Assembly: GCF_016127315.1 (NCBI RefSeq)
Contig: NZ_CP065997.1
Span: forward strand, 868,001-932,000
From: Achromobacter deleyi
GTDB lineage: Bacteria > Pseudomonadota > Gammaproteobacteria > Burkholderiales > Burkholderiaceae_B
Direction: 5' to 3'
Length of the DNA: 64,000 nt
The notes beneath the pieces are model-generated. The model ran no database searches, had not been told where the DNA came from, and worked only from the letters and a program-made list of their open reading frames with translations. The translations under genes and the position numbers were made by a program. Below, piece after piece: positions 1-64,000 of the stretch (position 1 is the first letter of the stretch; every line of letters begins with the position of its first letter).

Positions 1-907
1 CGAACTGGTCGGGCGCGCCGTTGAACTTGGCCTTGTAGGCGTCGATGAACTTGACGTTCTCGGGGGCCTTGTTCTCGATCGACCACGGGCTGCCGATCCA
101 CAGGTTGTTCGACGCGCCGCCGGGGGCCAGGTCGAAGATCTTGACCGAGTTCATGCCGTTGCCGCCGATGACGGGCACGTTCAGGCCCAGCTGACGGGCC
201 TGCACCATGATCGGGGCGCCTTCGGCCAGCAGCGCCGACAGCACGATGGCGTCGGGGTTGGTGCCCTTGATCTTGGTCAGCTGGGCCTTGAAGTCGACGT
301 CGCCCTTGGCGAACGTTTCGGTCGTGGTGACCGGGATCTTCTGGTCTTCCAGGGCCTTCTTGAAGTTGTCGTAGCCGCTCTTGGTGAAAACGTCGTCGTT
401 GCCGTACAGCACGGCCACGTTCTTCAGGCCGGTCTTGGCCTTGACGGTGGAGATGGTGGCCGGCAGCACGTCGGCTTCGGTGACCGAGTTGCGGAACACG
501 TAGTTGCCGATCGAGGTGATGCCGTCGGCGGTGTTGGAGGTGCCGAAGGCGACCGTCTTGGCGGCCTGGGCGACCGGGTCGGCGGCCTGGGCCGAGTTCG
601 ACAGCGTCGGGCCGAAGACCATCAGGACGTTGTCCTTGAAGATCAGCTTCTTGAAGACGTTGATGGCTTCTTCTTTCTTGCCTTGCTCGTCCTCGACCAC
701 CAGCACGATCTTGTTGCCGTTGATCCCGCCCGCGGCGTTGATCTCGTCAGCCGCCAGTTGGAAACCATTGCGGATCGACACGCCGTACTGGGCGGCGCCG
801 CCCGACAGGGCCTCGGCCACGCCCAGCTTGATGTCGGCCGCATGGGCAGCCGGGACGATACCGGCGGCGATCAGCGCGGCCAGCAGCTTCTTGGTCTTGG
901 ATTGCAT
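1..907 (-). CDS. Branched-chain amino-acid-type ABC transporter substrate-binding protein (partial)
   Basis: The gene starts at 907 on the minus strand and runs off the left edge, so only about 302 N-terminal residues are visible. They begin with a Lys-rich n-region and a hydrophobic stretch ending in an AHA-type cleavage site (about residues 1-23). A type I periplasmic binding fold of the LivJ/LivK family follows, with the stretches IKLGVAEALSGG, AADEINAAGGING and VLYGNDDVF. The family delivers amino acids, amides or related small acids to a LivHMGF-type inner-membrane ABC transporter. No transporter genes are visible, although they could lie beyond the edge. The actual ligand cannot be read from the sequence. 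The start is the Met that opens the signal peptide. Confidence 0.9.
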   Translation of the reverse strand, partial: MQSKTKKLLAALIAAGIVPAAHAADIKLGVAEALSGGAAQYGVSIRNGFQLAADEINAAGGINGNKIVLVVEDEQGKKEEAINVFKKLIFKDNVLMVFGPTLSNSAQAADPVAQAAKTVAFGTSNTADGITSIGNYVFRNSVTEADVLPATISTVKAKTGLKNVAVLYGNDDVFTKSGYDNFKKALEDQKIPVTTTETFAKGDVDFKAQLTKIKGTNPDAIVLSALLAEGAPIMVQARQLGLNVPVIGGNGMNSVKIFDLAPGGASNNLWIGSPWSIENKAPENVKFIDAYKAKFNGAPDQF

Positions 908-1096
908 GGTTGATACCACCTTAAAGTCTGTCTCGGAATGTTGGTTATCCAGGCCGGGATGTTCCCGCCGGATTGACGTCCAATGGCGCCTGAAGGCGTC
1001 ACGTTTGCGCGTCAAGACCCGGGATATTACTCCTTTGTATCAGGCCGAAACTCGAATGCCGTTCAACAAAAGGAGCAAAACCGCCCATTTTTTTGT

Positions 1097-1126
1097 AAAA
1101 AAACCGGGGTTATCAGCGAAAACCCC
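1097..1126 (-). terminator. Rho-independent terminator of the TRAP binding-protein gene
   Basis: Read on the minus strand, a GGGGTT / AACCCC hairpin is followed by GG and a run of seven T. It lies about 40 bp past the stop of the gene at 1165-2433. Confidence 0.7.
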
Positions 1127-1164
1127 ACCTCCAACCGAATGCCATTCGGCATCCGGACCTGCCA

Positions 1165-2433
1165 TCAGCTGCGCGCCGACAGCGCCACGCCCAGGTACTG
1201 GTCGTAGGCGCCGCGGGTCAGGCGGAACCAGGGCATCGCGCTGTCGCGAAAGCCCATGTAGTTGTCGTGGATCGTCTTGAACTTCGGGTCTTTCTCGCTC
1301 AAGTCCTTGTAGACCTGCAGGGACGCCTCGAACGCCGCGTCCATGACCGAGCGCGGCAAGGCGCGCACCTGCGCGCCGGCCGCGACCAGCTGGGCCAGCG
1401 CGGCGGGATTGCGGGCGGCGTAGGCCGCCGTGGTGCGGGTGTGCGCGGCCAGGGCGGCGGCCTCGAGCACGGCCTGGTAGTGCTTGGGCAACTTGGCCCA
1501 GGCCTCTTCATTGATATAGAGCGACAGCTGTTCGCTGGCGGCCCACCAGCTGGGACCGTAGTAGAACTTGGCGGTTTTGTTCAGGCCCAGCTTGCCGTCG
1601 TCGTAGGCGCCTGCGCCGGCCACGGCGTCCGGGCCCGTCTTGGCGGCCGTCTCGGCGGGCTTGGCTCCATCAGTGGGCTTGGCGCCGTCGGCGGGCTTTG
1701 CTCCATCGGCAGGCTTGGCCCCGTCAGCGGGCTTGCCGCCCTCCGCCGGCTTGGCGTCCTTGGGATCCTTGGCGGCTTCGGCCGGCTTGGCCTCCTTGGC
1801 GGCCTCGGCGCCCTTCCCTTCATCGGCCTGCGCGGCCGCTCCGGCCTGCTGCGTCGCCACGCCCAGGTGCGCCAGCACCTGCGCCGCCAGGCCGTCGACG
1901 CGCATCCTCAGGTCTTTAAGATCGGTGGCACGCTTGATCTCGCGGTTGGACCACAGGCCCATCTGCGAACCGGTGTTGCCGAGCGGAAAGTTGATGATCT
2001 TCTGCGCCTTGAACAGCTCGCGCGTCAGGCGCAGGCCGTCGCCTTCGAGCATCCAGGCATTCATCTGGCCCGCGTCGAGTCCGAACGGCACCGCCGAATC
2101 GAAGCAGAAGGCGGGGTTTTTGGCGAAGTAGATGCCTGAAGAGACGTGGGCGCACTCGACCTTGGCGGCGCCGACCGCGTCCATCAGTTCCGCCGCGGGC
2201 GCGATCTCGCCGTCCGCCAACTGGCGGATGCTGAACTTGCCGCCGGTGGCGTCGGAGACGAATTTGCGGAAGATCTCGCCGGCGCCGAAGCGCAGGTCCA
2301 GCGCGGCCTGGAAGCCCGACGCCAGGCGCCAGCTGATCGAGGGGGAATCCTGCGCCAGGGCGGGAGCGCTGATCGCCGCCCCCGTCGCCACGGCGCCCAG
2401 GCCGGCCTGCTTCAAGAATGAACGTCGTTGCAT
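1165..2433 (-). CDS. TRAP transporter DctP-type substrate-binding protein with low-complexity insert
   Basis: This 422-residue protein starts with a twin-arginine-like signal (RRSFLKQAG, cleavage near ALAQ, residues 1-28), so it is probably exported folded to the periplasm. Residues 30-195 and 273-422 match the DctP family of TRAP binding proteins, which capture carboxylic acids (LGNTGSQMGLWSNREIK, LRMRVDGLAAQVL, YDDGKLGLNKTAKFYY). At residues about 197-272 the usual PGGEI...AIDAAEWVGP ligand-pocket segment is missing. In its place is a Lys/Ala/Pro/Asp/Gly-rich stretch containing PADGAK hexapeptide repeats. No DctQ or DctM membrane genes lie beside it, so it is an orphan here. The ligand is unknown and the altered pocket makes normal binding doubtful. 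A minus-strand terminator follows the gene. Confidence 0.85.
   Translation of the reverse strand: MQRRSFLKQAGLGAVATGAAISAPALAQDSPSISWRLASGFQAALDLRFGAGEIFRKFVSDATGGKFSIRQLADGEIAPAAELMDAVGAAKVECAHVSSGIYFAKNPAFCFDSAVPFGLDAGQMNAWMLEGDGLRLTRELFKAQKIINFPLGNTGSQMGLWSNREIKRATDLKDLRMRVDGLAAQVLAHLGVATQQAGAAAQADEGKGAEAAKEAKPAEAAKDPKDAKPAEGGKPADGAKPADGAKPADGAKPTDGAKPAETAAKTGPDAVAGAGAYDDGKLGLNKTAKFYYGPSWWAASEQLSLYINEEAWAKLPKHYQAVLEAAALAAHTRTTAAYAARNPAALAQLVAAGAQVRALPRSVMDAAFEASLQVYKDLSEKDPKFKTIHDNYMGFRDSAMPWFRLTRGAYDQYLGVALSARS
1618..1845. repeat. Short tandem repeats inside the TRAP binding-protein gene
   Basis: The segment encodes residues about 197-272 of the TRAP binding protein. Its centre consists of imperfect 18-bp units, each encoding KPADGA or a variant (KPTDGA, KPAEGG). 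This would allow length changes by slippage without breaking the frame. Confidence 0.8.
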
Positions 2434-2556
2434 CTCTTTGCTCCTCTACAGCGATACCAGTTTGAGCAATACCCGCCGGATATTACACGTTGCAATCGTG
2501 CCTGACGGCTAGAGGAATTCCCGAGCGGTCAAGGATTGCAAAGAGCGCGCAAACGA

Positions 2557-2603
2557 CAACGCCCGCCTGTCGGAGCCCGCGGGCCCCGCGCAGGCGGGCG
2601 TTG
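2557..2603. terminator. Strong hairpin downstream of pmbA
   Basis: A 13-bp perfect stem (CAACGCCCGCCTG / CAGGCGGGCGTTG) lies 16 bp after the pmbA stop codon. There is no clear T-run after it, so it may act as an RNA 3'-end barrier or a weak terminator. Confidence 0.5.
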
Positions 2604-2619
2604 CCAGGGCGACGCGGAA

Positions 2620-3984
2620 TCAGGTGCCCGCGATCGCCATCTGCTCGATCAGGATCGAGCCGGTGGTCTTGGTGCCGCGCGAGATCGTGTCGGCGCCCAC
2701 CGCGACGATCTGGCGGAACATGTCCGACAGGTTGCCGGCGATGGTGATTTCCTGCACCGCGTGCTGGATCTGGCCGTTCTCGACCCAGTAGCCGAACGCG
2801 CCGCGCGAGTAGTCGCCGGTGACGTAGTTCACGCCCTGCCCGATCAGCTCGGTGACCAGGAAGCCGGTGCCCATCTTCTTGAGCATGGCCTCGAAGTCGT
2901 CGCCGCGGCGCGTCAGCGTGGAGCTGAAGACCAGGTTGTGCGAGCCGCCGGCGTTGCCGGTGGTCTGCATGCCGAGCTTGCGCGCGGTGTAGGAAGACAG
3001 GAAATAGCCTTCCAGCACGCCGGCCGACACCACGCTGCGCTTGCGGGTGCGCACGCCTTCGTCGTCGAACGGCGAGCTGCCCATGGCGCCGCGGATGTGC
3101 GGGTCTTCGGTCAGGTTGATGTGCTCGGGGAAGATCGGCTTGCCCAGGGCGTCGAGCAGGAAGCTGGCCTTGCGGTACAGCGCGCCGCCGTTGGCGGCCT
3201 GCGTCAGGGCGCCGACCAGGCCGAGCGCCAGCGGCGCCTCGAACAGGACCGGGAACTTGCCGGTGCGGATGCGGCGCGCCGACAGGCGCGACAGGGTGCG
3301 CTCGGCGGCGTAGCGGCCGACGGCCTCGGGCGTGGCCAGCTTGGCCGGATCGCGCTCGGAGGTGTACCAGTAGTCGCGCTGCATGCCGTTGCCGCGCCCG
3401 GCGATGGGCGCCACCGACAGGCTGTGGCGCGAATACGGGTAGCCGCCCAGGAATCCACGGGTGTTGCCCATGACGAACTGGCCTTCGTAGGTGCCGACCG
3501 TGGCGCCATCGGTATTGGTGATGCGCGCATCGACCTCGCGCGCGGCGCGTTCGGCGCGCAGCGCCAGCTCGGCGGCTTCCTCGGTGGACACCGTCCAGGC
3601 GCGATGCAGGTCGAGGTCGGGGAATTCGGTGGCCAGCTGGTCGGCGTCGGGCAGGCCGGCGGCCGGGTCGGCGGCGGTGTGGCGGGCGATGTGCCAGGCG
3701 GCTTCGACCGTCTGGCGCAGCGCGGCCTCGGAGAAGTCGGAGGTCGAGGCGGAGCCGCGGCTCTGGCCGGCGTAGACCGTCAGGTCGAGCGAGCGGTCAC
3801 GGGTCTGTTCGACGGTCTCGATGTCGTTCTTGCGCACCGATACCGACAGGCCCAGGCTTTCGGAAACTTCGGCCGCGGCGTCCGAGGCGCCGATCTGGCG
3901 CGCGTAGGCCAGCGTTTGCTCGACGAGTTCGGAAAAACGCGCGTGATTGGCCGCCAGCGGCAAGGAGGAGGAGGATTTGACCAT
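2620..3984 (-). CDS. pmbA: Metalloprotease-related protein PmbA/TldE
   Basis: The protein of about 454 residues belongs to the PmbA (TldE) half of the TldD/TldE pair. In the family the TldD-TldE complex is a peptidase implicated in modified-peptide maturation and turnover, and TldE lacks the metal ligands. Family-typical segments seen are [19 protein letters not shown], a central [20 protein letters not shown] and near the C-terminus [18 protein letters not shown]. No tldD gene is in the window, which is common because the two are often unlinked. I chose the start at 3984 (MVKSSSS) because a longer frame upstream would run over the divergent darP start. The gap between the two starts is only 58 bp, so the promoters must overlap. 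Confidence 0.9.
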
Positions 3985-4042
3985 TGCTGTCCAATTTGCA
4001 GAGACGGTTATCATAGCCAAGTCTGTCATTGCGCAGTTTTCC

Positions 4043-4591
4043 ATGAATTCCCATATCGAAGAAGAATCCACCGACGGCTACGACGAGAACGGCTACGATC
4101 GTCCCAGCAAGTCCCAGGTCAAGCGCGACATGCACGCGCTGCTGGACCTGGGCAAGCAGCTGATCGAACTGTCCCCCGATCGCCTCAAGCAGTTGCCCCT
4201 GGCCGAACGCCTCTACGAGGCGATCCGCGAGGCGCAGCGCACCACCAGCCGCGAAGGCCGGCGCCGCCAGACCCACTTCGTGGGCAAGCTGATGCGCGAC
4301 GCCCCCGCCGACGAGATCCGCGCCCAGCTCGACGTCTGGGAAAACGGCTCGCGCGAGGAAACCGCGGCCATGCACCGCCTGGAAACCCTGCGCGACCGCC
4401 TGCTCGACGACGACGAGGCTCTGACCAAGCTGCTGAACGACAATCCGCAGGCGGATGTGCAGCAATTGCGCGCGGTGATTCGCGCCGCCCGCAAGGAAAA
4501 GGCGGCCAATTCCGCCCTGCTGCAAGGCCAGGAACCGCAGAAAAAGCACTATCGCGCGCTGTTCCAGACCCTCAAGACCCTCACCCACTGA
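4043..4591 (+). CDS. darP: Ribosome-associated protein DarP (YjgA family)
   Basis: The product has 182 residues and belongs to the YjgA/DUF615 family. The E. coli member, DarP, acts in late assembly of the 50S ribosomal subunit. Recognisable family segments are [21 protein letters not shown] near the N-terminus, followed by a highly charged helical body (RREGRR-like basic patch, [11 protein letters not shown]) and a C-terminal [14 protein letters not shown]. The start at 4043 (MNSHIEEE) puts the conserved SKSQ-KR motif about 20 residues in, as in homologues. It is divergent from pmbA, and its stop is followed after 15 bp by the carboxylesterase gene, so those two may be co-transcribed. Confidence 0.93.
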
Positions 4592-4606
4592 TTGCGCCCG
4601 CCGTCC

Positions 4607-5284
4607 ATGAACGCCCCGACCGACCTGCTCGATTGCATCGAGATCGAAACCGCCCCCAACCCCACGCACGCCGTGATCTGGCTGCACGGCCTGGGCGCCG
4701 ACGGCAACGACTTCGCGCCCATCGTGCCGGAACTCGACCTGCCGGCCGGCCTGGGCGTGCGCTTCGTCTTCCCCAATGCCCCGGTGCAGCGCGTCACCAT
4801 CAACAATGGCATGGCGATGCGTTCCTGGTACGACATCCTGGTGATGGACCTGGTGCGGGTGGAAGACGCCAAGGGCATCCGCGCCTCGGAAGCCGCGATC
4901 CACAAGCTGATCGCGCGCGAGAACGCGCGCGGCATCCCGACCTCGAACATCGTGCTGGCGGGCTTCTCGCAAGGCTGCGCCATGACCCTGCACACGGGCC
5001 TGCGCCTGCAGGACAAGCTGGCCGGCATGATGGGCCTGTCGGGCTACCTGCCGCTGCTGGACAGCGCCGAGACCGAGCGCGCCCCGGCCAACCAGCGCAC
5101 CCCGATCTTCCTGGCCCACGGCCTGTATGACCCGGTGGTGTCGCTGCCGCGCGCCGAGGCCTCGCGGGCCGAGCTGGAGCGCCTGGGCTACGACGTGCGC
5201 TGGCACACCTACCCCATGCCGCACTCGGTCTGCGCCGAGGAAGTGGCCGACATCTCGCGCTTCCTGAACCAGGTCCTGGCCTGA
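4607..5284 (+). CDS. Alpha/beta hydrolase, carboxylesterase 2 family
   Basis: This is a 225-residue cytosolic serine hydrolase of the phospholipase/carboxylesterase family (Pseudomonas EstB type). HGLGADGNDF near residues 27-36 forms the oxyanion-hole region. GFSQGC places the nucleophile at Ser121, and LAHGLYDPVV and MPHSVC supply the probable Asp and His. The length is typical. The family hydrolyses short acyl esters or acyl-thioesters, and the physiological substrate is unknown. I use the ATG at 4607. It begins 15 bp after the darP stop, and a TTG five codons upstream seems less likely. Confidence 0.9.
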   Translation: MNAPTDLLDCIEIETAPNPTHAVIWLHGLGADGNDFAPIVPELDLPAGLGVRFVFPNAPVQRVTINNGMAMRSWYDILVMDLVRVEDAKGIRASEAAIHKLIARENARGIPTSNIVLAGFSQGCAMTLHTGLRLQDKLAGMMGLSGYLPLLDSAETERAPANQRTPIFLAHGLYDPVVSLPRAEASRAELERLGYDVRWHTYPMPHSVCAEEVADISRFLNQVLA

Positions 5285-5364
5285 CGCGGGCGGCGCGCGC
5301 CGCGCCGCTGCCCCCCAGGCTCGGACTCTCCGGGCCATTCCAACGGGGGATTCCCCTGCTTTGT

Positions 5365-5378
5365 ATACCAAGTGGTAT
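5365..5378. promoter_or_regulatory. Operator-like dyad ATACCA / TGGTAT
   Basis: A perfect 6-bp inverted repeat with a 2-bp centre lies about 220 bp upstream of the ABC operon start. It resembles a regulator half-site pair, but no regulator gene lies next to it. Confidence 0.35.
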
Positions 5379-5460
5379 TCCAGCGCCGGATTTTCCGGCG
5401 CCGGCTGACGCTCGCCCCTAGAGAAAACGCCAATATCAAAACGCTTGTGGGCCGCGATTG

Positions 5461-5477
5461 TTGAATATAGTATTCAA
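5461..5477. promoter_or_regulatory. Operator-like dyad TTGAATA / TATTCAA
   Basis: A perfect 7-bp inverted repeat with a 3-bp centre sits in locally AT-rich DNA about 120 bp upstream of the ABC operon start. It is a plausible repressor or activator site. The cognate regulator cannot be named. Confidence 0.4.
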
Positions 5478-5596
5478 TCACGCCGTATCGGCCCGGGCAA
5501 AAAAAGTTCGGGCTTCCCTGTTGTTGCAGTCGATCCATCCCATTGGCCGTGTCGCGCCGGGTTTCGGCGAGGCATTCAGACGCAGGAGAAAGTCCC

Positions 5597-6610
5597 GTGA
5601 AGCCCTTGCCATTGCCCCGCCGGGCAGCGGTGGCGCTGTTTGCCGCGCTCGCCGCCATCGCCCCCTTCGCCAGCCACGGCGAAACCCTGAATCCTCCCGT
5701 GAAGGTGCGCTACGAAGAGGTGGTGCGCTCGATCCTGTACGTGCCCAAGTACGTTGCCTTGTCGCAGGGCTACTTCAAGGACGCCGGGCTGGACGTGTCC
5801 ATGAAGACCTCGCAGGGTACCGACAAGGGCATGACCGCCCTGCTCTCGGGCAGCGCCGACATCGTGCTGATCGGCCCCGAGGCCTCGATCTACGTGCAGA
5901 ACAGCGAATCGCCGGTCAAGCCCAAGATCTTCGCCGGGCTGACCGCCACCGACGGCTTCTTCCTGCTGGCGCGCAAACCGGTCGAGAAATTCGACTGGAG
6001 CATGCTCAAGGGCAAGGAGGTGATCGGCTTCCGGCCCGGGTCGAACCCCATCGTGTTCCTGGAGACCGCGCTGCGCAAGCACGGCCTGGATCCGCAGAAG
6101 GACGTCAAGCTGCTCAACAACATCGGCATCCCCGCGCGCGCCGGCGCCTGGATGGCCGGCCAGGGCGAGTACGGCATTTTCCTGGAACCCGAGGCCGGCG
6201 AGCTGGTGCGCAACGGCAAGGGCTACATCGTGGCCTCGGTCGGCCACGAGGTCGGCCAGGTGGACTACACGGTTTTCACCGCCACCGACAAGTACATCCG
6301 CGACAACCCCAAGGTGATCCAGGCCTGGACCAACGTGGTGGCGCGCGCGGAAAAGTACGTGAAGGACACGCCGGCGGCCACGCTGGCGCCGCAGATCATG
6401 AGCTACTTCCCCGGCATGGACGCGGGCGCGGTGACCGACGCCATCGAGCGCTACAAGCAGTACCAGATCTGGAAGACCACGCCGCTGGTGACGGCCGAGG
6501 CCATGAACCAGCTGCAGGACATGCTGATCGCCAGCGCGGTGATGAAGGACGGCGCCCGCGTCAAATACGAAGACGTGGTGGTGGCCGACTTCGCCAGGAA
6601 GGTGCCGTGA
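5597..6610 (+). CDS. NMT1/SsuA-type ABC transporter substrate-binding protein
   Basis: The 337-residue protein has a signal peptide (LPRRAAVALFAALAAIAPFASHG). A type II periplasmic binding fold of the NMT1/THI5/SsuA class follows (VRSILYVPKYVALSQGYFKDAGLDV, LLSGSADIVLIGPEA, VIGFRPGSNPIV). Members bind sulfonates, nitrate, thiamine pyrimidine precursors or related small molecules, and the ligand here is unknown. I chose the GTG start at 5597 because AGGAG lies 9 bp upstream at 5583-5587 and because it opens directly into the signal peptide. The gene overlaps the ATPase gene by one base, forming a tight four-gene operon with permease and hydrolase. Confidence 0.88.
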   Translation: MKPLPLPRRAAVALFAALAAIAPFASHGETLNPPVKVRYEEVVRSILYVPKYVALSQGYFKDAGLDVSMKTSQGTDKGMTALLSGSADIVLIGPEASIYVQNSESPVKPKIFAGLTATDGFFLLARKPVEKFDWSMLKGKEVIGFRPGSNPIVFLETALRKHGLDPQKDVKLLNNIGIPARAGAWMAGQGEYGIFLEPEAGELVRNGKGYIVASVGHEVGQVDYTVFTATDKYIRDNPKVIQAWTNVVARAEKYVKDTPAATLAPQIMSYFPGMDAGAVTDAIERYKQYQIWKTTPLVTAEAMNQLQDMLIASAVMKDGARVKYEDVVVADFARKVP

Positions 6611-7422
6611 TGAGCGCCGTCGTCCACAATCTCAAGCCGGACCCGGCCACGGCCAAGATCGAACTGCGCGATGTCTGTTTGAGCTACTTCACGCCGGAAG
6701 GCGAGACCGAAGCGCTGTCGCAGGTGTCGTTCGCGCTGGCGCCGGGCGAATTCGTCAGCCTGATCGGCCAGAGCGGCTGTGGCAAGAGCACGTTGCTGTC
6801 GCTGATCGCCGGCCTGCACGCGCCGACCTCGGGCACGGTGATGATCGACGGCCAGGCGGTCACCGAACCCAATCCGCGCATCGGCTACATGCTGCAGCAG
6901 GACTATCTTTTCGAGTGGCGCACCATCCTCGACAACGTCATGCTGGGCGCCGAGATCCAGGGCCGGCGCGATGCGCGCAGCGAGGCGCGGGCCGTGCACC
7001 TGCTGGAAAAGTGCGGGCTGGGCGCGTTCCTGTCGCACACGCCGCGCCAGCTGTCGGGCGGCATGCGCCAGCGCGCGGCGCTGGCGCGCACGCTGGTCAC
7101 CGAGCCCGACGTGATCCTGCTGGATGAGCCATTCTCGGCGCTCGATTCGCAGACCCGGCTGGCGATCTCCGACGAGGTCGTCGACATCCTGCGGCGCGAG
7201 GGCAAGACGGTGGTGCTGGTGACCCACGACATCGGCGAGGCCATCGCCATGACCGACCGCGTCATCGTGCTGTCGCGCCGGCCCGGCCGGCTCAAGAGCC
7301 AGTACCGCATCCACTACGGCGACGGCGCCCGCCCGACGCCGTTCCAGGCCCGCTCGCGGCCGGAATTCAATGCCTACTTCAAACAGCTCTGGGACGAGCT
7401 GGACGTCCATGTGGAGGGTTGA
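6610..7422 (+). CDS. ABC transporter ATP-binding protein (SsuB/TauB type)
   Basis: The 270-residue ATPase carries Walker A (GQSGCGKST), a Q-loop (MLQQDYLFEW), the ABC signature LSGGM, Walker B (VILLDEP) and an H-loop (VTHDIGEA). The MLQQDYLFEWRTILDNV segment is typical of the nitrate/sulfonate/taurine and pyrimidine-precursor subfamily. It powers import together with the permease encoded three bases downstream and the binding protein upstream. The start ATG shares its A with the TGA of the preceding gene, which implies translational coupling. Confidence 0.93.
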   Translation: MSAVVHNLKPDPATAKIELRDVCLSYFTPEGETEALSQVSFALAPGEFVSLIGQSGCGKSTLLSLIAGLHAPTSGTVMIDGQAVTEPNPRIGYMLQQDYLFEWRTILDNVMLGAEIQGRRDARSEARAVHLLEKCGLGAFLSHTPRQLSGGMRQRAALARTLVTEPDVILLDEPFSALDSQTRLAISDEVVDILRREGKTVVLVTHDIGEAIAMTDRVIVLSRRPGRLKSQYRIHYGDGARPTPFQARSRPEFNAYFKQLWDELDVHVEG

Positions 7423-7425
7423 GCC

Positions 7426-8262
7426 GTGAACGCACCGATTGCCAACACCGTGCCGCTGCGCGCCGTGCCCGCGCCCAGCCAGAAGTACCTGGACTACCTG
7501 CGGCGCGACCGCGCCCGCCGCCGCAACATCCGCATCGCCCAGGCGCTGCTGCTGGTGGTGTTCCTGTGCGCCTGGGAAATCCTGCCGCGCATGCACATCC
7601 TGAACCCGCTGCTGACCAGCTATCCGAGCGCGCTGTGGCCGACCTTCCTGGAGCTGTGGAGCCACGGCAACCTGGCCCAACACATCGCCACCACGCTGTC
7701 GGCCACGCTGGTCGGCTTCACGCTCAGCATGGTGATCGGCATCATCGTCGCCGCCGCGCTGTGGTGGTCGGACTTCCTGTACAAGGTGCTGGACCCGTTC
7801 CTGGTGGTGGCCAACGCCATGCCCAAGATCGCCTTCGTGCCGATCTTCTACCTGTGGCTGGGGTCGGACTACGCGGTCTACGGCATGGCCGTGGCGATCG
7901 CCGTGTTCGTGACCATCATGGTGGTGTACGCCGGCTTTCGCGCCATCGACCTGAACAAGGTCAAGCTGGCCCGCACCTTCGGCGCCAGCCGCTGGCAGGT
8001 GCTGACCAAGGTGGTGCTGCCGGGCAGCGTGCCGACCCTGATCGCCGCGGTCAAGATGAACATCGGCCTGGCGCTGGTGGGCGTCATCGTCGGCGAATTC
8101 CAGTCGGCCGACTCGGGCCTGGGCTTTCTCATCATGAACGGCAGCCAGGTCTTCAAGCTGAACATCGTCATGACCGCCATCGCCATGCTGGCGCTGATCT
8201 CCAGCGTGATGTACCTGGTGGTGTACCGCATCGAAGCCGCCGTGTCGCGGCGCTACGGATAA
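7426..8262 (+). CDS. ABC transporter permease (SsuC/TauC type)
   Basis: The 278-residue inner-membrane protein has about six hydrophobic segments. Its EAA-type cytoplasmic loop (TFGASRWQVLTKVVLPGSVPTLIAAVKMNIGLA), which contacts the ATPase, contains the G-x9-LP pattern. It begins with GTG at 7426, three bases after the ATPase stop. It completes the importer made by the two upstream genes. Its stop is followed nine bases later by the hydrolase gene, with an AAGGAG ribosome site between them. Confidence 0.92.
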   Translation: MNAPIANTVPLRAVPAPSQKYLDYLRRDRARRRNIRIAQALLLVVFLCAWEILPRMHILNPLLTSYPSALWPTFLELWSHGNLAQHIATTLSATLVGFTLSMVIGIIVAAALWWSDFLYKVLDPFLVVANAMPKIAFVPIFYLWLGSDYAVYGMAVAIAVFVTIMVVYAGFRAIDLNKVKLARTFGASRWQVLTKVVLPGSVPTLIAAVKMNIGLALVGVIVGEFQSADSGLGFLIMNGSQVFKLNIVMTAIAMLALISSVMYLVVYRIEAAVSRRYG

Positions 8263-8271
8263 GGAGCCGCC

Positions 8272-8964
8272 ATGCAGATTCCGCAATGGGTCCAGGACCG
8301 CGTCATCGCCCGCCAGGGCTGCCTGCATCCCTACGACAGCCTGCCCGGCGCCCGCACCGCGGTGGTGGTGATCGACATGCAGCAGTATTTCACGCTGCCT
8401 GGCTACCAGGGCGAATGCGCCGCGGCGCGCGACATCATCGCGCCGGTCAACCGCCTGTGCGACGCGGTGCGCGCGGCCGGCGGCAGGGTGGTCTGGGTGC
8501 AGACCGCGTCCGACAACGCCGACGCCTTCTGGTCGCACCACCATGGCGTGATGCTGACGCCGGAGCGCAGCGCGCGGCGCCTGGAAACCCTGCGGCGCGA
8601 CGCGCCGGGCTACGCCCTGCATCCGGACCTGCGGCCGGCCGACAGCGACCTGCGCGTGACCAAGCGCTTCTACAGCGCCATGGCCACGGGATCGTCGGAA
8701 CTGGAACCGCTGCTGCGCGGACGCGGCGTGGACACGCTGCTGATCGCCGGCACGGTCACCAACGTCTGCTGCGAATCGACCGCGCGCGACGCGATGATGC
8801 GCGACTTCCGCACCATCATGGTGGACGACGCGCTGGCCGCGGTGACGCCCGCCGAGCACGAAAACGCCCTGCATGGCTGGCTGCTGTTCTTCGGCGACGT
8901 GCTGTCGGTGGACGAGGTGTCGACGCGGCTGCGGCCGGCGCAGGCCGCCCGCAAGACGGCCTGA
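8272..8964 (+). CDS. Isochorismatase-fold cysteine hydrolase
   Basis: This 230-residue cytosolic hydrolase has the complete cysteine-hydrolase triad: Asp35 (VVVIDMQ), Lys131 (RVTKRFYSA) and Cys166 (GTVTNVCCESTARDA). The TNVC-EST-RDA signature also occurs in ureidoacrylate hydrolase RutB and N-carbamoylsarcosine amidase. The enzyme therefore more likely cleaves an amide or carbamoyl bond than isochorismate. It is the last gene of the ABC operon, so its substrate is probably the imported compound or an early breakdown product of it. No other Rut or pyrimidine gene is present, so a specific name would be unsafe. Confidence 0.85.
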   Translation: MQIPQWVQDRVIARQGCLHPYDSLPGARTAVVVIDMQQYFTLPGYQGECAAARDIIAPVNRLCDAVRAAGGRVVWVQTASDNADAFWSHHHGVMLTPERSARRLETLRRDAPGYALHPDLRPADSDLRVTKRFYSAMATGSSELEPLLRGRGVDTLLIAGTVTNVCCESTARDAMMRDFRTIMVDDALAAVTPAEHENALHGWLLFFGDVLSVDEVSTRLRPAQAARKTA

Positions 8965-8985
8965 ACGCGCGCCGCGGCGATTGGC

Positions 8986-9005
8986 GCGGCGCCGGCCGGC
9001 GCCGC
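8986..9005. terminator. GC palindrome between convergent genes
   Basis: A perfect 20-bp palindrome (half-site GCGGCGCCGG) lies between the hydrolase stop and the stop of the convergent acetyltransferase gene. It could form a hairpin from either side, but it has no T-run. Confidence 0.4.
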
Positions 9006-9006
9006 G

Positions 9007-11448
9007 TCAGTCCAGGTCCAGCCAGACCCGCCGCATGGTCGGGTCTTCCGGATCCGGATCGTTGGTGAACCCCAGGCTGGTCATCAGCGACAGCATCGGC
9101 CGGTTGGTCGACAGCACCAGGCCATCGATGTATTCCAGCCCCTGCTCGCGCGCCGCGTCGATCAGCGCCGTCATCAGCTGGCGGCCCAGGCCGCGCCGCT
9201 GCCAGTCGTCGCCGATCACCAGCGCGTATTCCGCGCCGCGCCCGTCGGGGTTGCGCAGATAGTGCGCGAAACCGACCAGCACCTCGTGCGGGTGGCCGCG
9301 GTTGGCCGGGTTGGGCACCTGGGTGGCGGCCACCAGCGCCAGCTCGCGGTGGTAGTCCACCTGGGTGTAGCGCGACACCATGCGCGGCGTCAGTTCGCGC
9401 ATCATCGACACGAAGCGCATGTAGCGCGAGCGTTCCGACAGGCCGCGGATGAAGTCCTGCAGCGGCTGGCCGTCCTCGGGGCGGATCGGCCGCAGCACCC
9501 ACGGGATGCCGTCGGCGAAGCGGCGCACCTGCACCAGGCGCGCCGGGTACGGATGGATCGCCATGTGCGGGTAGCCGGCGGTCTGCGGCGTTTCGCAGCC
9601 CGGCGTCTCGGCCAGCATCATGCGCAGGCCGCCGGCGCGCAGGTGGGTTTCACCGGCATAGAGCGGATCGATGTCGAGCGTCTCGATGTCAGGCAGTTCC
9701 GACACCATCTCGGAGACCAGCACCAGCGCCTGCTGCAGCGCCTCGGCGGCCAGGTGGCCGACGCGCGGCGCCAGCACCCGGCGCCACAGGCGGCTGCGCT
9801 CGATCATCTGGCGCGCCAGGAAGCCGTTGAGCGGCGGCAGGTCGATGCCGCGGTCGGATTGCGACAGCACCGCGTCCGGGCCGCCGGCGCCGAAGCGGAT
9901 GACCGGTCCGAACTGCGGATCGCGCCGCACCCGGATCGCCATGGGGCGGGATTCCGGCTCGGCCGCGGCCACGTCCACCGGCATGTCGCGCAGCGGCACG
10001 TAGAACAACGCCAGCAGCGCGCGGATCTCCGCGGTATTCAATTCGCGCCGGCAATCGGCCCGCACCCGCGCCAGGATCTCGCGCGCGGCGGTCAGGTCGG
10101 GCACGTGGGTCGACGGCTCGGGCGGCTGGGTCTGCAGCAGCAGTTGCTGGTTGTAGTGGTGCGTGGCCAGCACGCCGAAGGCGTCGGCCGCGGATTCGGG
10201 CGTGCGGAACGCCGAGGTGCCGGCGTCGTCCAGCATGCGCCGCAACGGCCGCATGCCGGCGTCGCCCATGAAGCAGGTGACCACCGGCTTCCTGGCCTTG
10301 GGCGCGATCAGCGCCAGTTCGCGCGCCACCGCCGGCATGTCGGCCAGCGCGTCGGGCGCCAGCAGCACCAGCACACCGTCCACGCCGGTATCGTCCAGCA
10401 CCACGTCGAGGATGGCGCGGATGCGTTCGGGCGTCAGCGGCACGTAGGTGATGACCGGGTTGGTGCTGGCCGCGTCCGGCTCCAGCATCGCCGCCAGCGC
10501 GCGCTGCGTGGCCGGCGTCAGGTCGGCGCGCAGCACCGCGGCGTCGGGGCCGATCAGGTCCATGGCCAATTGGGGGGGGCCGCTGCCGTTGGAGATCAAC
10601 GCCACGCGCCGGCCCTTGGGACGGCGCGTGTAACCCAGCACCTTGACCGCCGAGAACAGCTGCACGAAGTAGCGCACCCGCACCGCGCCGGCGCGCCGCA
10701 GGGCGGCGTCGAAGATGGCGTCGGCGCTGTCGCTGTCGGCGCGGCCGGCCTTGAGCACGATGACCGGCTTGACGCTGGCCGCGGCGCGCAGCGTGCTCAT
10801 GAATTCGCGGGCCGGGCCGACGTCTTCCAGGTACAGCACGATGCTGTCGGTGCGCGGGTCGCTGGCCAGATAGTCAAGCACCCTGGACAGGCCCACCACC
10901 GCCTCGTCGCCCAGCGACACGGCGGTGGAAAAGCCGATGTGCACGTCCTCGGCCCAATCCATGACGGCGGCCATGATGGAGCGCGACTGCGCCAGCAGCG
11001 CCACGCGGCCGGCGCGCGCCAGCACCGGGTGCTGGCTCAGGTTCAGCCCGGCATGCGGCCGCTGGGCGCCGAACGAGCGCGGTCCCAGCAGTTCGCAGCG
11101 GTTTTCCTCGGCCCAGGCGCGGCACAGCGCCAGCGTGCCGCGCGGATACGGATCGGGCAGTTCGTGCGGCAGCAGGATGACCGCGCGCGGCGCCAGCGGC
11201 GCCAGCCGGCGCAGGGTCTCGGGCAGCACGGCGGGCGAGACGCAAACCAGGGCCAGATCGGGCCGCTCGCCGGCGGCCAGGCCCTGGAGCGTCTCCGGCA
11301 GGTCGGGCGCGGCGCCGGTTTCGCAGGCCACCACCGTGGTTTTCGCCTTGAGCGCGGGCGACAGGGAGCCCGCCGCCGGCAGCGGCCGATCGGCGACGAT
11401 CACCAGCGAACCGGGTTCGAACATCGGGGCAAGAGCGTGTCGCAGCAT
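9007..11448 (-). CDS. PatZ-like GNAT acetyltransferase with degenerate acyl-CoA ligase domains
   Basis: The 813-residue protein has the layout of protein acetyltransferase PatZ (YfiQ/Pka). A CoA-binding and succinyl-CoA-ligase-like region (about 1-460) is followed by an ATP-grasp remnant (about 470-600) and a C-terminal GNAT domain (about 628-813; EYALVIGDDWQRRGLGRQLM holds the acetyl-CoA loop). Enzymes of this type acetylate lysines, for example on acetyl-CoA synthetase. Two losses are visible. The loop that carries the phospho-His in active ligases (SHTGA) is missing before DAIFDAALRRAG. About 75 residues are also missing between FYVPLRDMP and RVRRDPQFGPVIRFG, where the ATP-grasp subdomain with the nucleotide Lys would be. 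I chose 11448 (MLRHALAPMFEPGS) because homologues begin with this motif. Confidence 0.85.
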   Translation of the reverse strand: MLRHALAPMFEPGSLVIVADRPLPAAGSLSPALKAKTTVVACETGAAPDLPETLQGLAAGERPDLALVCVSPAVLPETLRRLAPLAPRAVILLPHELPDPYPRGTLALCRAWAEENRCELLGPRSFGAQRPHAGLNLSQHPVLARAGRVALLAQSRSIMAAVMDWAEDVHIGFSTAVSLGDEAVVGLSRVLDYLASDPRTDSIVLYLEDVGPAREFMSTLRAAASVKPVIVLKAGRADSDSADAIFDAALRRAGAVRVRYFVQLFSAVKVLGYTRRPKGRRVALISNGSGPPQLAMDLIGPDAAVLRADLTPATQRALAAMLEPDAASTNPVITYVPLTPERIRAILDVVLDDTGVDGVLVLLAPDALADMPAVARELALIAPKARKPVVTCFMGDAGMRPLRRMLDDAGTSAFRTPESAADAFGVLATHHYNQQLLLQTQPPEPSTHVPDLTAAREILARVRADCRRELNTAEIRALLALFYVPLRDMPVDVAAAEPESRPMAIRVRRDPQFGPVIRFGAGGPDAVLSQSDRGIDLPPLNGFLARQMIERSRLWRRVLAPRVGHLAAEALQQALVLVSEMVSELPDIETLDIDPLYAGETHLRAGGLRMMLAETPGCETPQTAGYPHMAIHPYPARLVQVRRFADGIPWVLRPIRPEDGQPLQDFIRGLSERSRYMRFVSMMRELTPRMVSRYTQVDYHRELALVAATQVPNPANRGHPHEVLVGFAHYLRNPDGRGAEYALVIGDDWQRRGLGRQLMTALIDAAREQGLEYIDGLVLSTNRPMLSLMTSLGFTNDPDPEDPTMRRVWLDLD

Positions 11449-11568
11449 GGCGGGAACAGGCACTAATCTAAAATAGCGTTCATCGTAACAAGACAATCCC
11501 CACGTCCGCTTGATCCAGGCCCAGCCCGCCGCCGCTTCGTGGCGCCGCAGCCGCTATCATTGCTTCCT

Positions 11569-12975
11569 ATGACTTCCAACGCCTCCTCCCCCATCCGTAC
11601 CCGCTTCGCGCCTTCGCCCACGGGCTTCCTGCACCTGGGCGGCGCCCGCACCGCGCTGTTCTCCTGGGCCTTCGCGCGTCACCACAAGGGCACTTTCGTG
11701 CTGCGCATCGAAGACACGGACGTCGAACGCTCGACGCCGGAAGCCGTGCAGGCCATCCTGGACAGCATGGACTGGCTCGGCATGCAGCCGGACGAAGGCC
11801 CGTTCTACCAGATGCAGCGCATGGACCGCTACCGCGAAGTGGTGGCGCAGATGCTGACCGCTGGCACCGCCTACCACTGCTACAGCTCGCCCGAGGAAGT
11901 CGAGGCCATGCGCGAGGCCGCCCGCGCCCGCGGCGACAAGCCGCGCTACGACGGCACCTGGCGCCCCGAGGCCGGCAAGACCCTGCCGCCGGTGCCCGAA
12001 GGCCGCAAGCCCGTGGTGCGCTTCAAGAATCCCCAGGACGGCGCCACCGCCTGGAACGACATGGTCAAGGGCCCCATCAGCTTCGACAACACCGAGCTGG
12101 ACGACCTGATCATCGCGCGCCCGGACGGCACCCCCACCTACAACTTCTGCGTGGTGGTGGACGACTGGGACATGGGCATCACCCACGTGCTGCGCGGCGA
12201 TGACCACGTCAACAACACCCCGCGCCAGATCAACATCCTGCGCGCGCTGGGCGCCACCCTGCCCGAATACGGCCACGTGCCCATGATCCTCGGCCCGGAC
12301 GGCGAAAAGCTGTCCAAGCGCCACGGCGCGGTAAACGTCATGGAATACGACAACGAGGGCTACCTGCCCGAGGCCATGATCAACTACCTGGCACGCCTGG
12401 GCTGGAGCCACGGCGACGACGAACTCTTCAGCCGCGACCAGCTGGTGGAATGGTTCGACACCCGCCACCTGTCCAAGTCGGCCTCGCAATGGGACCCGAA
12501 GAAGCTGAACTGGGTCAACGCCCACTACATCAAGCAGATGGACAACGCCGAACTGGCCGAGCGCGTGGCGCCGCGCGTCGCCCATCGCGGCGGCTACCCG
12601 GAAAAGATCGACCTGCCGGGCGTGATGGGCCTGCTCAAGGACCGCGCCGAGACCCTGGAACAGCTGGCCGACGGCGCCATGCTGTTCTGCGGTGAATTCA
12701 AGCCGGCCGCGCCGGAGCTGGTCGAGCAGCACCTGACCGCCGCCGCGCGCGAGGCGCTGGCCGACTTCGCCCAGCGCGCCCAGGGCGCCGACTGGACCCG
12801 CGAGGCCATCTCGGCGCTGATCAAGGCCGTGCTGGCCGACCGCGGCCTGAAGATGCCGCAGCTGGCGATCCCGCTGCGCGTGGCCGTCACCGGCCAGACC
12901 CAGACGCCCGCGGTCGACGCGGTGCTGGCCCTGCTGGGCAAGGACGTGGTGATCAAGCGCCTGGCCGCGATCTGA
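11569..12975 (+). CDS. gltX: Glutamyl-tRNA synthetase
   Basis: The 468-residue class I aminoacyl-tRNA synthetase charges tRNA-Glu in the cytosol. The N-terminal Rossmann domain contains [18 protein letters not shown] with the HIGH-type HLGG. The KMSKS loop reads KLSKRHG at about residue 247. LRIEDTD and [13 protein letters not shown] are typical of GltX. The C-terminal anticodon-binding domain is complete and the length is normal. The start at 11569 gives the usual distance of about 20 residues to the HIGH motif. It is transcribed divergently from the acetyltransferase gene across a 120-bp gap, and a good intrinsic terminator follows. Confidence 0.98.
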
Positions 12976-12992
12976 TCGGGCTCGCGCCCACG

Positions 12993-13031
12993 AAAAAGCC
13001 CCGTCCGGCCTGGCCGTTCGGGGCTTTTTTT
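12993..13031 (+). terminator. Rho-independent terminator of gltX
   Basis: An AAGCCCCG / CGGGGCTT stem is followed by a T-run, 17 bp after the gltX stop. The A-run on the other side would let it work for the convergent MFS gene too. Confidence 0.85.
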
Positions 13032-13080
13032 CGGTCTCGCGGACCGGCCCATGCGCCAGCGCCGCACGGCGCGAGGCGTC

Positions 13081-14274
13081 CTAGGTGGCCTTGGGACGCG
13101 TCTTCAAGGCCCGCGAGAAGAACGCGCCCAGCAGCGGCAGCAGCACGGCCGAGCCACCGAACAGCACCGCCGCGCCGGCCTCGTCCACCACCGAGCCGGC
13201 CAGCGCCACGCCCGCCGCCTGCCCCATGAACAGGCAGGATGCGAACCAGGCCACCGCCGTGCCGCGCGCCGACGGCACCATCTGGGTGGCGTTGGTCTGC
13301 AGCGTGGCATGCAGCAGGTAGTAGCCGAAACCGGCCAGCACGCTGGCCAGCAGGCTCCACAGCCACACCGGCCCCAGCAGGTACGACAGGAAGGCCACGC
13401 CCAGCACCAGCCCGCCCGCCACCGCCAGGCCGCGTTCGCCCAGCCGCTTGAGGATGCGGCCCGCCACCACCGTGTAAAGCAGCCCGCCCACCGCGTACAC
13501 CGCCACCAGCGCCCCAGCCGCGGTCAGCGAGATATCGAAGCGTTCATGCAGGTAGGACGGCGCGAACGCCAGGGCGCCGAACACCAGCAGGCCCTCGATG
13601 AACACCGTGGCCAGCACCACGCGCGCCCACGGCGTACCCAGCACCAGCCGCGCCTGCGCCACGAAGCCCTGGCGCGGCGCGTTCGGATCGACCACGCCCA
13701 GCCCCAGGGCGCGTTGGCGCCGCACTTCCAGGTGCAGCAGCGTGCCCACCACCAGATAGCCGCACACCAGCGCCGCGAAGGCCCAGCGCCAGCCCAGGGT
13801 GTCGGCGAACAGGCCGCCGGCCAGCTGGCCGGCCGCCATGCCCAGGATGGTGCCGGTCAGGAAGCGCGCCAGCGTCGCCTGGCGGCGTTCATAGGGCACG
13901 GTGTCGCCGATCCAGGCCATCGACAGCGGCACGATGCCCGCGCCCGCGGCGCCAGACAGCGCGCGGCACAACACCAGCACGTCCAGCGTCTCGGCCACGA
14001 AGGCGCCGGCGCTGCCCAGCGCGCAGGCGAACGTCGCCACGCTGACGACGCGGTACTTGCCGTAGCGGTCGCCGACCGGGCCGAAGAACATCTGCAGCAC
14101 GCCATAGGCCACCGCGAACGCGGTCACCGCGCGCGCGGCCTGGCCGGTGGAGGCGCCGAACTCGGCGGCCAGCTGCGGCAGCATGGGATCACAGAGACGG
14201 AAGGCGCTGGCGCTGACGAAAGCGGCCAGGGCGAGCAACGCGATGGCGCGTGCTTCGGAAGAGAGGGCGGGCAT
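13081..14274 (-). CDS. MFS transporter (AraJ/NepI-like)
   Basis: The 397-residue polytopic membrane protein has about 12 hydrophobic segments. The MFS signature between TM2 and TM3 reads FFGPVGDRYGKYRVV, and RILKRLGERG lies in the second half. The pattern fits the drug/H+ antiporter branch (DHA1, AraJ/NepI/YdhP-like), which usually exports drugs, sugars or nucleosides. The substrate is unknown. The start at 14274 (MPALSSEARA) is preferred over an upstream Met that would add an Arg-rich extension not expected in the family. The gene converges on gltX. Confidence 0.88.
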   Translation of the reverse strand: MPALSSEARAIALLALAAFVSASAFRLCDPMLPQLAAEFGASTGQAARAVTAFAVAYGVLQMFFGPVGDRYGKYRVVSVATFACALGSAGAFVAETLDVLVLCRALSGAAGAGIVPLSMAWIGDTVPYERRQATLARFLTGTILGMAAGQLAGGLFADTLGWRWAFAALVCGYLVVGTLLHLEVRRQRALGLGVVDPNAPRQGFVAQARLVLGTPWARVVLATVFIEGLLVFGALAFAPSYLHERFDISLTAAGALVAVYAVGGLLYTVVAGRILKRLGERGLAVAGGLVLGVAFLSYLLGPVWLWSLLASVLAGFGYYLLHATLQTNATQMVPSARGTAVAWFASCLFMGQAAGVALAGSVVDEAGAAVLFGGSAVLLPLLGAFFSRALKTRPKAT

Positions 14275-14398
14275 GGAGGGCCGGCGGCGGATGGAGGACG
14301 AAGTCCGCACCTTACCGCAGCCCGGGCCGCTTGGCGACGCCGGCGGCGCGATGGCGTCCGCCCGGCATAACGGCCGGCGGCCGGACGCCCCCCGGAGA

Positions 14399-14905
14399 TC
14401 AATACGGCAGGCGGTAGCCCTGCGGCATGCGGCGCGCGGTCACGACCTGGCCGCCGCTCTTGAGCTCGCGCAGCGTCAGCTTGGCCTGCTCGACCCTCTC
14501 GACGCGGTAGCGGTTGACGTAGATCGGATCGCCGGCATCGACGAGCTCGCCGTTCGATTGCGTGGTCTGCATCGTGTAGACGCCATCCACCACGCTCCAG
14601 CAGCCGGTCTCGCGCAGCGCCGGACGCGTCTTGCGGCCGATCTTCAGCTGCGTCTCATAGGCCATGCGGCCGTCGGGATACAGCACCGTGAGCGCCTGGA
14701 GGTCGCCGCTGACGCCCTTCGGCTTGGAATTCGAATACCAGGTGCCGACCATGGGATCGCCGCTCTTGGCGGGCACGCACGCGATCGGCTTGGGCGGCCC
14801 TTCCGGCTGGGCCTCGGTAATGGCGGCGGGCTTGCGGGTGACGCAACCGGCCAGGACCAGAAGGGCGCAAGCCACGCCCGCCGAACGCAAATACACACTG
14901 CTCAT
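14399..14905 (-). CDS. Hypothetical lipoprotein
   Basis: The 168-residue protein has a clear lipoprotein signal: a hydrophobic stretch followed by the lipobox LAGC, with the lipidated Cys near residue 21. The rest is a small, probably beta-rich domain (MVGTWYSNSKPKG, LTVLYPDGRMAYETQLKIG, GCWSVVDGVYTMQT). It resembles envelope lipoproteins with a GTW opening strand, but I do not recognise a named family. It lies between the MFS gene and the LysR gene, all on the minus strand but with gaps of more than 100 bp. That argues against one operon. Confidence 0.75.
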   Translation of the reverse strand: MSSVYLRSAGVACALLVLAGCVTRKPAAITEAQPEGPPKPIACVPAKSGDPMVGTWYSNSKPKGVSGDLQALTVLYPDGRMAYETQLKIGRKTRPALRETGCWSVVDGVYTMQTTQSNGELVDAGDPIYVNRYRVERVEQAKLTLRELKSGGQVVTARRMPQGYRLPY

Positions 14906-15094
14906 GACTTCCTCAACACGTCTGTCGACGCGCCGCGCCGCTCAGATCGGCACGCCCTTCGCGCAGCAAACACCACGCACTCTAAAGACGCGCCACGGAA
15001 GAATCAACGACGATCCGCGCCGTGTGCAATTGCGCAACAGTCCTCGCCGAAAAGCCCGTGTTTTAAGGCCCCAACACGCAAAAATGCGTTGGTT

Positions 15095-15994
15095 TCAAGC
15101 GACACTGCGGCCGCCGCGGGCGGCCTTGGCGCGCAGCATTTCCTCCATGCGCGCGGCGGCCGGCGACAGGCTGCGGCCGGCCAGCCGCGTGATGCCCAGC
15201 TCGCGCTCGATGCGCGGCCGGGCCAGCGGCACGAAAACCAGACCGGGTGAATCCGGCGGCACGCCCAGCCGCGCCAGCACCGTCACGCCCACGCCGCGTT
15301 CGAGCATCGCCAGCAGCGACATCATGTTGGACACGAACACCTGGCGCTCCATCATGAACGCGGCCTGCGGATAGTCCGCCAGTTGCCGGTGCGCCACCGT
15401 GCCCACCAGCGGCAGCCCGGCGATCTCGCGCCAGGTCACGGACTTGCGCCCCGCCAGCGGATGGCCGCGATGGCAGACCAGTCCGAACGCGTCGCGCAGC
15501 AGCGGCTCGAACGCCAGTCGCCGGTCGCGCAGCACCGGGCTGCACACCCCCAGCTCGACCTCGCCCGCCAGCACCATGCGCTCCACGCCCTCCGAGTTGT
15601 CGTCGAACAGGCGCAGCGCCACCGCCGGAAACCGCTCGCGGTAGGCGGCCACCAGCTCGGGCAGCCAATGCGTCGCGACCGTCGCCACCGAGGCCATGGT
15701 CAGGGTGCCGGCCTCGTTGCTGGCCAGTCCCGCCAGCGTCCCCGCCACGCGGTCATGGTGCTCGACCAGCTCGCGCGCCAGCGGCAGGCAGTCCTGGCCG
15801 AAGCGCGTCAGCGCGTTGCCGTTGCCGCGCTCGAACAGCGGCTGGCCCAGGCGCTGCTCCATTTCACGGATCGACAGCGACAGGGCCGGCTGCGAGCGGA
15901 ACGCGCGCGCGGCGGCGGCGCGGAAGCTGCGCAATTCGGCCACCAGCAGGAAGTGCCGGTAGTGCGCAATGGAAAGTTCGGGCAAGGCGGGCAT
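15095..15994 (-). CDS. LysR-type transcriptional regulator
   Basis: The 299-residue regulator has an N-terminal winged helix (residues 8-67: LRSFRAAAARAFRSQPALSLSIREMEQRLGQPLFER). A periplasmic-binding-protein-like effector domain follows (LTMASVATVATHWLPELVAAYRERFP, LGVCSPVLRD). It is divergent from an alpha/beta hydrolase and a Bug binding protein. A 7-bp dyad (16006-16025) lies between the two starts. The usual inference is that it controls these two genes and itself in response to the substrate or product of the hydrolase. Confidence 0.93.
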   Translation of the reverse strand: MPALPELSIAHYRHFLLVAELRSFRAAAARAFRSQPALSLSIREMEQRLGQPLFERGNGNALTRFGQDCLPLARELVEHHDRVAGTLAGLASNEAGTLTMASVATVATHWLPELVAAYRERFPAVALRLFDDNSEGVERMVLAGEVELGVCSPVLRDRRLAFEPLLRDAFGLVCHRGHPLAGRKSVTWREIAGLPLVGTVAHRQLADYPQAAFMMERQVFVSNMMSLLAMLERGVGVTVLARLGVPPDSPGLVFVPLARPRIERELGITRLAGRSLSPAAARMEEMLRAKAARGGRSVA

Positions 15995-16005
15995 CGTGGC
16001 ATCTG

Positions 16006-16025
16006 ATTTGATGAACTTATCAAAT
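16006..16025. promoter_or_regulatory. Probable LysR operator
   Basis: Arms ATTTGAT and ATCAAAT are separated by 6 bp in the AT-rich gap between the LysR gene and the divergent hydrolase gene. It contains the T-N11-A dyad form used by LysR proteins. Confidence 0.6.
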
Positions 16026-16068
16026 CATAGGAAAAATAAAGTTTTCTCATCATAGGGCGGCACTTAAC

Positions 16069-16920
16069 ATGGCCGCAATGACTACCGCGACCCTTTCCCC
16101 CGCCGCCGCCCGCGCCGTCGATCCGCTCGACTTCAGCCTGGCCGACCGGCTGCCCGCCCACCCCGCCGGCCAGGGCCGGCTGTTGACCGCCGCCGCGCCC
16201 AACGGCAGGCCCGGCCTGCTGCTGGTGCCCGGGGCCTATCACGGCGCCTGGTGCTACGCGCATTACCTGGACCATTTCGCCCGCGCCGGCCTGGCCTGCG
16301 CCGCCCTTGACGTGCGCGGCCACGGCGCCTTGCCGCAGGATGAAGGCTTCATCGACGCCGGCATCGCCGACCTGGCCGCCGACGTCGTCAGCGCGCTCGA
16401 CCTGCTGGACGCCCCCACCGTGGTGGTGGGCCACAGCATGGGCGCCCTGCCCGCGCTGCTGGCGGCCAGCCAGCGCGCCGTCGCTGGCGTCGTGCTGATG
16501 GCGCCGTCGCCGCCCGCCAACCTGCCCGGCGCGCTGGGCCTGCCGCCGGTGCCCGCCGACGCCGTGCGCGCCGCGCCCGCCGCCAGCGAGATCCGCGCCC
16601 GCTTCCTGGCCACCTCGCCGACCCGCGACGTCAGCGCCGTCACGCAACGCCTCAACCCCGAAAGCCCGCGCGTGCTCAACGACCGCTACCTGCTGCGCGT
16701 GCCCGTCGACCCCGCCGTCATCACCGCCCCCGGCCTGTGCCTGGAGGCCGGCCTGGATACCCACGACCGCCATCCGCCCGGCCAGGACCACGCCATCGCG
16801 CGCCTGTTCGGCTTTTCGCACGCCGTCCTCGCCGGACAGCCGCACTGCATGATGTACGGCGACCAATGGCAGGTCGGCGCGAACGCCATCCTCGACTGGT
16901 ATCGCCAGCAGTTCGGCTGA
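16069..16920 (+). CDS. Alpha/beta hydrolase
   Basis: The 283-residue alpha/beta hydrolase has LLVPGAYHGAWCY (oxyanion hole), LDVRGHG and the nucleophile elbow VVGHSMGA (Ser at about 126). A late His is likely within AGQPHCMMYGD. The GAYHGAWCY opening resembles EstC/salicylate-esterase-like and lactonase-type hydrolases, but the substrate cannot be assigned. There is no signal peptide, so it is cytosolic. An alternative ATG lies three codons downstream (16078). It shares the divergent promoter region with the LysR gene and may be co-transcribed with the Bug gene 153 bp downstream. Confidence 0.85.
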   Translation: MAAMTTATLSPAAARAVDPLDFSLADRLPAHPAGQGRLLTAAAPNGRPGLLLVPGAYHGAWCYAHYLDHFARAGLACAALDVRGHGALPQDEGFIDAGIADLAADVVSALDLLDAPTVVVGHSMGALPALLAASQRAVAGVVLMAPSPPANLPGALGLPPVPADAVRAAPAASEIRARFLATSPTRDVSAVTQRLNPESPRVLNDRYLLRVPVDPAVITAPGLCLEAGLDTHDRHPPGQDHAIARLFGFSHAVLAGQPHCMMYGDQWQVGANAILDWYRQQFG

Positions 16921-17073
16921 GCCACGACGCCCTCCCACGCCAGACACCTTTCCAGCCATCGACAGCCGCCAACGAACCCCAAGACCGATCCGCCCGGCTC
17001 GCGTCCCGCGCGCCACGAAGCACACCGCAAGCCACAAAACATGACGGCGCCACCGCCGCCCCAGGAGACAAGC

Positions 17074-18054
17074 ATGACCCTCACCGCCCTCGCGCCCCGC
17101 GCATTCCTGCGCCACGCGCTCGCCGCCGCCAGCCTGCTTCTTGCCGGCGCATCCCACGCCGCCGGCTGGCCCGAGAAGCCCATCACGCTGATCGTCCCGT
17201 CCGCCGCCGGCGGCGCCGCCGACCTCACCGCCCGCACCTTCGCCCAGTTCCTGGGCAAGCAGATCGGCCAGACCATCATCGTCGAAGACCGCCCCGGCGC
17301 CGGCGGCATCGTCGGCACCAACGCCGCCAAGAACGCCCCCGCCGACGGCTACACCTTCCTGCTGTCCACCAACTCCACCCACGCCGCCAACCAGTTCCTC
17401 TACAAGCGCCTGCCCTACGACGCCCAGAAGGACTTCGTGCAGATCGGCATGCTCGGCACCTTCGGCACCGTCGGCATCGTCGCTCCCGACAGCCCCTACC
17501 GCACCGTGCCCGAGCTGGTTGACTACGCCAAGAAGCACCCCGGCGAAGTGTTCTTCGGCTACTACAGCTCGTCCTCGCAAGTGCCGTCCGAACTCTTCAA
17601 GCAGCGCGCCGGCATCAACATCGGCGCCGCCGGCTACAAAAACATCACCCAGATCATCACCGACCTGCGCGGCAAGCAGATCGGCTTCGCCTTCGTCGAC
17701 TACCTGACCGCCATGGGCCAGATCGACGGCAAGGGCCTCGCCCCCTTGGCCGTCACCGCCGCCCAGCGCCATCCCGCCTGGCCCGACGTCCCCACCATGT
17801 CGACCTACTACCCCGACTTCATCGTCGCCGGCTGGCTCGGCATCTCCGCCCCCGCCGGCACCCCGCCCGACGTCGTCGCCAAGATGAACGCCGCCACCCA
17901 GGCCGCCGTCAACGACCCCGCCACCGCCGACAAACTCCGCGCCCTGGGCCTCACCCCCGAAGCCATGGACACCGCCCGCTTCGACACCTTCGTCAAGGAA
18001 GACACCGCCCGCTGGAAGGAATGGATCAAAATCTCCGGCATCCAGCCCCAGTAA
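17074..18054 (+). CDS. Bug-family (TctC) tripartite tricarboxylate transporter binding protein
   Basis: The 326-residue periplasmic protein has an N-terminal signal peptide (AAASLLLAGASHA) and the Bug hallmarks WPEKPITLIVPSAAGGAADLTAR, VEDRPGAGGIVGTNAAKNAPADGYT and AGWLGISAPAGTP. Bug proteins are greatly expanded in Bordetella and Achromobacter. They bind carboxylates, amides or aromatic acids and usually lack a linked TctAB permease, as here. The ATG at 17074 is preferred over 17041 because AGGAGA lies just upstream at 17063-17068. The third codon positions are exceptionally C-rich. The neighbouring hydrolase and LysR gene suggest a small ester/acid utilisation locus. Confidence 0.93.
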   Translation: MTLTALAPRAFLRHALAAASLLLAGASHAAGWPEKPITLIVPSAAGGAADLTARTFAQFLGKQIGQTIIVEDRPGAGGIVGTNAAKNAPADGYTFLLSTNSTHAANQFLYKRLPYDAQKDFVQIGMLGTFGTVGIVAPDSPYRTVPELVDYAKKHPGEVFFGYYSSSSQVPSELFKQRAGINIGAAGYKNITQIITDLRGKQIGFAFVDYLTAMGQIDGKGLAPLAVTAAQRHPAWPDVPTMSTYYPDFIVAGWLGISAPAGTPPDVVAKMNAATQAAVNDPATADKLRALGLTPEAMDTARFDTFVKEDTARWKEWIKISGIQPQ

Positions 18055-18058
18055 GACA

Positions 18059-18072
18059 CTCTATATATAGAG
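18059..18072. other. Perfect AT-rich palindrome
   Basis: CTCTATA / TATAGAG abut directly, four bases after the Bug-gene stop and just before the long inverted-repeat element. The role is unknown; it might be a target site or a transcript-end structure. Confidence 0.5.
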
Positions 18073-18116
18073 ACCATCCCAAAACCGCCCATTAAGTCTC
18101 ATCGTGAGCGAGTGAC

Positions 18117-18264
18117 GGGGCAGGCGGGGGGATGGCGGGGCGTGTAGATGCCCCCAAGGGAAACCGTAGGGAAGGCCGTAGGCCTGGACGAGGTTGACGC
18201 AGGGGAAGTCCGGAGCGAACGCTCCGGACCGCAATCGTAGCCCCGCCATCCCCCCGCCTGCCCC
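18117..18264 (+). repeat. Long inverted-repeat element, copy A
   Basis: Perfect 25-bp arms at 18117-18141 and 18240-18264 enclose a 98-bp loop. The loop starts GTGTAGATG and contains a core palindrome at 18208-18229 (GTCCGGAGCG / CGCTCCGGAC, 2-bp centre) followed by ACCGCAATCGTAG. The core and parts of the loop recur in copies B, C, D and E, while the arm sequence is private apart from half copy E. It lies between the convergent Bug and Lrp genes and fills most of that gap. It has no coding support. Confidence 0.85.
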
Positions 18265-18318
18265 GGCTCCCGCGGCTAAAGAACCCAATCCGCCGCAAGA
18301 ACAGCTAAAGAAGCCGCC

Positions 18319-18768
18319 CTACAAAGGCAACTTCAACTCATGCTTGATCTCCCGCAACGCCACAATCGTCCGCGTCTGCCGAATCCCAGGCATGTTGAAC
18401 AAGAACCGATGCAGAAACCGGTCATAAGCCTCCGGGCTCTCCACCAGGATCTTCAGCAGAAAGTCCGAATCCCCCGTGACGGCATAGCACTCGAGGATCT
18501 CCGGCGCATCCCGCACCGACCGCTCGAAGTTCTCCACCGTGTTCGCCGAATGCCGCTCCAGGCTGATCTGCGCGAACATACAGCCCAACCCCACCTTGCT
18601 GCGATCCACCTGCGCGCTGTAGCCCTGGATCACGCCGCTGGCCTCCAGCGCCTTCACCCGCCGCCATACCGGCGCCGCCGATAGCCCCACCTTGTCCGAA
18701 AGCTGCTGCGCCGAGGCCCGGCCATCCTCCTGCAGGGCCTTGAGGATGCCGATATCGGTCTTGTCCAT
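18319..18768 (-). CDS. Lrp/AsnC-family transcriptional regulator
   Basis: The 149-residue protein has an N-terminal HTH (MDKTDIGILKALQEDGRASAQQLSDKVGLS...RRVKALEASGVIQGY). A RAM ligand-binding domain follows (ISLERHSANTVENFERSV, ECYAVTGDSDFLLKILV), ending near DIL-type residues. Lrp-family proteins sense amino acids. It is divergent from the indolepyruvate:ferredoxin oxidoreductase gene, which acts on 2-oxo acids made from amino acids. Amino-acid-responsive control of that enzyme is therefore likely. The first ATG fits the family start exactly. Confidence 0.95.
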   Translation of the reverse strand: MDKTDIGILKALQEDGRASAQQLSDKVGLSAAPVWRRVKALEASGVIQGYSAQVDRSKVGLGCMFAQISLERHSANTVENFERSVRDAPEILECYAVTGDSDFLLKILVESPEAYDRFLHRFLFNMPGIRQTRTIVALREIKHELKLPL

Positions 18769-18800
18769 CGTTTTGTCTCCTGTTTGGGTCGAAATTCCGC

Positions 18801-18815
18801 GAACACGAAATGTTC
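18801..18815. promoter_or_regulatory. Probable Lrp-type operator
   Basis: GAACA and TGTTC flank a 5-bp centre, and a looser outer symmetry extends on both sides (TTC...GAA). It sits in the 135-bp gap between the lrp-type gene and the oxidoreductase gene. Confidence 0.5.
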
Positions 18816-18903
18816 ATTGCGAATTATAGGGATAGCACGATCCGAAAACGCAATAAACCCGATGCCGCGCGAACCTATCATGGTGCCGACTACAGGAGCA
18901 TTC

Positions 18904-21900
18904 ATGATGGACGGTACCCCCGCCGCCGAGCCCACGCTGGACCTCGATTACCAGCTCGCCGACAACCTCACCCGCGAGACCGGCCGCATCTTCCTCACCG
19001 GCACCCAGGCCCTGGTGCGCATCATGCTGACCCAGCGCCGCGTCGACCGCGAGCGCGGCCTGAACACCGCCGGCTTCGTCTCCGGCTACCGCGGCTCGCC
19101 CCTGGGCGGCGTCGACATGGCGATGTGGAAGGCGCAGAAGGCGCTCGACGCCAACCAGATCTCGTTCCTGCCCGGCATCAACGAGGACATGGCCGCCACC
19201 GCCGTCATGGGCACGCAGCAGGCCGGCGTGCGCGCCGACCGCAACGTCGATGGCGTCTTCGCCATGTGGTACGGCAAGGGCCCCGGCGTGGACCGCGCCG
19301 GCGACGCCCTGCACCACGGCAACGCGGCCGGCGCCTCGCGCCATGGCGGGGTGCTGGTGGTGGTGGGCGATGACCACACCGCCGTCTCCTCCTCGATCCC
19401 GCACGCCAGCGAGGCCTCGCTGATCGGCTGGCAGATGCCCATCGTGCACCCGGCCTCGATCGACGAATACGAAACCTTCGCCCTGTGGGGCTGGGCCCTG
19501 TCGCGCCATTCCGGCACCTGGGTCGCCTTCAAGGCCGTGTCCGAGACCATCGAGAGCGGCCACTCGTTCACCCCCGCGCCGGTGCGCGCCTATGACATGC
19601 CGGCCGATCCGGACCTGCCGCCCGAAGCGCTGGAATATTCCGCGCGCGACTTCCTGTCGCTGGCGGTCGAAACCCGCATGAACCTGCGCATGAAGGCGGT
19701 CGCCGCCTTCGCCCGCCGCCACAGCATCGACCGCCTCACCTGTCCGGCGCCCAGGGCCACGGTCGGCATCGTCACCGTCGGCAAGGCCCACCTGGACACC
19801 ATGGAAGCGCTGTCGCGCCTGGGCGTGGACACCGTCACCGCCAACGCGCCGGTGCGCATCTACAAACCCGGCCTGACCTGGCCGCTGGACGCCGAACGCA
19901 TGCTCGACTTCGCGCGCGGCCTGTCGCACATCCTCGTGATCGAGGAAAAAGGCGCCGTCGTCGAGACCCAGCTCAAGGACCTGCTGTTCAACCTGCCCGA
20001 GCGCGCCACCGTGGTCGGCAAGAAGGGCTTCGACGGCGAAGCGCTGGTGCCGTCCGCCGGCCAGCTGCGCCCGTCGCTGCTGGCGCGGCCGCTGGCCATG
20101 TGGCTGTCGCGCAGCGCCGGCCTGCAGCCCGGTGTCGACCTGGCCACCTTCGACTGCCAGGACATGCTGTCCAACGACGCCGACGGCATGCGCCGCCGCC
20201 CCTACTTCTGTTCTGGCTGTCCGCACAGCACCTCGACCAAGGTGCCCGAGGGCAGCCAGGCGCTGTCGGGCGTGGGCTGCCACTACATGGCCGCCTGGAT
20301 GGACCGCGACACCGGCGGCCTGACCCAGATGGGCGGCGAAGGGGTCGACTGGATCGGCCTGTCGCGCTACACCAGGATGCCGCACATCTTCCAGAACATG
20401 GGGGAAGGCACCTACTACCACTCCGGCTACCTGGCGATCCGCCAGGCCGTGGCCGCCAAGGCCAACATCACCTACAAGATCCTGTTCAACGACGCCGTCG
20501 CCATGACCGGCGGCCAGCCGGTGGACGGGCCGATCTCGGTGCCGCAGATCTGCCAGCAGCTGCGCGGCGAAAACGTCGCCCGCATCGTCGTCACCAGCGA
20601 CGAGCCTGAGAAATACCAGGGCGTGGACCTGGGCGCCGGCATCAAGGTGCATCATCGCCGCGACCTCGATGCCCTGCAGCGCGAGCTGCGCGAAATCCCC
20701 GGCGTCACCGTGCTGATCCACGACCAGACCTGCGCCGCCGAAAAGCGCCGCCGCCGCAAGAAGAACCAGTTCCCCGACCCGGCCCGCCGCATGCTGATCA
20801 ACAGCGCGGTGTGCGAAGGCTGCGGCGACTGCGGCGTGAAATCGAACTGCCTGTCGGTGGTGCCGCTGGAAACGCCGTATGGCCGCAAGCGCGCCATCGA
20901 CCAGTCCAGCTGCAACAAGGACTACTCCTGCGCCGAGGGCTTCTGCCCCAGCTTCGTCTCGGTCATGGGCGGCAAGCCCAGGAAGAGCGCCGCGCCCAAG
21001 GCCGACCAGGAACGCCTGCAGCAGCTGATCCAGCAATTGCCGCTGCCGCAATCGCTGGCGCTGGAACGCCCCTACCGCCTGCTGGTGGCGGGCATGGGCG
21101 GCACCGGCGTCATCACCATCGGCGCCATCGTGTCGATGGCGGCCCACCTGGAAGGCCTGTCGGCCGCGGTGCTGGACCTGACCGGCCTGGCGCAGAAGGG
21201 CGGCACGGTGGTCAGCCACATCCGCCTGGCGCCCGCCGGCGCCGCCGCCGGCCCGGTGCGCCTGGACTGGCAGCAGGCCGATGCCGCCATCCTGTGCGAT
21301 CCGGTCGCCGCCGTCGCGCCCGACTCGCTCGGCGCGCTGCGCCGCGGCCACACCCAGGTCACCGTCAACACCTACGTCGCGCCGGTGTCCGATTTCACCC
21401 GCAACCCGGACGCCGCCATGCGGCCGGAAGCGCTGCTGGCCAAGATCCGCCACGCAGCGGGCGACGAACACACCGCCGCCATCGACGCGCACGAAGCCGC
21501 GCTGGCCCTGTTCGGCGACAGCATCCTATCGAACATGTTCATGCTGGGCTACGCCTGGCAGCGCGGCGGCGTGCCGCTGTCGCAGGCCGCCATCAACCGC
21601 GCCATCGAACTGAACGGCGTCGCCGTGGCCGCCAACCGCGCCGCGTTCGACAGCGGCCGCCTGGCCGCGCACCAGCCCGACGCGCTGGAAGGCGCGCTGC
21701 GCCCGCGCGCCCAGGTGGTGCAACTGCATGTGCCGGAGACCTTCGAGCGCGCCGTGGCGCGCCGCGTCGACGACCTGACCGCCTACCAGGACGCCGCCTA
21801 CGCGCAGGCCTACCGCGACATGGTCGAGCGCGTCGCCGCGCGCGAACGCGAGCTGGCGCCCGACGCCAGGAGTCCGCGCCTGGCCATGGCGGTGGCGCGC

Positions 21901-22413
21901 GGCCTGTTCAAGCTGATGGCCTACAAGGACGAATACGAAGTCGCCCGCCTCTACACCGGCGAGGCCTTCCAGGCCCAGCTCAAGGGCCAGTTCGAAGGCG
22001 ACTACAGCCTGCGCTTTCACATGGCGCCGCCGATCTTCGCGCGCAAGGACCCGCGCACCGGCGTGCCGCGCAAGGTGACGCTGGGCCCGCGCACCATGAC
22101 CGCGCTCAAGCTGCTGACCCGCTTCAAGCGCCTGCGCGGCACCTGGTTCGATCCGTTCGGCCACACCGCCGAGCGCAAGATGGAGCGGGCACTGGTGGGC
22201 GAGTACCGCCAGACCATAGACCAGTTGCTCGCAGGGTTGAATCGCGACAACCTGGCGCAAGCAGCTACAATCGCCGCCCTTGCAGAAACCATCCGCGGCT
22301 TCGGCCACGTGAAGGCTGCGAACGTCGAGAAGTACAGGACGGAGCTGGCCCGCTCGATGCAAAGCTATACGGCGCCTGCCCCGCGCGAAGTGCCCCTGCG
22401 GAAAACCGCATAA
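18904..22413 (+). CDS. Fused indolepyruvate:ferredoxin oxidoreductase
   Basis: The 1169-residue enzyme fuses the alpha (thiamine pyrophosphate) and gamma parts of indolepyruvate:ferredoxin oxidoreductase. This family decarboxylates aryl- or branched-chain 2-oxo acids to acyl-CoA with ferredoxin as electron acceptor. The N-terminal part carries GYRGSPLGGVDMAMW. A CSGCPHSTSTK motif sits at about 436, and a cysteine cluster CEGCGDCGVKSNC at about 637 probably binds an iron-sulfur centre. The gamma domain begins with LLVAGMGGTGVITIG at about 726, and a C-terminal region of the DUF6537 type follows. ATG 18904 has AGGAG five bases upstream. It is divergent from an Lrp regulator. Confidence 0.93.
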   Translation: MMDGTPAAEPTLDLDYQLADNLTRETGRIFLTGTQALVRIMLTQRRVDRERGLNTAGFVSGYRGSPLGGVDMAMWKAQKALDANQISFLPGINEDMAATAVMGTQQAGVRADRNVDGVFAMWYGKGPGVDRAGDALHHGNAAGASRHGGVLVVVGDDHTAVSSSIPHASEASLIGWQMPIVHPASIDEYETFALWGWALSRHSGTWVAFKAVSETIESGHSFTPAPVRAYDMPADPDLPPEALEYSARDFLSLAVETRMNLRMKAVAAFARRHSIDRLTCPAPRATVGIVTVGKAHLDTMEALSRLGVDTVTANAPVRIYKPGLTWPLDAERMLDFARGLSHILVIEEKGAVVETQLKDLLFNLPERATVVGKKGFDGEALVPSAGQLRPSLLARPLAMWLSRSAGLQPGVDLATFDCQDMLSNDADGMRRRPYFCSGCPHSTSTKVPEGSQALSGVGCHYMAAWMDRDTGGLTQMGGEGVDWIGLSRYTRMPHIFQNMGEGTYYHSGYLAIRQAVAAKANITYKILFNDAVAMTGGQPVDGPISVPQICQQLRGENVARIVVTSDEPEKYQGVDLGAGIKVHHRRDLDALQRELREIPGVTVLIHDQTCAAEKRRRRKKNQFPDPARRMLINSAVCEGCGDCGVKSNCLSVVPLETPYGRKRAIDQSSCNKDYSCAEGFCPSFVSVMGGKPRKSAAPKADQERLQQLIQQLPLPQSLALERPYRLLVAGMGGTGVITIGAIVSMAAHLEGLSAAVLDLTGLAQKGGTVVSHIRLAPAGAAAGPVRLDWQQADAAILCDPVAAVAPDSLGALRRGHTQVTVNTYVAPVSDFTRNPDAAMRPEALLAKIRHAAGDEHTAAIDAHEAALALFGDSILSNMFMLGYAWQRGGVPLSQAAINRAIELNGVAVAANRAAFDSGRLAAHQPDALEGALRPRAQVVQLHVPETFERAVARRVDDLTAYQDAAYAQAYRDMVERVAARERELAPDARSPRLAMAVARGLFKLMAYKDEYEVARLYTGEAFQAQLKGQFEGDYSLRFHMAPPIFARKDPRTGVPRKVTLGPRTMTALKLLTRFKRLRGTWFDPFGHTAERKMERALVGEYRQTIDQLLAGLNRDNLAQAATIAALAETIRGFGHVKAANVEKYRTELARSMQSYTAPAPREVPLRKTA

Positions 22414-22437
22414 ACACTCGCGCTGAGCCGCAATCTC

Positions 22438-22465
22438 CTGGGCGCGCCTTGCTAGGCGCGCCCAG
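22438..22465. terminator. Hairpin after the oxidoreductase gene
   Basis: An 11-bp perfect stem (CTGGGCGCGCC / GGCGCGCCCAG) with a 6-nt loop lies 25 bp past the stop. The following T-rich stretch is weak. Confidence 0.5.
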
Positions 22466-22528
22466 TGCATTTAGTAACAATGTTTTGGGAACCTGATCCT
22501 ATCTTCTTCTTGTAGCTGTCGTACTCGA

Positions 22529-22575
22529 TCACTAGAATTAGTGTCCAACGAGGGGTGCTACACTACATGTTGTGG
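22529..22575 (+). promoter_or_regulatory. Pair of NrdR boxes upstream of nrdA
   Basis: Box 1 (22529-22544, TCACTAGAATTAGTGT) and box 2 (22560-22575, ACACTACATGTTGTGG) both match the 16-bp palindromic NrdR consensus. Their centres are 31 bp apart, three helical turns, as is standard for NrdR repression of ribonucleotide reductase genes. The remaining 22576-22716 leader shows no gene. Confidence 0.85.
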
Positions 22576-22716
22576 TCGCCTAACCGCTGATACTCGTCGG
22601 CCACGCCATACGGATTCGTCCGTCCAAGCGTTGCGACCCCCTCAATAAGATCCAATTTCGTACCTGACATGACGTCGTCATGTCGCTATCTACGCGCTTT
22701 TCGCACAGGAGCTTCC

Positions 22717-25647
<2,931 letters not shown>

Positions 25648-25668
25648 ACCGCCTCCGGAGAATGAATC

Positions 25669-26868
25669 ATGATTAATTGGGAAGACGACACCCTCGCCAC
25701 GCAACCTGCACAAGCCCCCGCGCCCGCGGCGGGCGGGCAGGCTGCGCCCGAAGTCCGGGCGGCGACGGGCGTGTTCGGCGACACCGCCATGCCGACCCCG
25801 GCCGCGCCGCAGCATGCGGCCGGCCTGACGGCCAGCGGCAGCGCCACCTCGCAACGCGTGAAGGTTGCCGACAAGCGCATCATCAATGGCGAGACCGACG
25901 TCAACCAGCTGGTGCCGTTCAAGTACAAGTGGGCATGGGAGAAATACCTGGCCACGTGCGCGAACCACTGGATGCCGCAAGAAATCAACATGTCGCGCGA
26001 CATCGCCCTCTGGAAGAACCCGAACGGGCTCACCGAGGACGAGCGCCGCATCGTCAAGCGCAACCTGGGTTTCTTCGTCACGGCCGACTCGCTGGCCGCG
26101 AACAACATCGTGCTGGGCACCTACCGCCACATCACGGCGCCCGAATGCCGCCAGTTCCTGCTGCGCCAGGCCTTCGAAGAAGCCATCCACACGCACGCCT
26201 ATCAATACATCGTCGAAAGCCTGGACCTGGACGAAGCGGAGATCTTCAACGCTTACAACGAAGTGCCGTCCATCCGCGCCAAGGACGAGTTCCTGATCCC
26301 GTTCATCGACGCGATCGCGGACCCCAACTTCAAGACGGGCACGCCCGAAGCCGACCAGACGCTGCTGAAGTCCCTGATCGTCTTCGCTTGCCTGATGGAA
26401 GGCCTGTTCTTCTACGTTGGCTTCACGCAGATCCTGGCGCTCGGTCGCCAGAACAAGATGACCGGCGCGGCCGAGCAGTACATGTACATCCTGCGCGATG
26501 AATCCATGCACTGCAATTTCGGCATCGACCTGATCAACACCGTCAAACTGGAAAATCCGCATCTGTGGACGCCGGAATTCCGCGAAGAAATTCGAGAACT
26601 CTTCCGCAAAGCGGTCGAACTCGAATACGCTTACGCCGAAGACACGATGCCGCGTGGTGTGTTGGGCTTGAACGCTCCCATGTTCAAATCCTACCTGCGC
26701 TTCATCGCCAACCGTCGTTGCCAGCAAATCGGTATCGAACCGCTGTACCCGCAGGAAGAGAATCCCTTCCCGTGGATGGCGGAGATGATCGATCTTAAGA
26801 AGGAACGCAACTTTTTTGAAACTCGCGTGATCGAATACCAAACCGGTGGCACGCTGAGCTGGGAGTAA
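25669..26868 (+). CDS. nrdB: Class Ia ribonucleoside-diphosphate reductase, beta subunit
   Basis: The 399-residue radical-generating partner of NrdA has its diiron site and radical residue. [12 protein letters not shown] supplies Asp140. EEAIHTHAY supplies Glu171, His174 and the radical Tyr178, aligning with E. coli E115, H118 and Y122. [12 protein letters not shown] supplies later ligands. An N-terminal Ala/Pro-rich tail of about 60 residues (residues 11-60) precedes the conserved fold. Such tails are common in this bacterial group and are probably flexible. The last 90 codons are less C-biased than the rest. The ATG at 25669 follows GGAG, in the nrdAB operon. Confidence 0.96.
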
Positions 26869-27213
26869 CGTAGTTCGCCTTCGGGCCCGGCGCGGGCACG
26901 CTCTTGCAAAGAGCGTCGCGTTCGCGCCAGGCTCGAGGACGATCTCCCAGGTCAGGGTGTTTTCGAACACGTAGAACAAGCGGTAGGCGGTCTGTGATCA
27001 GACTGCCCACCGGCGCCATTTGAAATGGCTCGCGCCAAAGGAGCGGGGGCCATATCAAATGGCTGTGCCGAATTCATTAGCGCAAACCGTAGTAGCTGTT
27101 GCTCGCACAGAACAGCGGCATGCGCCGATGAATAGCCCGGGCACGGTTCGCCTTGTTGGCGGATCGGGGCACGGGTTTAAGTTCTGGGACCCCTGAACCT
27201 AAGGAGCATGACC
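26869..27213 (+). other. Intergenic region between nrdB and the histone H1-like gene
   Basis: The 345-bp gap contains an imperfect hairpin at 26985-27006 and two near-identical 15-bp dyads (27015-27029 and 27050-27064). An AAGGAG site at 27201-27206 serves the next gene. No coding region was supported. Confidence 0.5.
27015..27064. promoter_or_regulatory. Two copies of a 15-bp dyad
   Basis: GCCATTTGAAATGGC (27015-27029) and GCCATATCAAATGGC (27050-27064) match at 13 of 15 positions and start 35 bp apart. This spacing and symmetry suggest a dimeric regulator controlling the histone H1-like gene. Confidence 0.45.
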
Positions 27214-27867
27214 ATGGCAACAGCCAAGAAAGCCGTAAAGAAAGCGGTGAAGAAGCCCGCCGCCAAGAAGGCAGTAGCGAAGAAGGCCGCCCCGGCCAAG
27301 AAAGCTGCCGTCAAGAAGGTAGCCGTCAAGAAGGTCGCCGCCAAGAAGCCGGCGGTGAAGAAGGTTGCCGCCAAGAAGCCGGCCGCCAAGAAGGTCGCGA
27401 AGAAAGCGGTAGCCAAGAAGGCCGTCGCCAAGAAAGTCGCGGCCAAGAAGCCGGTAGCCAAGAAGGCAGCGGCCAAGAAGGTCGTCGCCAAGAAGGCGGT
27501 TGCCAAGAAGGCCGTCGCCAAGAAAGCGGTAGCCAAGAAGGTCGTCGCCAAGAAGGTCGTCGCCAAGAAAGCGGTAGCCAAGAAGGCGGTTGCCAAGAAG
27601 GCCCCCGCCAAGAAGGCGGTCGCCAAGAAAGCCGTAGCCAAGAAGGCCCCGGCTGCCAAGAAGCCCGCTGCCAAGCCTGCCGCGAAGCCTGCTGCCAAGC
27701 CGGCCGCCAAGCCTGCTGCGAAGCCTGCCGCTGCCAAGAAGCCCGCTGCGAAGAAAGCCGCTCCGAAGAAGCCCGCCACGCCGCCGTCCACGGCTGCTGC
27801 CCCGGGCGCGAAGACCGCGCTGAACCCCGCCGCGTCGTGGCCGTTCCCGACGGGTGGCCGTCCGTAA
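27214..27867 (+). CDS. Histone H1-like DNA-binding protein (BpH1 type)
   Basis: The 217-residue protein consists almost wholly of AKKA/AVAKK/AAKKP repeats and ends in a short non-repetitive tail ([16 protein letters not shown]). It resembles the C-terminal tail of eukaryotic histone H1 and the Bordetella protein BpH1, which binds and condenses DNA and varies in length between strains. It has no globular domain and would be extremely basic and disordered. ATG 27214 is chosen because AAGGAG ends 7 bp before it; an in-frame ATG at 27208 is too close to that site. A strong terminator follows, so it is probably a single-gene unit. Confidence 0.93.
27235..27785 (+). repeat. Degenerate tandem repeats of the histone H1-like gene
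   Basis: The coding DNA is built from 12-18 bp units around GCCAAGAAG, with variants such as GCGGTAGCCAAGAAG repeated many times. Unit gain or loss keeps the frame. Confidence 0.85.
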
Positions 27868-27897
27868 TCGGACCGGTCACAACGGTAGCAGTACCTC

Positions 27898-27931
27898 AAA
27901 CCGCCTGGCTCCGGCCAGGCGGTTTTTATTT
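27898..27931 (+). terminator. Rho-independent terminator of the histone H1-like gene
   Basis: AAACCGCCTGGC pairs with GCCAGGCGGTTT around a short loop, followed by TTATTT. Confidence 0.9.
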
Positions 27932-28034
27932 GCCCCTTCCCCGAAGAAAGAAGCGCGTCCGCGCGGCTTGGGCGCTACCGTTGCCGCAATGCCGTGAGAC
28001 AATAAAAGCCGTCATCATTAGGTAGATAGCGTCC

Positions 28035-28595
28035 ATGCTCGGTGAAATCCTTCGCTTCCTGCTCGAAATCGCGTTCACGCTGTTCGGCGCCGCACTCATC
28101 GCCCGCGCCTGGATGCACGCGATACGGCTGCATCCCTTCAATCCGCTGGCGCGCGTCATCTATCAGGCCACCAACTGGCTGGTGCTGCCGCTGCGCAAGA
28201 TCATTCCCGCCGGCAACAAGATCGACTGGACCAGCCTGGTCGCCACCTGGCTGGCGGCGCTGGTCTACCTGCTGCTGATCTGGCTGATCGCCATCGGCGC
28301 GCTGATCCCGGCCGCGCTGCTGCCCTCGGCCATGCTGTCGGCGCTGCTGATGGCGCTCAAGTGGGCGCTGAACCTGGTGGTGTGGCTGACGCTGATCCAG
28401 GCGGTGCTGTCGTGGGTCAACCCGATGGCGCCCATGATGCCGATGCTGCAGGCGCTGACCGCGCCGATGCTGGATCCCATCCGCCGGCTGCTGCCGCGCA
28501 CCTCGATCGACTTCTCGCCGCTGGTGCTGCTGATCGTGGCGCAGGTCCTGCTGATGGTGCTGGCGCGCCTGAGCTACAGCATGATGGGCGTCTGA
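28035..28595 (+). CDS. YggT family membrane protein
   Basis: The 186-residue inner-membrane protein contains two YggT repeats. Each has hydrophobic segments followed by a motif of the HPFNPLAR...TNWLVLPLRKIIP kind (residues about 32-60) and NPMAPMMPMLQALTAPMLDPIRRLLP (about 128-155). YggT proteins are implicated in osmotic or potassium stress and, in some bacteria, cell-division-site organisation. The function is not settled. The gene stands alone, with a GC hairpin separating it from the convergent dlt operon. Confidence 0.92.
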   Translation: MLGEILRFLLEIAFTLFGAALIARAWMHAIRLHPFNPLARVIYQATNWLVLPLRKIIPAGNKIDWTSLVATWLAALVYLLLIWLIAIGALIPAALLPSAMLSALLMALKWALNLVVWLTLIQAVLSWVNPMAPMMPMLQALTAPMLDPIRRLLPRTSIDFSPLVLLIVAQVLLMVLARLSYSMMGV

Positions 28596-28602
28596 AACGA
28601 CA

Positions 28603-28628
28603 ACGGCCCGGCGAACTGCCCGGGCCGT
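28603..28628. terminator. Hairpin between YggT gene and dltA
   Basis: A 9-bp perfect stem (ACGGCCCGG / CCGGGCCGT) lies in the 59-bp gap between convergent genes. There is no T-run. Confidence 0.5.
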
Positions 28629-28654
28629 CTCTGGCGCACGCCGCGGGCGGCGCG

Positions 28655-30103
28655 TTACGCCGGAATCGCGGCGTAGATATCGATCAGCTTCTTGCGATCG
28701 ATCTTGTGGTTGTTCGACATCGGCAGCGCCGCGCAGGCCACCAGCTCGGACGGCACCATATAGGGCGGCAGGCGCTGCCCCAGCTTATCTTTCCACCCCG
28801 TCAACGCATCCTGGGCCAGCAGGGTGGCTTCGGCCTGCTCGGCCGCCACGCCGGCGACAAAGCCGATCAGACGCACCGCGGTGCCGTCCGGCCGCCGCAG
28901 CACCGCGCAGGCGCCGCCTTCGACGCCCGGCAGGCCATGCAGGGCCTCGTCGATCTCCGCCAGCTCGATGCGATAGCCGTTCAGCTTGATCTGGTCATCC
29001 ATCCGGCCGCGGCAGAACAGCAGGCCGTCCGCATCCAGCTGCCCCAGGTCGCCGGTGCGAAAGCCGCGGCGGCCATCCTCGGCCACGAACAGCTTGACCT
29101 CGTTCAGGTCCTGGCGGTTCAGGTAGCCGCGCATGACGTGGGCGCCGATGATGCAGATCTCGCCGTCCTCGATGCGCAATTCGCTATCGGGCTTGGCATG
29201 GCCGACGGGCAGCGGATCGTGCGCCGCCAGCACCGCGTCGGTGATGGCGACCCAGGTCGTGGCCACGGTGGCCTCGGTCGGACCGTAGGTATTCAGGATG
29301 ACGGCGTCCGGGAAACGCTGGCGCAGTTTCTTCGCCAGCGCCGCCGGCAACGGCTCGCCGCAGAACAGGAAGGTGCGCAGCGTCGGCAGCGTGGCCGGCG
29401 AGAAATCGCGGTTGGCCAGTTGCTGGTGGGCGAACGACGGCGTCGAGACCCAGGCCGTCACGCCGTTCTGCGCCAGCCGGCTCATCCAGGTCGCGGCCGC
29501 GCCGATCTGCTCGCGCGAATTCAGCACGCAGGTGCCGCCGGCGGCCAGCGTGGCGAACACCTCGTACATCGACAGGTCGAAGCTGAATGGCGCCTGGTTC
29601 ATGAACACCGGCGCCTCGCCCAGATCGAAGCTGCCGAGCATCCAGTCGCCCAGCAGGCCGACGCTTTCGCGGCCGATCTGCACGCCCTTGGGGTCGCCGG
29701 TGCTGCCGGACGTGAACATGACGTAGGCCAGGCCGCGCTCGGCCAGCTCGGCGCCCTCGCCCGGCTCGAAGCCGCGCGCGGCCGCGTCGTAGACGGCGGC
29801 GGCGCGCACGATTTCGACGATGCGGCGCAGGCGCTCGGGCGGATAGATGGTGTCGACCGGCACGAACGGCGCGCCGACCAGCAGCGCGCCCACCATGGCG
29901 ACGAAGAACGAGGCTTCCTTGTGGCCATAGATGGCGACCGGCACGTCCGGCGCCGCGCCATGCGCGCGCGCCTCGTCGGCCCAGGCCGTGGCTTCGTCGC
30001 GCAGTTGCGCCCAGGTCAGGCTGCGGTCGGCGCCGACCACCGCGAGCGCGTCGGGCGCGCGCGCGGAGTCAACGAACTGGAAGGTCTTCAGGTCGAAACG
30101 CAT
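28655..30103 (-). CDS. dltA: D-alanine--carrier-protein ligase DltA
   Basis: The 482-residue adenylate-forming enzyme activates D-alanine with ATP and loads it onto the carrier DltC in the cytosol. ANL-family motifs are YVMFTSGSTGDPKGV (P-loop-like A3), NTYGPTEATVA (A5), FRTGDLG (A7) and the hinge GRMDDQIKLNGYRIEL (A8). The invariant Lys is within NHKIDRKKL near the C-terminus. It is the last gene of a minus-strand operon dltC-dltD-dltX-dltB-dltA. In Bordetella the equivalent dra genes add D-alanine to an outer-membrane component and raise resistance to antimicrobial peptides. Confidence 0.92.
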   Translation of the reverse strand: MRFDLKTFQFVDSARAPDALAVVGADRSLTWAQLRDEATAWADEARAHGAAPDVPVAIYGHKEASFFVAMVGALLVGAPFVPVDTIYPPERLRRIVEIVRAAAVYDAAARGFEPGEGAELAERGLAYVMFTSGSTGDPKGVQIGRESVGLLGDWMLGSFDLGEAPVFMNQAPFSFDLSMYEVFATLAAGGTCVLNSREQIGAAATWMSRLAQNGVTAWVSTPSFAHQQLANRDFSPATLPTLRTFLFCGEPLPAALAKKLRQRFPDAVILNTYGPTEATVATTWVAITDAVLAAHDPLPVGHAKPDSELRIEDGEICIIGAHVMRGYLNRQDLNEVKLFVAEDGRRGFRTGDLGQLDADGLLFCRGRMDDQIKLNGYRIELAEIDEALHGLPGVEGGACAVLRRPDGTAVRLIGFVAGVAAEQAEATLLAQDALTGWKDKLGQRLPPYMVPSELVACAALPMSNNHKIDRKKLIDIYAAIPA

Positions 30104-30119
30104 GCCGAAACTCCGGGCA

Positions 30120-31247
30120 TCAGATGGGACTGCGACCGCTGAACACGTAAAGCGCCAGGGCAGCCAGAATCAAAGTGAGGACGCGCCCGAGGAAACGCAT
30201 GACGGGCCGCGCCAGCGTGGCCTGCAGGGCCGGGCGGGTGCGCGCCGCGTTGATCAGCAGGTTGTGGCCCACCGAGTACGCGCCGAACATCAGGCCGCTG
30301 ACGATGTAGTGCACCGACAGGCCGTTCCACACGCCCATCGCCAGCAGCGTGGCGAAGATGCCGATGTTCTGCGCCGCCATCCGGTGGCGCGAGAAGAACG
30401 AGGTCTTGCTCAGCGCCTTGTAGATCGGCATGAACACCACGTCGCGCAGCCACTCGGACAGGCTGATGTGCCAACGGCGCCAGAAGTCCTGCGGATTGAG
30501 CGTCGCCAGCGGGTTGCGGAAGTTGATCGGCAGGGTGAAGCCGAACAACATGCCGATACCGATGGCCATGGTGGAATAGCCGGCGAAATCGAAGAACAGG
30601 TAGGCGCTGTAGAGCGAGGCGTTCAGCGCCACGCCGGTGAACGAGTAGTCGTGCGCGTCCAGGGTCGACAGGCCGTAGCGCCAGATCAGCTCGGCCAGGC
30701 CGAACTTCTGGATCACGCCCAGCATGATCAGTTCCAGGCCCGCCAGCCAGGTGTTCAGGTTCACGCCTTCGTAGCCGCGCTTGAGATCGGCCTGGAAGCT
30801 GCGCCAGCGGTACATCGGACCGGCCAGCAGCGTCAGCGGGAAGAACAGGTAGATGAAGTAATCCAGCGGCGACACGCGCTCGTTGCGCGGCGCGAACAGC
30901 AGCACGTCGATGGCGCGGAAGGTGGCGAACGACAGGCCCAGCATCGCGCCCAGGTGCGAGACGCCGGTCTTCACCAGCAGCAGCGGCGTCATCGTGATGA
31001 TGACGGCCAGCCAGGTCGGGATGTATTTGCGGCGCATGGCCCACAGCGCGCTGCCCGAAATGGCCAGCAGCGCGATCGGCTGATAGGGACGCGCCCAGAA
31101 CACCGCCATCCACACGCCCAGGCAGATCACGCCGATGATGTGGCGATAACCGATGCGCAGGGGCATGCCGAACGAACGGTACGCCAACAGACCCAGCCCG
31201 CCGAACAGGGCGCCGCCGAAGAAGCTCAAGCTTGCGAACAATTCCAT
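30120..31247 (-). CDS. dltB: MBOAT D-alanyl transferase DltB
   Basis: The 375-residue polytopic membrane protein is of the membrane-bound O-acyltransferase family. The MBOAT signature LNPQDFWRRWHISLSEWLRDVVFMPIY contains the catalytic His. FFDFAGYSTMAIGIGMLFGF is the preceding conserved block. In the dlt system DltB takes D-alanine from DltC and passes it across the inner membrane. It starts seven bases after the stop of the small dltX-like gene and is followed by dltA, which shows a single transcription unit. Confidence 0.93.
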   Translation of the reverse strand: MELFASLSFFGGALFGGLGLLAYRSFGMPLRIGYRHIIGVICLGVWMAVFWARPYQPIALLAISGSALWAMRRKYIPTWLAVIITMTPLLLVKTGVSHLGAMLGLSFATFRAIDVLLFAPRNERVSPLDYFIYLFFPLTLLAGPMYRWRSFQADLKRGYEGVNLNTWLAGLELIMLGVIQKFGLAELIWRYGLSTLDAHDYSFTGVALNASLYSAYLFFDFAGYSTMAIGIGMLFGFTLPINFRNPLATLNPQDFWRRWHISLSEWLRDVVFMPIYKALSKTSFFSRHRMAAQNIGIFATLLAMGVWNGLSVHYIVSGLMFGAYSVGHNLLINAARTRPALQATLARPVMRFLGRVLTLILAALALYVFSGRSPI

Positions 31248-31254
31248 GCTGCGG

Positions 31255-31461
31255 TCAGAACTGTTGATATTGGAATTCGACCTTGATAGGTCCGCCGCTA
31301 CCCGTGGTGGGCTGCGCCTGCAGCACGAACACCAGGATCACCCCGATATACAGGCAGAGATGCCAGAAGAAGCGGCGCCCCCAGGCCTTGACCGCCTTGC
31401 GGGCGTCCGGCCCCTGGGCGGCGCCGTCCGGCGTCGCATCGGTTTTCTGAGAGGGGTTCAT
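31255..31461 (-). CDS. dltX: DltX-like small membrane protein
   Basis: The 68-residue protein has a charged N-terminus, one transmembrane helix (FFWHLCLYIGVILVFVLQ, about residues 33-50) and ends in FQYQQF at the extreme C-terminus. Gram-positive DltX is likewise a one-helix protein ending in an F-x-Y-x-x-F motif, whose Tyr is thought to carry D-alanine on the outer face between DltB and DltD. Position in the operon, size, topology and last residues all fit. The start overlaps the dltD stop as ATGA. Overall sequence identity to Gram-positive DltX cannot be judged here. Confidence 0.75.
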   Translation of the reverse strand: MNPSQKTDATPDGAAQGPDARKAVKAWGRRFFWHLCLYIGVILVFVLQAQPTTGSGGPIKVEFQYQQF

Positions 31462-32636
31462 CGGGAAAAGTACTCCGCAATGCCTTGGTCCGCCATCGCC
31501 CAACCGAGCTCGGCCAGATGCATGTCATCACGCACCATGCCCGGTTCGAAGGGAATGCTGTACATATCGAGGCAACCCATCTGGTAGCGCTGGCACATGC
31601 CGGTGATGGCGGCCACCACCGGGTCGAAGCGCTCGACGTCCAGGATGAGCTTGGGATTGAACGGCTGGATCACGAAGTAGGCCTTGACCTTGCGCCGTTG
31701 CAGCAAGGCCATGACACGCGACAGGTCGCCCAGCTCGGTGCGGGTGAGCGGATCGACGTTGGCGAACTCGTTGCGCGCCGGCGAATACAGCGGCGCCAGG
31801 TACTGCTTGTAGTAGTCGTCGCGCACGTCGTAGGGATTGTTGCTGCCCAACTGGTGCTCGACTTCGCGTGCTTCATGCGTCAGGCGCGACCACTGGCCGG
31901 AATTGAGCTTGGCCGACAGGGGCCACGAGACGAAGCGGTGCGCGGGCACCGACAGCTTGCTGCGCGGACGGTCGGGCGCGGGTTCCTTGCGCGCGTTCCA
32001 CCACAGCGACAGCTTGTCCTTGAGCTCGGCGACCTGGCCATTGGCGATCAGCCACAGCAGGCCCCAGTTGGCGTTGTCGCTGATCCAGGTCTGCATCTGT
32101 TCGCGCGTGCTGGGCTTGTCCCAGAGGCGTTCCCAGACCGGGCCGGTCACGTGCTCGGCGAACGCGCTGCGCGGCAGCTGGCCGCCCGAGGCGAACCAGG
32201 CTGGCGACACCATGATCACCAGCCGCGTGTTCGGCGTCAGCGAATCGGCCACCGACTCGAGCACGCTGACAATGCCGTACGACTGGAACATGGCGTGGCC
32301 GTAGGCCAGCGTCGGCACCTTCAGTTCTTCGGGGAAGAAGCGGTAAGGCACGAAACGCAGGTCATGGCTGGACAATTCGGACGAACCGAGCACCACCAGC
32401 GTCCCGTCGCTGAGCGCATTGCCCAGCCGGTTCAGGTTGACGTGCTGCGTGCCCCAATCCGGCCCCAGATTGGGCAGGTAGTTGCTCTTGGACGCCGCCA
32501 CCGTGGAAACCGGATTGACGATGCTGGACAGCACGTCGTCCGCGCCACAAAAGGCCCCATACGCCAGCGCCACCGCCGTGGTGGCTGCTGCAACGTGGGA
32601 CAACAGGCGGGTATTGCTAAATATTGGCAGCGACAT
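31458..32636 (-). CDS. dltD: D-alanyl transfer protein DltD
   Basis: The 392-residue protein has an N-terminal membrane anchor (HVAAATTAVALAYGAF) and a large extracytoplasmic SGNH-like domain. VVLGSSELSSHD contains the nucleophile Ser, and the C-terminal block MVRDDMHLAELGW has the Asp-x-x-His pair. DltD catalyses the final transfer of D-alanine to the surface polymer. Here that target must be a Gram-negative envelope component rather than lipoteichoic acid. The start at 32636 overlaps the dltC stop by about 20 bp, and its stop overlaps the dltX start, so translation is coupled. Confidence 0.9.
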   Translation of the reverse strand: MSLPIFSNTRLLSHVAAATTAVALAYGAFCGADDVLSSIVNPVSTVAASKSNYLPNLGPDWGTQHVNLNRLGNALSDGTLVVLGSSELSSHDLRFVPYRFFPEELKVPTLAYGHAMFQSYGIVSVLESVADSLTPNTRLVIMVSPAWFASGGQLPRSAFAEHVTGPVWERLWDKPSTREQMQTWISDNANWGLLWLIANGQVAELKDKLSLWWNARKEPAPDRPRSKLSVPAHRFVSWPLSAKLNSGQWSRLTHEAREVEHQLGSNNPYDVRDDYYKQYLAPLYSPARNEFANVDPLTRTELGDLSRVMALLQRRKVKAYFVIQPFNPKLILDVERFDPVVAAITGMCQRYQMGCLDMYSIPFEPGMVRDDMHLAELGWAMADQGIAEYFSR

Positions 32637-32853
32637 AGCCGGCGAGCGTGCGGACCGACTGCAGATGCTCCGCGATCTCGGGAGCCGGAATGCTGCAGCC
32701 GTACTCCGCCTCGACCGCCAGCGTGATATCCACGGCGGCGAGCGAGTCGACCAGGCCAGTGGCAATCAGTTGCGTATCGGGAGTGACTTTCTTCATGACG
32801 ATCGACTCAACGATAGAGCCGATCTTGGTGTGGAGTTCTTGCTCGGTATGCAT
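32617..32853 (-). CDS. dltC: D-alanyl carrier protein DltC
   Basis: The 78-residue acyl-carrier-type protein has the phosphopantetheine site GLVDSLAAVDITL (Ser37). DltA loads D-alanine onto its prosthetic group and DltB receives it. It is the promoter-proximal gene of the operon, unlike many Gram-positive operons where dltA comes first. I chose ATG 32853 (MHTEQELHTK) because carrier proteins of this family begin about 36 residues before the modified Ser. Confidence 0.92.
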   Translation of the reverse strand: MHTEQELHTKIGSIVESIVMKKVTPDTQLIATGLVDSLAAVDITLAVEAEYGCSIPAPEIAEHLQSVRTLAGYVAANI

Positions 32854-33288
32854 AGAGAGTGCGGCGTTACATTGCCTCGTCGGCAAAATATTCCCCGCCC
32901 CGAGATACAGGACGGCGAGTATACAAAAAATCGCTGAAAATCGACTGACATTCACAGCATCCTGGAGCGCCCCGCCGACGCACTTGGTTACATCAAAGTC
33001 GGGCGGCGAGATCGCTCACGGATGCAATCATGGCACTACAAACGTCGAATCGCCATGAAACTTACAGACCAAATCGCTATAAAAAGCGCGTAAACGTAAC
33101 GCTTGCGGGTAAATACCGGGTGCTGCGTTGCAGCGGAACGACAGATTTCCGCGCGGCATCCGTCCCCTGCCCCATTGGCGGTCCTGTTGGTGAGCCCTTT
33201 TGGCGGCCCCCAAAGGCCCGCCATCGCAGCCACCCAAAAACAGAAAAGCCCGCTTTCGCGGGCTTTTCCATTGGCCGACGCCAACCTT
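32854..33288. other. Intergenic region upstream of dltC
   Basis: The 435-bp gap carries the dlt promoter region in AT-richer DNA at about 32880-32950. Near its far end is the terminator of the next minus-strand gene (33243-33268). I see no further gene or named site. Confidence 0.4.
33243..33268. terminator. Bidirectional rho-independent terminator
   Basis: A stem GAAAAGCCCGC / GCGGGCTTTTC with a 4-nt loop lies 20 bp past the glycine-zipper gene stop. T-rich sequence follows on the minus strand. Confidence 0.85.
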
Positions 33289-33792
33289 TTACATCGGCGT
33301 GACGCGCGTGGGACCAGCGCCGCTGATGACCTGCACGCGCTGGCCGACGCTGATCGGCACATCGGCTTCCTGGGCCACGACGCGGGTTTCGCCGTTATCC
33401 AGGCGCACCGTGATTTCGTAGCCGGAATTCTTGCCGACCTGGTTTTCCACCGCGTTACCCGCCAGGGCACCAAGGATGGCGCCGCCGACGGTGGCGATGG
33501 TGCGGCCCGTGCCGCCACCGATGGCGTTGCCCGCCACGCCGCCCAGTGCGCCGCCAGCCAGCATGCCGACGCCGCTGGACTTGTCGTTCTGGATGACGAT
33601 GGGACGCACGCCCGTTACCGTGCCCGTGCGGACGATCTGCTCGCGCTGGGCTTGATCATAGCTATACACACCGCTGGACGCGCTGCGATTGGCACAACCG
33701 CCCAGGACAGCCATCGAGGTCACGATGGCAGCCACGGCCAGCCACCGGCCAGTACGCGGCGTCAACAAGGAAAAGGTTTTGCTTTGGTTCAT
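33289..33792 (-). CDS. Glycine-zipper outer-membrane lipoprotein (SlyB/PcpY-like)
   Basis: The 167-residue lipoprotein has signal and lipobox VLGGC (lipidated Cys near residue 33). A glycine-zipper 2TM segment follows (GVGMLAGGALGGVAGNAIGGGTGRTIATVGGAILGALAGNAVE). A small C-terminal domain (YEITVRLDNGETRVVAQEADVPISVGQRVQVI) completes it. This layout is that of the SlyB/17-kDa surface antigen family, envelope-integrity lipoproteins often under stress control. ATG 33792 has GAGGAG just upstream. It stands alone between two terminators. Confidence 0.9.
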   Translation of the reverse strand: MNQSKTFSLLTPRTGRWLAVAAIVTSMAVLGGCANRSASSGVYSYDQAQREQIVRTGTVTGVRPIVIQNDKSSGVGMLAGGALGGVAGNAIGGGTGRTIATVGGAILGALAGNAVENQVGKNSGYEITVRLDNGETRVVAQEADVPISVGQRVQVISGAGPTRVTPM

Positions 33793-33906
33793 TTGGACTC
33801 CTCGATCGGGGACTGCCGACGCTCTGATCATACTCTGCCCAGACAGGACGGCAGCCTAACGTGCAACACACTGAAACTCACCGCCATGGGCGGAAAACCG
33901 ATTTGC

Positions 33907-33943
33907 AAACCGGCCGCGGTGTTCTCACGCCGCGGCCGGTTTT
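33907..33943. terminator. Terminator after the pfkB-family gene
   Basis: A 13-bp perfect stem (AAACCGGCCGCGG / CCGCGGCCGGTTT) ends the minus-strand block that starts at aroQ/accB. Confidence 0.75.
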
Positions 33944-34010
33944 CTTGACTGCAATTCGACCATCCCGGCCGCTACAGGTTCCCGAAGCGGCCCAGGGCTG
34001 ACGACGGGGT

Positions 34011-34952
34011 TCAGGCCGGCAGATGGATGCCGTAGGTGGCGTGCAGCACGGCGTCGATCTCGGCGCGCGAGGGCGCGTGGTTCTGCGGACCGCGCGAGGC
34101 GATCTTGATGGCGCCCATGACGTTGCCCAGGCGGCAGCTGTCTTCCCAGTTCCAGCCGCTGGTCAGGCCATAGAGCAGGCCGCCGCGCTGCGCGTCGCCG
34201 CAACCGGTGGGGTCGACCACCTGGGTGGCGCGTACCGGGGCGATCTGGATGGTCTTGCCGTCGGTCAGCAGCGTGGCGCCTTCGGCGCCGCGGGTCACGA
34301 CCACGGCCTGCAGCTTGGTGGCGATGTCGGCCATGCTGCGGCCGGTGCGTTGTTCCACCACGCCGGCTTCATAGTCGTTGACCGTCAGGGCCTGCGCCAG
34401 GCCGAGCATGCGTTCCAGGTCGGCGCCGTCGAACAGCGGCATGGCCTGGCCCAGGTCGAAGATGAAGGGGATGCCCTGCTTATGCAGGCGCTCGGCGTGG
34501 GCGAACATGCCTTCCTTGGCGTCCGGGGCGACGATGCCCCAGGCGGCCTTGGCGTCGCTCAGGTCGTTGCTGGCGGAGAAGGACATGGCGCCCGGGTGGA
34601 ACGCGGTGATCTGGTTGTCGTCCAGGTCGGTGGTGATGAAGCACTGCGCGGTGAAGGTGCCGGGCACGACCTTGACTCGGCTGGTGTCGATACCGAGGCC
34701 GCCCAGGCGCTCGAGGTATTCGCCGGCGTCCTCGCCCACGGTGGCCACCGGCACGGGCTTGCCGCCCAGCAGATTCATGTTGTAGGCGATGTTGCCGGAG
34801 CAGCCGCCGTATTCCTTGCGCATGCTGGGAACCAGGAACGACACGCTCAGGGATTGGATGCGGTCGGCCAGGATGTGTTCCTTGAAGCGGCCTTCGAACA
34901 CCGCGATGGTGTCGAACGCCATCGAACCGCAGACCAGAACAGGGGTTGCCAT
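34011..34952 (-). CDS. PfkB-family carbohydrate/nucleoside kinase
   Basis: The 313-residue sugar or nucleoside kinase belongs to the PfkB family. It has the N-terminal GG signature (YGGCSGNIAYNMNLLGG), a mid motif TVNDYEAG and the C-terminal anion-hole motif VVDPTGCGDAQRGGLLYGL, where Asp is the catalytic base. The usual GAGD reads GCGD. Betaproteobacterial relatives in this position are usually annotated as adenosine kinase-like, but the substrate is not proven. I prefer ATG 34952 because an AAGGA site is well spaced before it; an ATG three codons earlier is possible. It follows the DUF3426 gene after 12 bp. Confidence 0.88.
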   Translation of the reverse strand: MATPVLVCGSMAFDTIAVFEGRFKEHILADRIQSLSVSFLVPSMRKEYGGCSGNIAYNMNLLGGKPVPVATVGEDAGEYLERLGGLGIDTSRVKVVPGTFTAQCFITTDLDDNQITAFHPGAMSFSASNDLSDAKAAWGIVAPDAKEGMFAHAERLHKQGIPFIFDLGQAMPLFDGADLERMLGLAQALTVNDYEAGVVEQRTGRSMADIATKLQAVVVTRGAEGATLLTDGKTIQIAPVRATQVVDPTGCGDAQRGGLLYGLTSGWNWEDSCRLGNVMGAIKIASRGPQNHAPSRAEIDAVLHATYGIHLPA

Positions 34953-34964
34953 GAATGTCATCCT

Positions 34965-36560
34965 TCAGGGAAAGAACTTGTCGAGTTGGTAGCCGTTGAC
35001 CTGGACACCGGTCACTTCAATCGGCACGGAAATCTTCAGTTCGCCCGCCGGTCCGAAGGGACCGCGCAACTGCTCGGGCGTCAGGTAATTCTCGGGCATC
35101 AGTACCCGCCGCACCACCACGGTGTCCGACAAATCAGTCAGGTCCAGCACCAGCGCGGGCCAGTGCTGCGGCTTGTCGTAGCGATTGCGCAGGACCAGGT
35201 TCAACACCAGCCGGGTGCGGCCGTCGTCGATGGCGGCGGCGCCCGTGGGCGGCTGCAGCGACGACGAGGAAATCGCGATCCGCTCGAGGCGGCGCGCGTA
35301 GCCGACCGTGCAGCCGAGCGGCTTGCAGACGGTCTCGAGCGCGGGCCGCAGGACCGGCACGGAGTTGGCGATATCGATGCGGTACACGTACAGCAGCTGC
35401 AAGCCCAACGCGATCAGGCCGAGCAGGCAGGCGTAGCCCCACAGCTTGCGCAGCAGGCCGCGGCGCTCCTGGCGGTCCTGGTCGAGGAATTCGGGCGGCG
35501 CGCGGCCGACGTCGGTGGCGCTGGAATAGCGCGTGCGCGTGTCGCCCAGGATCGGTTCCGGCGAATCCTCGTCGCGCTCGGGATCGGCATCGACGCCGTC
35601 GTGAGGGTCATCGTGATGCCTGTCGCGATCGTCGTCGTGATCCGTGTCGCGGTCATCCTCGTCATCGTCATGGCGCGAATCGGCGGCGTCGTCACGCACC
35701 ACGAAGACCGGCTCGGCCGGCCGGGTGGCGCGCGGTGCGTCCCAGCGCGCGCTGTCGCGCACCGCCACGATGGGCTCGTCGCGCGGCGCGGCGGGTTCCT
35801 GCCAGCGCGGCGGCCGGGCCAGGCGCGGCTCGTCGTCGTAGCGGTCGAGGTCTTCGTTTTCGTCTTCGTCGTCATCGCCCTCTTCCGCCAGCGCGGCGTC
35901 GGGTTCGATGCGGCGGCGGATGTCGTCGCGGCCGCGCAGCACCGCCGGCGGCATCGCCGGGGGCTCGACGCGCGGCGAGGGACTGGCGGCCAAAGCCGTC
36001 GGCGCGATGGCGGGCGGCGGCGTGACGGGCCAGGCCGCATCCTCGCGCGCAGCAGGCGCCAGGAAAGGCTCGTCGGGCAGGTCGTCCCAGGGCGCCACGG
36101 CGCGCGGCTCGGCGGACGGCCGTTGCACCAAGGGCGGCGGCTCGTCGGCGGCGGCCGGCGCGGACGGCGCCAGGACCGGCGCGGCGATCACCGAGGCAGC
36201 GATGGGAGGAACGGGCCGGGTGGCGGCCGGCGACGGGACGGCCCCCGAGGCGCCCGTGGCTGGCAGGCCGGCGGGGGGAATAGCGGGAACGGGGACGTGA
36301 GCGGGCGGCGTGTCCGTCGCCGGGATGCCCGCAGCCGGTACGCCCGCAGCCGGTACGCCCGATGCCGGTACGCCCGATGCCGGTACGCCCGCAGCCGGGA
36401 TGCCCGCAGCCGGTATGCCCGCCTCAGGCAGCAGGCAGGCGCGGCCGTCGAACACGGTAGCGCAGGCGCCGCAACGCACCAGGCCGTTGCGGACCCGGAG
36501 CTGGTCGGGCACCACCTTGAATGACGTGCCGCATTGCGGGCAGCGGGTGGTCAGGGCCAT
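34965..36560 (-). CDS. Zinc-ribbon and DUF3426 membrane protein
   Basis: The 531-residue protein starts with a zinc ribbon (CPQCGTSF...VRCGACATVF, Cys 7, 10, 30 and 33). Next is an Ala/Gly/Pro repeat block (about 47-81), then a long disordered region rich in Pro, then Asp/Arg/His (DDDEDDRDTDHDDDRDRHHDD). A transmembrane helix (YACLLGLIALGLQLLYVY) and the DUF3426 domain close it. DUF3426 proteins are regularly encoded directly after prmA in betaproteobacteria. Their function is unknown, although an MJ0042-type zinc finger and one membrane span are constant. The repeats and the disordered region vary in length between relatives. Confidence 0.9.
   Translation of the reverse strand: MALTTRCPQCGTSFKVVPDQLRVRNGLVRCGACATVFDGRACLLPEAGIPAAGIPAAGVPASGVPASGVPAAGVPAAGIPATDTPPAHVPVPAIPPAGLPATGASGAVPSPAATRPVPPIAASVIAAPVLAPSAPAAADEPPPLVQRPSAEPRAVAPWDDLPDEPFLAPAAREDAAWPVTPPPAIAPTALAASPSPRVEPPAMPPAVLRGRDDIRRRIEPDAALAEEGDDDEDENEDLDRYDDEPRLARPPRWQEPAAPRDEPIVAVRDSARWDAPRATRPAEPVFVVRDDAADSRHDDDEDDRDTDHDDDRDRHHDDPHDGVDADPERDEDSPEPILGDTRTRYSSATDVGRAPPEFLDQDRQERRGLLRKLWGYACLLGLIALGLQLLYVYRIDIANSVPVLRPALETVCKPLGCTVGYARRLERIAISSSSLQPPTGAAAIDDGRTRLVLNLVLRNRYDKPQHWPALVLDLTDLSDTVVVRRVLMPENYLTPEQLRGPFGPAGELKISVPIEVTGVQVNGYQLDKFFP
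36318..36422 (-). repeat. 15-bp tandem repeats encoding AG(I/V)PA
   Basis: Seven consecutive 15-bp units in the DUF3426 gene encode AGIPA, AGVPA or SGVPA. Several neighbouring units are nearly identical in DNA, which suggests recent duplication. Confidence 0.85.
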
Positions 36561-36583
36561 GGCGCGATCCAGCGAAAACGGAC

Positions 36584-37510
36584 TCAGGCCTTCTGGCCGT
36601 GCAGGCAGACCCAGCCGTCACGGGCGCGCCAGACCGACATGGCGATCCAGGGCGCGTAGGCGGCGGCGACTTCCTCGGCCTGCCGTTCCAGCACGCCGGA
36701 CAGCACCAGGTGGCCGCCCGCGGCAACGCGGCCGGCGAGCATGGGCGCCAGCACCTTCAACGGGTTGGACAGGATGTTGGCCACCACCACTTCGAAGGTG
36801 CCATCGGCCAGGCCGTCGGGCAACATGGCCTGCAGTTCGACGTGGTTGACCTCGGCGTTGAAGACCGTGCTCTGCACCGCCTGGGCGTCGATGTCGACGG
36901 CCTGGGTCGGGCCGGCGCCCAGCTTGCGCGCGGCGATGGCCAGGATGCCCGAGCCGCAGCCGTAGTCCAGCAGGGTCGCGCCCTTGGGCAGTTCGGCTTC
37001 CAGCCAGGCCAGGCACAGGTGCGTGGTCGGATGGCTGCCGGTGCCGAAGGCCAGGCCCGGATCGAGTTCGATATGGATGGCGCCGTCCGCGGCCTCGGCC
37101 GCTTCCAGGCCCGGCACGTCCGGGCTGTCGCGGTGCCAGCTGGGCACGATCCAGAGACGCTCGGCGATGTGGATCGGGCCGAACTGCGATTGCGTCAGGC
37201 GCACCCAGTCGGCGTCCGGCACGTCGCGCAGGCTCCAGCCGGCGAACAGCGCCGGGTCCAGTTCACCCGCGGCGGCGGCTTCTTCCATGATCTGCGCGGG
37301 ATCGGCTCCGTCCGGCAGCAGGGCCACGACGCGATTGCGTTCCCAGGCCTGCACATCGGGCTCGGTGCCCGGCTCGCCGAACAGCGGACGCTCGTCGTCG
37401 GTGCCCAGGTCGGCGTCCTCGACGGACACCGACAGCACGCCGGCTTCCAGCAGGGCGTCGGACAGGGCCTCGGCTTGCGCCTCCTGGCAGTGGAGCACGA
37501 GTTCACGCAT
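36584..37510 (-). CDS. prmA: Ribosomal protein L11 methyltransferase
   Basis: The 308-residue S-adenosylmethionine-dependent enzyme trimethylates ribosomal protein L11. The N-terminal substrate-recognition domain ([32 protein letters not shown]) is followed by the Rossmann domain. Its AdoMet motif is [19 protein letters not shown] and the substrate-side motif is [23 protein letters not shown] is characteristic of PrmA. It lies after accC across a terminator and 23 bp before the DUF3426 gene. Confidence 0.97.
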
Positions 37511-37576
37511 GATGATTCTTCCATCTGGCCAACGGGCCGCGGCAACGCCGCGGCCCGATCAGCCGGTTAAGGCAGT

Positions 37577-37598
37577 AAAAAAGGGGCCAAGGGCCCCT
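37577..37598 (-). terminator. Rho-independent terminator of accBC
   Basis: Read on the minus strand, an AGGGGCC / GGCCCCT stem with a 3-nt loop is followed by six T. It lies just past the accC stop. Confidence 0.85.
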
Positions 37599-37608
37599 AT
37601 TGTGCTGG

Positions 37609-38955
37609 TCAGGGGCGCTGGGCCAGCTTGTTTTCCAGATAGTGGATGCTGGTGCCGCCTTCGATGAAGCGGGCATCCTGCAGCAGTTCACGGTGCAGCG
37701 GGATATTGGTGGAAATGCCTTCCACCACCATTTCCGACAGCGCGGTGCGCATGCGGGCCAGGGCCTGGTCGCGCGTATCACCGTAGGTGATGACCTTGGC
37801 GATCATCGAATCATAGTTCGGCGGCACGAAGTAGCCGTTGAACGCGTGCGAATCGATGCGCACGCCCGGGCCGCCCGGCGTATGCCAGTTGGTGATGCGG
37901 CCAGGGCTGGGCACGAAGCGGAACGGATCCTCGGCGTTGATGCGGCACTCGAGCGCATGACCCTTGAAGGTGACGTCGCGCTGGCGCAGCGTGAACTTCT
38001 CGCCGGCGGCGATCAGGATCTGCTGCTGCACCAGGTCGATGCCGGTAATCAGCTCGGTGACCGGGTGTTCGACCTGGATGCGGGTGTTCATTTCGATGAA
38101 ATAGAACTCGCCGTTCTCATACAGGAACTCGAACGTGCCGGCGCCGCGGTAGCCCATCTTGCGGCAGGCGTCGGCGCAGCGGTCGCCGATGCGCTCGATC
38201 AGGCGGCGCGCGATGCCGGGGGCCGGCGCTTCCTCGATGACCTTCTGGTGGCGGCGCTGCATGGAGCAGTCGCGTTCGCCCAGCCAGACGGCGTTGCGAC
38301 CGCCGTCGGCCAGCACCTGGATTTCCACATGGCGCGGGTTCTCGAGGAACTTCTCCATATAGACTTCCGGGTTGTTGAACGCGGCGCCCGCTTCCGAACG
38401 CGTCATGGTGACGGCGTTCAGCAGCGCGGCCTCGGTGTACACCACGCGCATGCCGCGACCACCGCCGCCGCCAGCGGCCTTGATGATGACCGGATAACCG
38501 ACTTCGCGCGCAACGCGGATGATTTCCTGCGGATCGTCGGGCAACGCGCCTTCGGAACCGGGCACCACCGGCACGCCGGCTTCGATCATGGCGCGCTTGG
38601 CGCTGACCTTGTCGCCCATCAGGCGGATGGTGTCGGGGCGCGGGCCGATGAAGACGAAGCCGCTCTTTTCGACGCGATCGGCGAAGTCGGCATTTTCGGA
38701 CAAGAACCCGTAACCCGGGTGGATTGCCTCGGAATCCGTGACTTCGGCCGCCGAAATGATGGCCGGCATGTTGAGGTAGCTTTCACGCGACGGCGCGGGC
38801 CCGATGCACACCGATTCATCGGCCAGGCGCACGTACTTGGCTTCGCGGTCCGCCTCGGAGTGCACCACCACGGTCTTGATGCCCAGCTCGCGGCAGGCGC
38901 GCTGAATGCGCAGGGCGATTTCGCCCCGGTTGGCGATCAGGATTTTTTCGAACAT
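37609..38955 (-). CDS. accC: Biotin carboxylase subunit of acetyl-CoA carboxylase
   Basis: The 448-residue enzyme carboxylates the biotin of AccB using ATP and bicarbonate, the first step of fatty-acid synthesis. Visible motifs are the N-terminal [18 protein letters not shown], the Gly-rich ATP loop [12 protein letters not shown], and the biotin-carboxylase signature [16 protein letters not shown] with the catalytic Arg and Glu. Length and start are standard. It is 9 bp downstream of accB in the usual accBC operon. Confidence 0.98.
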
Positions 38956-38964
38956 TTTCAGCTA

Positions 38965-39417
38965 TCAGCCAATGACGAACAGGGGTTGACCGTACTCGAC
39001 GGGCTCGCCGTTTTCGACCAGGATTTCTTTGATGACGCCGGACTTGTCGGCTTCGATTTCATTGAGCAGCTTCATGGCTTCAATGATGCACAGCGGATCG
39101 CCTTCCTTGACCGACTGGCCGACGTCGATGAACGGCGCGGCGCCCGGGTTCGGCGAACGGTAGAAAGTGCCGACCATCGGCGCCTTGACCACGTGACCCT
39201 GGATCACCGGGGCGGCTTCGGCTGCGGCGGGGGCAGCGGCGGGCGCCGCGGCCACCGGGGCGGCGACGCCGGCTTCCGGCTGGTGGTAGGCCACCGGCTG
39301 CAGGGTCTGCGAGAACTTGACGATGCGAACCTTGCCTTCGCCTTCGGTGATTTCCAGCTCGGCGATGCCCGATTCAGCCACCAGGTCGATCAGGGTTTTG
39401 AGTTTTCGAAGGTCCAT
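38965..39417 (-). CDS. accB: Biotin carboxyl carrier protein of acetyl-CoA carboxylase
   Basis: The 150-residue protein has a conserved N-terminal helix ([23 protein letters not shown]). An Ala/Pro-rich flexible linker (about 48-72) and a biotinyl domain follow. The biotinylated Lys lies in [11 protein letters not shown]; the usual motif EAMKM/L is retained. It carries CO2 from AccC to the carboxyltransferase. The start at 39417 is the family start; an upstream Met would add an unrelated decapeptide. Confidence 0.97.
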
Positions 39418-39505
39418 AGAAGCTGCTTCCCGAGATAGTGTGGGCAACGTCCCGGTCGTCGGGGCCGCGCCATATAAGATGTAAAAGCTGAGAGTTGGTG
39501 CGAGA

Positions 39506-39940
39506 TCAGTGCCGCACTGCGTAACGCAGAGCCGCTTCGTAGCCGTCCGCGCCCAGGCCGCTGATGAGGCCTACCGCCAAGTCGGACAGATAAGAGTGAT
39601 GCCTGAAGGGCTCTCGCTTATACAGGTTGGACAAATGTACTTCAATAAATGGGATCGCGACCCCGGCCAGCGCATCGCGGATCGCGACGCTGGTGTGCGT
39701 ATATGCCGCCGCGTTGATGATGATGAAATCGGTGCCGTCTTGCCGGGCCGCCTGAATGCGGTCAACCAGCGCGCCTTCGTGATTGCCCTGCCACGCAGTC
39801 AGCGTCGCGCCCAAGTCACCGGCCAGCCGCTCCAGGCCCTCGTTGATCTGGGACAGCGTGAGGCTGCCGTAGATATGAGGTTCCCGGGTGCCGAGCAGGT
39901 TCAGATTCGGGCCATGCAATACCAGTATGTTTTGCGCCAT
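39506..39940 (-). CDS. aroQ: Type II 3-dehydroquinate dehydratase
   Basis: The 144-residue enzyme converts 3-dehydroquinate to 3-dehydroshikimate in aromatic amino-acid synthesis. It has the type II signatures [21 protein letters not shown] (catalytic Tyr region), [31 protein letters not shown] and EVHLSN (catalytic His). The start at 39940 ([10 protein letters not shown]) is the normal family start. Position directly upstream of accB is conserved in many proteobacteria. aroE, a later step of the same pathway, is at 53986. Confidence 0.98.
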
Positions 39941-40029
39941 GCGCTTGCCAAAGAGTGGATTGCCAATTGTTGGCAAAACAGCCGATAAACCAGCTTTTTA
40001 CGCCAATTCCTACTATTTGTCCAACAGAC

Positions 40030-40566
40030 TTACGCCTTCAAACCGGATAGCGTCTGGTTGAGATCATCGGGTTGGATTTCACCCAATATCTTCCGGTTAA
40101 TGCTGCCATCTGCATTGAAAACGATAGTAAACGGCAGGCCGCCGCTGGGATTTCCGAGCTTGCGCAGGGTGTCGATGGCGCCGGCGCCAATGACCCACAA
40201 CGGGTAGGAAACCTGTACTTTCTCGACAAATTTTTGCATGTTGGCGGCAGAATCCACGCCGATACCGACAAACTTGATTTGCGGGTATTTTTTCTGCAAC
40301 GCGTCGAGTTCGGGCATTTCCTTGACGCAAGGCGCGCACCAGGTGGCCCAGAAATTCACCACGATGGGCTGGCCTTTCCAGGCGGCCAGAGACTGGGTCG
40401 CGCCGTTCAGGTCGGGCAGCTGCAACTGCATGAGGGCGGCGACAGGATCCTCGGCGGCGGGCGCCGCGGGTGCCGGCTGCGGCTTGTTGCGCCCCAGCAG
40501 GGTGAAGCCACCCGCGACCGTGGCGGCCACGGCCACGGCGGCGGAAAGGAGTAGGCGTCGATTCAT
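40030..40566 (-). CDS. TlpA-type periplasmic thioredoxin
   Basis: The 178-residue protein has an N-terminal membrane anchor (LLLSAAVAVAATVAGGFTLL), an Ala/Pro linker, then a thioredoxin fold of the TlpA/ResA class with VNFWATWCAPCVKEMPEL. The WCAPC pair is the redox centre facing the periplasm. Such proteins reduce cysteines of apocytochrome c or metal-delivery proteins. The exact partner is unknown. The start at 40566 begins MNRRLLLS, a good n-region. It is divergent from mpl over 98 bp. Confidence 0.92.
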   Translation of the reverse strand: MNRRLLLSAAVAVAATVAGGFTLLGRNKPQPAPAAPAAEDPVAALMQLQLPDLNGATQSLAAWKGQPIVVNFWATWCAPCVKEMPELDALQKKYPQIKFVGIGVDSAANMQKFVEKVQVSYPLWVIGAGAIDTLRKLGNPSGGLPFTIVFNADGSINRKILGEIQPDDLNQTLSGLKA

Positions 40567-40664
40567 GGCGCGATCATAACCGCTGCGGCCGGTTTGCGCC
40601 GCATCGCCCGCCGCGCCGGCTTGACCTGCGCCTATATATACAATGCAGGACAGGAGAGTTTTCA

Positions 40665-42035
40665 ATGCACCTGCACATTCTTGGCATCTGCGGTACGTTC
40701 ATGGGCGGCCTGGCGCTGATCGCGCGCGCCGCCGGCCACAAGGTCACCGGTTGCGACGCGGGCGTCTACCCGCCCATGAGCACCCAGCTGTCCGAACAGG
40801 GAATCGAGCTGATCGAGGGCTTCGGCCCCGAGCAGATGGCCCTCAAGCCGGACCTGTACGTGATCGGCAACGTCGTCAGCCGCGGCAACCCCTTGATGGA
40901 AGCCATTCTGGAATCCGGCGCCCGCTATGTGTCCGGCCCGCAATGGCTGGGCGACAACATCCTGCCGGGCGCCCACGTGCTGGCGGTGGCCGGCACCCAC
41001 GGCAAGACCACCACCAGCTCGATGCTGGCCTGGATCCTGGAAGCCGCGGGCCTGGCGCCCAACTTCCTGATCGGCGGCGTGGCCACCGACCTGCAGGTGT
41101 CGGCGCGCTACGACCCGGCGCGCCGCCCCTTCGTGATCGAGGCGGACGAATACGACACGGCGTTCTTCGACAAGCGTTCCAAGTTCGTCCACTATCGCCC
41201 GCGCACCGCGGTGCTGAACAACCTGGAATACGATCACGCCGACATTTTCCCCGATCTGGCGGCCATCGAAACCCAATTCCATCACCTGGTCCGCACCATT
41301 CCGGCGTCCGGCCGCATCATCCGCCCGACGCATTCGGAGGCGCTGGACCGCGTGATTGCGCGCGGATGCTGGTCGGAAACCGTCACGTTCGGCGCCGATG
41401 GCGCCTGGCAGGCGGGCGCGCCCGACGATAGTGGCGCTTTCGAGGTGCGGCGCGACGGCGTCGGCATGGGCGCCGTGCGCTGGACCCTGGGCGGCGAGCA
41501 CAACCGCATGAACGCGCTGGCCGCGCTGGCCGCGGCCGAGCACGCCGGCGTGCCGGCGGCCGAAGGCGTCGAGGCCCTGAGCCGCTTCGGCGGGGTCAAG
41601 CGCCGCATGGAACTGCGCGGCACGGTCAACGGCGTCAAGGTCTATGACGATTTCGCCCATCACCCCACCGCCATCGCCACCACCCTGGAAGGCCTGCGCC
41701 GCCAGGTCGGGCCGGCGCGCATCCTGGCGGTGCTGGAGCCGCGCTCCAACACCATGAAGCTGGGCGCCATGGCGGCGCGCCTGCCCGACTCCCTGCGCGA
41801 CGCGGACCTGGTGTTCTGCTTCGGCGCCCGGGCGGGCAAGCACGCCCTGGGCTGGAATCCGGCAGAGGTGCTGGCGCCCCTGGGCGAGCGCGCTTCCAGT
41901 TACGATGATATCGACGCCCTGGTGGCCGCCGTGACGCGCGCCGCGCGACCCGGCGACCAGGTGCTGGTGATGAGCAACGGCGGCTTCGGCGGCATCCACG
42001 GCAAGCTGCTGGCCTCCCTGGAGGCACGCGGCTGA
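40665..42035 (+). CDS. mpl: UDP-N-acetylmuramate:L-alanyl-gamma-D-glutamyl-meso-diaminopimelate ligase
   Basis: The 456-residue Mur-family ligase re-attaches the recycled tripeptide to UDP-MurNAc in peptidoglycan recycling. The N-terminal Rossmann motif is LHILGICGTFMGGLALIARAAGH. The ATP loop is AVAGTHGKTTTSSMLAWIL, and the central domain has EADEYDTAFFDKRSKFVHY, which separates Mpl from MurC. The length is typical. A YqiA-type esterase follows 47 bp later. Confidence 0.96.
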   Translation: MHLHILGICGTFMGGLALIARAAGHKVTGCDAGVYPPMSTQLSEQGIELIEGFGPEQMALKPDLYVIGNVVSRGNPLMEAILESGARYVSGPQWLGDNILPGAHVLAVAGTHGKTTTSSMLAWILEAAGLAPNFLIGGVATDLQVSARYDPARRPFVIEADEYDTAFFDKRSKFVHYRPRTAVLNNLEYDHADIFPDLAAIETQFHHLVRTIPASGRIIRPTHSEALDRVIARGCWSETVTFGADGAWQAGAPDDSGAFEVRRDGVGMGAVRWTLGGEHNRMNALAALAAAEHAGVPAAEGVEALSRFGGVKRRMELRGTVNGVKVYDDFAHHPTAIATTLEGLRRQVGPARILAVLEPRSNTMKLGAMAARLPDSLRDADLVFCFGARAGKHALGWNPAEVLAPLGERASSYDDIDALVAAVTRAARPGDQVLVMSNGGFGGIHGKLLASLEARG

Positions 42036-42082
42036 GGCCAGGCGCCGCCATCCGCGATCCCGCTCCACCGGAAAGGCACGAG

Positions 42083-42685
42083 ATGATTCTTTACCTGCAC
42101 GGCTTCCGTTCCTCGCCGACCTCGTTCAAGGCCCGCCTGATGGCCGACGCCATGGCCGCCCGCGGGCTGGCCGGCGCGTGGGCCTGCCCGCAACTGCCGG
42201 CCAGCCCGCGCGAGGCCGCCGAGCTGGCGCTGGGCATCGCCCGCGAGCAACTGGCCGGCGCCGCCGACCCGCGCGCGCTGACCGTGGTCGGCTCGTCGCT
42301 GGGCGGTTTCTACGCCACCTGGCTGGCCGAACAGCTGGGTTGCAAGGCGGTGCTGCTCAACCCCGCGGTCGAGGCCGCGCGCGACCTGGCGACCCAGGTG
42401 GGCGAGCACCGCATGTATCATTCCGACGCGCCATTCATGTTCCTGCCGGAGTATGTGCGGGAACTGGCCGCCCTGCACGTCAGCCGGATCACCCAGCCAG
42501 AGCGGTATTTCCTGGTGGCGGCGACGGGCGACGAGGTGCTGGACTGGCGCGAAATGCGCGATCGCTACGCGGGCTGCCGCCAGCGCATCGTGCAGGGCAG
42601 CGACCACGGCCTGTCCGATTTCGCCGACTGGATGCCCGAGGTGCTCGAATTCGCCCTTGGCTCCGCGCCGAATGGCCCCAAATAA
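42083..42685 (+). CDS. YqiA/UPF0227-family esterase
   Basis: This is a 200-residue alpha/beta hydrolase. MILYLHGFRSSPTSFKA forms the oxyanion loop, VVGSSLGGFYATWLAEQLG carries the nucleophile Ser, and TGDEVLDW and QGSDHGLSDF supply the likely Asp and His. This matches the YqiA/YcfP group of small acyl-thioesterase or esterase proteins. The substrate is not known. It is placed between mpl and the ribonuclease gene on the same strand and may be co-transcribed with both. Confidence 0.92.
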   Translation: MILYLHGFRSSPTSFKARLMADAMAARGLAGAWACPQLPASPREAAELALGIAREQLAGAADPRALTVVGSSLGGFYATWLAEQLGCKAVLLNPAVEAARDLATQVGEHRMYHSDAPFMFLPEYVRELAALHVSRITQPERYFLVAATGDEVLDWREMRDRYAGCRQRIVQGSDHGLSDFADWMPEVLEFALGSAPNGPK

Positions 42686-42751
42686 CACTGACATCAACGA
42701 TAGATAGCTGCGCAAGGCGACGCATGCGCGCCGCCCAGGACGACCCTCACC

Positions 42752-44659
42752 ATGTATGTGTTTTACGAAGACGACGGCAGCTTCAAGGCCGGCAATATCC
42801 TGTCCGAAACCGACGCCAGCCTGCAGGTGGAGTCGGAGTCGGGCAAGCGCAGCAAGATCAAGCGCGCCAATACCCTGTTCAATTTCGCCGCGCCCGAACC
42901 GGCCGCGCTGATGGCCCAGGCGACCGCGCTGGCCGACACCCTGGACCTGCAATTCCTGTGGGAATGCGCGCCCCAGGAGGAATTCGATTCGCCCGTGCTG
43001 GCGGCCGACTACTTCGGCCACGCCCCCACCCCGGTCGAACAGGCCGCGCTGCTGATGCGCCTGCACGGCGCGCCCGCCTATTTCCACCGCCGCGGCAAGG
43101 GCAGCTACCGCCCCGCCCCGCCCGACATCCTGGCCGCCGCCCTGGCCGCGCTGGAAAAGAAACAGCGCCAGGCCGAGCAGCAGCAGGAATGGGTGGACGA
43201 GATGGCCGCCGGCCGCCTGCCCGAGCCCATCGCCCAGGCCGCCGAATCGCTGCTGATCCGGCCCGACAAGAATTCGCAGCAATGGAAGGCGCTGGACGCC
43301 GCCTGCGCCAAGCTCGGCAAGAGCCCCGACCGCCTGCTGCTGGAACTGGGCGCCTGGCCGCACGCGCTGGCCCTGCACAAGCGCCGCTTCCTGGCGGTGA
43401 ACTTCCCGCGCGGCCTGGCCTTCCCCGAGCTGGAACTGCCGCCGATCGACCGCGAGCTGCCGCTGTCGGACGCCGAGATCTATTCGGTCGACGACGTCAC
43501 CACCACCGAGATCGACGACGCCCTGTCGGTCTCCACCCTGCCCGACGGCAACCTGCGCGTGGGCATCCACGTGGCCGCGCCCGGCCTGACCGTGACGCGC
43601 GACAGCGAATTCGACAAGCTGGCGCGCGCGCGCCTGTCGACCGTCTACATGCCGGGCGACAAGATCCCGATGCAGCCCGACAACGTCATCAAGGCGTTCT
43701 CGCTGGACGCGGGCCGCGAGGTGCCGGTGCTGTCGCTGTACGTGGTGGCCAACCCGGAAACCGGCGAGGTCATCGAATCCGACACGCGCCTGGAGCGCGT
43801 GGTGGTGCGCGAGAACCTGCGCCACAACATGCTCGACGCCCAGGTCACGGAAGACAGCCTGAACGACACCTCCACCGACATGCCCTACGGCCACTGGCTG
43901 CGCCCGCTGTGGAAGCTGGCGCAGGCGCTGTCGGCGCAGCGCGAGAACGTGCGCGGCAAGCCCGAGAACAATTCGCGGGTGGAATACAGCTTCTACCTGG
44001 ACGGCAACCCCGACGATCCCGACACCCCGGTGCGCCTGGTGCCGCGCCAGCGCAACGCGCCGCTGGACCGGATGGTGGCCGAGTACATGATCCTGGCCAA
44101 CAATCTGTGGGGCGGCCTGCTGAACCAGCACGGCGTGCCCGGCATCTACCGCTCGCAACAGGCCGGCCGCGTGCGCATGAGCACGCAGGCGCTGCCGCAT
44201 GAAGCCATCGGCGTGCCGCAATACGCCTGGAGCACGTCGCCGCTGCGCCGCTACGTCGACCTGGTGAACCAGTGGCAGCTGATCGCCGCGGTGGAACACG
44301 GCGTCTCGGCGCGCCTGGTGGCCCCCTTCAAGCCGCGCGACGCGGACCTGTTCGCGATCATCGGCGCGTTCGACGCGCAGTACGCGGCCTGGGCCGAATT
44401 CCAGAGCGCGATGGAGCGCTACTGGTGCCTGCGCTGGCTGAAGCAGCACAACATCACCCGCACGGTGGCCCACGTGCTGCGCGAAGACCTGGTCCGCTTC
44501 GCCAACTGCCCCCTCGTCACCCGCATCGGTGGGATGCCGGAGCTGGAGCGGGGGACGGCGGTGGAGGTGGAGATTCTGGGGATGGATGAGTTGTCGCTGG
44601 AGTTGGACTGCCGGTATGTGGGGCAGGTGGGGCCGGCGGCTGAAGAGGCTGCTGCCTGA
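42752..44659 (+). CDS. RNase II/RNB-family exoribonuclease
   Basis: The 635-residue protein has an N-terminal RNA-binding region followed by an RNB catalytic domain. VDDVTTTEIDDALSV bears the metal-binding Asp255 and Asp256. YSTSPLRRYVDLVNQWQL is the second RNB signature (as YAWSTSPLRRYVD). It should degrade RNA 3' to 5' in the cytosol. Family members in this group have an unusual N-terminus compared with E. coli RNase II and a short S1-like end. The last 40 codons (44530-44659) switch abruptly to G-ending codons (GGG, GAG, GTG, TTG), unlike the C-rich body. Inverted-repeat element B begins about 60 bp past the stop. Confidence 0.9.
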   Translation: MYVFYEDDGSFKAGNILSETDASLQVESESGKRSKIKRANTLFNFAAPEPAALMAQATALADTLDLQFLWECAPQEEFDSPVLAADYFGHAPTPVEQAALLMRLHGAPAYFHRRGKGSYRPAPPDILAAALAALEKKQRQAEQQQEWVDEMAAGRLPEPIAQAAESLLIRPDKNSQQWKALDAACAKLGKSPDRLLLELGAWPHALALHKRRFLAVNFPRGLAFPELELPPIDRELPLSDAEIYSVDDVTTTEIDDALSVSTLPDGNLRVGIHVAAPGLTVTRDSEFDKLARARLSTVYMPGDKIPMQPDNVIKAFSLDAGREVPVLSLYVVANPETGEVIESDTRLERVVVRENLRHNMLDAQVTEDSLNDTSTDMPYGHWLRPLWKLAQALSAQRENVRGKPENNSRVEYSFYLDGNPDDPDTPVRLVPRQRNAPLDRMVAEYMILANNLWGGLLNQHGVPGIYRSQQAGRVRMSTQALPHEAIGVPQYAWSTSPLRRYVDLVNQWQLIAAVEHGVSARLVAPFKPRDADLFAIIGAFDAQYAAWAEFQSAMERYWCLRWLKQHNITRTVAHVLREDLVRFANCPLVTRIGGMPELERGTAVEVEILGMDELSLELDCRYVGQVGPAAEEAAA

Positions 44660-44720
44660 GGACGGCGTCTGGTCTGTCTGTAGGCTTTTTTGCTGGCTTC
44701 GGGACGGGCTTTCTTAGGCC

Positions 44721-44982
44721 GCCCGTCTGGCAGGCGGCCCGGGCGGCGGGCGCCCACGATTGCGGTCCGGAGCGTTCGCTCCGGACTGCCCCATCCTCAT
44801 CCTCGTTGCCGCCTGGCGGCGGCTGCCTTCGGATTCCGTCGGGCGCATCGAGGTTGCCCGACGCCCGGGCCGCCTGCCAGACGGGCTACGTTTTTCTTGG
44901 CCTGTCGCGCTGCTGGAGCGGGGAAACTTTACGAGATTGCTGATGCCCGTTGCGGGTGGCCGCGCGGGCGGCCGCCCGCAAC
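44721..44982 (-). repeat. Composite inverted-repeat element, copy B
   Basis: Hairpin 1 has 31-bp arms at 44721-44751 and 44856-44886 (30 of 31 pair) around a 104-bp loop. The loop carries the shared core palindrome at 44765-44786 and, read on the minus strand, ends ACCGCAATCGTGGGC. After a linker holding TGTCGCGCTGCTGGA there is hairpin 2 at 44949-44982, a 34-nt dyad centred on GGCCGCGCGGGCGGCC. The orientation is opposite to copies A and C. Confidence 0.85.
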
Positions 44983-45238
44983 TTACGCGGTGTCTTGGCT
45001 TGAAGTGTTGACGTTGCGCGCGGGTGGCGGGTTGCTTGCTGGGGGGCCGTCCGATCGGGGGAGAGAGTGGGCGGCGCGCGGTGGAGGGTGGCGTGCGCGT
45101 GACGGGCTTGGCGCGCCGCCTGATTAGGGAAGAGTGGGTAACGGGGAAGACATAAGGTGATGCATCGCTGATTCTTCCGCGAGGAGCCCCCCGATGCATC
45201 CCGGACTCTTCCGCATCCCGCCCGACCTCCCCCCAAAT
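44983..45238. other. G-rich to C-rich spacer between elements B and C
   Basis: The + strand is strongly G-rich to about 45150 and C-rich from about 45180. The flip lies between two element copies that face each other. It contains GATGCATCG near 45158 and CGATGCATC near 45191, a small inverted pair. No coding region was supported. Confidence 0.6.
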
Positions 45239-45524
45239 GCCAAAGAAGGCCGCCCGCGCGGCCGGTTTTGGCGGCCCCGCCAAATCTTCCGTCCCGACGC
45301 GATCTTCCACCAAAACGCCAAGCACACGATTCGCCCCCGCGCCGGTGAAGTGATCACGGTGCAGCCCGTGGCGTCGGCGGCCGGTGGGGCGCGGGGCGTG
45401 TAGATGCGCCCGAGGGAATCCGTAGGGAGCCGAAGGCGGACGGGATGACGACGGGGCAGTCCGGAGCGGACGCTCCGGACCGCAATCGTAGCCCCGCGCC
45501 CCACCGGCCGCCGACGCCACGGGC
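45239..45524 (+). repeat. Composite inverted-repeat element, copy C
   Basis: Hairpin 2 (45239-45272, 34 nt, centre GGCCGCCCGCGCGGCC, the reverse complement of that in B and D) comes first. After 91 bp, hairpin 1 follows with perfect 34-bp arms at 45364-45397 and 45491-45524. Its 93-bp loop begins GTGTAGATG, and its core palindrome is at 45459-45480. The copy is inverted relative to B and ends about 90 bp before the response-regulator start. Confidence 0.85.
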
Positions 45525-45615
45525 GGTCAACAGAACACCACAACCGCCGCGACACCAATCGTGCCTCCCGTTAAACTCCCGAAAAAAATCACAAATCAAA
45601 TTTCGGAGGACGGAC

Positions 45616-46287
45616 ATGCGCATTCTGCTGGTCGAGGACAACCTCGACCTGGGCGATGCCGTGGAGAGCAAACTGCGTTCGGCCGGCCATAGCGTCCAAT
45701 GGGTGCGTGATGGCGTCGCCGCGCTGCGCTGGGGCCTGGACGAGACCTGGGATGCCCTGGTGCTCGACATCAATCTGCCTGGCAAGGACGGCTTCACTGT
45801 CATCCGCGAACTGCGCGCCGCCGGGCTCGAAGCGCCCGTGCTCGTCGTGACCGCGCGTTCCGAGATCGAAGACAAGATCGACATGCTCGACCTCGGCGCC
45901 GACGACTACCTCGTCAAGCCTTTCGACCTGCGCGAACTGGAAGCGCGGTTGCGCGCCCTGCTGCGCCGGCCCGCCGGGCAGACCAGCAGCGTCACCGCCT
46001 ATGGCAACCTGAGCCTCGACCTGGCCAACCGCCACGTCGTGCTGGCCGGCGCGCCGCTGGAACTGGGGCGGCGCGAATTCCGGCTGCTGGAGATCCTGGT
46101 CGGCAAGCTGGGCCAGACCGTGGCCAAGGAACGGCTGATGAACCAGCTGTTCGACCTGGACGACGGCTCGCTCAACGCGCTGGAACTGCTGATCTCGCGC
46201 CTGCGCAAGAAGCTGGCGGGCGCCTCGATCGATATCGTCACCGTGCGCGGCGTCGGCTACCAGGCCCGCAGCCATGAGCCTTCCTGA
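45616..46287 (+). CDS. OmpR/TctD-family response regulator
   Basis: The 223-residue regulator has a receiver domain (MRILLVEDNLDLGD, phosphoacceptor Asp51 in VLDINLPG, TARSEIEDK, Lys in YLVKPFD). A C-terminal winged-helix DNA-binding domain follows (LELGRREFRLLEILVGKLGQTVAKERLMNQLF...VRGVGYQAR). GGAGGA lies directly upstream of ATG 45616. It overlaps the kinase gene by 14 bp. It should be phosphorylated by that kinase and probably controls the ABC genes downstream. Confidence 0.95.
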   Translation: MRILLVEDNLDLGDAVESKLRSAGHSVQWVRDGVAALRWGLDETWDALVLDINLPGKDGFTVIRELRAAGLEAPVLVVTARSEIEDKIDMLDLGADDYLVKPFDLRELEARLRALLRRPAGQTSSVTAYGNLSLDLANRHVVLAGAPLELGRREFRLLEILVGKLGQTVAKERLMNQLFDLDDGSLNALELLISRLRKKLAGASIDIVTVRGVGYQARSHEPS

Positions 46288-48760
46288 CAGCTTTTCCATT
46301 CGCCGCCGCGTCTTCACGCTGGGCGCGGCGCTGCTGGCCTGCGCGCTGATCGGGCTGGTGTTCTTCCTGCGCGACTATGCCCAGCGCGCCGCCGAGCAGG
46401 CCTTCGACCGGCTGCTGGCGGCCTCGGCGCTGACCATCGCCGGCTCGGTCCAGATCGAGGACAACGGCGTCACCGTCGAGCCGCCGGTGTCGTCCCTGGC
46501 CATGCTGTCGGGCAGCGAGCGCGTGTTCTACGAGGCCCGCGCCTCCAACGGCCGCCTCATCACCGGCTACGCCGATCTGGCGCCAGGGTTGCCGCTGGCG
46601 CAATCAGCCACCCCGGTCTTCACCTACCTGAGCTACCACGACGAGCCGGTGCGCGTAGCCACGGTGGGCCGGCTGGTGTCGGCCAGCCAGCATGCCGGCT
46701 GGGTCACGGTGCGGGTGGCGGAAACGCTCGGATCGCGCGAGGAGCTGGCCGACGAGATCCTGGGGCGCAGCGTGCTGCCGCTGGTCGTCGTGTCGCTGGT
46801 GGCGCTGGGCCTGCTGTGGTTCGGCGTGCAGCGCGCCTTCGCGCCGCTGGCCGTGGTCGAGCGCGAATTGCGGCGGCGGGCGCCGGACGACCTGGCGCCG
46901 CTGGTCACGCCGGTGCCGACCGAAGTGCGGCGCCTGGTCGAAGCCCTGAACGCCTTCATGCAACGCCTGTCGGGCATCATGGACACCCTCAACACCCTGG
47001 TCGCCGATGCCGCCCACCAGGTGCGCACGCCCCTGGCCTCGCTGCGGGCGCAGGCCGAAGTGGCGCTGGACGAAACCGATCCCAAGCGGCTGCACGAGCG
47101 CCTTGGCCGCATCCACCTGAACGCCACGCACGCCAGCCAGCTCATCAACCAGCTGCTGATGGACGCCACCATCACGCACCGGCTGGGCAAGGGCGCGCGC
47201 GCGCCCGTCGGCGTGGCTGAGACCATCAACGAGACCCGGCGGCGCATCGGGCCGCTGGAGGCGCAGCGGCTGCGCATCGAGATCGCGCCGCAGGTGCGCC
47301 GCGCCCGTATCGCTGGCGACCGCGTGGCGCTGCGGGAAATGCTGCGCAACCTGGTGGACAACGCCCTGCGCTATGCGCCGGACGGCACCGTCGACATCCA
47401 GGCCACGCCGGTGGCCGGCTACCGCGTGGCGCTGACCGTGTCCGACCGCGGACCGGGCATCGCCGATGACGAAAAGGACGCCGTGCAGCAGCGCTTCACC
47501 CGCGGCCGCACCGGTGAATCGCTGCCCGGCTCGGGACTGGGACTGGCCATCGTGCGCTCGGTGGCGGTGGCGCATGGCGGCTCGCTGTGGCTGCAGGACC
47601 GTGCGGGCGGCGGCCTGTCGGCGCGCGTCATCCTGCCGCTGGCGCGCCAACGCACCGGCCGTAACGTAGCCAGCTGGCTCGGCGCCATTGGCGCGGCCAT
47701 GCTGCTGCTGACCACCGCGCCCGCCGAGGTGCGCGCCGCCGACATCCCCGAGATCGTCACCCGCTACCCGGCGCCACAGCCGTCGTCGCGCGTGCTGACC
47801 ATCGCCGGCCCCACCGACACGCCGGTGGTGGCGCCGCTGATCCTCGGCTTCCAGGCGCAGCGGCCCGATGTCACCGTGGTGTACCGCGAGATGGGCAGCC
47901 GCGAACTGTACGAGGCCGCCATCGAGGACCGGCTCAAGGAGGTGGACGTGCTGATGAGCTCGGCCTCGGATCTGCAGATCCGCCTGGCCAACGACGGCTA
48001 CGCCCAGCGCTACACCTCGCCCTACGCGGCCAAGCTGCCGTCGTGGGCGGTGTGGCGCAACGAGGTCTACGGCTTCACCTTCGAGCCGGCCGTGATTGTC
48101 TACAACCCCAAGCGCTACACCGAGGCCACCGTGCCGCGCTCGCGCCAGGACCTGCTGCGCACGCTGGAGCACGACCGCGCGCGGCTGCACGGCCGTGTCG
48201 GCACCTACGACATCTCGCGCAGCAGCGTGGGCTACCTGATGGCCGAGCAGGACGAGCTGGTGTCGTCGAACTTCTGGGGCCTGGCCAACGCCTTCGGCCA
48301 GGTCGGCGTGCGGCTGTCGGCCACCAGCGCCGAACTGCTCGACGCCATCGAGAACGACGAGATGGACCTGGGCTACAACATCCTCGGTTCCTACGCCCTG
48401 TCGCGCCAGGCCGCGGGCAGCAAGATCGGCGTGGTGTTCCCGCAGGACTACGTGCTGGTACTGGCGCGCTCGGTGCTGATCGCGCGGCGCGCGCCCAACC
48501 CGGACCTGGGCCGCGCGCTGGTCGACTGGCTGCTGTCGCCGGCCGGCCAGCAGGTGGCCTCCAGCCACGCGGCGCTGGGGTCGATCATGGAAGACACGCC
48601 CGGCCGCTGGACCTCGGAAGCGGTGCTGGCGCGCTCGCAGGGCATCGTGCAGCCGGTGGTGCTGTCGCCGGCGCTGCTGGTGGGGCTCGACCAGCGGCGT
48701 CATTCGCGCTTCGTGCAGAACTGGATCCGGCTGGTCACCGACACGCCTGAACGGCCCTAG
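46274..48760 (+). CDS. TctE-like sensor histidine kinase fused to a periplasmic binding-protein domain
   Basis: This single 828-residue frame has two parts. Residues 1-460 form a TctE/QseC-type kinase: TM1 at about 14-32, a periplasmic sensor, TM2 at about 166-184, H-box DAAHQVRTPLAS (His248), N-box NLVDNALRYAPDG, and G-boxes SDRGPGIADDE and GSGLGLAIV. Residues 464-488 look like a signal peptide (WLGAIGAAMLLLTTAPAEVRA, then AD). Residues 490-828 match an iron-binding-type solute-binding protein, paralogous to the gene at 48946 (AVWRNEVYGFTFEPAVIVYN; GYNILGSYA). Three membrane spans would put this domain in the periplasm. Either it stays tethered as a ligand sensor or signal peptidase releases it. 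The gene is translationally coupled to the response regulator. Confidence 0.92.
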   Translation: MSLPDSFSIRRRVFTLGAALLACALIGLVFFLRDYAQRAAEQAFDRLLAASALTIAGSVQIEDNGVTVEPPVSSLAMLSGSERVFYEARASNGRLITGYADLAPGLPLAQSATPVFTYLSYHDEPVRVATVGRLVSASQHAGWVTVRVAETLGSREELADEILGRSVLPLVVVSLVALGLLWFGVQRAFAPLAVVERELRRRAPDDLAPLVTPVPTEVRRLVEALNAFMQRLSGIMDTLNTLVADAAHQVRTPLASLRAQAEVALDETDPKRLHERLGRIHLNATHASQLINQLLMDATITHRLGKGARAPVGVAETINETRRRIGPLEAQRLRIEIAPQVRRARIAGDRVALREMLRNLVDNALRYAPDGTVDIQATPVAGYRVALTVSDRGPGIADDEKDAVQQRFTRGRTGESLPGSGLGLAIVRSVAVAHGGSLWLQDRAGGGLSARVILPLARQRTGRNVASWLGAIGAAMLLLTTAPAEVRAADIPEIVTRYPAPQPSSRVLTIAGPTDTPVVAPLILGFQAQRPDVTVVYREMGSRELYEAAIEDRLKEVDVLMSSASDLQIRLANDGYAQRYTSPYAAKLPSWAVWRNEVYGFTFEPAVIVYNPKRYTEATVPRSRQDLLRTLEHDRARLHGRVGTYDISRSSVGYLMAEQDELVSSNFWGLANAFGQVGVRLSATSAELLDAIENDEMDLGYNILGSYALSRQAAGSKIGVVFPQDYVLVLARSVLIARRAPNPDLGRALVDWLLSPAGQQVASSHAALGSIMEDTPGRWTSEAVLARSQGIVQPVVLSPALLVGLDQRRHSRFVQNWIRLVTDTPERP

Positions 48761-48824
48761 GGCGCATTGGCCGCCCCTGCCCCGCTCGCCAGCGGGCAGG
48801 CGGTCTGCCGACAGGACGCGAACA

Positions 48825-48845
48825 CCGGGATTACCCCTATCCCGG
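48825..48845. promoter_or_regulatory. Inverted repeat upstream of the binding-protein gene
   Basis: CCGGGAT and ATCCCGG flank 7 bp, about 100 bp before the binding-protein start. A second dyad, CTGTC / GACAG, follows at 48846-48862. It is a candidate site for the response regulator or another controller. Confidence 0.4.
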
Positions 48846-48945
48846 CTGTCGTGCCATGACAGGACGACGACAGACGCCGAATCCTAAGATGGGCGCCAAG
48901 CAGGCCCTTGCGCCTGTCGATACCAATTCCAAACGGAGACAAGAC

Positions 48946-50043
48946 ATGCTTGCCAAGTCCAGACTGGCGGCCGCCTGCGCCGCTGCATTCGCCATCGCCG
49001 CCGGCAGCGCCTACGCCCAACAGGTTCCCGCGGGCTACCCGGCCGATTACCAGAAGATCCTCGACGGCGCCAAGAAGGAAGGCAAGGTCGTGATCTATTC
49101 GACCACCGACACCAAGGCCGCCGGCCCCATCATCAAGGGCTTCGAAGCGCTGTATCCGGGCGTCAAGGTCGAATACAACGACATGAACAGCACCGAGCTG
49201 TACAACCGCTACATCAGCGAACAGGCGGCGGGCGGCAGCAGCGGCGACATCGTCTGGAGCTCGTCGATGGACTCGGCGCTCAAGCTGGCCACCGACTACG
49301 CGCTGCAGTACAAGTCGCCCGAGATCGCCAAGCTGCCGGCCTGGGCGGTGTGGAAGGATTCGGCCTACGGCACCACCTATGAACCGGCGGTGTTCATCTA
49401 CAACAAGCGCCTGATCCCGGCCAACGAAGTGCCGACCACGCACGGCGCCCTGGCCAAGCTGATCTCCAGCCAGCCGGACAAGTTCAAGAACAAGGTCACC
49501 ACCTACGACATCGAGAAGTCGGCCGTGGGCTTCATGCTGGCCGTGCAGGACAAGGCCAACGATCCCAAGTACTTCGAGACGCTCAAGGACATCGCCAAAG
49601 GCGGCCTGATCGTGCAATCGTCCACCGGCACCATGATGGAACGCGTGTCGTCGGGCGAGAACCTGGTCGGCTACAACATCCTGGGCTCGTACGCCGAGAC
49701 CCGCGCCAAGACCGACCCGTCGCTGGGCGTGGCCTACCCGACCGACTACGCCCTGGTGCTGTCGCGCGTGGCATTCATCAGCAAGAAGGCCAAGAACCGC
49801 AACGCCGCCAAGCTGTGGATGGACTACCTGCTGTCGCAGAAGGGCCAGGAAATCATGGCCAACCAGGCCGACCTGGCCTCGGTCCGTGACGACATCGAAG
49901 GCGACAACGACGTCGACGGCATGACCAAGAAGCTGGGCGCCTCGCTCAAGCCGATCCCGGTCAACGAAACGCTGCTCGACTACCTCGAGCAGAACAAGCG
50001 CCTGCAGTTCATCAAGGACTGGCGCGCCGCCGCAGGCAAGTAA
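48946..50043 (+). CDS. Iron(III)-type ABC transporter substrate-binding protein
   Basis: The 365-residue periplasmic protein has a signal peptide (LAAACAAAFAIAAGSAYA). A type II binding fold of the FbpA/AfuA/phosphonate-like group follows (KKEGKVVIYSTTDTKAAGPIIKGFEALYPGVKVEY, GDIVWSSSMDSALKLA, VGYNILGSYAE). This group binds ferric iron, but also phosphoglycerates and other anions, so the ligand is open. ATG 48946 opens the signal peptide and is preceded by a GGAG-type site. Its fold is duplicated as the C-terminal domain of the preceding kinase. A GC hairpin separates it from the permease. Confidence 0.9.
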   Translation: MLAKSRLAAACAAAFAIAAGSAYAQQVPAGYPADYQKILDGAKKEGKVVIYSTTDTKAAGPIIKGFEALYPGVKVEYNDMNSTELYNRYISEQAAGGSSGDIVWSSSMDSALKLATDYALQYKSPEIAKLPAWAVWKDSAYGTTYEPAVFIYNKRLIPANEVPTTHGALAKLISSQPDKFKNKVTTYDIEKSAVGFMLAVQDKANDPKYFETLKDIAKGGLIVQSSTGTMMERVSSGENLVGYNILGSYAETRAKTDPSLGVAYPTDYALVLSRVAFISKKAKNRNAAKLWMDYLLSQKGQEIMANQADLASVRDDIEGDNDVDGMTKKLGASLKPIPVNETLLDYLEQNKRLQFIKDWRAAAGK

Positions 50044-50059
50044 GGCTGTCGCCGGTACA

Positions 50060-50082
50060 GCCGGGGGCCGCGCGCCCCCGGC
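50060..50082 (+). terminator. Intercistronic hairpin after the binding-protein gene
   Basis: A 9-bp stem GCCGGGGGC / GCCCCCGGC with a 5-nt loop and no T-run lies between the binding-protein and permease genes. It may lower read-through or protect the upstream message. Confidence 0.55.
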
Positions 50083-50191
50083 CGCAAGCACGCGGGAGGG
50101 CGTAGCACCGCCGCCCGCCAGGCCGCCCGCAGGCCGGGTGTTCATGGCCAACGGGCGCGACCCGCGTCTATCGAGATAACAGGATTTCCCC

Positions 50192-51970
50192 ATGCAGTCA
50201 TTGCGCAGAAAATGGCAGTCCCTGCCACGCGGCGTGGTGGTGCTGATCACAGCCTTGGCCATCTACGTGCCGCTGTCGTTCATCATCATCCAGAGCTTTC
50301 TATCCGCGCCCTTCTTTTCGCCGTCCAAGGTCTTCAGCCTGGACGCATTCCGCTTCATCTTCGCGGACCCCGATTTCTACAAGGCGCTGAAAAGCGGCTT
50401 CATCCTGGCGTTCGGGCTGGCCATCATCGCCATCCCGCTGGGCGGCATGCTGGCGTTCCTGATGATCCGCACCGACCTGCCGGGCCGGCGCTGGATCGAA
50501 CCGCTGATCCTGGTGCCGATCTTCGTGTCGCCGATGGTGCTGGGCTTCGGCTACGTGGTGGCGGCGGGCCCGGTCGGCTTCTTCTCGACCTGGGTGCAGA
50601 ACATCCTGGGCTTCGTGCCCTGGAACGTGTATTCGCTGACCAGCATCGTCATCATCGCCGGCCTGACGCACGTGCCGCACGCCTACCTGTACATCTCGTC
50701 GGCGCTGCGCAGCATGGGCTCGGACGTCGAGGAAGCGGCCCGCGTCAGCGGCGCCTCGCCGCTGCGCGTGATGGTCTCGGTGAGCCTGCCGATGGTGCGC
50801 CCCGCCATGCTGTACGCCACCGTGCTGCTGTTCTTCCTGGGCCTGGAAGTGTTCGGCCTGGTGCTGGTGCTGGGCGACCCTGAAGGCAACCTGGTGCTGG
50901 CGACGTACCTGTACAAGCTGACCAACAAGCTCGGCATCCCGTCGTACCACCTGATGGCCGCGGTGGCCGTGGTGCTGATCTGCATGACGATTCCGCTGGT
51001 CATGCTGCAGCGCCGCCTGATGCGCACCGCCAACCGCTTCGTCACCGTCAAGGGCAAGGCCTCGCGCGCCCGTCCGCTGCCGCTGGGCAAGTGGCGCTGG
51101 GTGGCCGGCGGCGTGGTGACGTTCTGGCTGCTGGTCACCATCGTGGTGCCGCTGCTGGGCGTGCTGCTGCGCGCATTCGTGTCCAACTGGGGCATGGGCG
51201 TGTCGCTGTTCGACGTGCTGTCGCTGGACGCGTTCCGCACCGTGTTCTCGCAACCCAACCTGATGCGCGCGATCGTCAACTCGGTGGCCATCGGCGTCTT
51301 CGGCGGCGCGCTGGCGGTGTTCTGCTACACCTTCGTCGGCCTGGCCATGCACCGCAAGCCGGACAACGTCACGCGCTTCATGGACTACAGCGTGCTGGTG
51401 CCGCGCGCCGTGCCCGGCCTGCTGGCGGGCCTGGCGTTCCTGTGGGTGTTCCTGTTCGTGCCCATGTGGCTGGACAACGCGCTCGATCCGGACCTGGGCG
51501 GCTGGCTGTCGGGCCTGCCGTTCGCGGAATGGCTGCGCGAGAACTTCGTCGAATGGCTGCGTGCCATCCGCAGCACCATCTTCAGCGTGTGGCTGGCCTA
51601 CACGGTGGTCTGGATGGCCTACGGCCTGCGGCTGATCTCGTCGACGCTGCTGCAGGTCGGCCCCGAACTGGAAGAGGCCGCCCGCAGCGCCGGCGCGCGC
51701 CGCGGCCAGGTCACCCGCCACGTCACCGTGCCGCTGGCCAAGTACGGCCTGATCGGTTCGTGGCTGCTGATGTTCCTGATTTTCGAGCGTGAATACTCCA
51801 CCGGCGTCTACCTGCTGTCGCCCGGCACCGAGACCATCGGTTCCATGCTGGTGTCGCTGTGGGCCTCGGGCGCCATCGACATCGTGGCCGCGCTTTCCTT
51901 CATCAATATCGTTCTGGTCGTGATCGGCCTGGGCATCGCCCTGCGATTCGGAGTCAAACTTCATGATTGA
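50192..51970 (+). CDS. Fused two-domain ABC permease (FbpB/AfuB type)
   Basis: The 592-residue permease has two homologous halves of about six helices each. Each half carries an EAA loop: AARVSGASPLRVMVSVSLPMVRPAMLY near 190-215 and AARSAGARRGQVTRHVTVPLAKYGLIGSWLL near 495-525. This duplicated form is typical of iron(III)/thiamine-type importers, where one chain forms the whole channel. It overlaps the ATPase gene by 8 bp. Together with the binding protein and ATPase it makes a complete importer. Confidence 0.94.
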   Translation: MQSLRRKWQSLPRGVVVLITALAIYVPLSFIIIQSFLSAPFFSPSKVFSLDAFRFIFADPDFYKALKSGFILAFGLAIIAIPLGGMLAFLMIRTDLPGRRWIEPLILVPIFVSPMVLGFGYVVAAGPVGFFSTWVQNILGFVPWNVYSLTSIVIIAGLTHVPHAYLYISSALRSMGSDVEEAARVSGASPLRVMVSVSLPMVRPAMLYATVLLFFLGLEVFGLVLVLGDPEGNLVLATYLYKLTNKLGIPSYHLMAAVAVVLICMTIPLVMLQRRLMRTANRFVTVKGKASRARPLPLGKWRWVAGGVVTFWLLVTIVVPLLGVLLRAFVSNWGMGVSLFDVLSLDAFRTVFSQPNLMRAIVNSVAIGVFGGALAVFCYTFVGLAMHRKPDNVTRFMDYSVLVPRAVPGLLAGLAFLWVFLFVPMWLDNALDPDLGGWLSGLPFAEWLRENFVEWLRAIRSTIFSVWLAYTVVWMAYGLRLISSTLLQVGPELEEAARSAGARRGQVTRHVTVPLAKYGLIGSWLLMFLIFEREYSTGVYLLSPGTETIGSMLVSLWASGAIDIVAALSFINIVLVVIGLGIALRFGVKLHD

Positions 51971-53051
51971 GCTTTCTGTAGAAGACCTGCACCTGGATTA
52001 CGGCGACAACCCGGTGCTCAAGGGCGTGTCGATGCAGCTGCGCCAGGGCGAAGTGGTTTCGCTGCTGGGCCCCTCGGGCAGCGGCAAGACCACCCTGCTG
52101 CGCGCCGTGGCGGGCCTGGAAGGCCCCAAGCGCGGCCGCATCACCATCGGCGAGCGCACCGTCTACGACGGCGCCGCGCGCCAGGAGATCCCGGCCGAAG
52201 AGCGCAACCTGGGCCTGGTGTTCCAGTCGTACGCGCTGTGGCCGCACAAGACCGTGTTCGACAACGTCGCCTACCCGCTCAAGCTGCGCAAGGTGCCGTC
52301 GAGCGAAGTGCGCGAACGCGTGCAGGCGGTGCTGGACCAGCTCGGCCTGGGCAAGCTCGGCCAGCGCCATCCGCACGCGCTGTCCGGCGGCCAGCAGCAG
52401 CGCGTGGCCATCGGCCGCGCGCTGGTGTACAGCCCGCCCGTGATCCTGCTGGACGAGCCGCTGTCCAACCTGGACGCCAAGCTGCGCGAGGAGGCCCGCG
52501 CCTTCCTGCGCGAGCTGATCATCCGCCTGGGCCTGTCGGCGTTGATGGTGACGCATGACCAGAGCGAAGCCATGGCCATTTCGGACCGCATCCTGCTGCT
52601 GAACAACGGCAAGATCGAACAGCAGGGCACGCCGCAGGAAATGTACGGCGCGCCGTCGACGCTGTTCACCGCCGAATTCATGGGCAGCAACAACCGCCTG
52701 GACGGCAAGGTCACCGAAGTGCGCGATGGCCGCGCCCGCATCGAGGGCCGCGGCTGGGCGCTGTGGGGCAAGGCCGGCGAGGGCGTGGCCGCGGGCCAGG
52801 ACGCCACCGCCGTGATCCGGGTCGAACAGGTCCGCCTGGCGGACGATCCCGACGGCAACCACATCGACATGCCGCTGCTGACCAGCATGTACCTGGGCGA
52901 CCGCTGGGAATACCTGTTCCGCACCCCCGACGCGGATCCGGCCAACACCCTGGCGCTGCGCGCCTACGGTCCCGAGGGCCGCGAGCCGGGTCCCTGCCGC
53001 CTGGCGCTGCCGGCCAGCAAGGTCTGGGTGTTCCCGCGCCCGTCCAAGTAA
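51963..53051 (+). CDS. ABC transporter ATP-binding protein (FbpC/PotA type)
   Basis: The 362-residue ATPase has Walker A GPSGSGKTT, a Q-loop (VFQSYALWPHKTV), signature LSGGQQQR, Walker B VILLDEPLSNLDAKLR and an H-loop MVTHDQSEA. A C-terminal TOBE-type regulatory domain spans about 240-362. The length and the PLSNLDAKLREE segment place it with FbpC/PotA/UgpC importers. It drives the permease encoded immediately upstream. Confidence 0.95.
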   Translation: MIELSVEDLHLDYGDNPVLKGVSMQLRQGEVVSLLGPSGSGKTTLLRAVAGLEGPKRGRITIGERTVYDGAARQEIPAEERNLGLVFQSYALWPHKTVFDNVAYPLKLRKVPSSEVRERVQAVLDQLGLGKLGQRHPHALSGGQQQRVAIGRALVYSPPVILLDEPLSNLDAKLREEARAFLRELIIRLGLSALMVTHDQSEAMAISDRILLLNNGKIEQQGTPQEMYGAPSTLFTAEFMGSNNRLDGKVTEVRDGRARIEGRGWALWGKAGEGVAAGQDATAVIRVEQVRLADDPDGNHIDMPLLTSMYLGDRWEYLFRTPDADPANTLALRAYGPEGREPGPCRLALPASKVWVFPRPSK

Positions 53052-53089
53052 GGTGACGGCGGCGGGCGGAGTGGCTCTACAATGCGTGC

Positions 53090-53989
53090 GTGCAACACGT
53101 CGCTGACTCCCCTCCCCCGCTGAGCCGTCCGCTGCGGTGGCTGGGCGCGCCCGCCCAGCACTACCTGCGCATCGGCCTCGCGATTTCGCTGTTGGTGCAC
53201 GCCGGCGCCCTGGCGTGGCGCTTCGGCGCGCCCGCCCTGTCGCGGCCGCCGGCGACCAGCCTGGAAGTGGTGCTGCTCAACGCCCGCAGCGAGACGCCCC
53301 CCGATACCCCCCGCGCCCAGGCGCAGAACCAGATGAGCGGCGGCGGCAACGCCGAGCGCGGCCTGTCCACCACTCCCCTGCCCCAGACCGGCGCGTCGGC
53401 CGAGACCATCGTGCTCGAGGCCATGCGTAAGCGCCAGGTCCAGCTCGAGGCCGAACAGACCCGCCTGATGACCCAGCTGCGCGCCGCCGACAAGGCCGGC
53501 GCCGAGCGCCAGGCCGTCAACCCCTGGCCCGACGGCAACGAACGCGGCAAGGACGCCGAGGACCAGGCCAGCGTCATCCAGAACGCCCAGGTCGCCGCGC
53601 TGGCGGCCAAGGTGCAGCAATACAGCGCCGAGCCGCGCAAGCAATTCGTGGCGCCCTCGGCCGAGGCCTCGCGCTACGCCGCCTACCTGGACGCCTGGCG
53701 CGCGCGCATCGAGACCGTCGGCACCCAGCATTACCCGGACGAGGCGCGCGGCCGCATCTACGGCTCGCTGCGCATCACCGTGTCGGTGCGCGCCGACGGC
53801 AGCATCGCCGACGTCGAGATCGACCAGCCGTCGCCGCACGCGGTGCTGAACCAGGCCGCCCGCCGCATCGTGCAGCTGGCGGCGCCGTTCCCGCCGTTCC
53901 CGCCCGAGATCGCGCGCGACACCGACGTGTTGGTCATCACCCGCACCTGGCATTTCGTCAACGACACCCTGGAAACCCAAGCCCCATGA
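53090..53989 (+). CDS. TonB-like energy-transducer family protein
   Basis: The 299-residue protein has an N-terminal membrane anchor (YLRIGLAISLLVHAGALAW, about 25-43). A helical, Gln/Ala/Glu-rich periplasmic spacer and a C-terminal TonB-like domain follow (YPDEARGRIYGSLRITVSVRADGSIADVEIDQPSPHAVLNQAARRIVQLAAPFPPFP). The anchor holds the S-x3-H motif (SLLVH) that TonB and TolA use to contact ExbBD-type motors. It may energise an outer-membrane receptor or belong to another envelope machine. No exbBD genes are nearby. The start is a GTG at 53090 and is somewhat uncertain. It overlaps aroE by 4 bp. Confidence 0.85.
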   Translation: MQHVADSPPPLSRPLRWLGAPAQHYLRIGLAISLLVHAGALAWRFGAPALSRPPATSLEVVLLNARSETPPDTPRAQAQNQMSGGGNAERGLSTTPLPQTGASAETIVLEAMRKRQVQLEAEQTRLMTQLRAADKAGAERQAVNPWPDGNERGKDAEDQASVIQNAQVAALAAKVQQYSAEPRKQFVAPSAEASRYAAYLDAWRARIETVGTQHYPDEARGRIYGSLRITVSVRADGSIADVEIDQPSPHAVLNQAARRIVQLAAPFPPFPPEIARDTDVLVITRTWHFVNDTLETQAP

Positions 53990-54849
53990 CCGAGGCGTCC
54001 CCTCTTGCCCGCTATGCCGTGATCGGCAACCCCATCGCGCACAGCCGCTCGCCGCAGATCCACGCCCTGTTCTCCCGCCAGACCGGCAAGCCGCTCAGCT
54101 ACGAGCGCCTGCTGGCGCCGGTGGACGGCTTCACGGCGGCGGTGGCCGCCTTTGCCACCGAGGGCGGCCTGGGCCTGAACGTGACGGTGCCGTTCAAGCA
54201 GGACGCCTACGCGCTGGCCGCGGGCCGCCTGTCCAGCCGCGCCCGCCTGGCCGGCGCGGTCAACACCCTGTCGTGGCGCGACGGCGCCTGGCACGGCTGC
54301 AATACCGACGGCGTCGGCCTGGTCTCCGACCTGCTACGCCTGGGCGTGCGCCTGACCGGCGCCTCGGTGCTGCTGGTGGGCGCCGGCGGCGCCGCCCGCG
54401 GCGTGCTGCAGCCCCTGGCGCAGGCTGGTTGCGCCCGCATCCATATCGTCAACCGCACCGCCGCCCGCGCGCTCGAGCTGGCCGAGGGCTGGCGCGAAAC
54501 CGGCGCCGAGCCCCAGACCCGGGTCACCGCCGGCGGCCTGGCCGACGCCGCCCTGCCCGGCGGCTGGAACCTGGTGGTCAACGCCACCGCCAGCGGGCTG
54601 CAGGACGCTGCCCCCGACCTGCCCGCCGGCCTGTACGCCGAGGGCGCGGCCGCCTACGACATGATGTACGGCGCCCAGCCGACGGCGTTCATGCGCCAGG
54701 CCCGGGCAGACGGCGCCGCCCTCACCGCCGACGGCCTGGGCATGCTGGTGGGCCAGGCGGCCGAGAGTTTCTTCATCTGGCACGGCGTGCGGCCCGACCC
54801 CGCCCCGGTGCTGGCCGCGCTGCGCGAGGCGCTCATGGCCGGAAACTGA
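53986..54849 (+). CDS. aroE: Shikimate dehydrogenase
   Basis: The 287-residue NADPH-dependent enzyme reduces 3-dehydroshikimate to shikimate. The substrate site NPIAHSRSP, the catalytic Lys71 in NVTVPFKQDAY and Asp108 in NTDGVGLVSDL are all intact. The Gly-rich NADP loop is LLVGAGGAARGVLQPL and NRTAARA follows. The start overlaps the stop of the TonB-like gene as ATGA. mtgA follows after 4 bp, making a tight three-gene unit. Confidence 0.97.
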   Translation: MTEASPLARYAVIGNPIAHSRSPQIHALFSRQTGKPLSYERLLAPVDGFTAAVAAFATEGGLGLNVTVPFKQDAYALAAGRLSSRARLAGAVNTLSWRDGAWHGCNTDGVGLVSDLLRLGVRLTGASVLLVGAGGAARGVLQPLAQAGCARIHIVNRTAARALELAEGWRETGAEPQTRVTAGGLADAALPGGWNLVVNATASGLQDAAPDLPAGLYAEGAAAYDMMYGAQPTAFMRQARADGAALTADGLGMLVGQAAESFFIWHGVRPDPAPVLAALREALMAGN

Positions 54850-54853
54850 GGCG

Positions 54854-55588
54854 ATGGCCGCCCGCGGCAAGAGCGGCAAGCGCCGCTCCTGGTTCCGGAT
54901 CATCACCGGCACGCTGATGGCGCTGGTGTGCGCCGTGCTGCTGTACCAGTTCTGGCTGTTCGGGCTGGTGGTCTGGTACAACTACCAGAACCCGGGCAGC
55001 AGCGCCGTGATGCGCGAGGAACTGTCCCGCCTGCAGGACGGCAACCCCGATTTCCGCCTGAAATACGAGTGGGTGCCCTATGACAAGATCAACCGCAGCC
55101 TGAAGCTGGCGGTGGTGGCGTCCGAGGATTCCAACTTCACCGAGCATGACGGCGTCGAGTGGGACGCCATCCGCAAGGCCTGGGAATACAACCAGAAGCA
55201 GGAGGCGGCCGGGCGCAGCAAGATGCGCGGCGGCTCGACCATCACGCAACAATTGGCCAAGAACCTGTTCCTGTCCAGTTCCCGCAGCTACCTGCGCAAG
55301 GGCCAGGAACTGGTGCTGACCTACATGATCGAACACGTCATGAGCAAGGAGCGCATCCTGGAGCTGTACCTGAATGTGGCGGAATGGGGCGTCGGCGTGT
55401 TCGGCGCCCAGGCGGCGGCCAAGCACTATTTCAACGTGCCGGCGGCCAGCCTGGGGGCCGCCCAGTCGGCCCGGCTGGCGGCCATGCTGCCCAATCCGCG
55501 CTTCTATGACAGCCACCGCAACTCGAACTACCTGAACTCCCGCGTCTACACCCTGACCCGGCGGATGCAGATGGTCGATATTCCCTGA
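54854..55588 (+). CDS. mtgA: Monofunctional peptidoglycan glycosyltransferase
   Basis: The 244-residue protein has one N-terminal membrane helix (LMALVCAVLLYQFWLFGLVVWY). A GT51 transglycosylase domain follows: VVASEDSNFTEHDG with the catalytic Glu, RGGSTITQQLAKNLFLSSSRSYLRKGQE, and ELYLNVAEWGVGVFGAQAAAKHYF. It polymerises lipid II into glycan strands on the outer face of the inner membrane. There is no transpeptidase domain, as expected for MtgA. Confidence 0.97.
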   Translation: MAARGKSGKRRSWFRIITGTLMALVCAVLLYQFWLFGLVVWYNYQNPGSSAVMREELSRLQDGNPDFRLKYEWVPYDKINRSLKLAVVASEDSNFTEHDGVEWDAIRKAWEYNQKQEAAGRSKMRGGSTITQQLAKNLFLSSSRSYLRKGQELVLTYMIEHVMSKERILELYLNVAEWGVGVFGAQAAAKHYFNVPAASLGAAQSARLAAMLPNPRFYDSHRNSNYLNSRVYTLTRRMQMVDIP

Positions 55589-55686
55589 TACGAAAACCGG
55601 CCGCTTCGACAGGTTCCCGCCCACCTTGGGCGGCGGGATTTGTTAAGCTTTCATGTTTACGCCAATTCGTCTTTTCCGCCTCATTC

Positions 55687-56865
55687 ATGCGCACCGCACG
55701 TCGTTACCTGGCCCGCGAGATCTATCGCTCCTGCGCAGTGGTCCTCATGGCCCTGCTGGGCCTATTCACGTTCTTCGCGCTGGTGGACGACCTGGACAAC
55801 GTCGGCGACAAGTTCTCGATGATGGCCCTGCTGTACATGCAGGCGCTGGCCATCCCCACCCGCCTGTACGATCTCCTGCCCATCGGCCTGCTGATCGGCG
55901 CCATCCTGGCGCTGGCCGGGCTGGCGCAGCGCAATGAGCTGGTGATCCTGCGGGTCTCCGGCGTCAGCGGCATGCGGCTGCTGCGCATGCTCTGGATCGT
56001 CACGATTCCGCTGATGATCGGCGCCGCCCTGCTGTCCGAGTACGTCACCCCCTGGGCCGAGATGAAATCGGGCGAGGCCAACCTGGTGTTCCGCGGCAAG
56101 GCCGGCGGCGACCGGCTGAACAGCGGCTACTGGTTCAAGGAACCCATGGCCAACGGCGGCACCCGCATCATCAACATCGGCGAGCTCAAGGGCGACGGCC
56201 AGGTCACCGGCATCACCCTGTACGAATTCAAGAAGGACCTGACGCTGTCGGTGCTGTCCACGGCCCCCAGCGGCCTCTTCGCCCACGGCGACCTGGTGCT
56301 GAAAGACGTCTCCGAGACCCGCCTGGACGACAACGCCTCGGAAACGCTGGCCGACGCCCGGCCGCCGAAGAATCCCCCCGCGGTGGTGGTGAAGGTGCCG
56401 GAACGCACCGTCGACACCACCCTGAGCGCCGAGCGCCTGCTGGCGCGGATCCTGACGCCCGAGAGGATGTCGATCGCGACGCTGCTGGACTATGTGGATT
56501 ATTTGCGCAACAACCAGCTGCAATATGGTCGACAGGTCGTCGCCTTGTGGCGCAAACTGGCGTATCCGTTCACGCTGCTGGTGATGATCACCATCGCCGC
56601 CCCCATCGGCCTGATGCAGACGCGCCGCGGCGGCGTGGGCGCCAAGGTGTTCATCGGCATCCTGCTGGGCGTGGGTTTCTTCATGCTCAACCAGCTGGCG
56701 CTGAACGTAGGCATGCTGGGCAAGTGGCCGCCCTGGCTCACGGCCCTGGGGCCGAATATCGGCGCCATGGCCCTGGCGCTGGGCGCCATGAGCTATATGG
56801 AATACCGCCACACCATCACCCGTATCGTCCAACAACGTTGGCCCTGGAGCAAGAGTCCCGCATGA
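55687..56865 (+). CDS. lptG: LPS export permease LptG
   Basis: The 392-residue inner-membrane protein is of the LptF/LptG family, with three N-terminal and three C-terminal helices around a periplasmic beta-jellyroll domain. [19 protein letters not shown] is the coupling-helix region facing the LptB ATPase, and [22 protein letters not shown] lies in the jellyroll. Features fit LptG better than LptF. The sister gene lptF is not adjacent, so the pair is split. It overlaps apaH by 4 bp. Confidence 0.9.
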
Positions 56866-57695
56866 ACGGCAGTATCTGGATGATCGGCGACGTGCAAGGT
56901 TGCTGCTCGCCGCTGGATCGCTTGCTGTCCCATCCCGAACTGGTCGGCGATCCGAAGTCGCGCTTCTGGTTCGCGGGGGATCTGGTCAACCGCGGCCCGC
57001 AGTCGCTTGCGACGCTGCGCCGCATCATCGACCTGGGCGACCGCGCCACGGTGGTGCTGGGCAACCACGACCTGCACCTGCTGGCCGCCGCCGCGGGCGT
57101 GCGCAAGCCGTCCAAGTCGGACACGCTGGACGACATTCTGCGCGCGCCGGATTCGGCCGACCTGATCGACTGGCTGCGCTCGCGCCCGCTGGCGCATTTC
57201 GAGCAAAATCACCTGATGGTGCATGCGGGCACGCTGGCAAAATGGGATGTGGCCAAGACGCTGTCGCTGGCGGCCGAGGTACAGGACGCGCTGCGCGGCC
57301 CGAACTGGCAAAAGGCGCTGCAGAAGATGTACGGCAACGAGCCGTCGACGTGGAAGGAAGACCACAAGGGCGGCAAGCGGATGCGGGTGATCATCAATGC
57401 GCTGACGCGCATCCGCCTGTGCACGCCGAACGGCCACATGGAGTTCGCGACGAAGGTGACGCCTGGTGCGTGGCCGGCGGGGCTGGTGCCATGGTTCGAT
57501 GTGCCGAACCGCGCCACGCGCGACGTGACGACGGTCTTCGGCCACTGGTCGACGCTGGGCCTGATGATGCGTCCGGACGTGATCTGCCTGGATACGGGAT
57601 GCGTATGGGGTGGGGCGTTGACGGCGTTGCGGTTGCAGGATCGGAAGCTGGTGCAGGTGAAGTGTTCGCAGTTTCAGGATCCGTTGTCTGAGTGA
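56862..57695 (+). CDS. apaH: Symmetrical bis(5'-nucleosyl)-tetraphosphatase
   Basis: The 277-residue metallophosphatase cleaves Ap4A to two ADP. Metal-site motifs are [29 protein letters not shown] and the later VHAG and FGHWST. The length is typical. The start overlaps lptG as ATGA. The 3' part (about 57590-57695) turns G/T-rich on the coding strand, unlike the rest of the gene, and inverted-repeat element D begins 100 bp past the stop. Confidence 0.96.
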
Positions 57696-57794
57696 CGGAT
57701 TCTTCTTGCGATCGAGGTGATGGTCGTTGCTGCTTCTGGCTTGAACGTCTGGTTCTGGCCTTTTTTTCTTGGCGTTGTTGAGTCTTCGTAGGTC

Positions 57795-58054
57795 GCCCCT
57801 CGGTCGGGCGGACCCGATGGCGGGCGCCCACGATTGCGGTCCGGAGCGTTCGCTCCGGACTTCCCCTTCGTCATCCTCGTCCTCGCCTTCGGCGACTACT
57901 TCGGATTCCCTCGGGCGCATCGAGGTTGCCCGCCATCGGGTCCGCCCGCCCGAGGGGCTACGGATTTCGAGGCTTGTCGCGCTGCTAGACCTGTGTTCAG
58001 GGCATGAAACCTGCAGGGCTGCCCATCGCGGCCGCGCGGGCGGCCACGCTGGGC
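57795..58054 (-). repeat. Composite inverted-repeat element, copy D
   Basis: Hairpin 1 has 31-bp arms at 57795-57825 and 57928-57958 (30 of 31 pair) around a 102-bp loop with the core palindrome at 57839-57860. The linker contains TGTCGCGCTGCTAGA, as in copy B. Hairpin 2 at 58021-58054 is again 34 nt and centred on GGCCGCGCGGGCGGCC. B and D share orientation, spacing (62 bp between hairpins) and loop subtype. Confidence 0.85.
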
Positions 58055-58213
58055 GTCTGTGCATTTGAAAGTGGGGCGGGTGCGCTGTGCGCGGGTGGCG
58101 AGCGGTTTTCTATTGATTCCGCGCATCAGGGGGAGGGGCGGTGGTGGTCGGCGCGATGTGCGCCGTGTTGCGCGTGGCGGACTTCGCGCGCCGACCACAA
58201 ACAGTCTTGGTGC

Positions 58214-58342
58214 GGGCATGCGTTCAACGGCAACGGTACTTGGCGCTGGTATGTCTCGGTAGCAATGCGTCGCGGAGCGGGCATGTCTTCAATGGCGAAT
58301 GCATCGCGGCGCTGGCATGCCTTCAATAGCAAAAATGCTCGG
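58214..58342. repeat. Degenerate 29-35 bp tandem repeats
   Basis: Four head-to-tail units (58214-58247, 58248-58278, 58279-58313, 58314-58342) share the pattern GGCATG-C-TTCAA-GGC-A-TGC-T-GCGG-GC with many changes. They lie between element D and half copy E. Confidence 0.65.
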
Positions 58343-58370
58343 ACCGCAATCGTAGCCCCGCCATCCCCCA
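58337..58370 (+). repeat. Half copy E of the inverted-repeat element
   Basis: The sequence GCTC-GGACCGCAATCGTAG followed by CCCCGCCATCCCCC matches the right side of copy A (core half, conserved tag and part of the arm). No left arm is present, so it is a remnant. It is inverted relative to D. Confidence 0.7.
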
Positions 58371-58423
58371 CCGACCCCACCACGCGCGCCTTAAGCCCCC
58401 CCCGCAACAGCAAAACAAGCCCC

Positions 58424-59149
58424 TCACCCCCGAATGTCAGCCAAAAACTTCCGCGCCCTCTCCGTCCCCGGCCGCCCGAAAAACGCCTCCGGCCCCGCCA
58501 CCTCCAAAATCCTCCCCGCATCCATAAACCACACCGTATCGGCCACCTCCCGCGCAAACCCCATCTCGTGCGTCACGCACACCATGGTCATGCCGTCCTT
58601 GGCCAGGCCCTTCATCACCTGCAGCACCTCGCCCACCATCTCGGGGTCCAGCGCGCTGGTCGGTTCGTCGAACAGCATCACCGGCGGATTCATCGCCAGC
58701 GCCCGCGCGATCGCCACGCGTTGCTGCTGGCCGCCGGACAGCTGCGCGGGATAGGCCTCGGCCTTATGGGACAGGCCCACGCGTTCCAGCAACTGCATCG
58801 CGCGGTCGCGCGCCTCGGGGCGGCGGGCGCGCTTCAGTTGCAGCGGGGCCAGCATCAGGTTCTCCAGCACCGACAGGTGCGGGAACAGGTTGAACTGCTG
58901 GAACACGAAGCCGATGTGGCTGCGCAGCGTGTCCAGGTGCACCTTGCCGCCGTAGACGTCCTGGCCGTCGACCTCGATCACGCCCTTCTGGATCGGCTCC
59001 AGCCGGTTCACCGTGCGGATCAGGGTCGACTTGCCCGACCCGGACGGGCCGCACACCACCACCACCTCGCCGCGCCGCACCTGCGCGGTCACGTCGGTCA
59101 GCGCCTGATAGTCGCCGTACCACTTCTGCACTTCGGAAAATCGGATCAT
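58424..59149 (-). CDS. Polar amino-acid ABC transporter ATP-binding protein (GlnQ type)
   Basis: The 241-residue ATPase has Walker [10 protein letters not shown], the amino-acid-subfamily Q-loop [17 protein letters not shown], signature LSGGQQQR, Walker [16 protein letters not shown] and an H-loop VTHEMGFA. These are diagnostic of the GlnQ/HisP/ArtP group. The start overlaps the upstream permease stop by 4 bp. Its last codons are G-rich on the coding strand next to the repeat remnant. Confidence 0.95.
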
Positions 59150-59862
59150 GTCGGAACCACCTTGGGGGCAGGCGCGCGGCCGGCGCGGCGGCTGCCGATG
59201 CGTTTCTCGGCCAGGTGCACCAGCGCGCTCAGGCCGAAATTCAGGATGAAATAGGTCAGCGCCAGCAGCGCGAACACGTCGAACGGCTTGGTCAGCAGCA
59301 CGCTGTTGATCTGGTTGGCGGCGTACGTCAGTTCCTGCACGCTGATCACGTAGGCCAGCGAGGTTTCCTTCACGGTGGAGACGAACTGGCTCAGCATGCT
59401 GGGCAGCATGTTGTAGAGCGCCTGCGGCAGGATCACCCGGCGCATGGTCTGCATGTACGACAGGCCGAGCGCGCGGCCGGCTTCCTGCTGGCCGGGGGGC
59501 AGCGCCTGGATGCCGGCACGGATGATCTCGGCCAGATAGGCGCTTTCGTAGCACACCAGCGCCACCACCATCGTCGTGGTGCCGGCCACCGGCCGGCCGA
59601 TGATGAGCGGCACGAAGAAGTAGGCCCAGAAGATGAACATCAGCAGCGGCAGGCCGCGCACCAGGTACACCATGGCCGAGGCCGGCCAGCGCAGCGCGCG
59701 GTACGGGCTGATGCGGCCCAGCGCCAGCAGCACGCCGCAGGGCAGCGCCAGCGCCAGGCTGATGGCGGCCAGCCCCAGCGTGGCGACCAGGCCGCCGACC
59801 GGGCCGTGCGGGTACTGGCCGATGAGCAGCAGCAGCCAGTTGTCTTTGAGGATGTCCCACAT
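59146..59862 (-). CDS. Polar amino-acid ABC transporter permease
   Basis: The 238-residue inner-membrane permease is of the HisM/GlnP family. It has about five helices and the EAA loop [53 protein letters not shown] is the typical R-G-x-P-L segment. It forms a heterodimeric channel with the permease encoded immediately upstream; start and stop codons of the two abut at 59862/59863. Confidence 0.93.
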
Positions 59863-60564
59863 TCAATGGCCTCCCAGCGGGCGATAGCGCCGTTGCAGCA
59901 ATGCGCCGCCGCCCATGATCAGGAACGACAGCAGCAGGTAGATCGCCGTCACCACCGCATAGGCCTCGAAGGTGCGGAACGTGTAGTTCTCGATCTCGCG
60001 GCCGGCGGCGGTCAGTTCGGTCACGCCGATGGCCATGGCCAGGCTGGTGTTCTTGACCAGCAGCAGGGTCTGGTTCAGCAGCGGCGGGATGGCGATGCAG
60101 AAGGCCTGCGGCAGCACCACGCAGCGCATGGTGCGCAGAAAGCCCAGGCCCAGCGCGCGCGCCGCCTCGACCTGCCCGGCCGGGATGGCGCGCACGGCGC
60201 TGCGCAGGTCTTCGCAGATGTAGGCCGACATCACCAGGCCGATGGCGATGCACGACAGGATGAACTCGCTGCCGTGGGCATTGAGCCAGTCGGTCGCCGC
60301 CTGCGGCAGCAGGGCCGGCACGCCGAAGTACCAGAACAGGATGTGCACCAGCATGGGCACGTTGCGATGGAAGGCCACGTACAGCGCGATCAGCGCGTTG
60401 GCCACGGGCGAGCCCGTCAGGCGGATGACCGCCAGCAGGCTGCCCACCAGGAACGCCAGGATCCAGGCCAGCCCGGCCAGCGCCAGGGTGGTGACGAGCC
60501 CCCTGAGCAGCCAGGCCGGGTATTCCCCCTGGAAGATGACGGAGAAGTCGAAGACGTAATGCAT
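59863..60564 (-). CDS. Polar amino-acid ABC transporter permease
   Basis: This 233-residue permease of the same HisQ/GlnP family is the partner of the one downstream. Its marks are [18 protein letters not shown] and the EAA loop [44 protein letters not shown]. Two distinct permeases plus the GlnQ-type ATPase and a binding protein make a glutamate/aspartate-type (GltIJKL) import system. The binding-protein gene ends 26 bp upstream. Confidence 0.93.
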
Positions 60565-60590
60565 CGGCTAAGGCTCCAGCGCGACGCGCC

Positions 60591-61418
60591 TCAACCCTTG
60601 ATCGCTTCGATGCGGAAGTCGCGCTTCATGTTGAACTGGGTGCCGACGCCGAACCACTTGTCGAAGATCTGCGCGGCCTTGCCCGAGGCTTCCAGTCCGT
60701 CCAGCACCGTGTTCACCTGGTTCAGCATCGCGGTATCGCCGCGGCGCACGCCCATGCCCCACGGCTCCACGAACAGCGCGGGTTCGAGGATCTTGGCCGG
60801 CACCGCGCTGGTCGCGGCCTGTTGCTTGAGCTTGACCAGCATCAGTTCGGAACCGACGAAGCCGCTGACCTTGCCCTGCTGCAACGCGAGGAAGGCGCCG
60901 CTGGGGTCCTTGAACGTGACCGGCTCGACGTTGGGGATGAACTTGCGCGCGCCCTGCTCGGACGACGAGCCTCGCACGGCGCTGACGCGCTTGCCGGCCA
61001 GGTCGGCGGGCGCCTTCAGGTCCTTGTCCGATTCACGCGCCAGCACCTTCTGCAGGCTCACGAAATGCTGGTGCGAATAGTCGATCTGCTGCGCCCGCTC
61101 GGGGCTCCAGCCCAGGTTGGCGGCGACCACGTCGACGCGGCCGGCGATCAGTTCGGGGATGCGGGCCTCGACCGCGATGAGCTTGAGCTCCAGCGGCACG
61201 CCCAGGCTGTCGGCCACCGCCTGGCACATGTCGACCTCGTAGCCGACGATGGCGCGGGTCTTCGGGTCCTGGAAGCTGAACGGCTCGGCCGTGCCCATGG
61301 TGCCGCAGATGAACTTGCCGCGCGCCTTGATGTCCTGCAACGTGTCCGCGTGGGCCGCCGGCGCCAAGGTGGCGGCCAGGCCGATGGCGGCCGCGCAAGT
61401 GATGATCCAGTGCTTCAT
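60591..61418 (-). CDS. Polar amino-acid ABC transporter substrate-binding protein
   Basis: The 275-residue protein has a signal peptide ([17 protein letters not shown]). An SBP_bac_3 domain follows ([84 protein letters not shown]). The GYEVD-C--VAD signature is that of amino-acid binders. Neighbouring genes suggest an unusual amino acid rather than a standard one, but this is inference. ATG 61418 opens the signal peptide. Confidence 0.93.
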
Positions 61419-61486
61419 GTCGATTCCCTTGAAATATAGGTATGGGTACTGCCAACGATGGCGGCCCCTGCGCGGGGCCGCCGGAT

Positions 61487-62704
61487 TCAAGCCAGCCGGC
61501 CGCAGGCCTCGGCGATGCGGCGGCCGCCTTCCTCGATGTTGTCCATCGAAGTCGCGAAGCTCAGGCGCAGGTAGGGCGACAGGCCATAAGCCGCGCCGTC
61601 CAGCACCGCCACGCCGGCCTCGTCCAGCAGGAACATGACCACGTCCAGGTCGGTCTGCAGCAGACTGCCCGCCGGCGTGCGCCGTCCCAGCAGGCCTGCG
61701 ACGTTGGGATAGACATAGAACGCGCCCTGCGGCCGCGGGCAGCGGATGCCCGGCACCGCGTCCAGCAGCGCCACGATGCGGTCGCGGCGCGCGTGGAACA
61801 CGGCGGCCGCCTCGCCGACGCAGGCCTGGTCGGCGCTCAACGCGACCCGCGCGGCGGCCTGGCTGATGGCGCTGACGCAGCTGGTGCTTTGCGAGATCAG
61901 CGTGGCCATGGCCTTGATCAGCGCCCTGGGGCCGCCGGCGTAGCCCAGGCGCCAGCCGGTCATCGCGTAGGCCTTGGAGACGCCGTTGATCGTCAGCGTG
62001 CGGCCGGCCAGTTCCGGCGCGACGGCCGCCGGCGAGGCGTGGCGCTCGTCGCCATAGGCCAGGTGCTCGTAGATTTCGTCGGTCATCAGCCAGACCTGGG
62101 GATGCCGCGCCAGCACCTGCGCCAACGCGCCCAATTCCTGCGCGCTGTACATGGCGCCGGTGGGATTGGACGGCGTGTTCAGCACCAGCCACCGGGTGCG
62201 CGGCGTGATGGCGCGTTCCAGCGCCTCGGGCGTGAGCTTGAAGCCGTCGGCCTCCGGGCATGCCACCACCACCGGCGTGCCATCGTTGACCAGCACCATG
62301 TCCGGATACGACACCCAGTACGGCGCGGGAATGATGACCTCGTCGCCGGCCTGCACGGTGGCGGCCAGCGCTGTGTGGAGCAGTTGCTTGGCGCCCACGC
62401 CGACGATCAGTTCGTCGAGCCCGTAGTCCAGCCCGTTCTCGCGCTGGAACTTGGCGCGCACCGCTTCCAGCAGCGGCCGCGCGCCGGCCGACGCGGTGTA
62501 GCGGATGTCGCCGCTGTTGAGCGCGTCGATGCCGGCCTGCACGATGTGCGTCGGCGTCGGCAGATCGGGCTCGCCCACGGTGAAGTCGATGATGTCGCGC
62601 CCCTGCGCGCGCAGCTGGTCGACGCGAGTCTTGGCCGCCATGCTGGGCGAGGGCTTGATGGCGCGGGCGCGCGCCGCCAGCAACAAGGTGTCGGCGCCGC
62701 TCAT
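61487..62704 (-). CDS. Pyridoxal-phosphate-dependent class I aminotransferase
   Basis: The 405-residue aminotransferase is of the aspartate aminotransferase (AspC/AspB Igamma) type. It has DFTVGEPDLPTPTHI, the NTPSNPTGAMYS motif, DEIYEHLAYGD and the PLP-binding Lys in NGVSKAYAMTGWRLGY, with the C-terminal carboxylate-binding Arg in LRLSFATS. It should convert an amino acid to its 2-oxo acid. It overlaps the RraA-family gene by 4 bp and sits just before the amino-acid importer genes, so it probably acts on the imported amino acid. Confidence 0.94.
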   Translation of the reverse strand: MSGADTLLLAARARAIKPSPSMAAKTRVDQLRAQGRDIIDFTVGEPDLPTPTHIVQAGIDALNSGDIRYTASAGARPLLEAVRAKFQRENGLDYGLDELIVGVGAKQLLHTALAATVQAGDEVIIPAPYWVSYPDMVLVNDGTPVVVACPEADGFKLTPEALERAITPRTRWLVLNTPSNPTGAMYSAQELGALAQVLARHPQVWLMTDEIYEHLAYGDERHASPAAVAPELAGRTLTINGVSKAYAMTGWRLGYAGGPRALIKAMATLISQSTSCVSAISQAAARVALSADQACVGEAAAVFHARRDRIVALLDAVPGIRCPRPQGAFYVYPNVAGLLGRRTPAGSLLQTDLDVVMFLLDEAGVAVLDGAAYGLSPYLRLSFATSMDNIEEGGRRIAEACGRLA

Positions 62705-63375
62705 GCCAATCCCTTGGCGGCGAATGCCGCCTGCATCCAGCTCTGCGTGCGATCGCCGCCGTCGATCTCGGCCATGATGCGCGCTTCCTTGTCGGCATGC
62801 GCGTGCGCCGCGGCGATCAGCGCCGGCGCCTCGTCGGCCGCGAAGCTCACCAGGCCGTCCTCGTCGCCCACCACGATGTCGCCCGGATGGATCACCTGGC
62901 CGCCGATGGACACCGGCACGTTGACCTCGCCCGGACCGTCCTTGTACGGGCCGCGATGGATATGGCCGCGCGCATAGCAGGGAAACGCGTCGGCCTCGAA
63001 CGCGCCGACGTCGCGGATGGCGCCGTCCACCACCACGCCGACGCAGCCGTGCGCCTGCAGGTAGCGCTTCATGATCTCGCCCAGCACCGCGTTGGACAGG
63101 TCGCCGCCGGCGTCCACCACCAGCACGTGGCCAGGCTGCACCTGCATCATGGCCTTGTAGATCATCAGATTGTCGCCGGGACGGGTCTTGACGGTGAGCG
63201 CGGTGCCGACCAGCTTGCCGGCGCGGTTGTAGCGATGCAGCCCGGCGATGCCTTCGCGGCGCGCCAGGTTGTCGCTGAGATGCGGGGTGACGATGCCGGC
63301 CAGCGCCTGCAGGATGGAATCGGGGGCAACGGGTGCGGCCGGCAATATGCGCGTGCCGGTGATGAGGGTGGCCAT
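62701..63375 (-). CDS. RraA/HMG-aldolase family protein
   Basis: The 224-residue protein is of the RraA fold. It keeps the pyruvate-aldolase-type motif VVVDGAIRDVGAFEAD with Arg121 and Asp122, and an earlier VVDAGGDLSNAVLGEIM. Family members are class II 4-hydroxy-4-methyl-2-oxoglutarate (HMG/CHA) aldolases or the RNase E inhibitor RraA. The aldolase motif and the catabolic setting favour aldolase or oxaloacetate decarboxylase activity. It is the first gene of the minus-strand operon that includes the aminotransferase and importer, and it is divergent from a LysR gene. Confidence 0.85.
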   Translation of the reverse strand: MATLITGTRILPAAPVAPDSILQALAGIVTPHLSDNLARREGIAGLHRYNRAGKLVGTALTVKTRPGDNLMIYKAMMQVQPGHVLVVDAGGDLSNAVLGEIMKRYLQAHGCVGVVVDGAIRDVGAFEADAFPCYARGHIHRGPYKDGPGEVNVPVSIGGQVIHPGDIVVGDEDGLVSFAADEAPALIAAAHAHADKEARIMAEIDGGDRTQSWMQAAFAAKGLA

Positions 63376-63439
63376 GGCGGTCTGCGTAGTCCTGAAACGA
63401 ATGAGTCAGACCGCATGGTCGGCGCTTTCGGCGATCCGA

Positions 63440-63475
63440 AAAAGGGATTAAATTTCCACGAAATCCATCCCTTTT
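63440..63475. promoter_or_regulatory. Inverted repeat in the RraA/LysR divergent promoter region
   Basis: Arms AAAAGGGAT and ATCCCTTTT are perfect 9-bp complements 18 bp apart. They lie in AT-rich DNA between the divergent starts at 63375 and 63542. This is a likely binding site for the LysR product. Confidence 0.55.
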
Positions 63476-63541
63476 AGGAATATAAGGGTTATCACTTAGC
63501 GGAAATTTTGGAATGAATCAGACTTTCCTCGGGAGCGCCCG

Positions 63542-64000
63542 ATGCTGACTTTCAAGCAGATCGAGGCGCTTTACTGGACCGTGCGCCTGGGCACGTTCTC
63601 GGCCTCGGCGCAAAAGCTGCACACCACCCAGTCGGCCATCACCAAACGCATCCAGGAACTGGAAGCGGACTTCGACGTGGCCCTGTTCGACCGCTCCGGC
63701 CACCGCGCCGAACTGACCGCGCGCGGCCACGAGGTCTATGCCCTGGCCGAGGAAATGCTGGGCCACCGCGACCGCCTGCTGGTGCGCCTGAAGGGCCAGC
63801 ACACCCTGACCGGCACGTTCCGTTTCGGCATCACCGAGATCACCGCGATGACCTGGCTGCCGGCCCTGATCCGCCTGCTGCGCGCGCACTATCCGCGCAT
63901 CACGCTGGAGCCGCACATCGACCTGGGCGCGGACCTGCAGAAGCGCCTGCAGGCGGGCCAGCTGGACATGGCGTTCCTGCATGGCGAGTTCGCCGAGCCG
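63542..64000 (+). CDS. LysR-type transcriptional regulator (partial)
   Basis: The first 153 residues are visible before the right edge. The winged helix (MLTFKQIEALYWTVRLGTFSASAQKLHTTQSAITKRIQELEADFDVALFDRS) is followed by the start of the effector domain (LTGTFRFGITEITAMTWLPALIRLLRAHYPRITLEPHIDLG). CGGGAG lies just upstream of the ATG. Its divergent position implies control of the RraA-aminotransferase-importer operon. The effector is unknown, but could be the imported amino acid or its oxo acid. Confidence 0.93.
   Translation, partial: MLTFKQIEALYWTVRLGTFSASAQKLHTTQSAITKRIQELEADFDVALFDRSGHRAELTARGHEVYALAEEMLGHRDRLLVRLKGQHTLTGTFRFGITEITAMTWLPALIRLLRAHYPRITLEPHIDLGADLQKRLQAGQLDMAFLHGEFAEP

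Follow-up and report, generated by a model that had tools for sequence, protein, structure and literature searches.

Apparent single-strand fold selection and core swapping in a family of two-ended intergenic palindromes of Achromobacter

The Achromobacter genome analyzed here carries a dispersed family of intergenic palindromes. Selection appears to act on one folded strand of their shared core, and cores appear to be swapped between sites. There is about an even chance that the family is a non-coding, non-autonomous, mobile-type intergenic element, a REPIN- or MITE-like dispersed palindrome whose working form is folded single-stranded DNA (ssDNA). A unit of this element would consist of two half-elements arranged head to head, with one terminus of type 1 and the other of type 2; in each half-element, a linker would join a small head hairpin to a three-way-junction hairpin at the terminus. 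Once single-stranded, the tagged strand of a terminus would fold, with long arms that are private to one or a few sites and a conserved core that includes one variable side hairpin; the tag CGCAATCGT lies next to the constant hairpin, GTCCGGAGC-loop-GCTCCGGAC. Hairpins are recognized by integron integrases and by transposases of the RAYT or IS200 type, and a putative ssDNA-binding enzyme may recognize the constant core of this element. Single copies would then represent broken or half units. The first-pass annotation of the window, which is the whole 64-kb stretch of DNA that was analyzed, had suggested a transcript-end structure, a non-autonomous mobile element or a structured RNA. The mobile element fits best, based on the range of copy numbers, the empty and filled sites, the two-ended units and the lack of a gene inside them.

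The four full copies (A to D) that had been reported in the window are hairpins with arms of 26-34 bp, and the half copy E is a right-hand remnant (Table 1). The arms are 26 bp in A, 31 bp in B, 34 bp in C and 31 bp in D, and the loop described earlier as 93-104 bp corresponds to cores of 98, 104, 93 and 102 bp, respectively. The core palindrome and adjacent tag reported for all copies are present in 4/4 full cores as GTCCGGAGC....GCTCCGGAC followed by CGCAATCGT; A, B and D share the loop GAAC in the constant hairpin, and C has GGAC there. The two loop subtypes (A and C versus B and D) start as claimed when each copy is read on its own strand. The intergenic position also agrees with a home-made gene caller, which places A and D/E between convergent genes and B/C between two plus-strand genes. 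Two corrections concern the limits of the copies. The spans first given for B, C and D also cover a second, smaller hairpin, which A lacks. E was correctly described as a half copy, with the 5' arm and most of the core absent, but it extends beyond 58370, since it matches the full copy at C1:932500 without a difference from 58340 to 58395.

Table 1. Positions of the element copies and their parts in the 64-kb window
Feature	Position	Strand	Remarks
Copy A, type-1 three-way-junction hairpin	18116-18265	+	Arms 18116-18141 and 18240-18265; core 18142-18239
Entire two-ended B/C unit	44708-45540	none	Outer limits approximate
Copy B, type-2 hairpin, left end of B/C unit	44721-44886	minus	
Copy B parts	3' arm 44721-44751; core 44752-44855; 5' arm 44856-44886	minus	
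Left head hairpin of B/C unit	44958-44973	minus	Constant centre GGCCGCCCGCGCGGCC (minus-strand reading)
Right head hairpin of B/C unit	45248-45263	+	Constant centre
Conserved linker of B/C unit, head hairpin to type-1 hairpin	45317-45337	+	GCCAAGCACAC....CCCC
Copy C, type-1 hairpin, right end of B/C unit	45364-45524	+	
Copy C parts	Arms 45364-45397 and 45491-45524; core 45398-45490	+	
Copy D, type-2 hairpin, left end of D/E unit	57795-57958	minus	
Copy D parts	3' arm 57795-57825; core 57826-57927; 5' arm 57928-57958	minus	
Head hairpin of D	58030-58045	minus	Constant centre
Half copy E, right-hand part of the D/E unit's type-1 end	58337-58395	+	Tag, 3' arm and tail

The family extends beyond the window: this genome has 35 loci that together hold about 40 copies. 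The search with a covariance model proposed in the first-pass annotation was run with a model built from 38 own-genome copies and returned 68 rows in the own genome, of which 39 score above 100 bits and three score 66-74 bits. Two of the remaining rows come from one fused copy. The other 24 score no more than 28.6 bits and arise from reading these copies on the opposite strand. The tag pattern with at most 2 mismatches occurs at 47 places in the genome versus 1 for the reversed control; five of these places were judged to be non-members and one is the half copy E. The earlier doubt that no more copies might be found is also answered within the genus (named hosts are Achromobacter), where 36/37 genomes have the element. 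The genomes that have it show 3 to at least 54 matches, the high counts being lower bounds because scoring covered up to 54 candidates in each genome, and the own genome shows 45. Six of the 37 genomes carry only 3-5 copies and one carries none. The family-level search matched 43/250 genomes in 8/43 genera, some only at E near 1e-4, and in the seven other genera of the family the element is diverged and sometimes gives a weak match. Other families of the order, with one genome per family, gave no match in 24 genomes. The exact core pattern was searched in named genome contigs, and all of the matches listed are in Achromobacter.

The first-pass annotation did not recognize a named repeat family, and this still holds for Rfam 15, which has no match at the gathering score in the window. 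A described Bordetella stem-loop family, Bor-2, can be set beside the element by size, copy number and class. A permissive Rfam search with the B/C unit gave six matches far below gathering, the best being to a microRNA family (30.3/168 bits, E 0.006). Phages gave no match to the B/C unit, plasmids gave no match to copy A, the only plasmid query, and IMG/VR gave no match to the exact pattern; a phage or plasmid origin was rejected on these three queries. A description of the family was not found in the literature on Achromobacter or Bordetella intergenic repeats, which is not proof that none has been printed, and the available part of PMC8632094 names neither genus. The intrastrand-triplex repeats were set aside because the motif in the available part of PMC4666352 is different and shorter. 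Bor-2 is described, in the part of PMC2267715 at hand, as a 167-bp intergenic, structured family with a low number of copies (17) in B. bronchiseptica. Bor-2, which stands beside Bor-1 among the stem-loop families of Bordetella, is similar to the element in size and class, and the element has diverged relatives in family-level kin. The same part of PMC2267715 does not mention two-ended units, private arms or core exchange, and the comparison is by description only. Bor-2, as far as its description goes, could be a relative, which would lower the novelty of the family.

The two loop subtypes mark the opposite ends of a single head-to-head unit. B and C form one unit, D and E form another, and units are mostly about 0.8 kb. 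The own genome has nine head-to-head pairs, counting D/E with its truncated end. Their tags are 510-1110 bp apart with the tails outward, and each joins a type-1 to a type-2 hairpin; in one pair the type-2 member is a variant starting GTCAGATG. The right half of a unit is the left half inverted and includes the head motif, a variable head hairpin, the linker, the three-way junction and the tail. The centre GGCCGCCCGCGCGGCC of the head hairpin is constant and the stem around it varies between copies. Head-to-head pairs also occur in 8 genomes of 3 other genera, where the stem sequences differ. Copy A is a single copy. At site A the head hairpin is absent in the own genome and in G025 and present in five relatives (G014, G026, G064, G007 and G018). 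Single copies are thus likely to be halves or fragments of units.

No gene was called within B/C or D/E by the home-made gene caller, and the mechanical open reading frames (ORFs) over both units, which reach 268 aa across B/C, matched no Pfam family. The longest stop-free run in B/C is 270 codons, above the 95% mark of base shuffles (252), so B/C may conceivably have a coding role, although Pfam finds nothing. An autonomous element was rejected after the ORFs of a long pair in G109 and a 2.3-kb pair in G163 were read. The former has two transposase ORFs, presumably IS256-like, which look like later insertions, and the latter has no convincing gene.

Searches for transposase genes gave no candidate enzyme, which counts against the mobile element. 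The Y1 transposase (PF01797) has no match in the own genome, which holds about 40 copies, and one or two matches in 8/25 same-genus genomes. Mobilization by a RAYT or IS200 enzyme was rejected because Y1 was not found in the own genome and because, across the genus, its occurrence does not evidently follow the number of copies. The Y2 transposase (PF04986) was not found in the own genome, on which a Y2/IS91/ISCR-derived element was rejected; among 19 same-genus genomes only G002 matches, and G002 is without a copy of the element. The own genome has one match to the reverse transcriptase (PF00078), at 5.75 Mb, and the nearest of the copies listed is more than 100 kb away. An origin as a retron non-coding RNA was rejected because this sole match is far from the copies listed.

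The core has a three-way-junction fold, and its pairs covary. In the 38 own copies, 99.7% of 1071 cells in the core structure are paired. Both sides are changed in 48 cells; shuffles give 14.1 (none of 500 reached 48) and slid versions give no more than 4. Two other measures show no excess over shuffles, namely pairs with any double change (5 vs 4.3) and further pair types (8 vs 7.8). Individual pairs are exchanged without being broken, as in one pair that is T-A in 26 copies and A-T in 12 with none broken. At the tip of the side hairpin, 214/232 copies have c(GNA)g (N is A in 133, C in 60, T in 17 and G in 4), 11/232 have GNNA (9 of them not GNRA) and 7/232 have other loops. The loop of the constant hairpin is GNAB in 222/232, and since this hairpin is near-invariant its loop carries few independent changes.

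The arms were taken from 255 distinct copies by best complementarity, and 232 of these have arms of at least 28 bp. The arm sequence differs from site to site, and the two arms of one copy are nearly always complementary. Mismatches make up 3.6% within the own arms of a copy and 49.3% when arms are crossed between copies (n=232, crossed arms without re-fitting); therefore, the complementarity is not due to chance. Isolated mismatches were then counted on the tagged strand after the arms were collapsed to 69 clusters, with no correction for mutational strand bias. G.T is found 82 times and A.C 16 times (binomial P = 7e-12), and G.A 26 times and T.C 5 times (binomial P = 2e-4), where the 69 clusters are not fully independent. 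The same clusters contain G.G 5 times, C.C 0 times, and A.A and T.T once each. Since the mismatches are strand-asymmetric, and a double-stranded process treats G.T and A.C alike, one folded strand of fixed polarity appears to be what selection sees. Selection of a double-stranded cruciform was rejected on this asymmetry.

These counts also bear on whether the copies are passive palindromes, in which the arms are equalized by replication template switching, the cores are equalized by ordinary gene conversion and no strand is selected. Orthologous arms have 151 both-side changes that keep pairing versus 61 one-sided and 12 other double changes (pairwise counts, non-independent), and the ratio of 151 to 61 is what arm-to-arm copying would produce. 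The fast turnover of side-hairpin modules described below is also in its favor, and two inverted cores and the fused copy fit palindrome-mediated events. However, a double-stranded process predicts that G.T equals A.C and G.A equals T.C, and the observed ratios are about 5 to 1. Single core pairs also covary cleanly (for example C-G in 23 copies, G-C in 15 and broken in 0). Passive palindromes are thus already strained by the asymmetry and seem improbable as the explanation.

In the main rival the fold is selected in RNA, and each half-element would act as a structured non-coding RNA or a 3'-UTR element, made by read-through or by outward transcription that starts at the unit's centre. RNA parameters for the same contexts give an equal mean cost for G.A and T.C (6.23 vs 6.27 kcal/mol) and a lower cost for G.T than for A.C (2.12 vs 6.10 kcal/mol) and for G.G than for C.C (4.08 vs 6.64 kcal/mol). 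DNA parameters favor the G-containing mismatch in all three, with 3.49 vs 4.98 for G.A and T.C, 3.18 vs 5.11 for G.T and A.C, and 2.79 vs 5.44 for G.G and C.C. The covariation and the excess of G.T over A.C, which RNA parameters strongly predict, are in favor of RNA, as are the likewise predicted excess of G.G over C.C, the location of copies after gene 3' ends and the occurrence of GAAG loops in RNA. RNA parameters do not account for the G.A to T.C contrast of 26 to 5. The DNA series predicts equal ratios for G.T/A.C and G.A/T.C, which is what the counts show (Fisher P = 1). The GNA triloops have a free N and the GNNA loops are mostly not GNRA, the orientation relative to genes is weak (30 to 17), the conserved head has no promoter-like feature by eye, and Rfam has no match. 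An RNA as the selected molecule is therefore considered rather unlikely.

The loop types can be compared to known DNA hairpins. In the accessible part of PMC4686876, GNA and GNNA loops give extraordinarily stable DNA mini-hairpins, and in that of PMC8373063, GNNA and GNAB are stable in DNA and GAAG is also an RNA loop. Based on the G.A/T.C contrast and these loop types, ssDNA is put ahead of RNA: the excess of G.A over T.C and the GNA, GNNA and GNAB loops fit ssDNA better, which suggests that the tagged strand acts as DNA. The structured RNA suggested in the first-pass annotation was right as to structure and strand, but ssDNA is the better match for the molecule. Among the mismatches, DNA and RNA are separated by the G.A/T.C contrast only, with 31 events, and the RNA mismatch parameters are coarse.

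The presence of the element at site A differs by clade. Site A was searched in 41 genomes, and 30 of them were placed on a midpoint-rooted tree of the neighbouring gene. The site is filled in 9 genomes that form one clade and empty in the 21 other genomes examined, which requires one change. The site is empty in 13/20 examined stretches, which are 61-145 bp long with an AT-rich palindrome. Site B/C is empty (138-225 bp) in 8/20 genomes of a hand-chosen set; on its tree, 23/28 rows have at least one tag and four changes are needed. Therefore, site B/C represents an old presence with losses. Seven filled/empty comparisons have no readable target-site duplication, and in three of them intergenic divergence hides the junctions. 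In four of the seven, which involve three "empty" loci, the element is only partly deleted and remnants are still in place. The presence/absence pattern may result from insertion by transposition.

At kept sites, the cores turn over faster than the arms. Where arm identity is 90% or higher, 25% of the 53 ortholog pairs share the side-hairpin module. The share is 7% of 56 pairs at 75-90% arm identity and 5% of 220 pairs below 75%, compared to 5% of random pairs. Orthologs with arms at least 90% identical share the outer pair in 81% of cases (61% for random pairs), the inner pair in 72% (42%) and the constant-hairpin loop in 66% (44%). Core turnover is therefore partial, since the closest orthologs share these other core features above random. 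The core is inverted between unchanged arms in 2/197 copies with a recognizable tail, a count that covers all but the 35/232 copies without one. The swapping of cores may occur via the folded strand rather than by ordinary gene conversion, and some enzyme may recognize the fold. A bolder and doubtful interpretation is that the family is a new class of chromosomal ssDNA-structure cassette, in which dozens of fixed sites would each retain their private palindromic arms and trade a DNA-looped three-way-junction core selected as folded ssDNA. The swap would involve a putative enzyme acting on the folded strand, and the core could be reinserted either way.

The copies sit downstream of gene 3' ends. 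The home-made gene caller placed 168/232 copies; 55 are too near the end of a locus and 9 are without a neighbour. The 103 single copies are convergent in 52 cases, tandem sense in 30, tandem antisense in 17 and divergent in 4, and the 65 pair members are convergent in 26, tandem sense in 16, tandem antisense in 23 and divergent in 0. The transcript-end structure suggested in the first-pass annotation is a weak option: it agrees with the position after gene 3' ends, but the orientation bias of the tandem single copies is only 30 sense versus 17 antisense (P = 0.08). The common convergent settings (52/103 single copies and 26/65 pair members, with divergent ones rare at 4 and 0) would suit bidirectional terminators or mRNA 3'-end protectors between convergent genes. 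Such a role is very unlikely, since the conserved core and tag are unnecessary for termination, and 6/37 genus genomes hold only 3-5 copies and one none. A dedicated terminator was rejected because the copies inspected have no T-tract after the long hairpin, and terminator-like palindromes are separate and persist at the empty site-A alleles.

REP doublets (REPINs) are inverted intergenic doublets with single remnants, present in many copies and thought to act as ssDNA hairpins, as described in the parts of PMC3116915 and PMC3733652 that were available. On that description, the element resembles REPINs and BIMEs in its intergenic head-to-head doublets, two subtypes, single remnants and many copies. 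It differs in that the half-unit is about 0.3 kb and the hairpins are 150-166 bp, compared to 20-40 bp in REP, and in having a three-way junction, site-specific arms of 26-34 bp and an exchangeable core. In addition, no RAYT (Y1) gene was found in the own genome. GTAG, which marks the foot of REP hairpins, is present by eye at the foot of many type-2 copies and is not general. The organization matches REP doublets (REPINs), and membership fails on the enzyme and the size.

The element also resembles MITEs and fold-back elements, since it is short and non-coding, has inverted halves at its two ends and is present or absent at orthologous sites. However, its ends are large hairpins rather than short terminal inverted repeats, one folded strand is selected, and no target-site duplication is readable at its sites in the seven comparisons. 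The attC sites of integrons act as ssDNA folded from one particular strand, and their structure is conserved while the stem sequence varies. The element is similar in its probable folded ssDNA, its strand specificity and its variable stem over a conserved structure, but its arms are much longer, its core is different and no cassette array was seen. If selection of folded ssDNA is true, the family would be a natural DNA-level counterpart to RNA covariation, and the types of mismatch and loop would allow ssDNA-fold selection to be read, an approach that could be carried over to other dispersed repeats. A further consequence would be a putative ssDNA-handling enzyme in Achromobacter and related genera. 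The about 40 copies in one genome are material for the study of long-palindrome persistence, flipping and centre exchange.

The copies are not evenly spread on the chromosome. Using dnaA as the origin marker in place of the sparse GC skew, 29/35 own-genome loci are within 1.6 Mb of dnaA (expected 46%, P = 9e-6). IS200-type elements use the lagging-strand template. The single copies lean toward the leading-strand template (18 vs 7), which speaks against IS200-type strand use.

The unit at the B/C site, two half-elements head to head, seems in genome G017 to take the place of one arm of a terminator-like hairpin. Comparison of L129 with L132, two stretches of relatives' DNA at this site, showed that the hairpin is intact in G036, which is empty at this site, hinting that the element inserts into terminator hairpins. 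The genes flanking this site are found at C1:6062633 and C1:586223 in the single-contig genome G015 (C1, its contig). Since they lie ~1.3 Mb apart on opposite strands, the B/C intergenic site is a breakpoint of a chromosomal rearrangement.

One copy in the A. deleyi genome is fused, as expected for a deletion joining both ends of a unit. Element matches on opposite strands overlap at L308 4190-4227 in a relative, which suggests a second fused copy.

Element loci in A. deleyi are concentrated in the half of the chromosome around dnaA. Across the whole chromosome, 18 single copies are oriented against the replication fork and 7 with it (P = 0.04).

Some cores have an additional small hairpin module, GGGGGGGCCGCC(T/G)AGGCAAGTCC, between the side hairpin and the constant hairpin. 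These cores lie at mutually unrelated sites, as if the modules were common to several sites. Some units in other species also contain short palindromes of the type GTGTCTGACACC / GGTGTCTGGC..GCCAGACACC, and a pair in G109 contains two transposase ORFs, which we take to be IS256-like.

Fused copy and additional sequences within elements (L, stretches of relatives' DNA; C1, contig)
Feature	Location	Description
Fused copy	A. deleyi C1:402196-402239	Single constant hairpin flanked by one type-1 arm and one type-2 arm
Cores with additional module	L079, L080, L117, A. deleyi C1:5988907	
Units with internal short palindromes	L165, L175, L229, L243	
Transposase ORFs	L225 2865-4157 and 4138-5004	Within G109 pair
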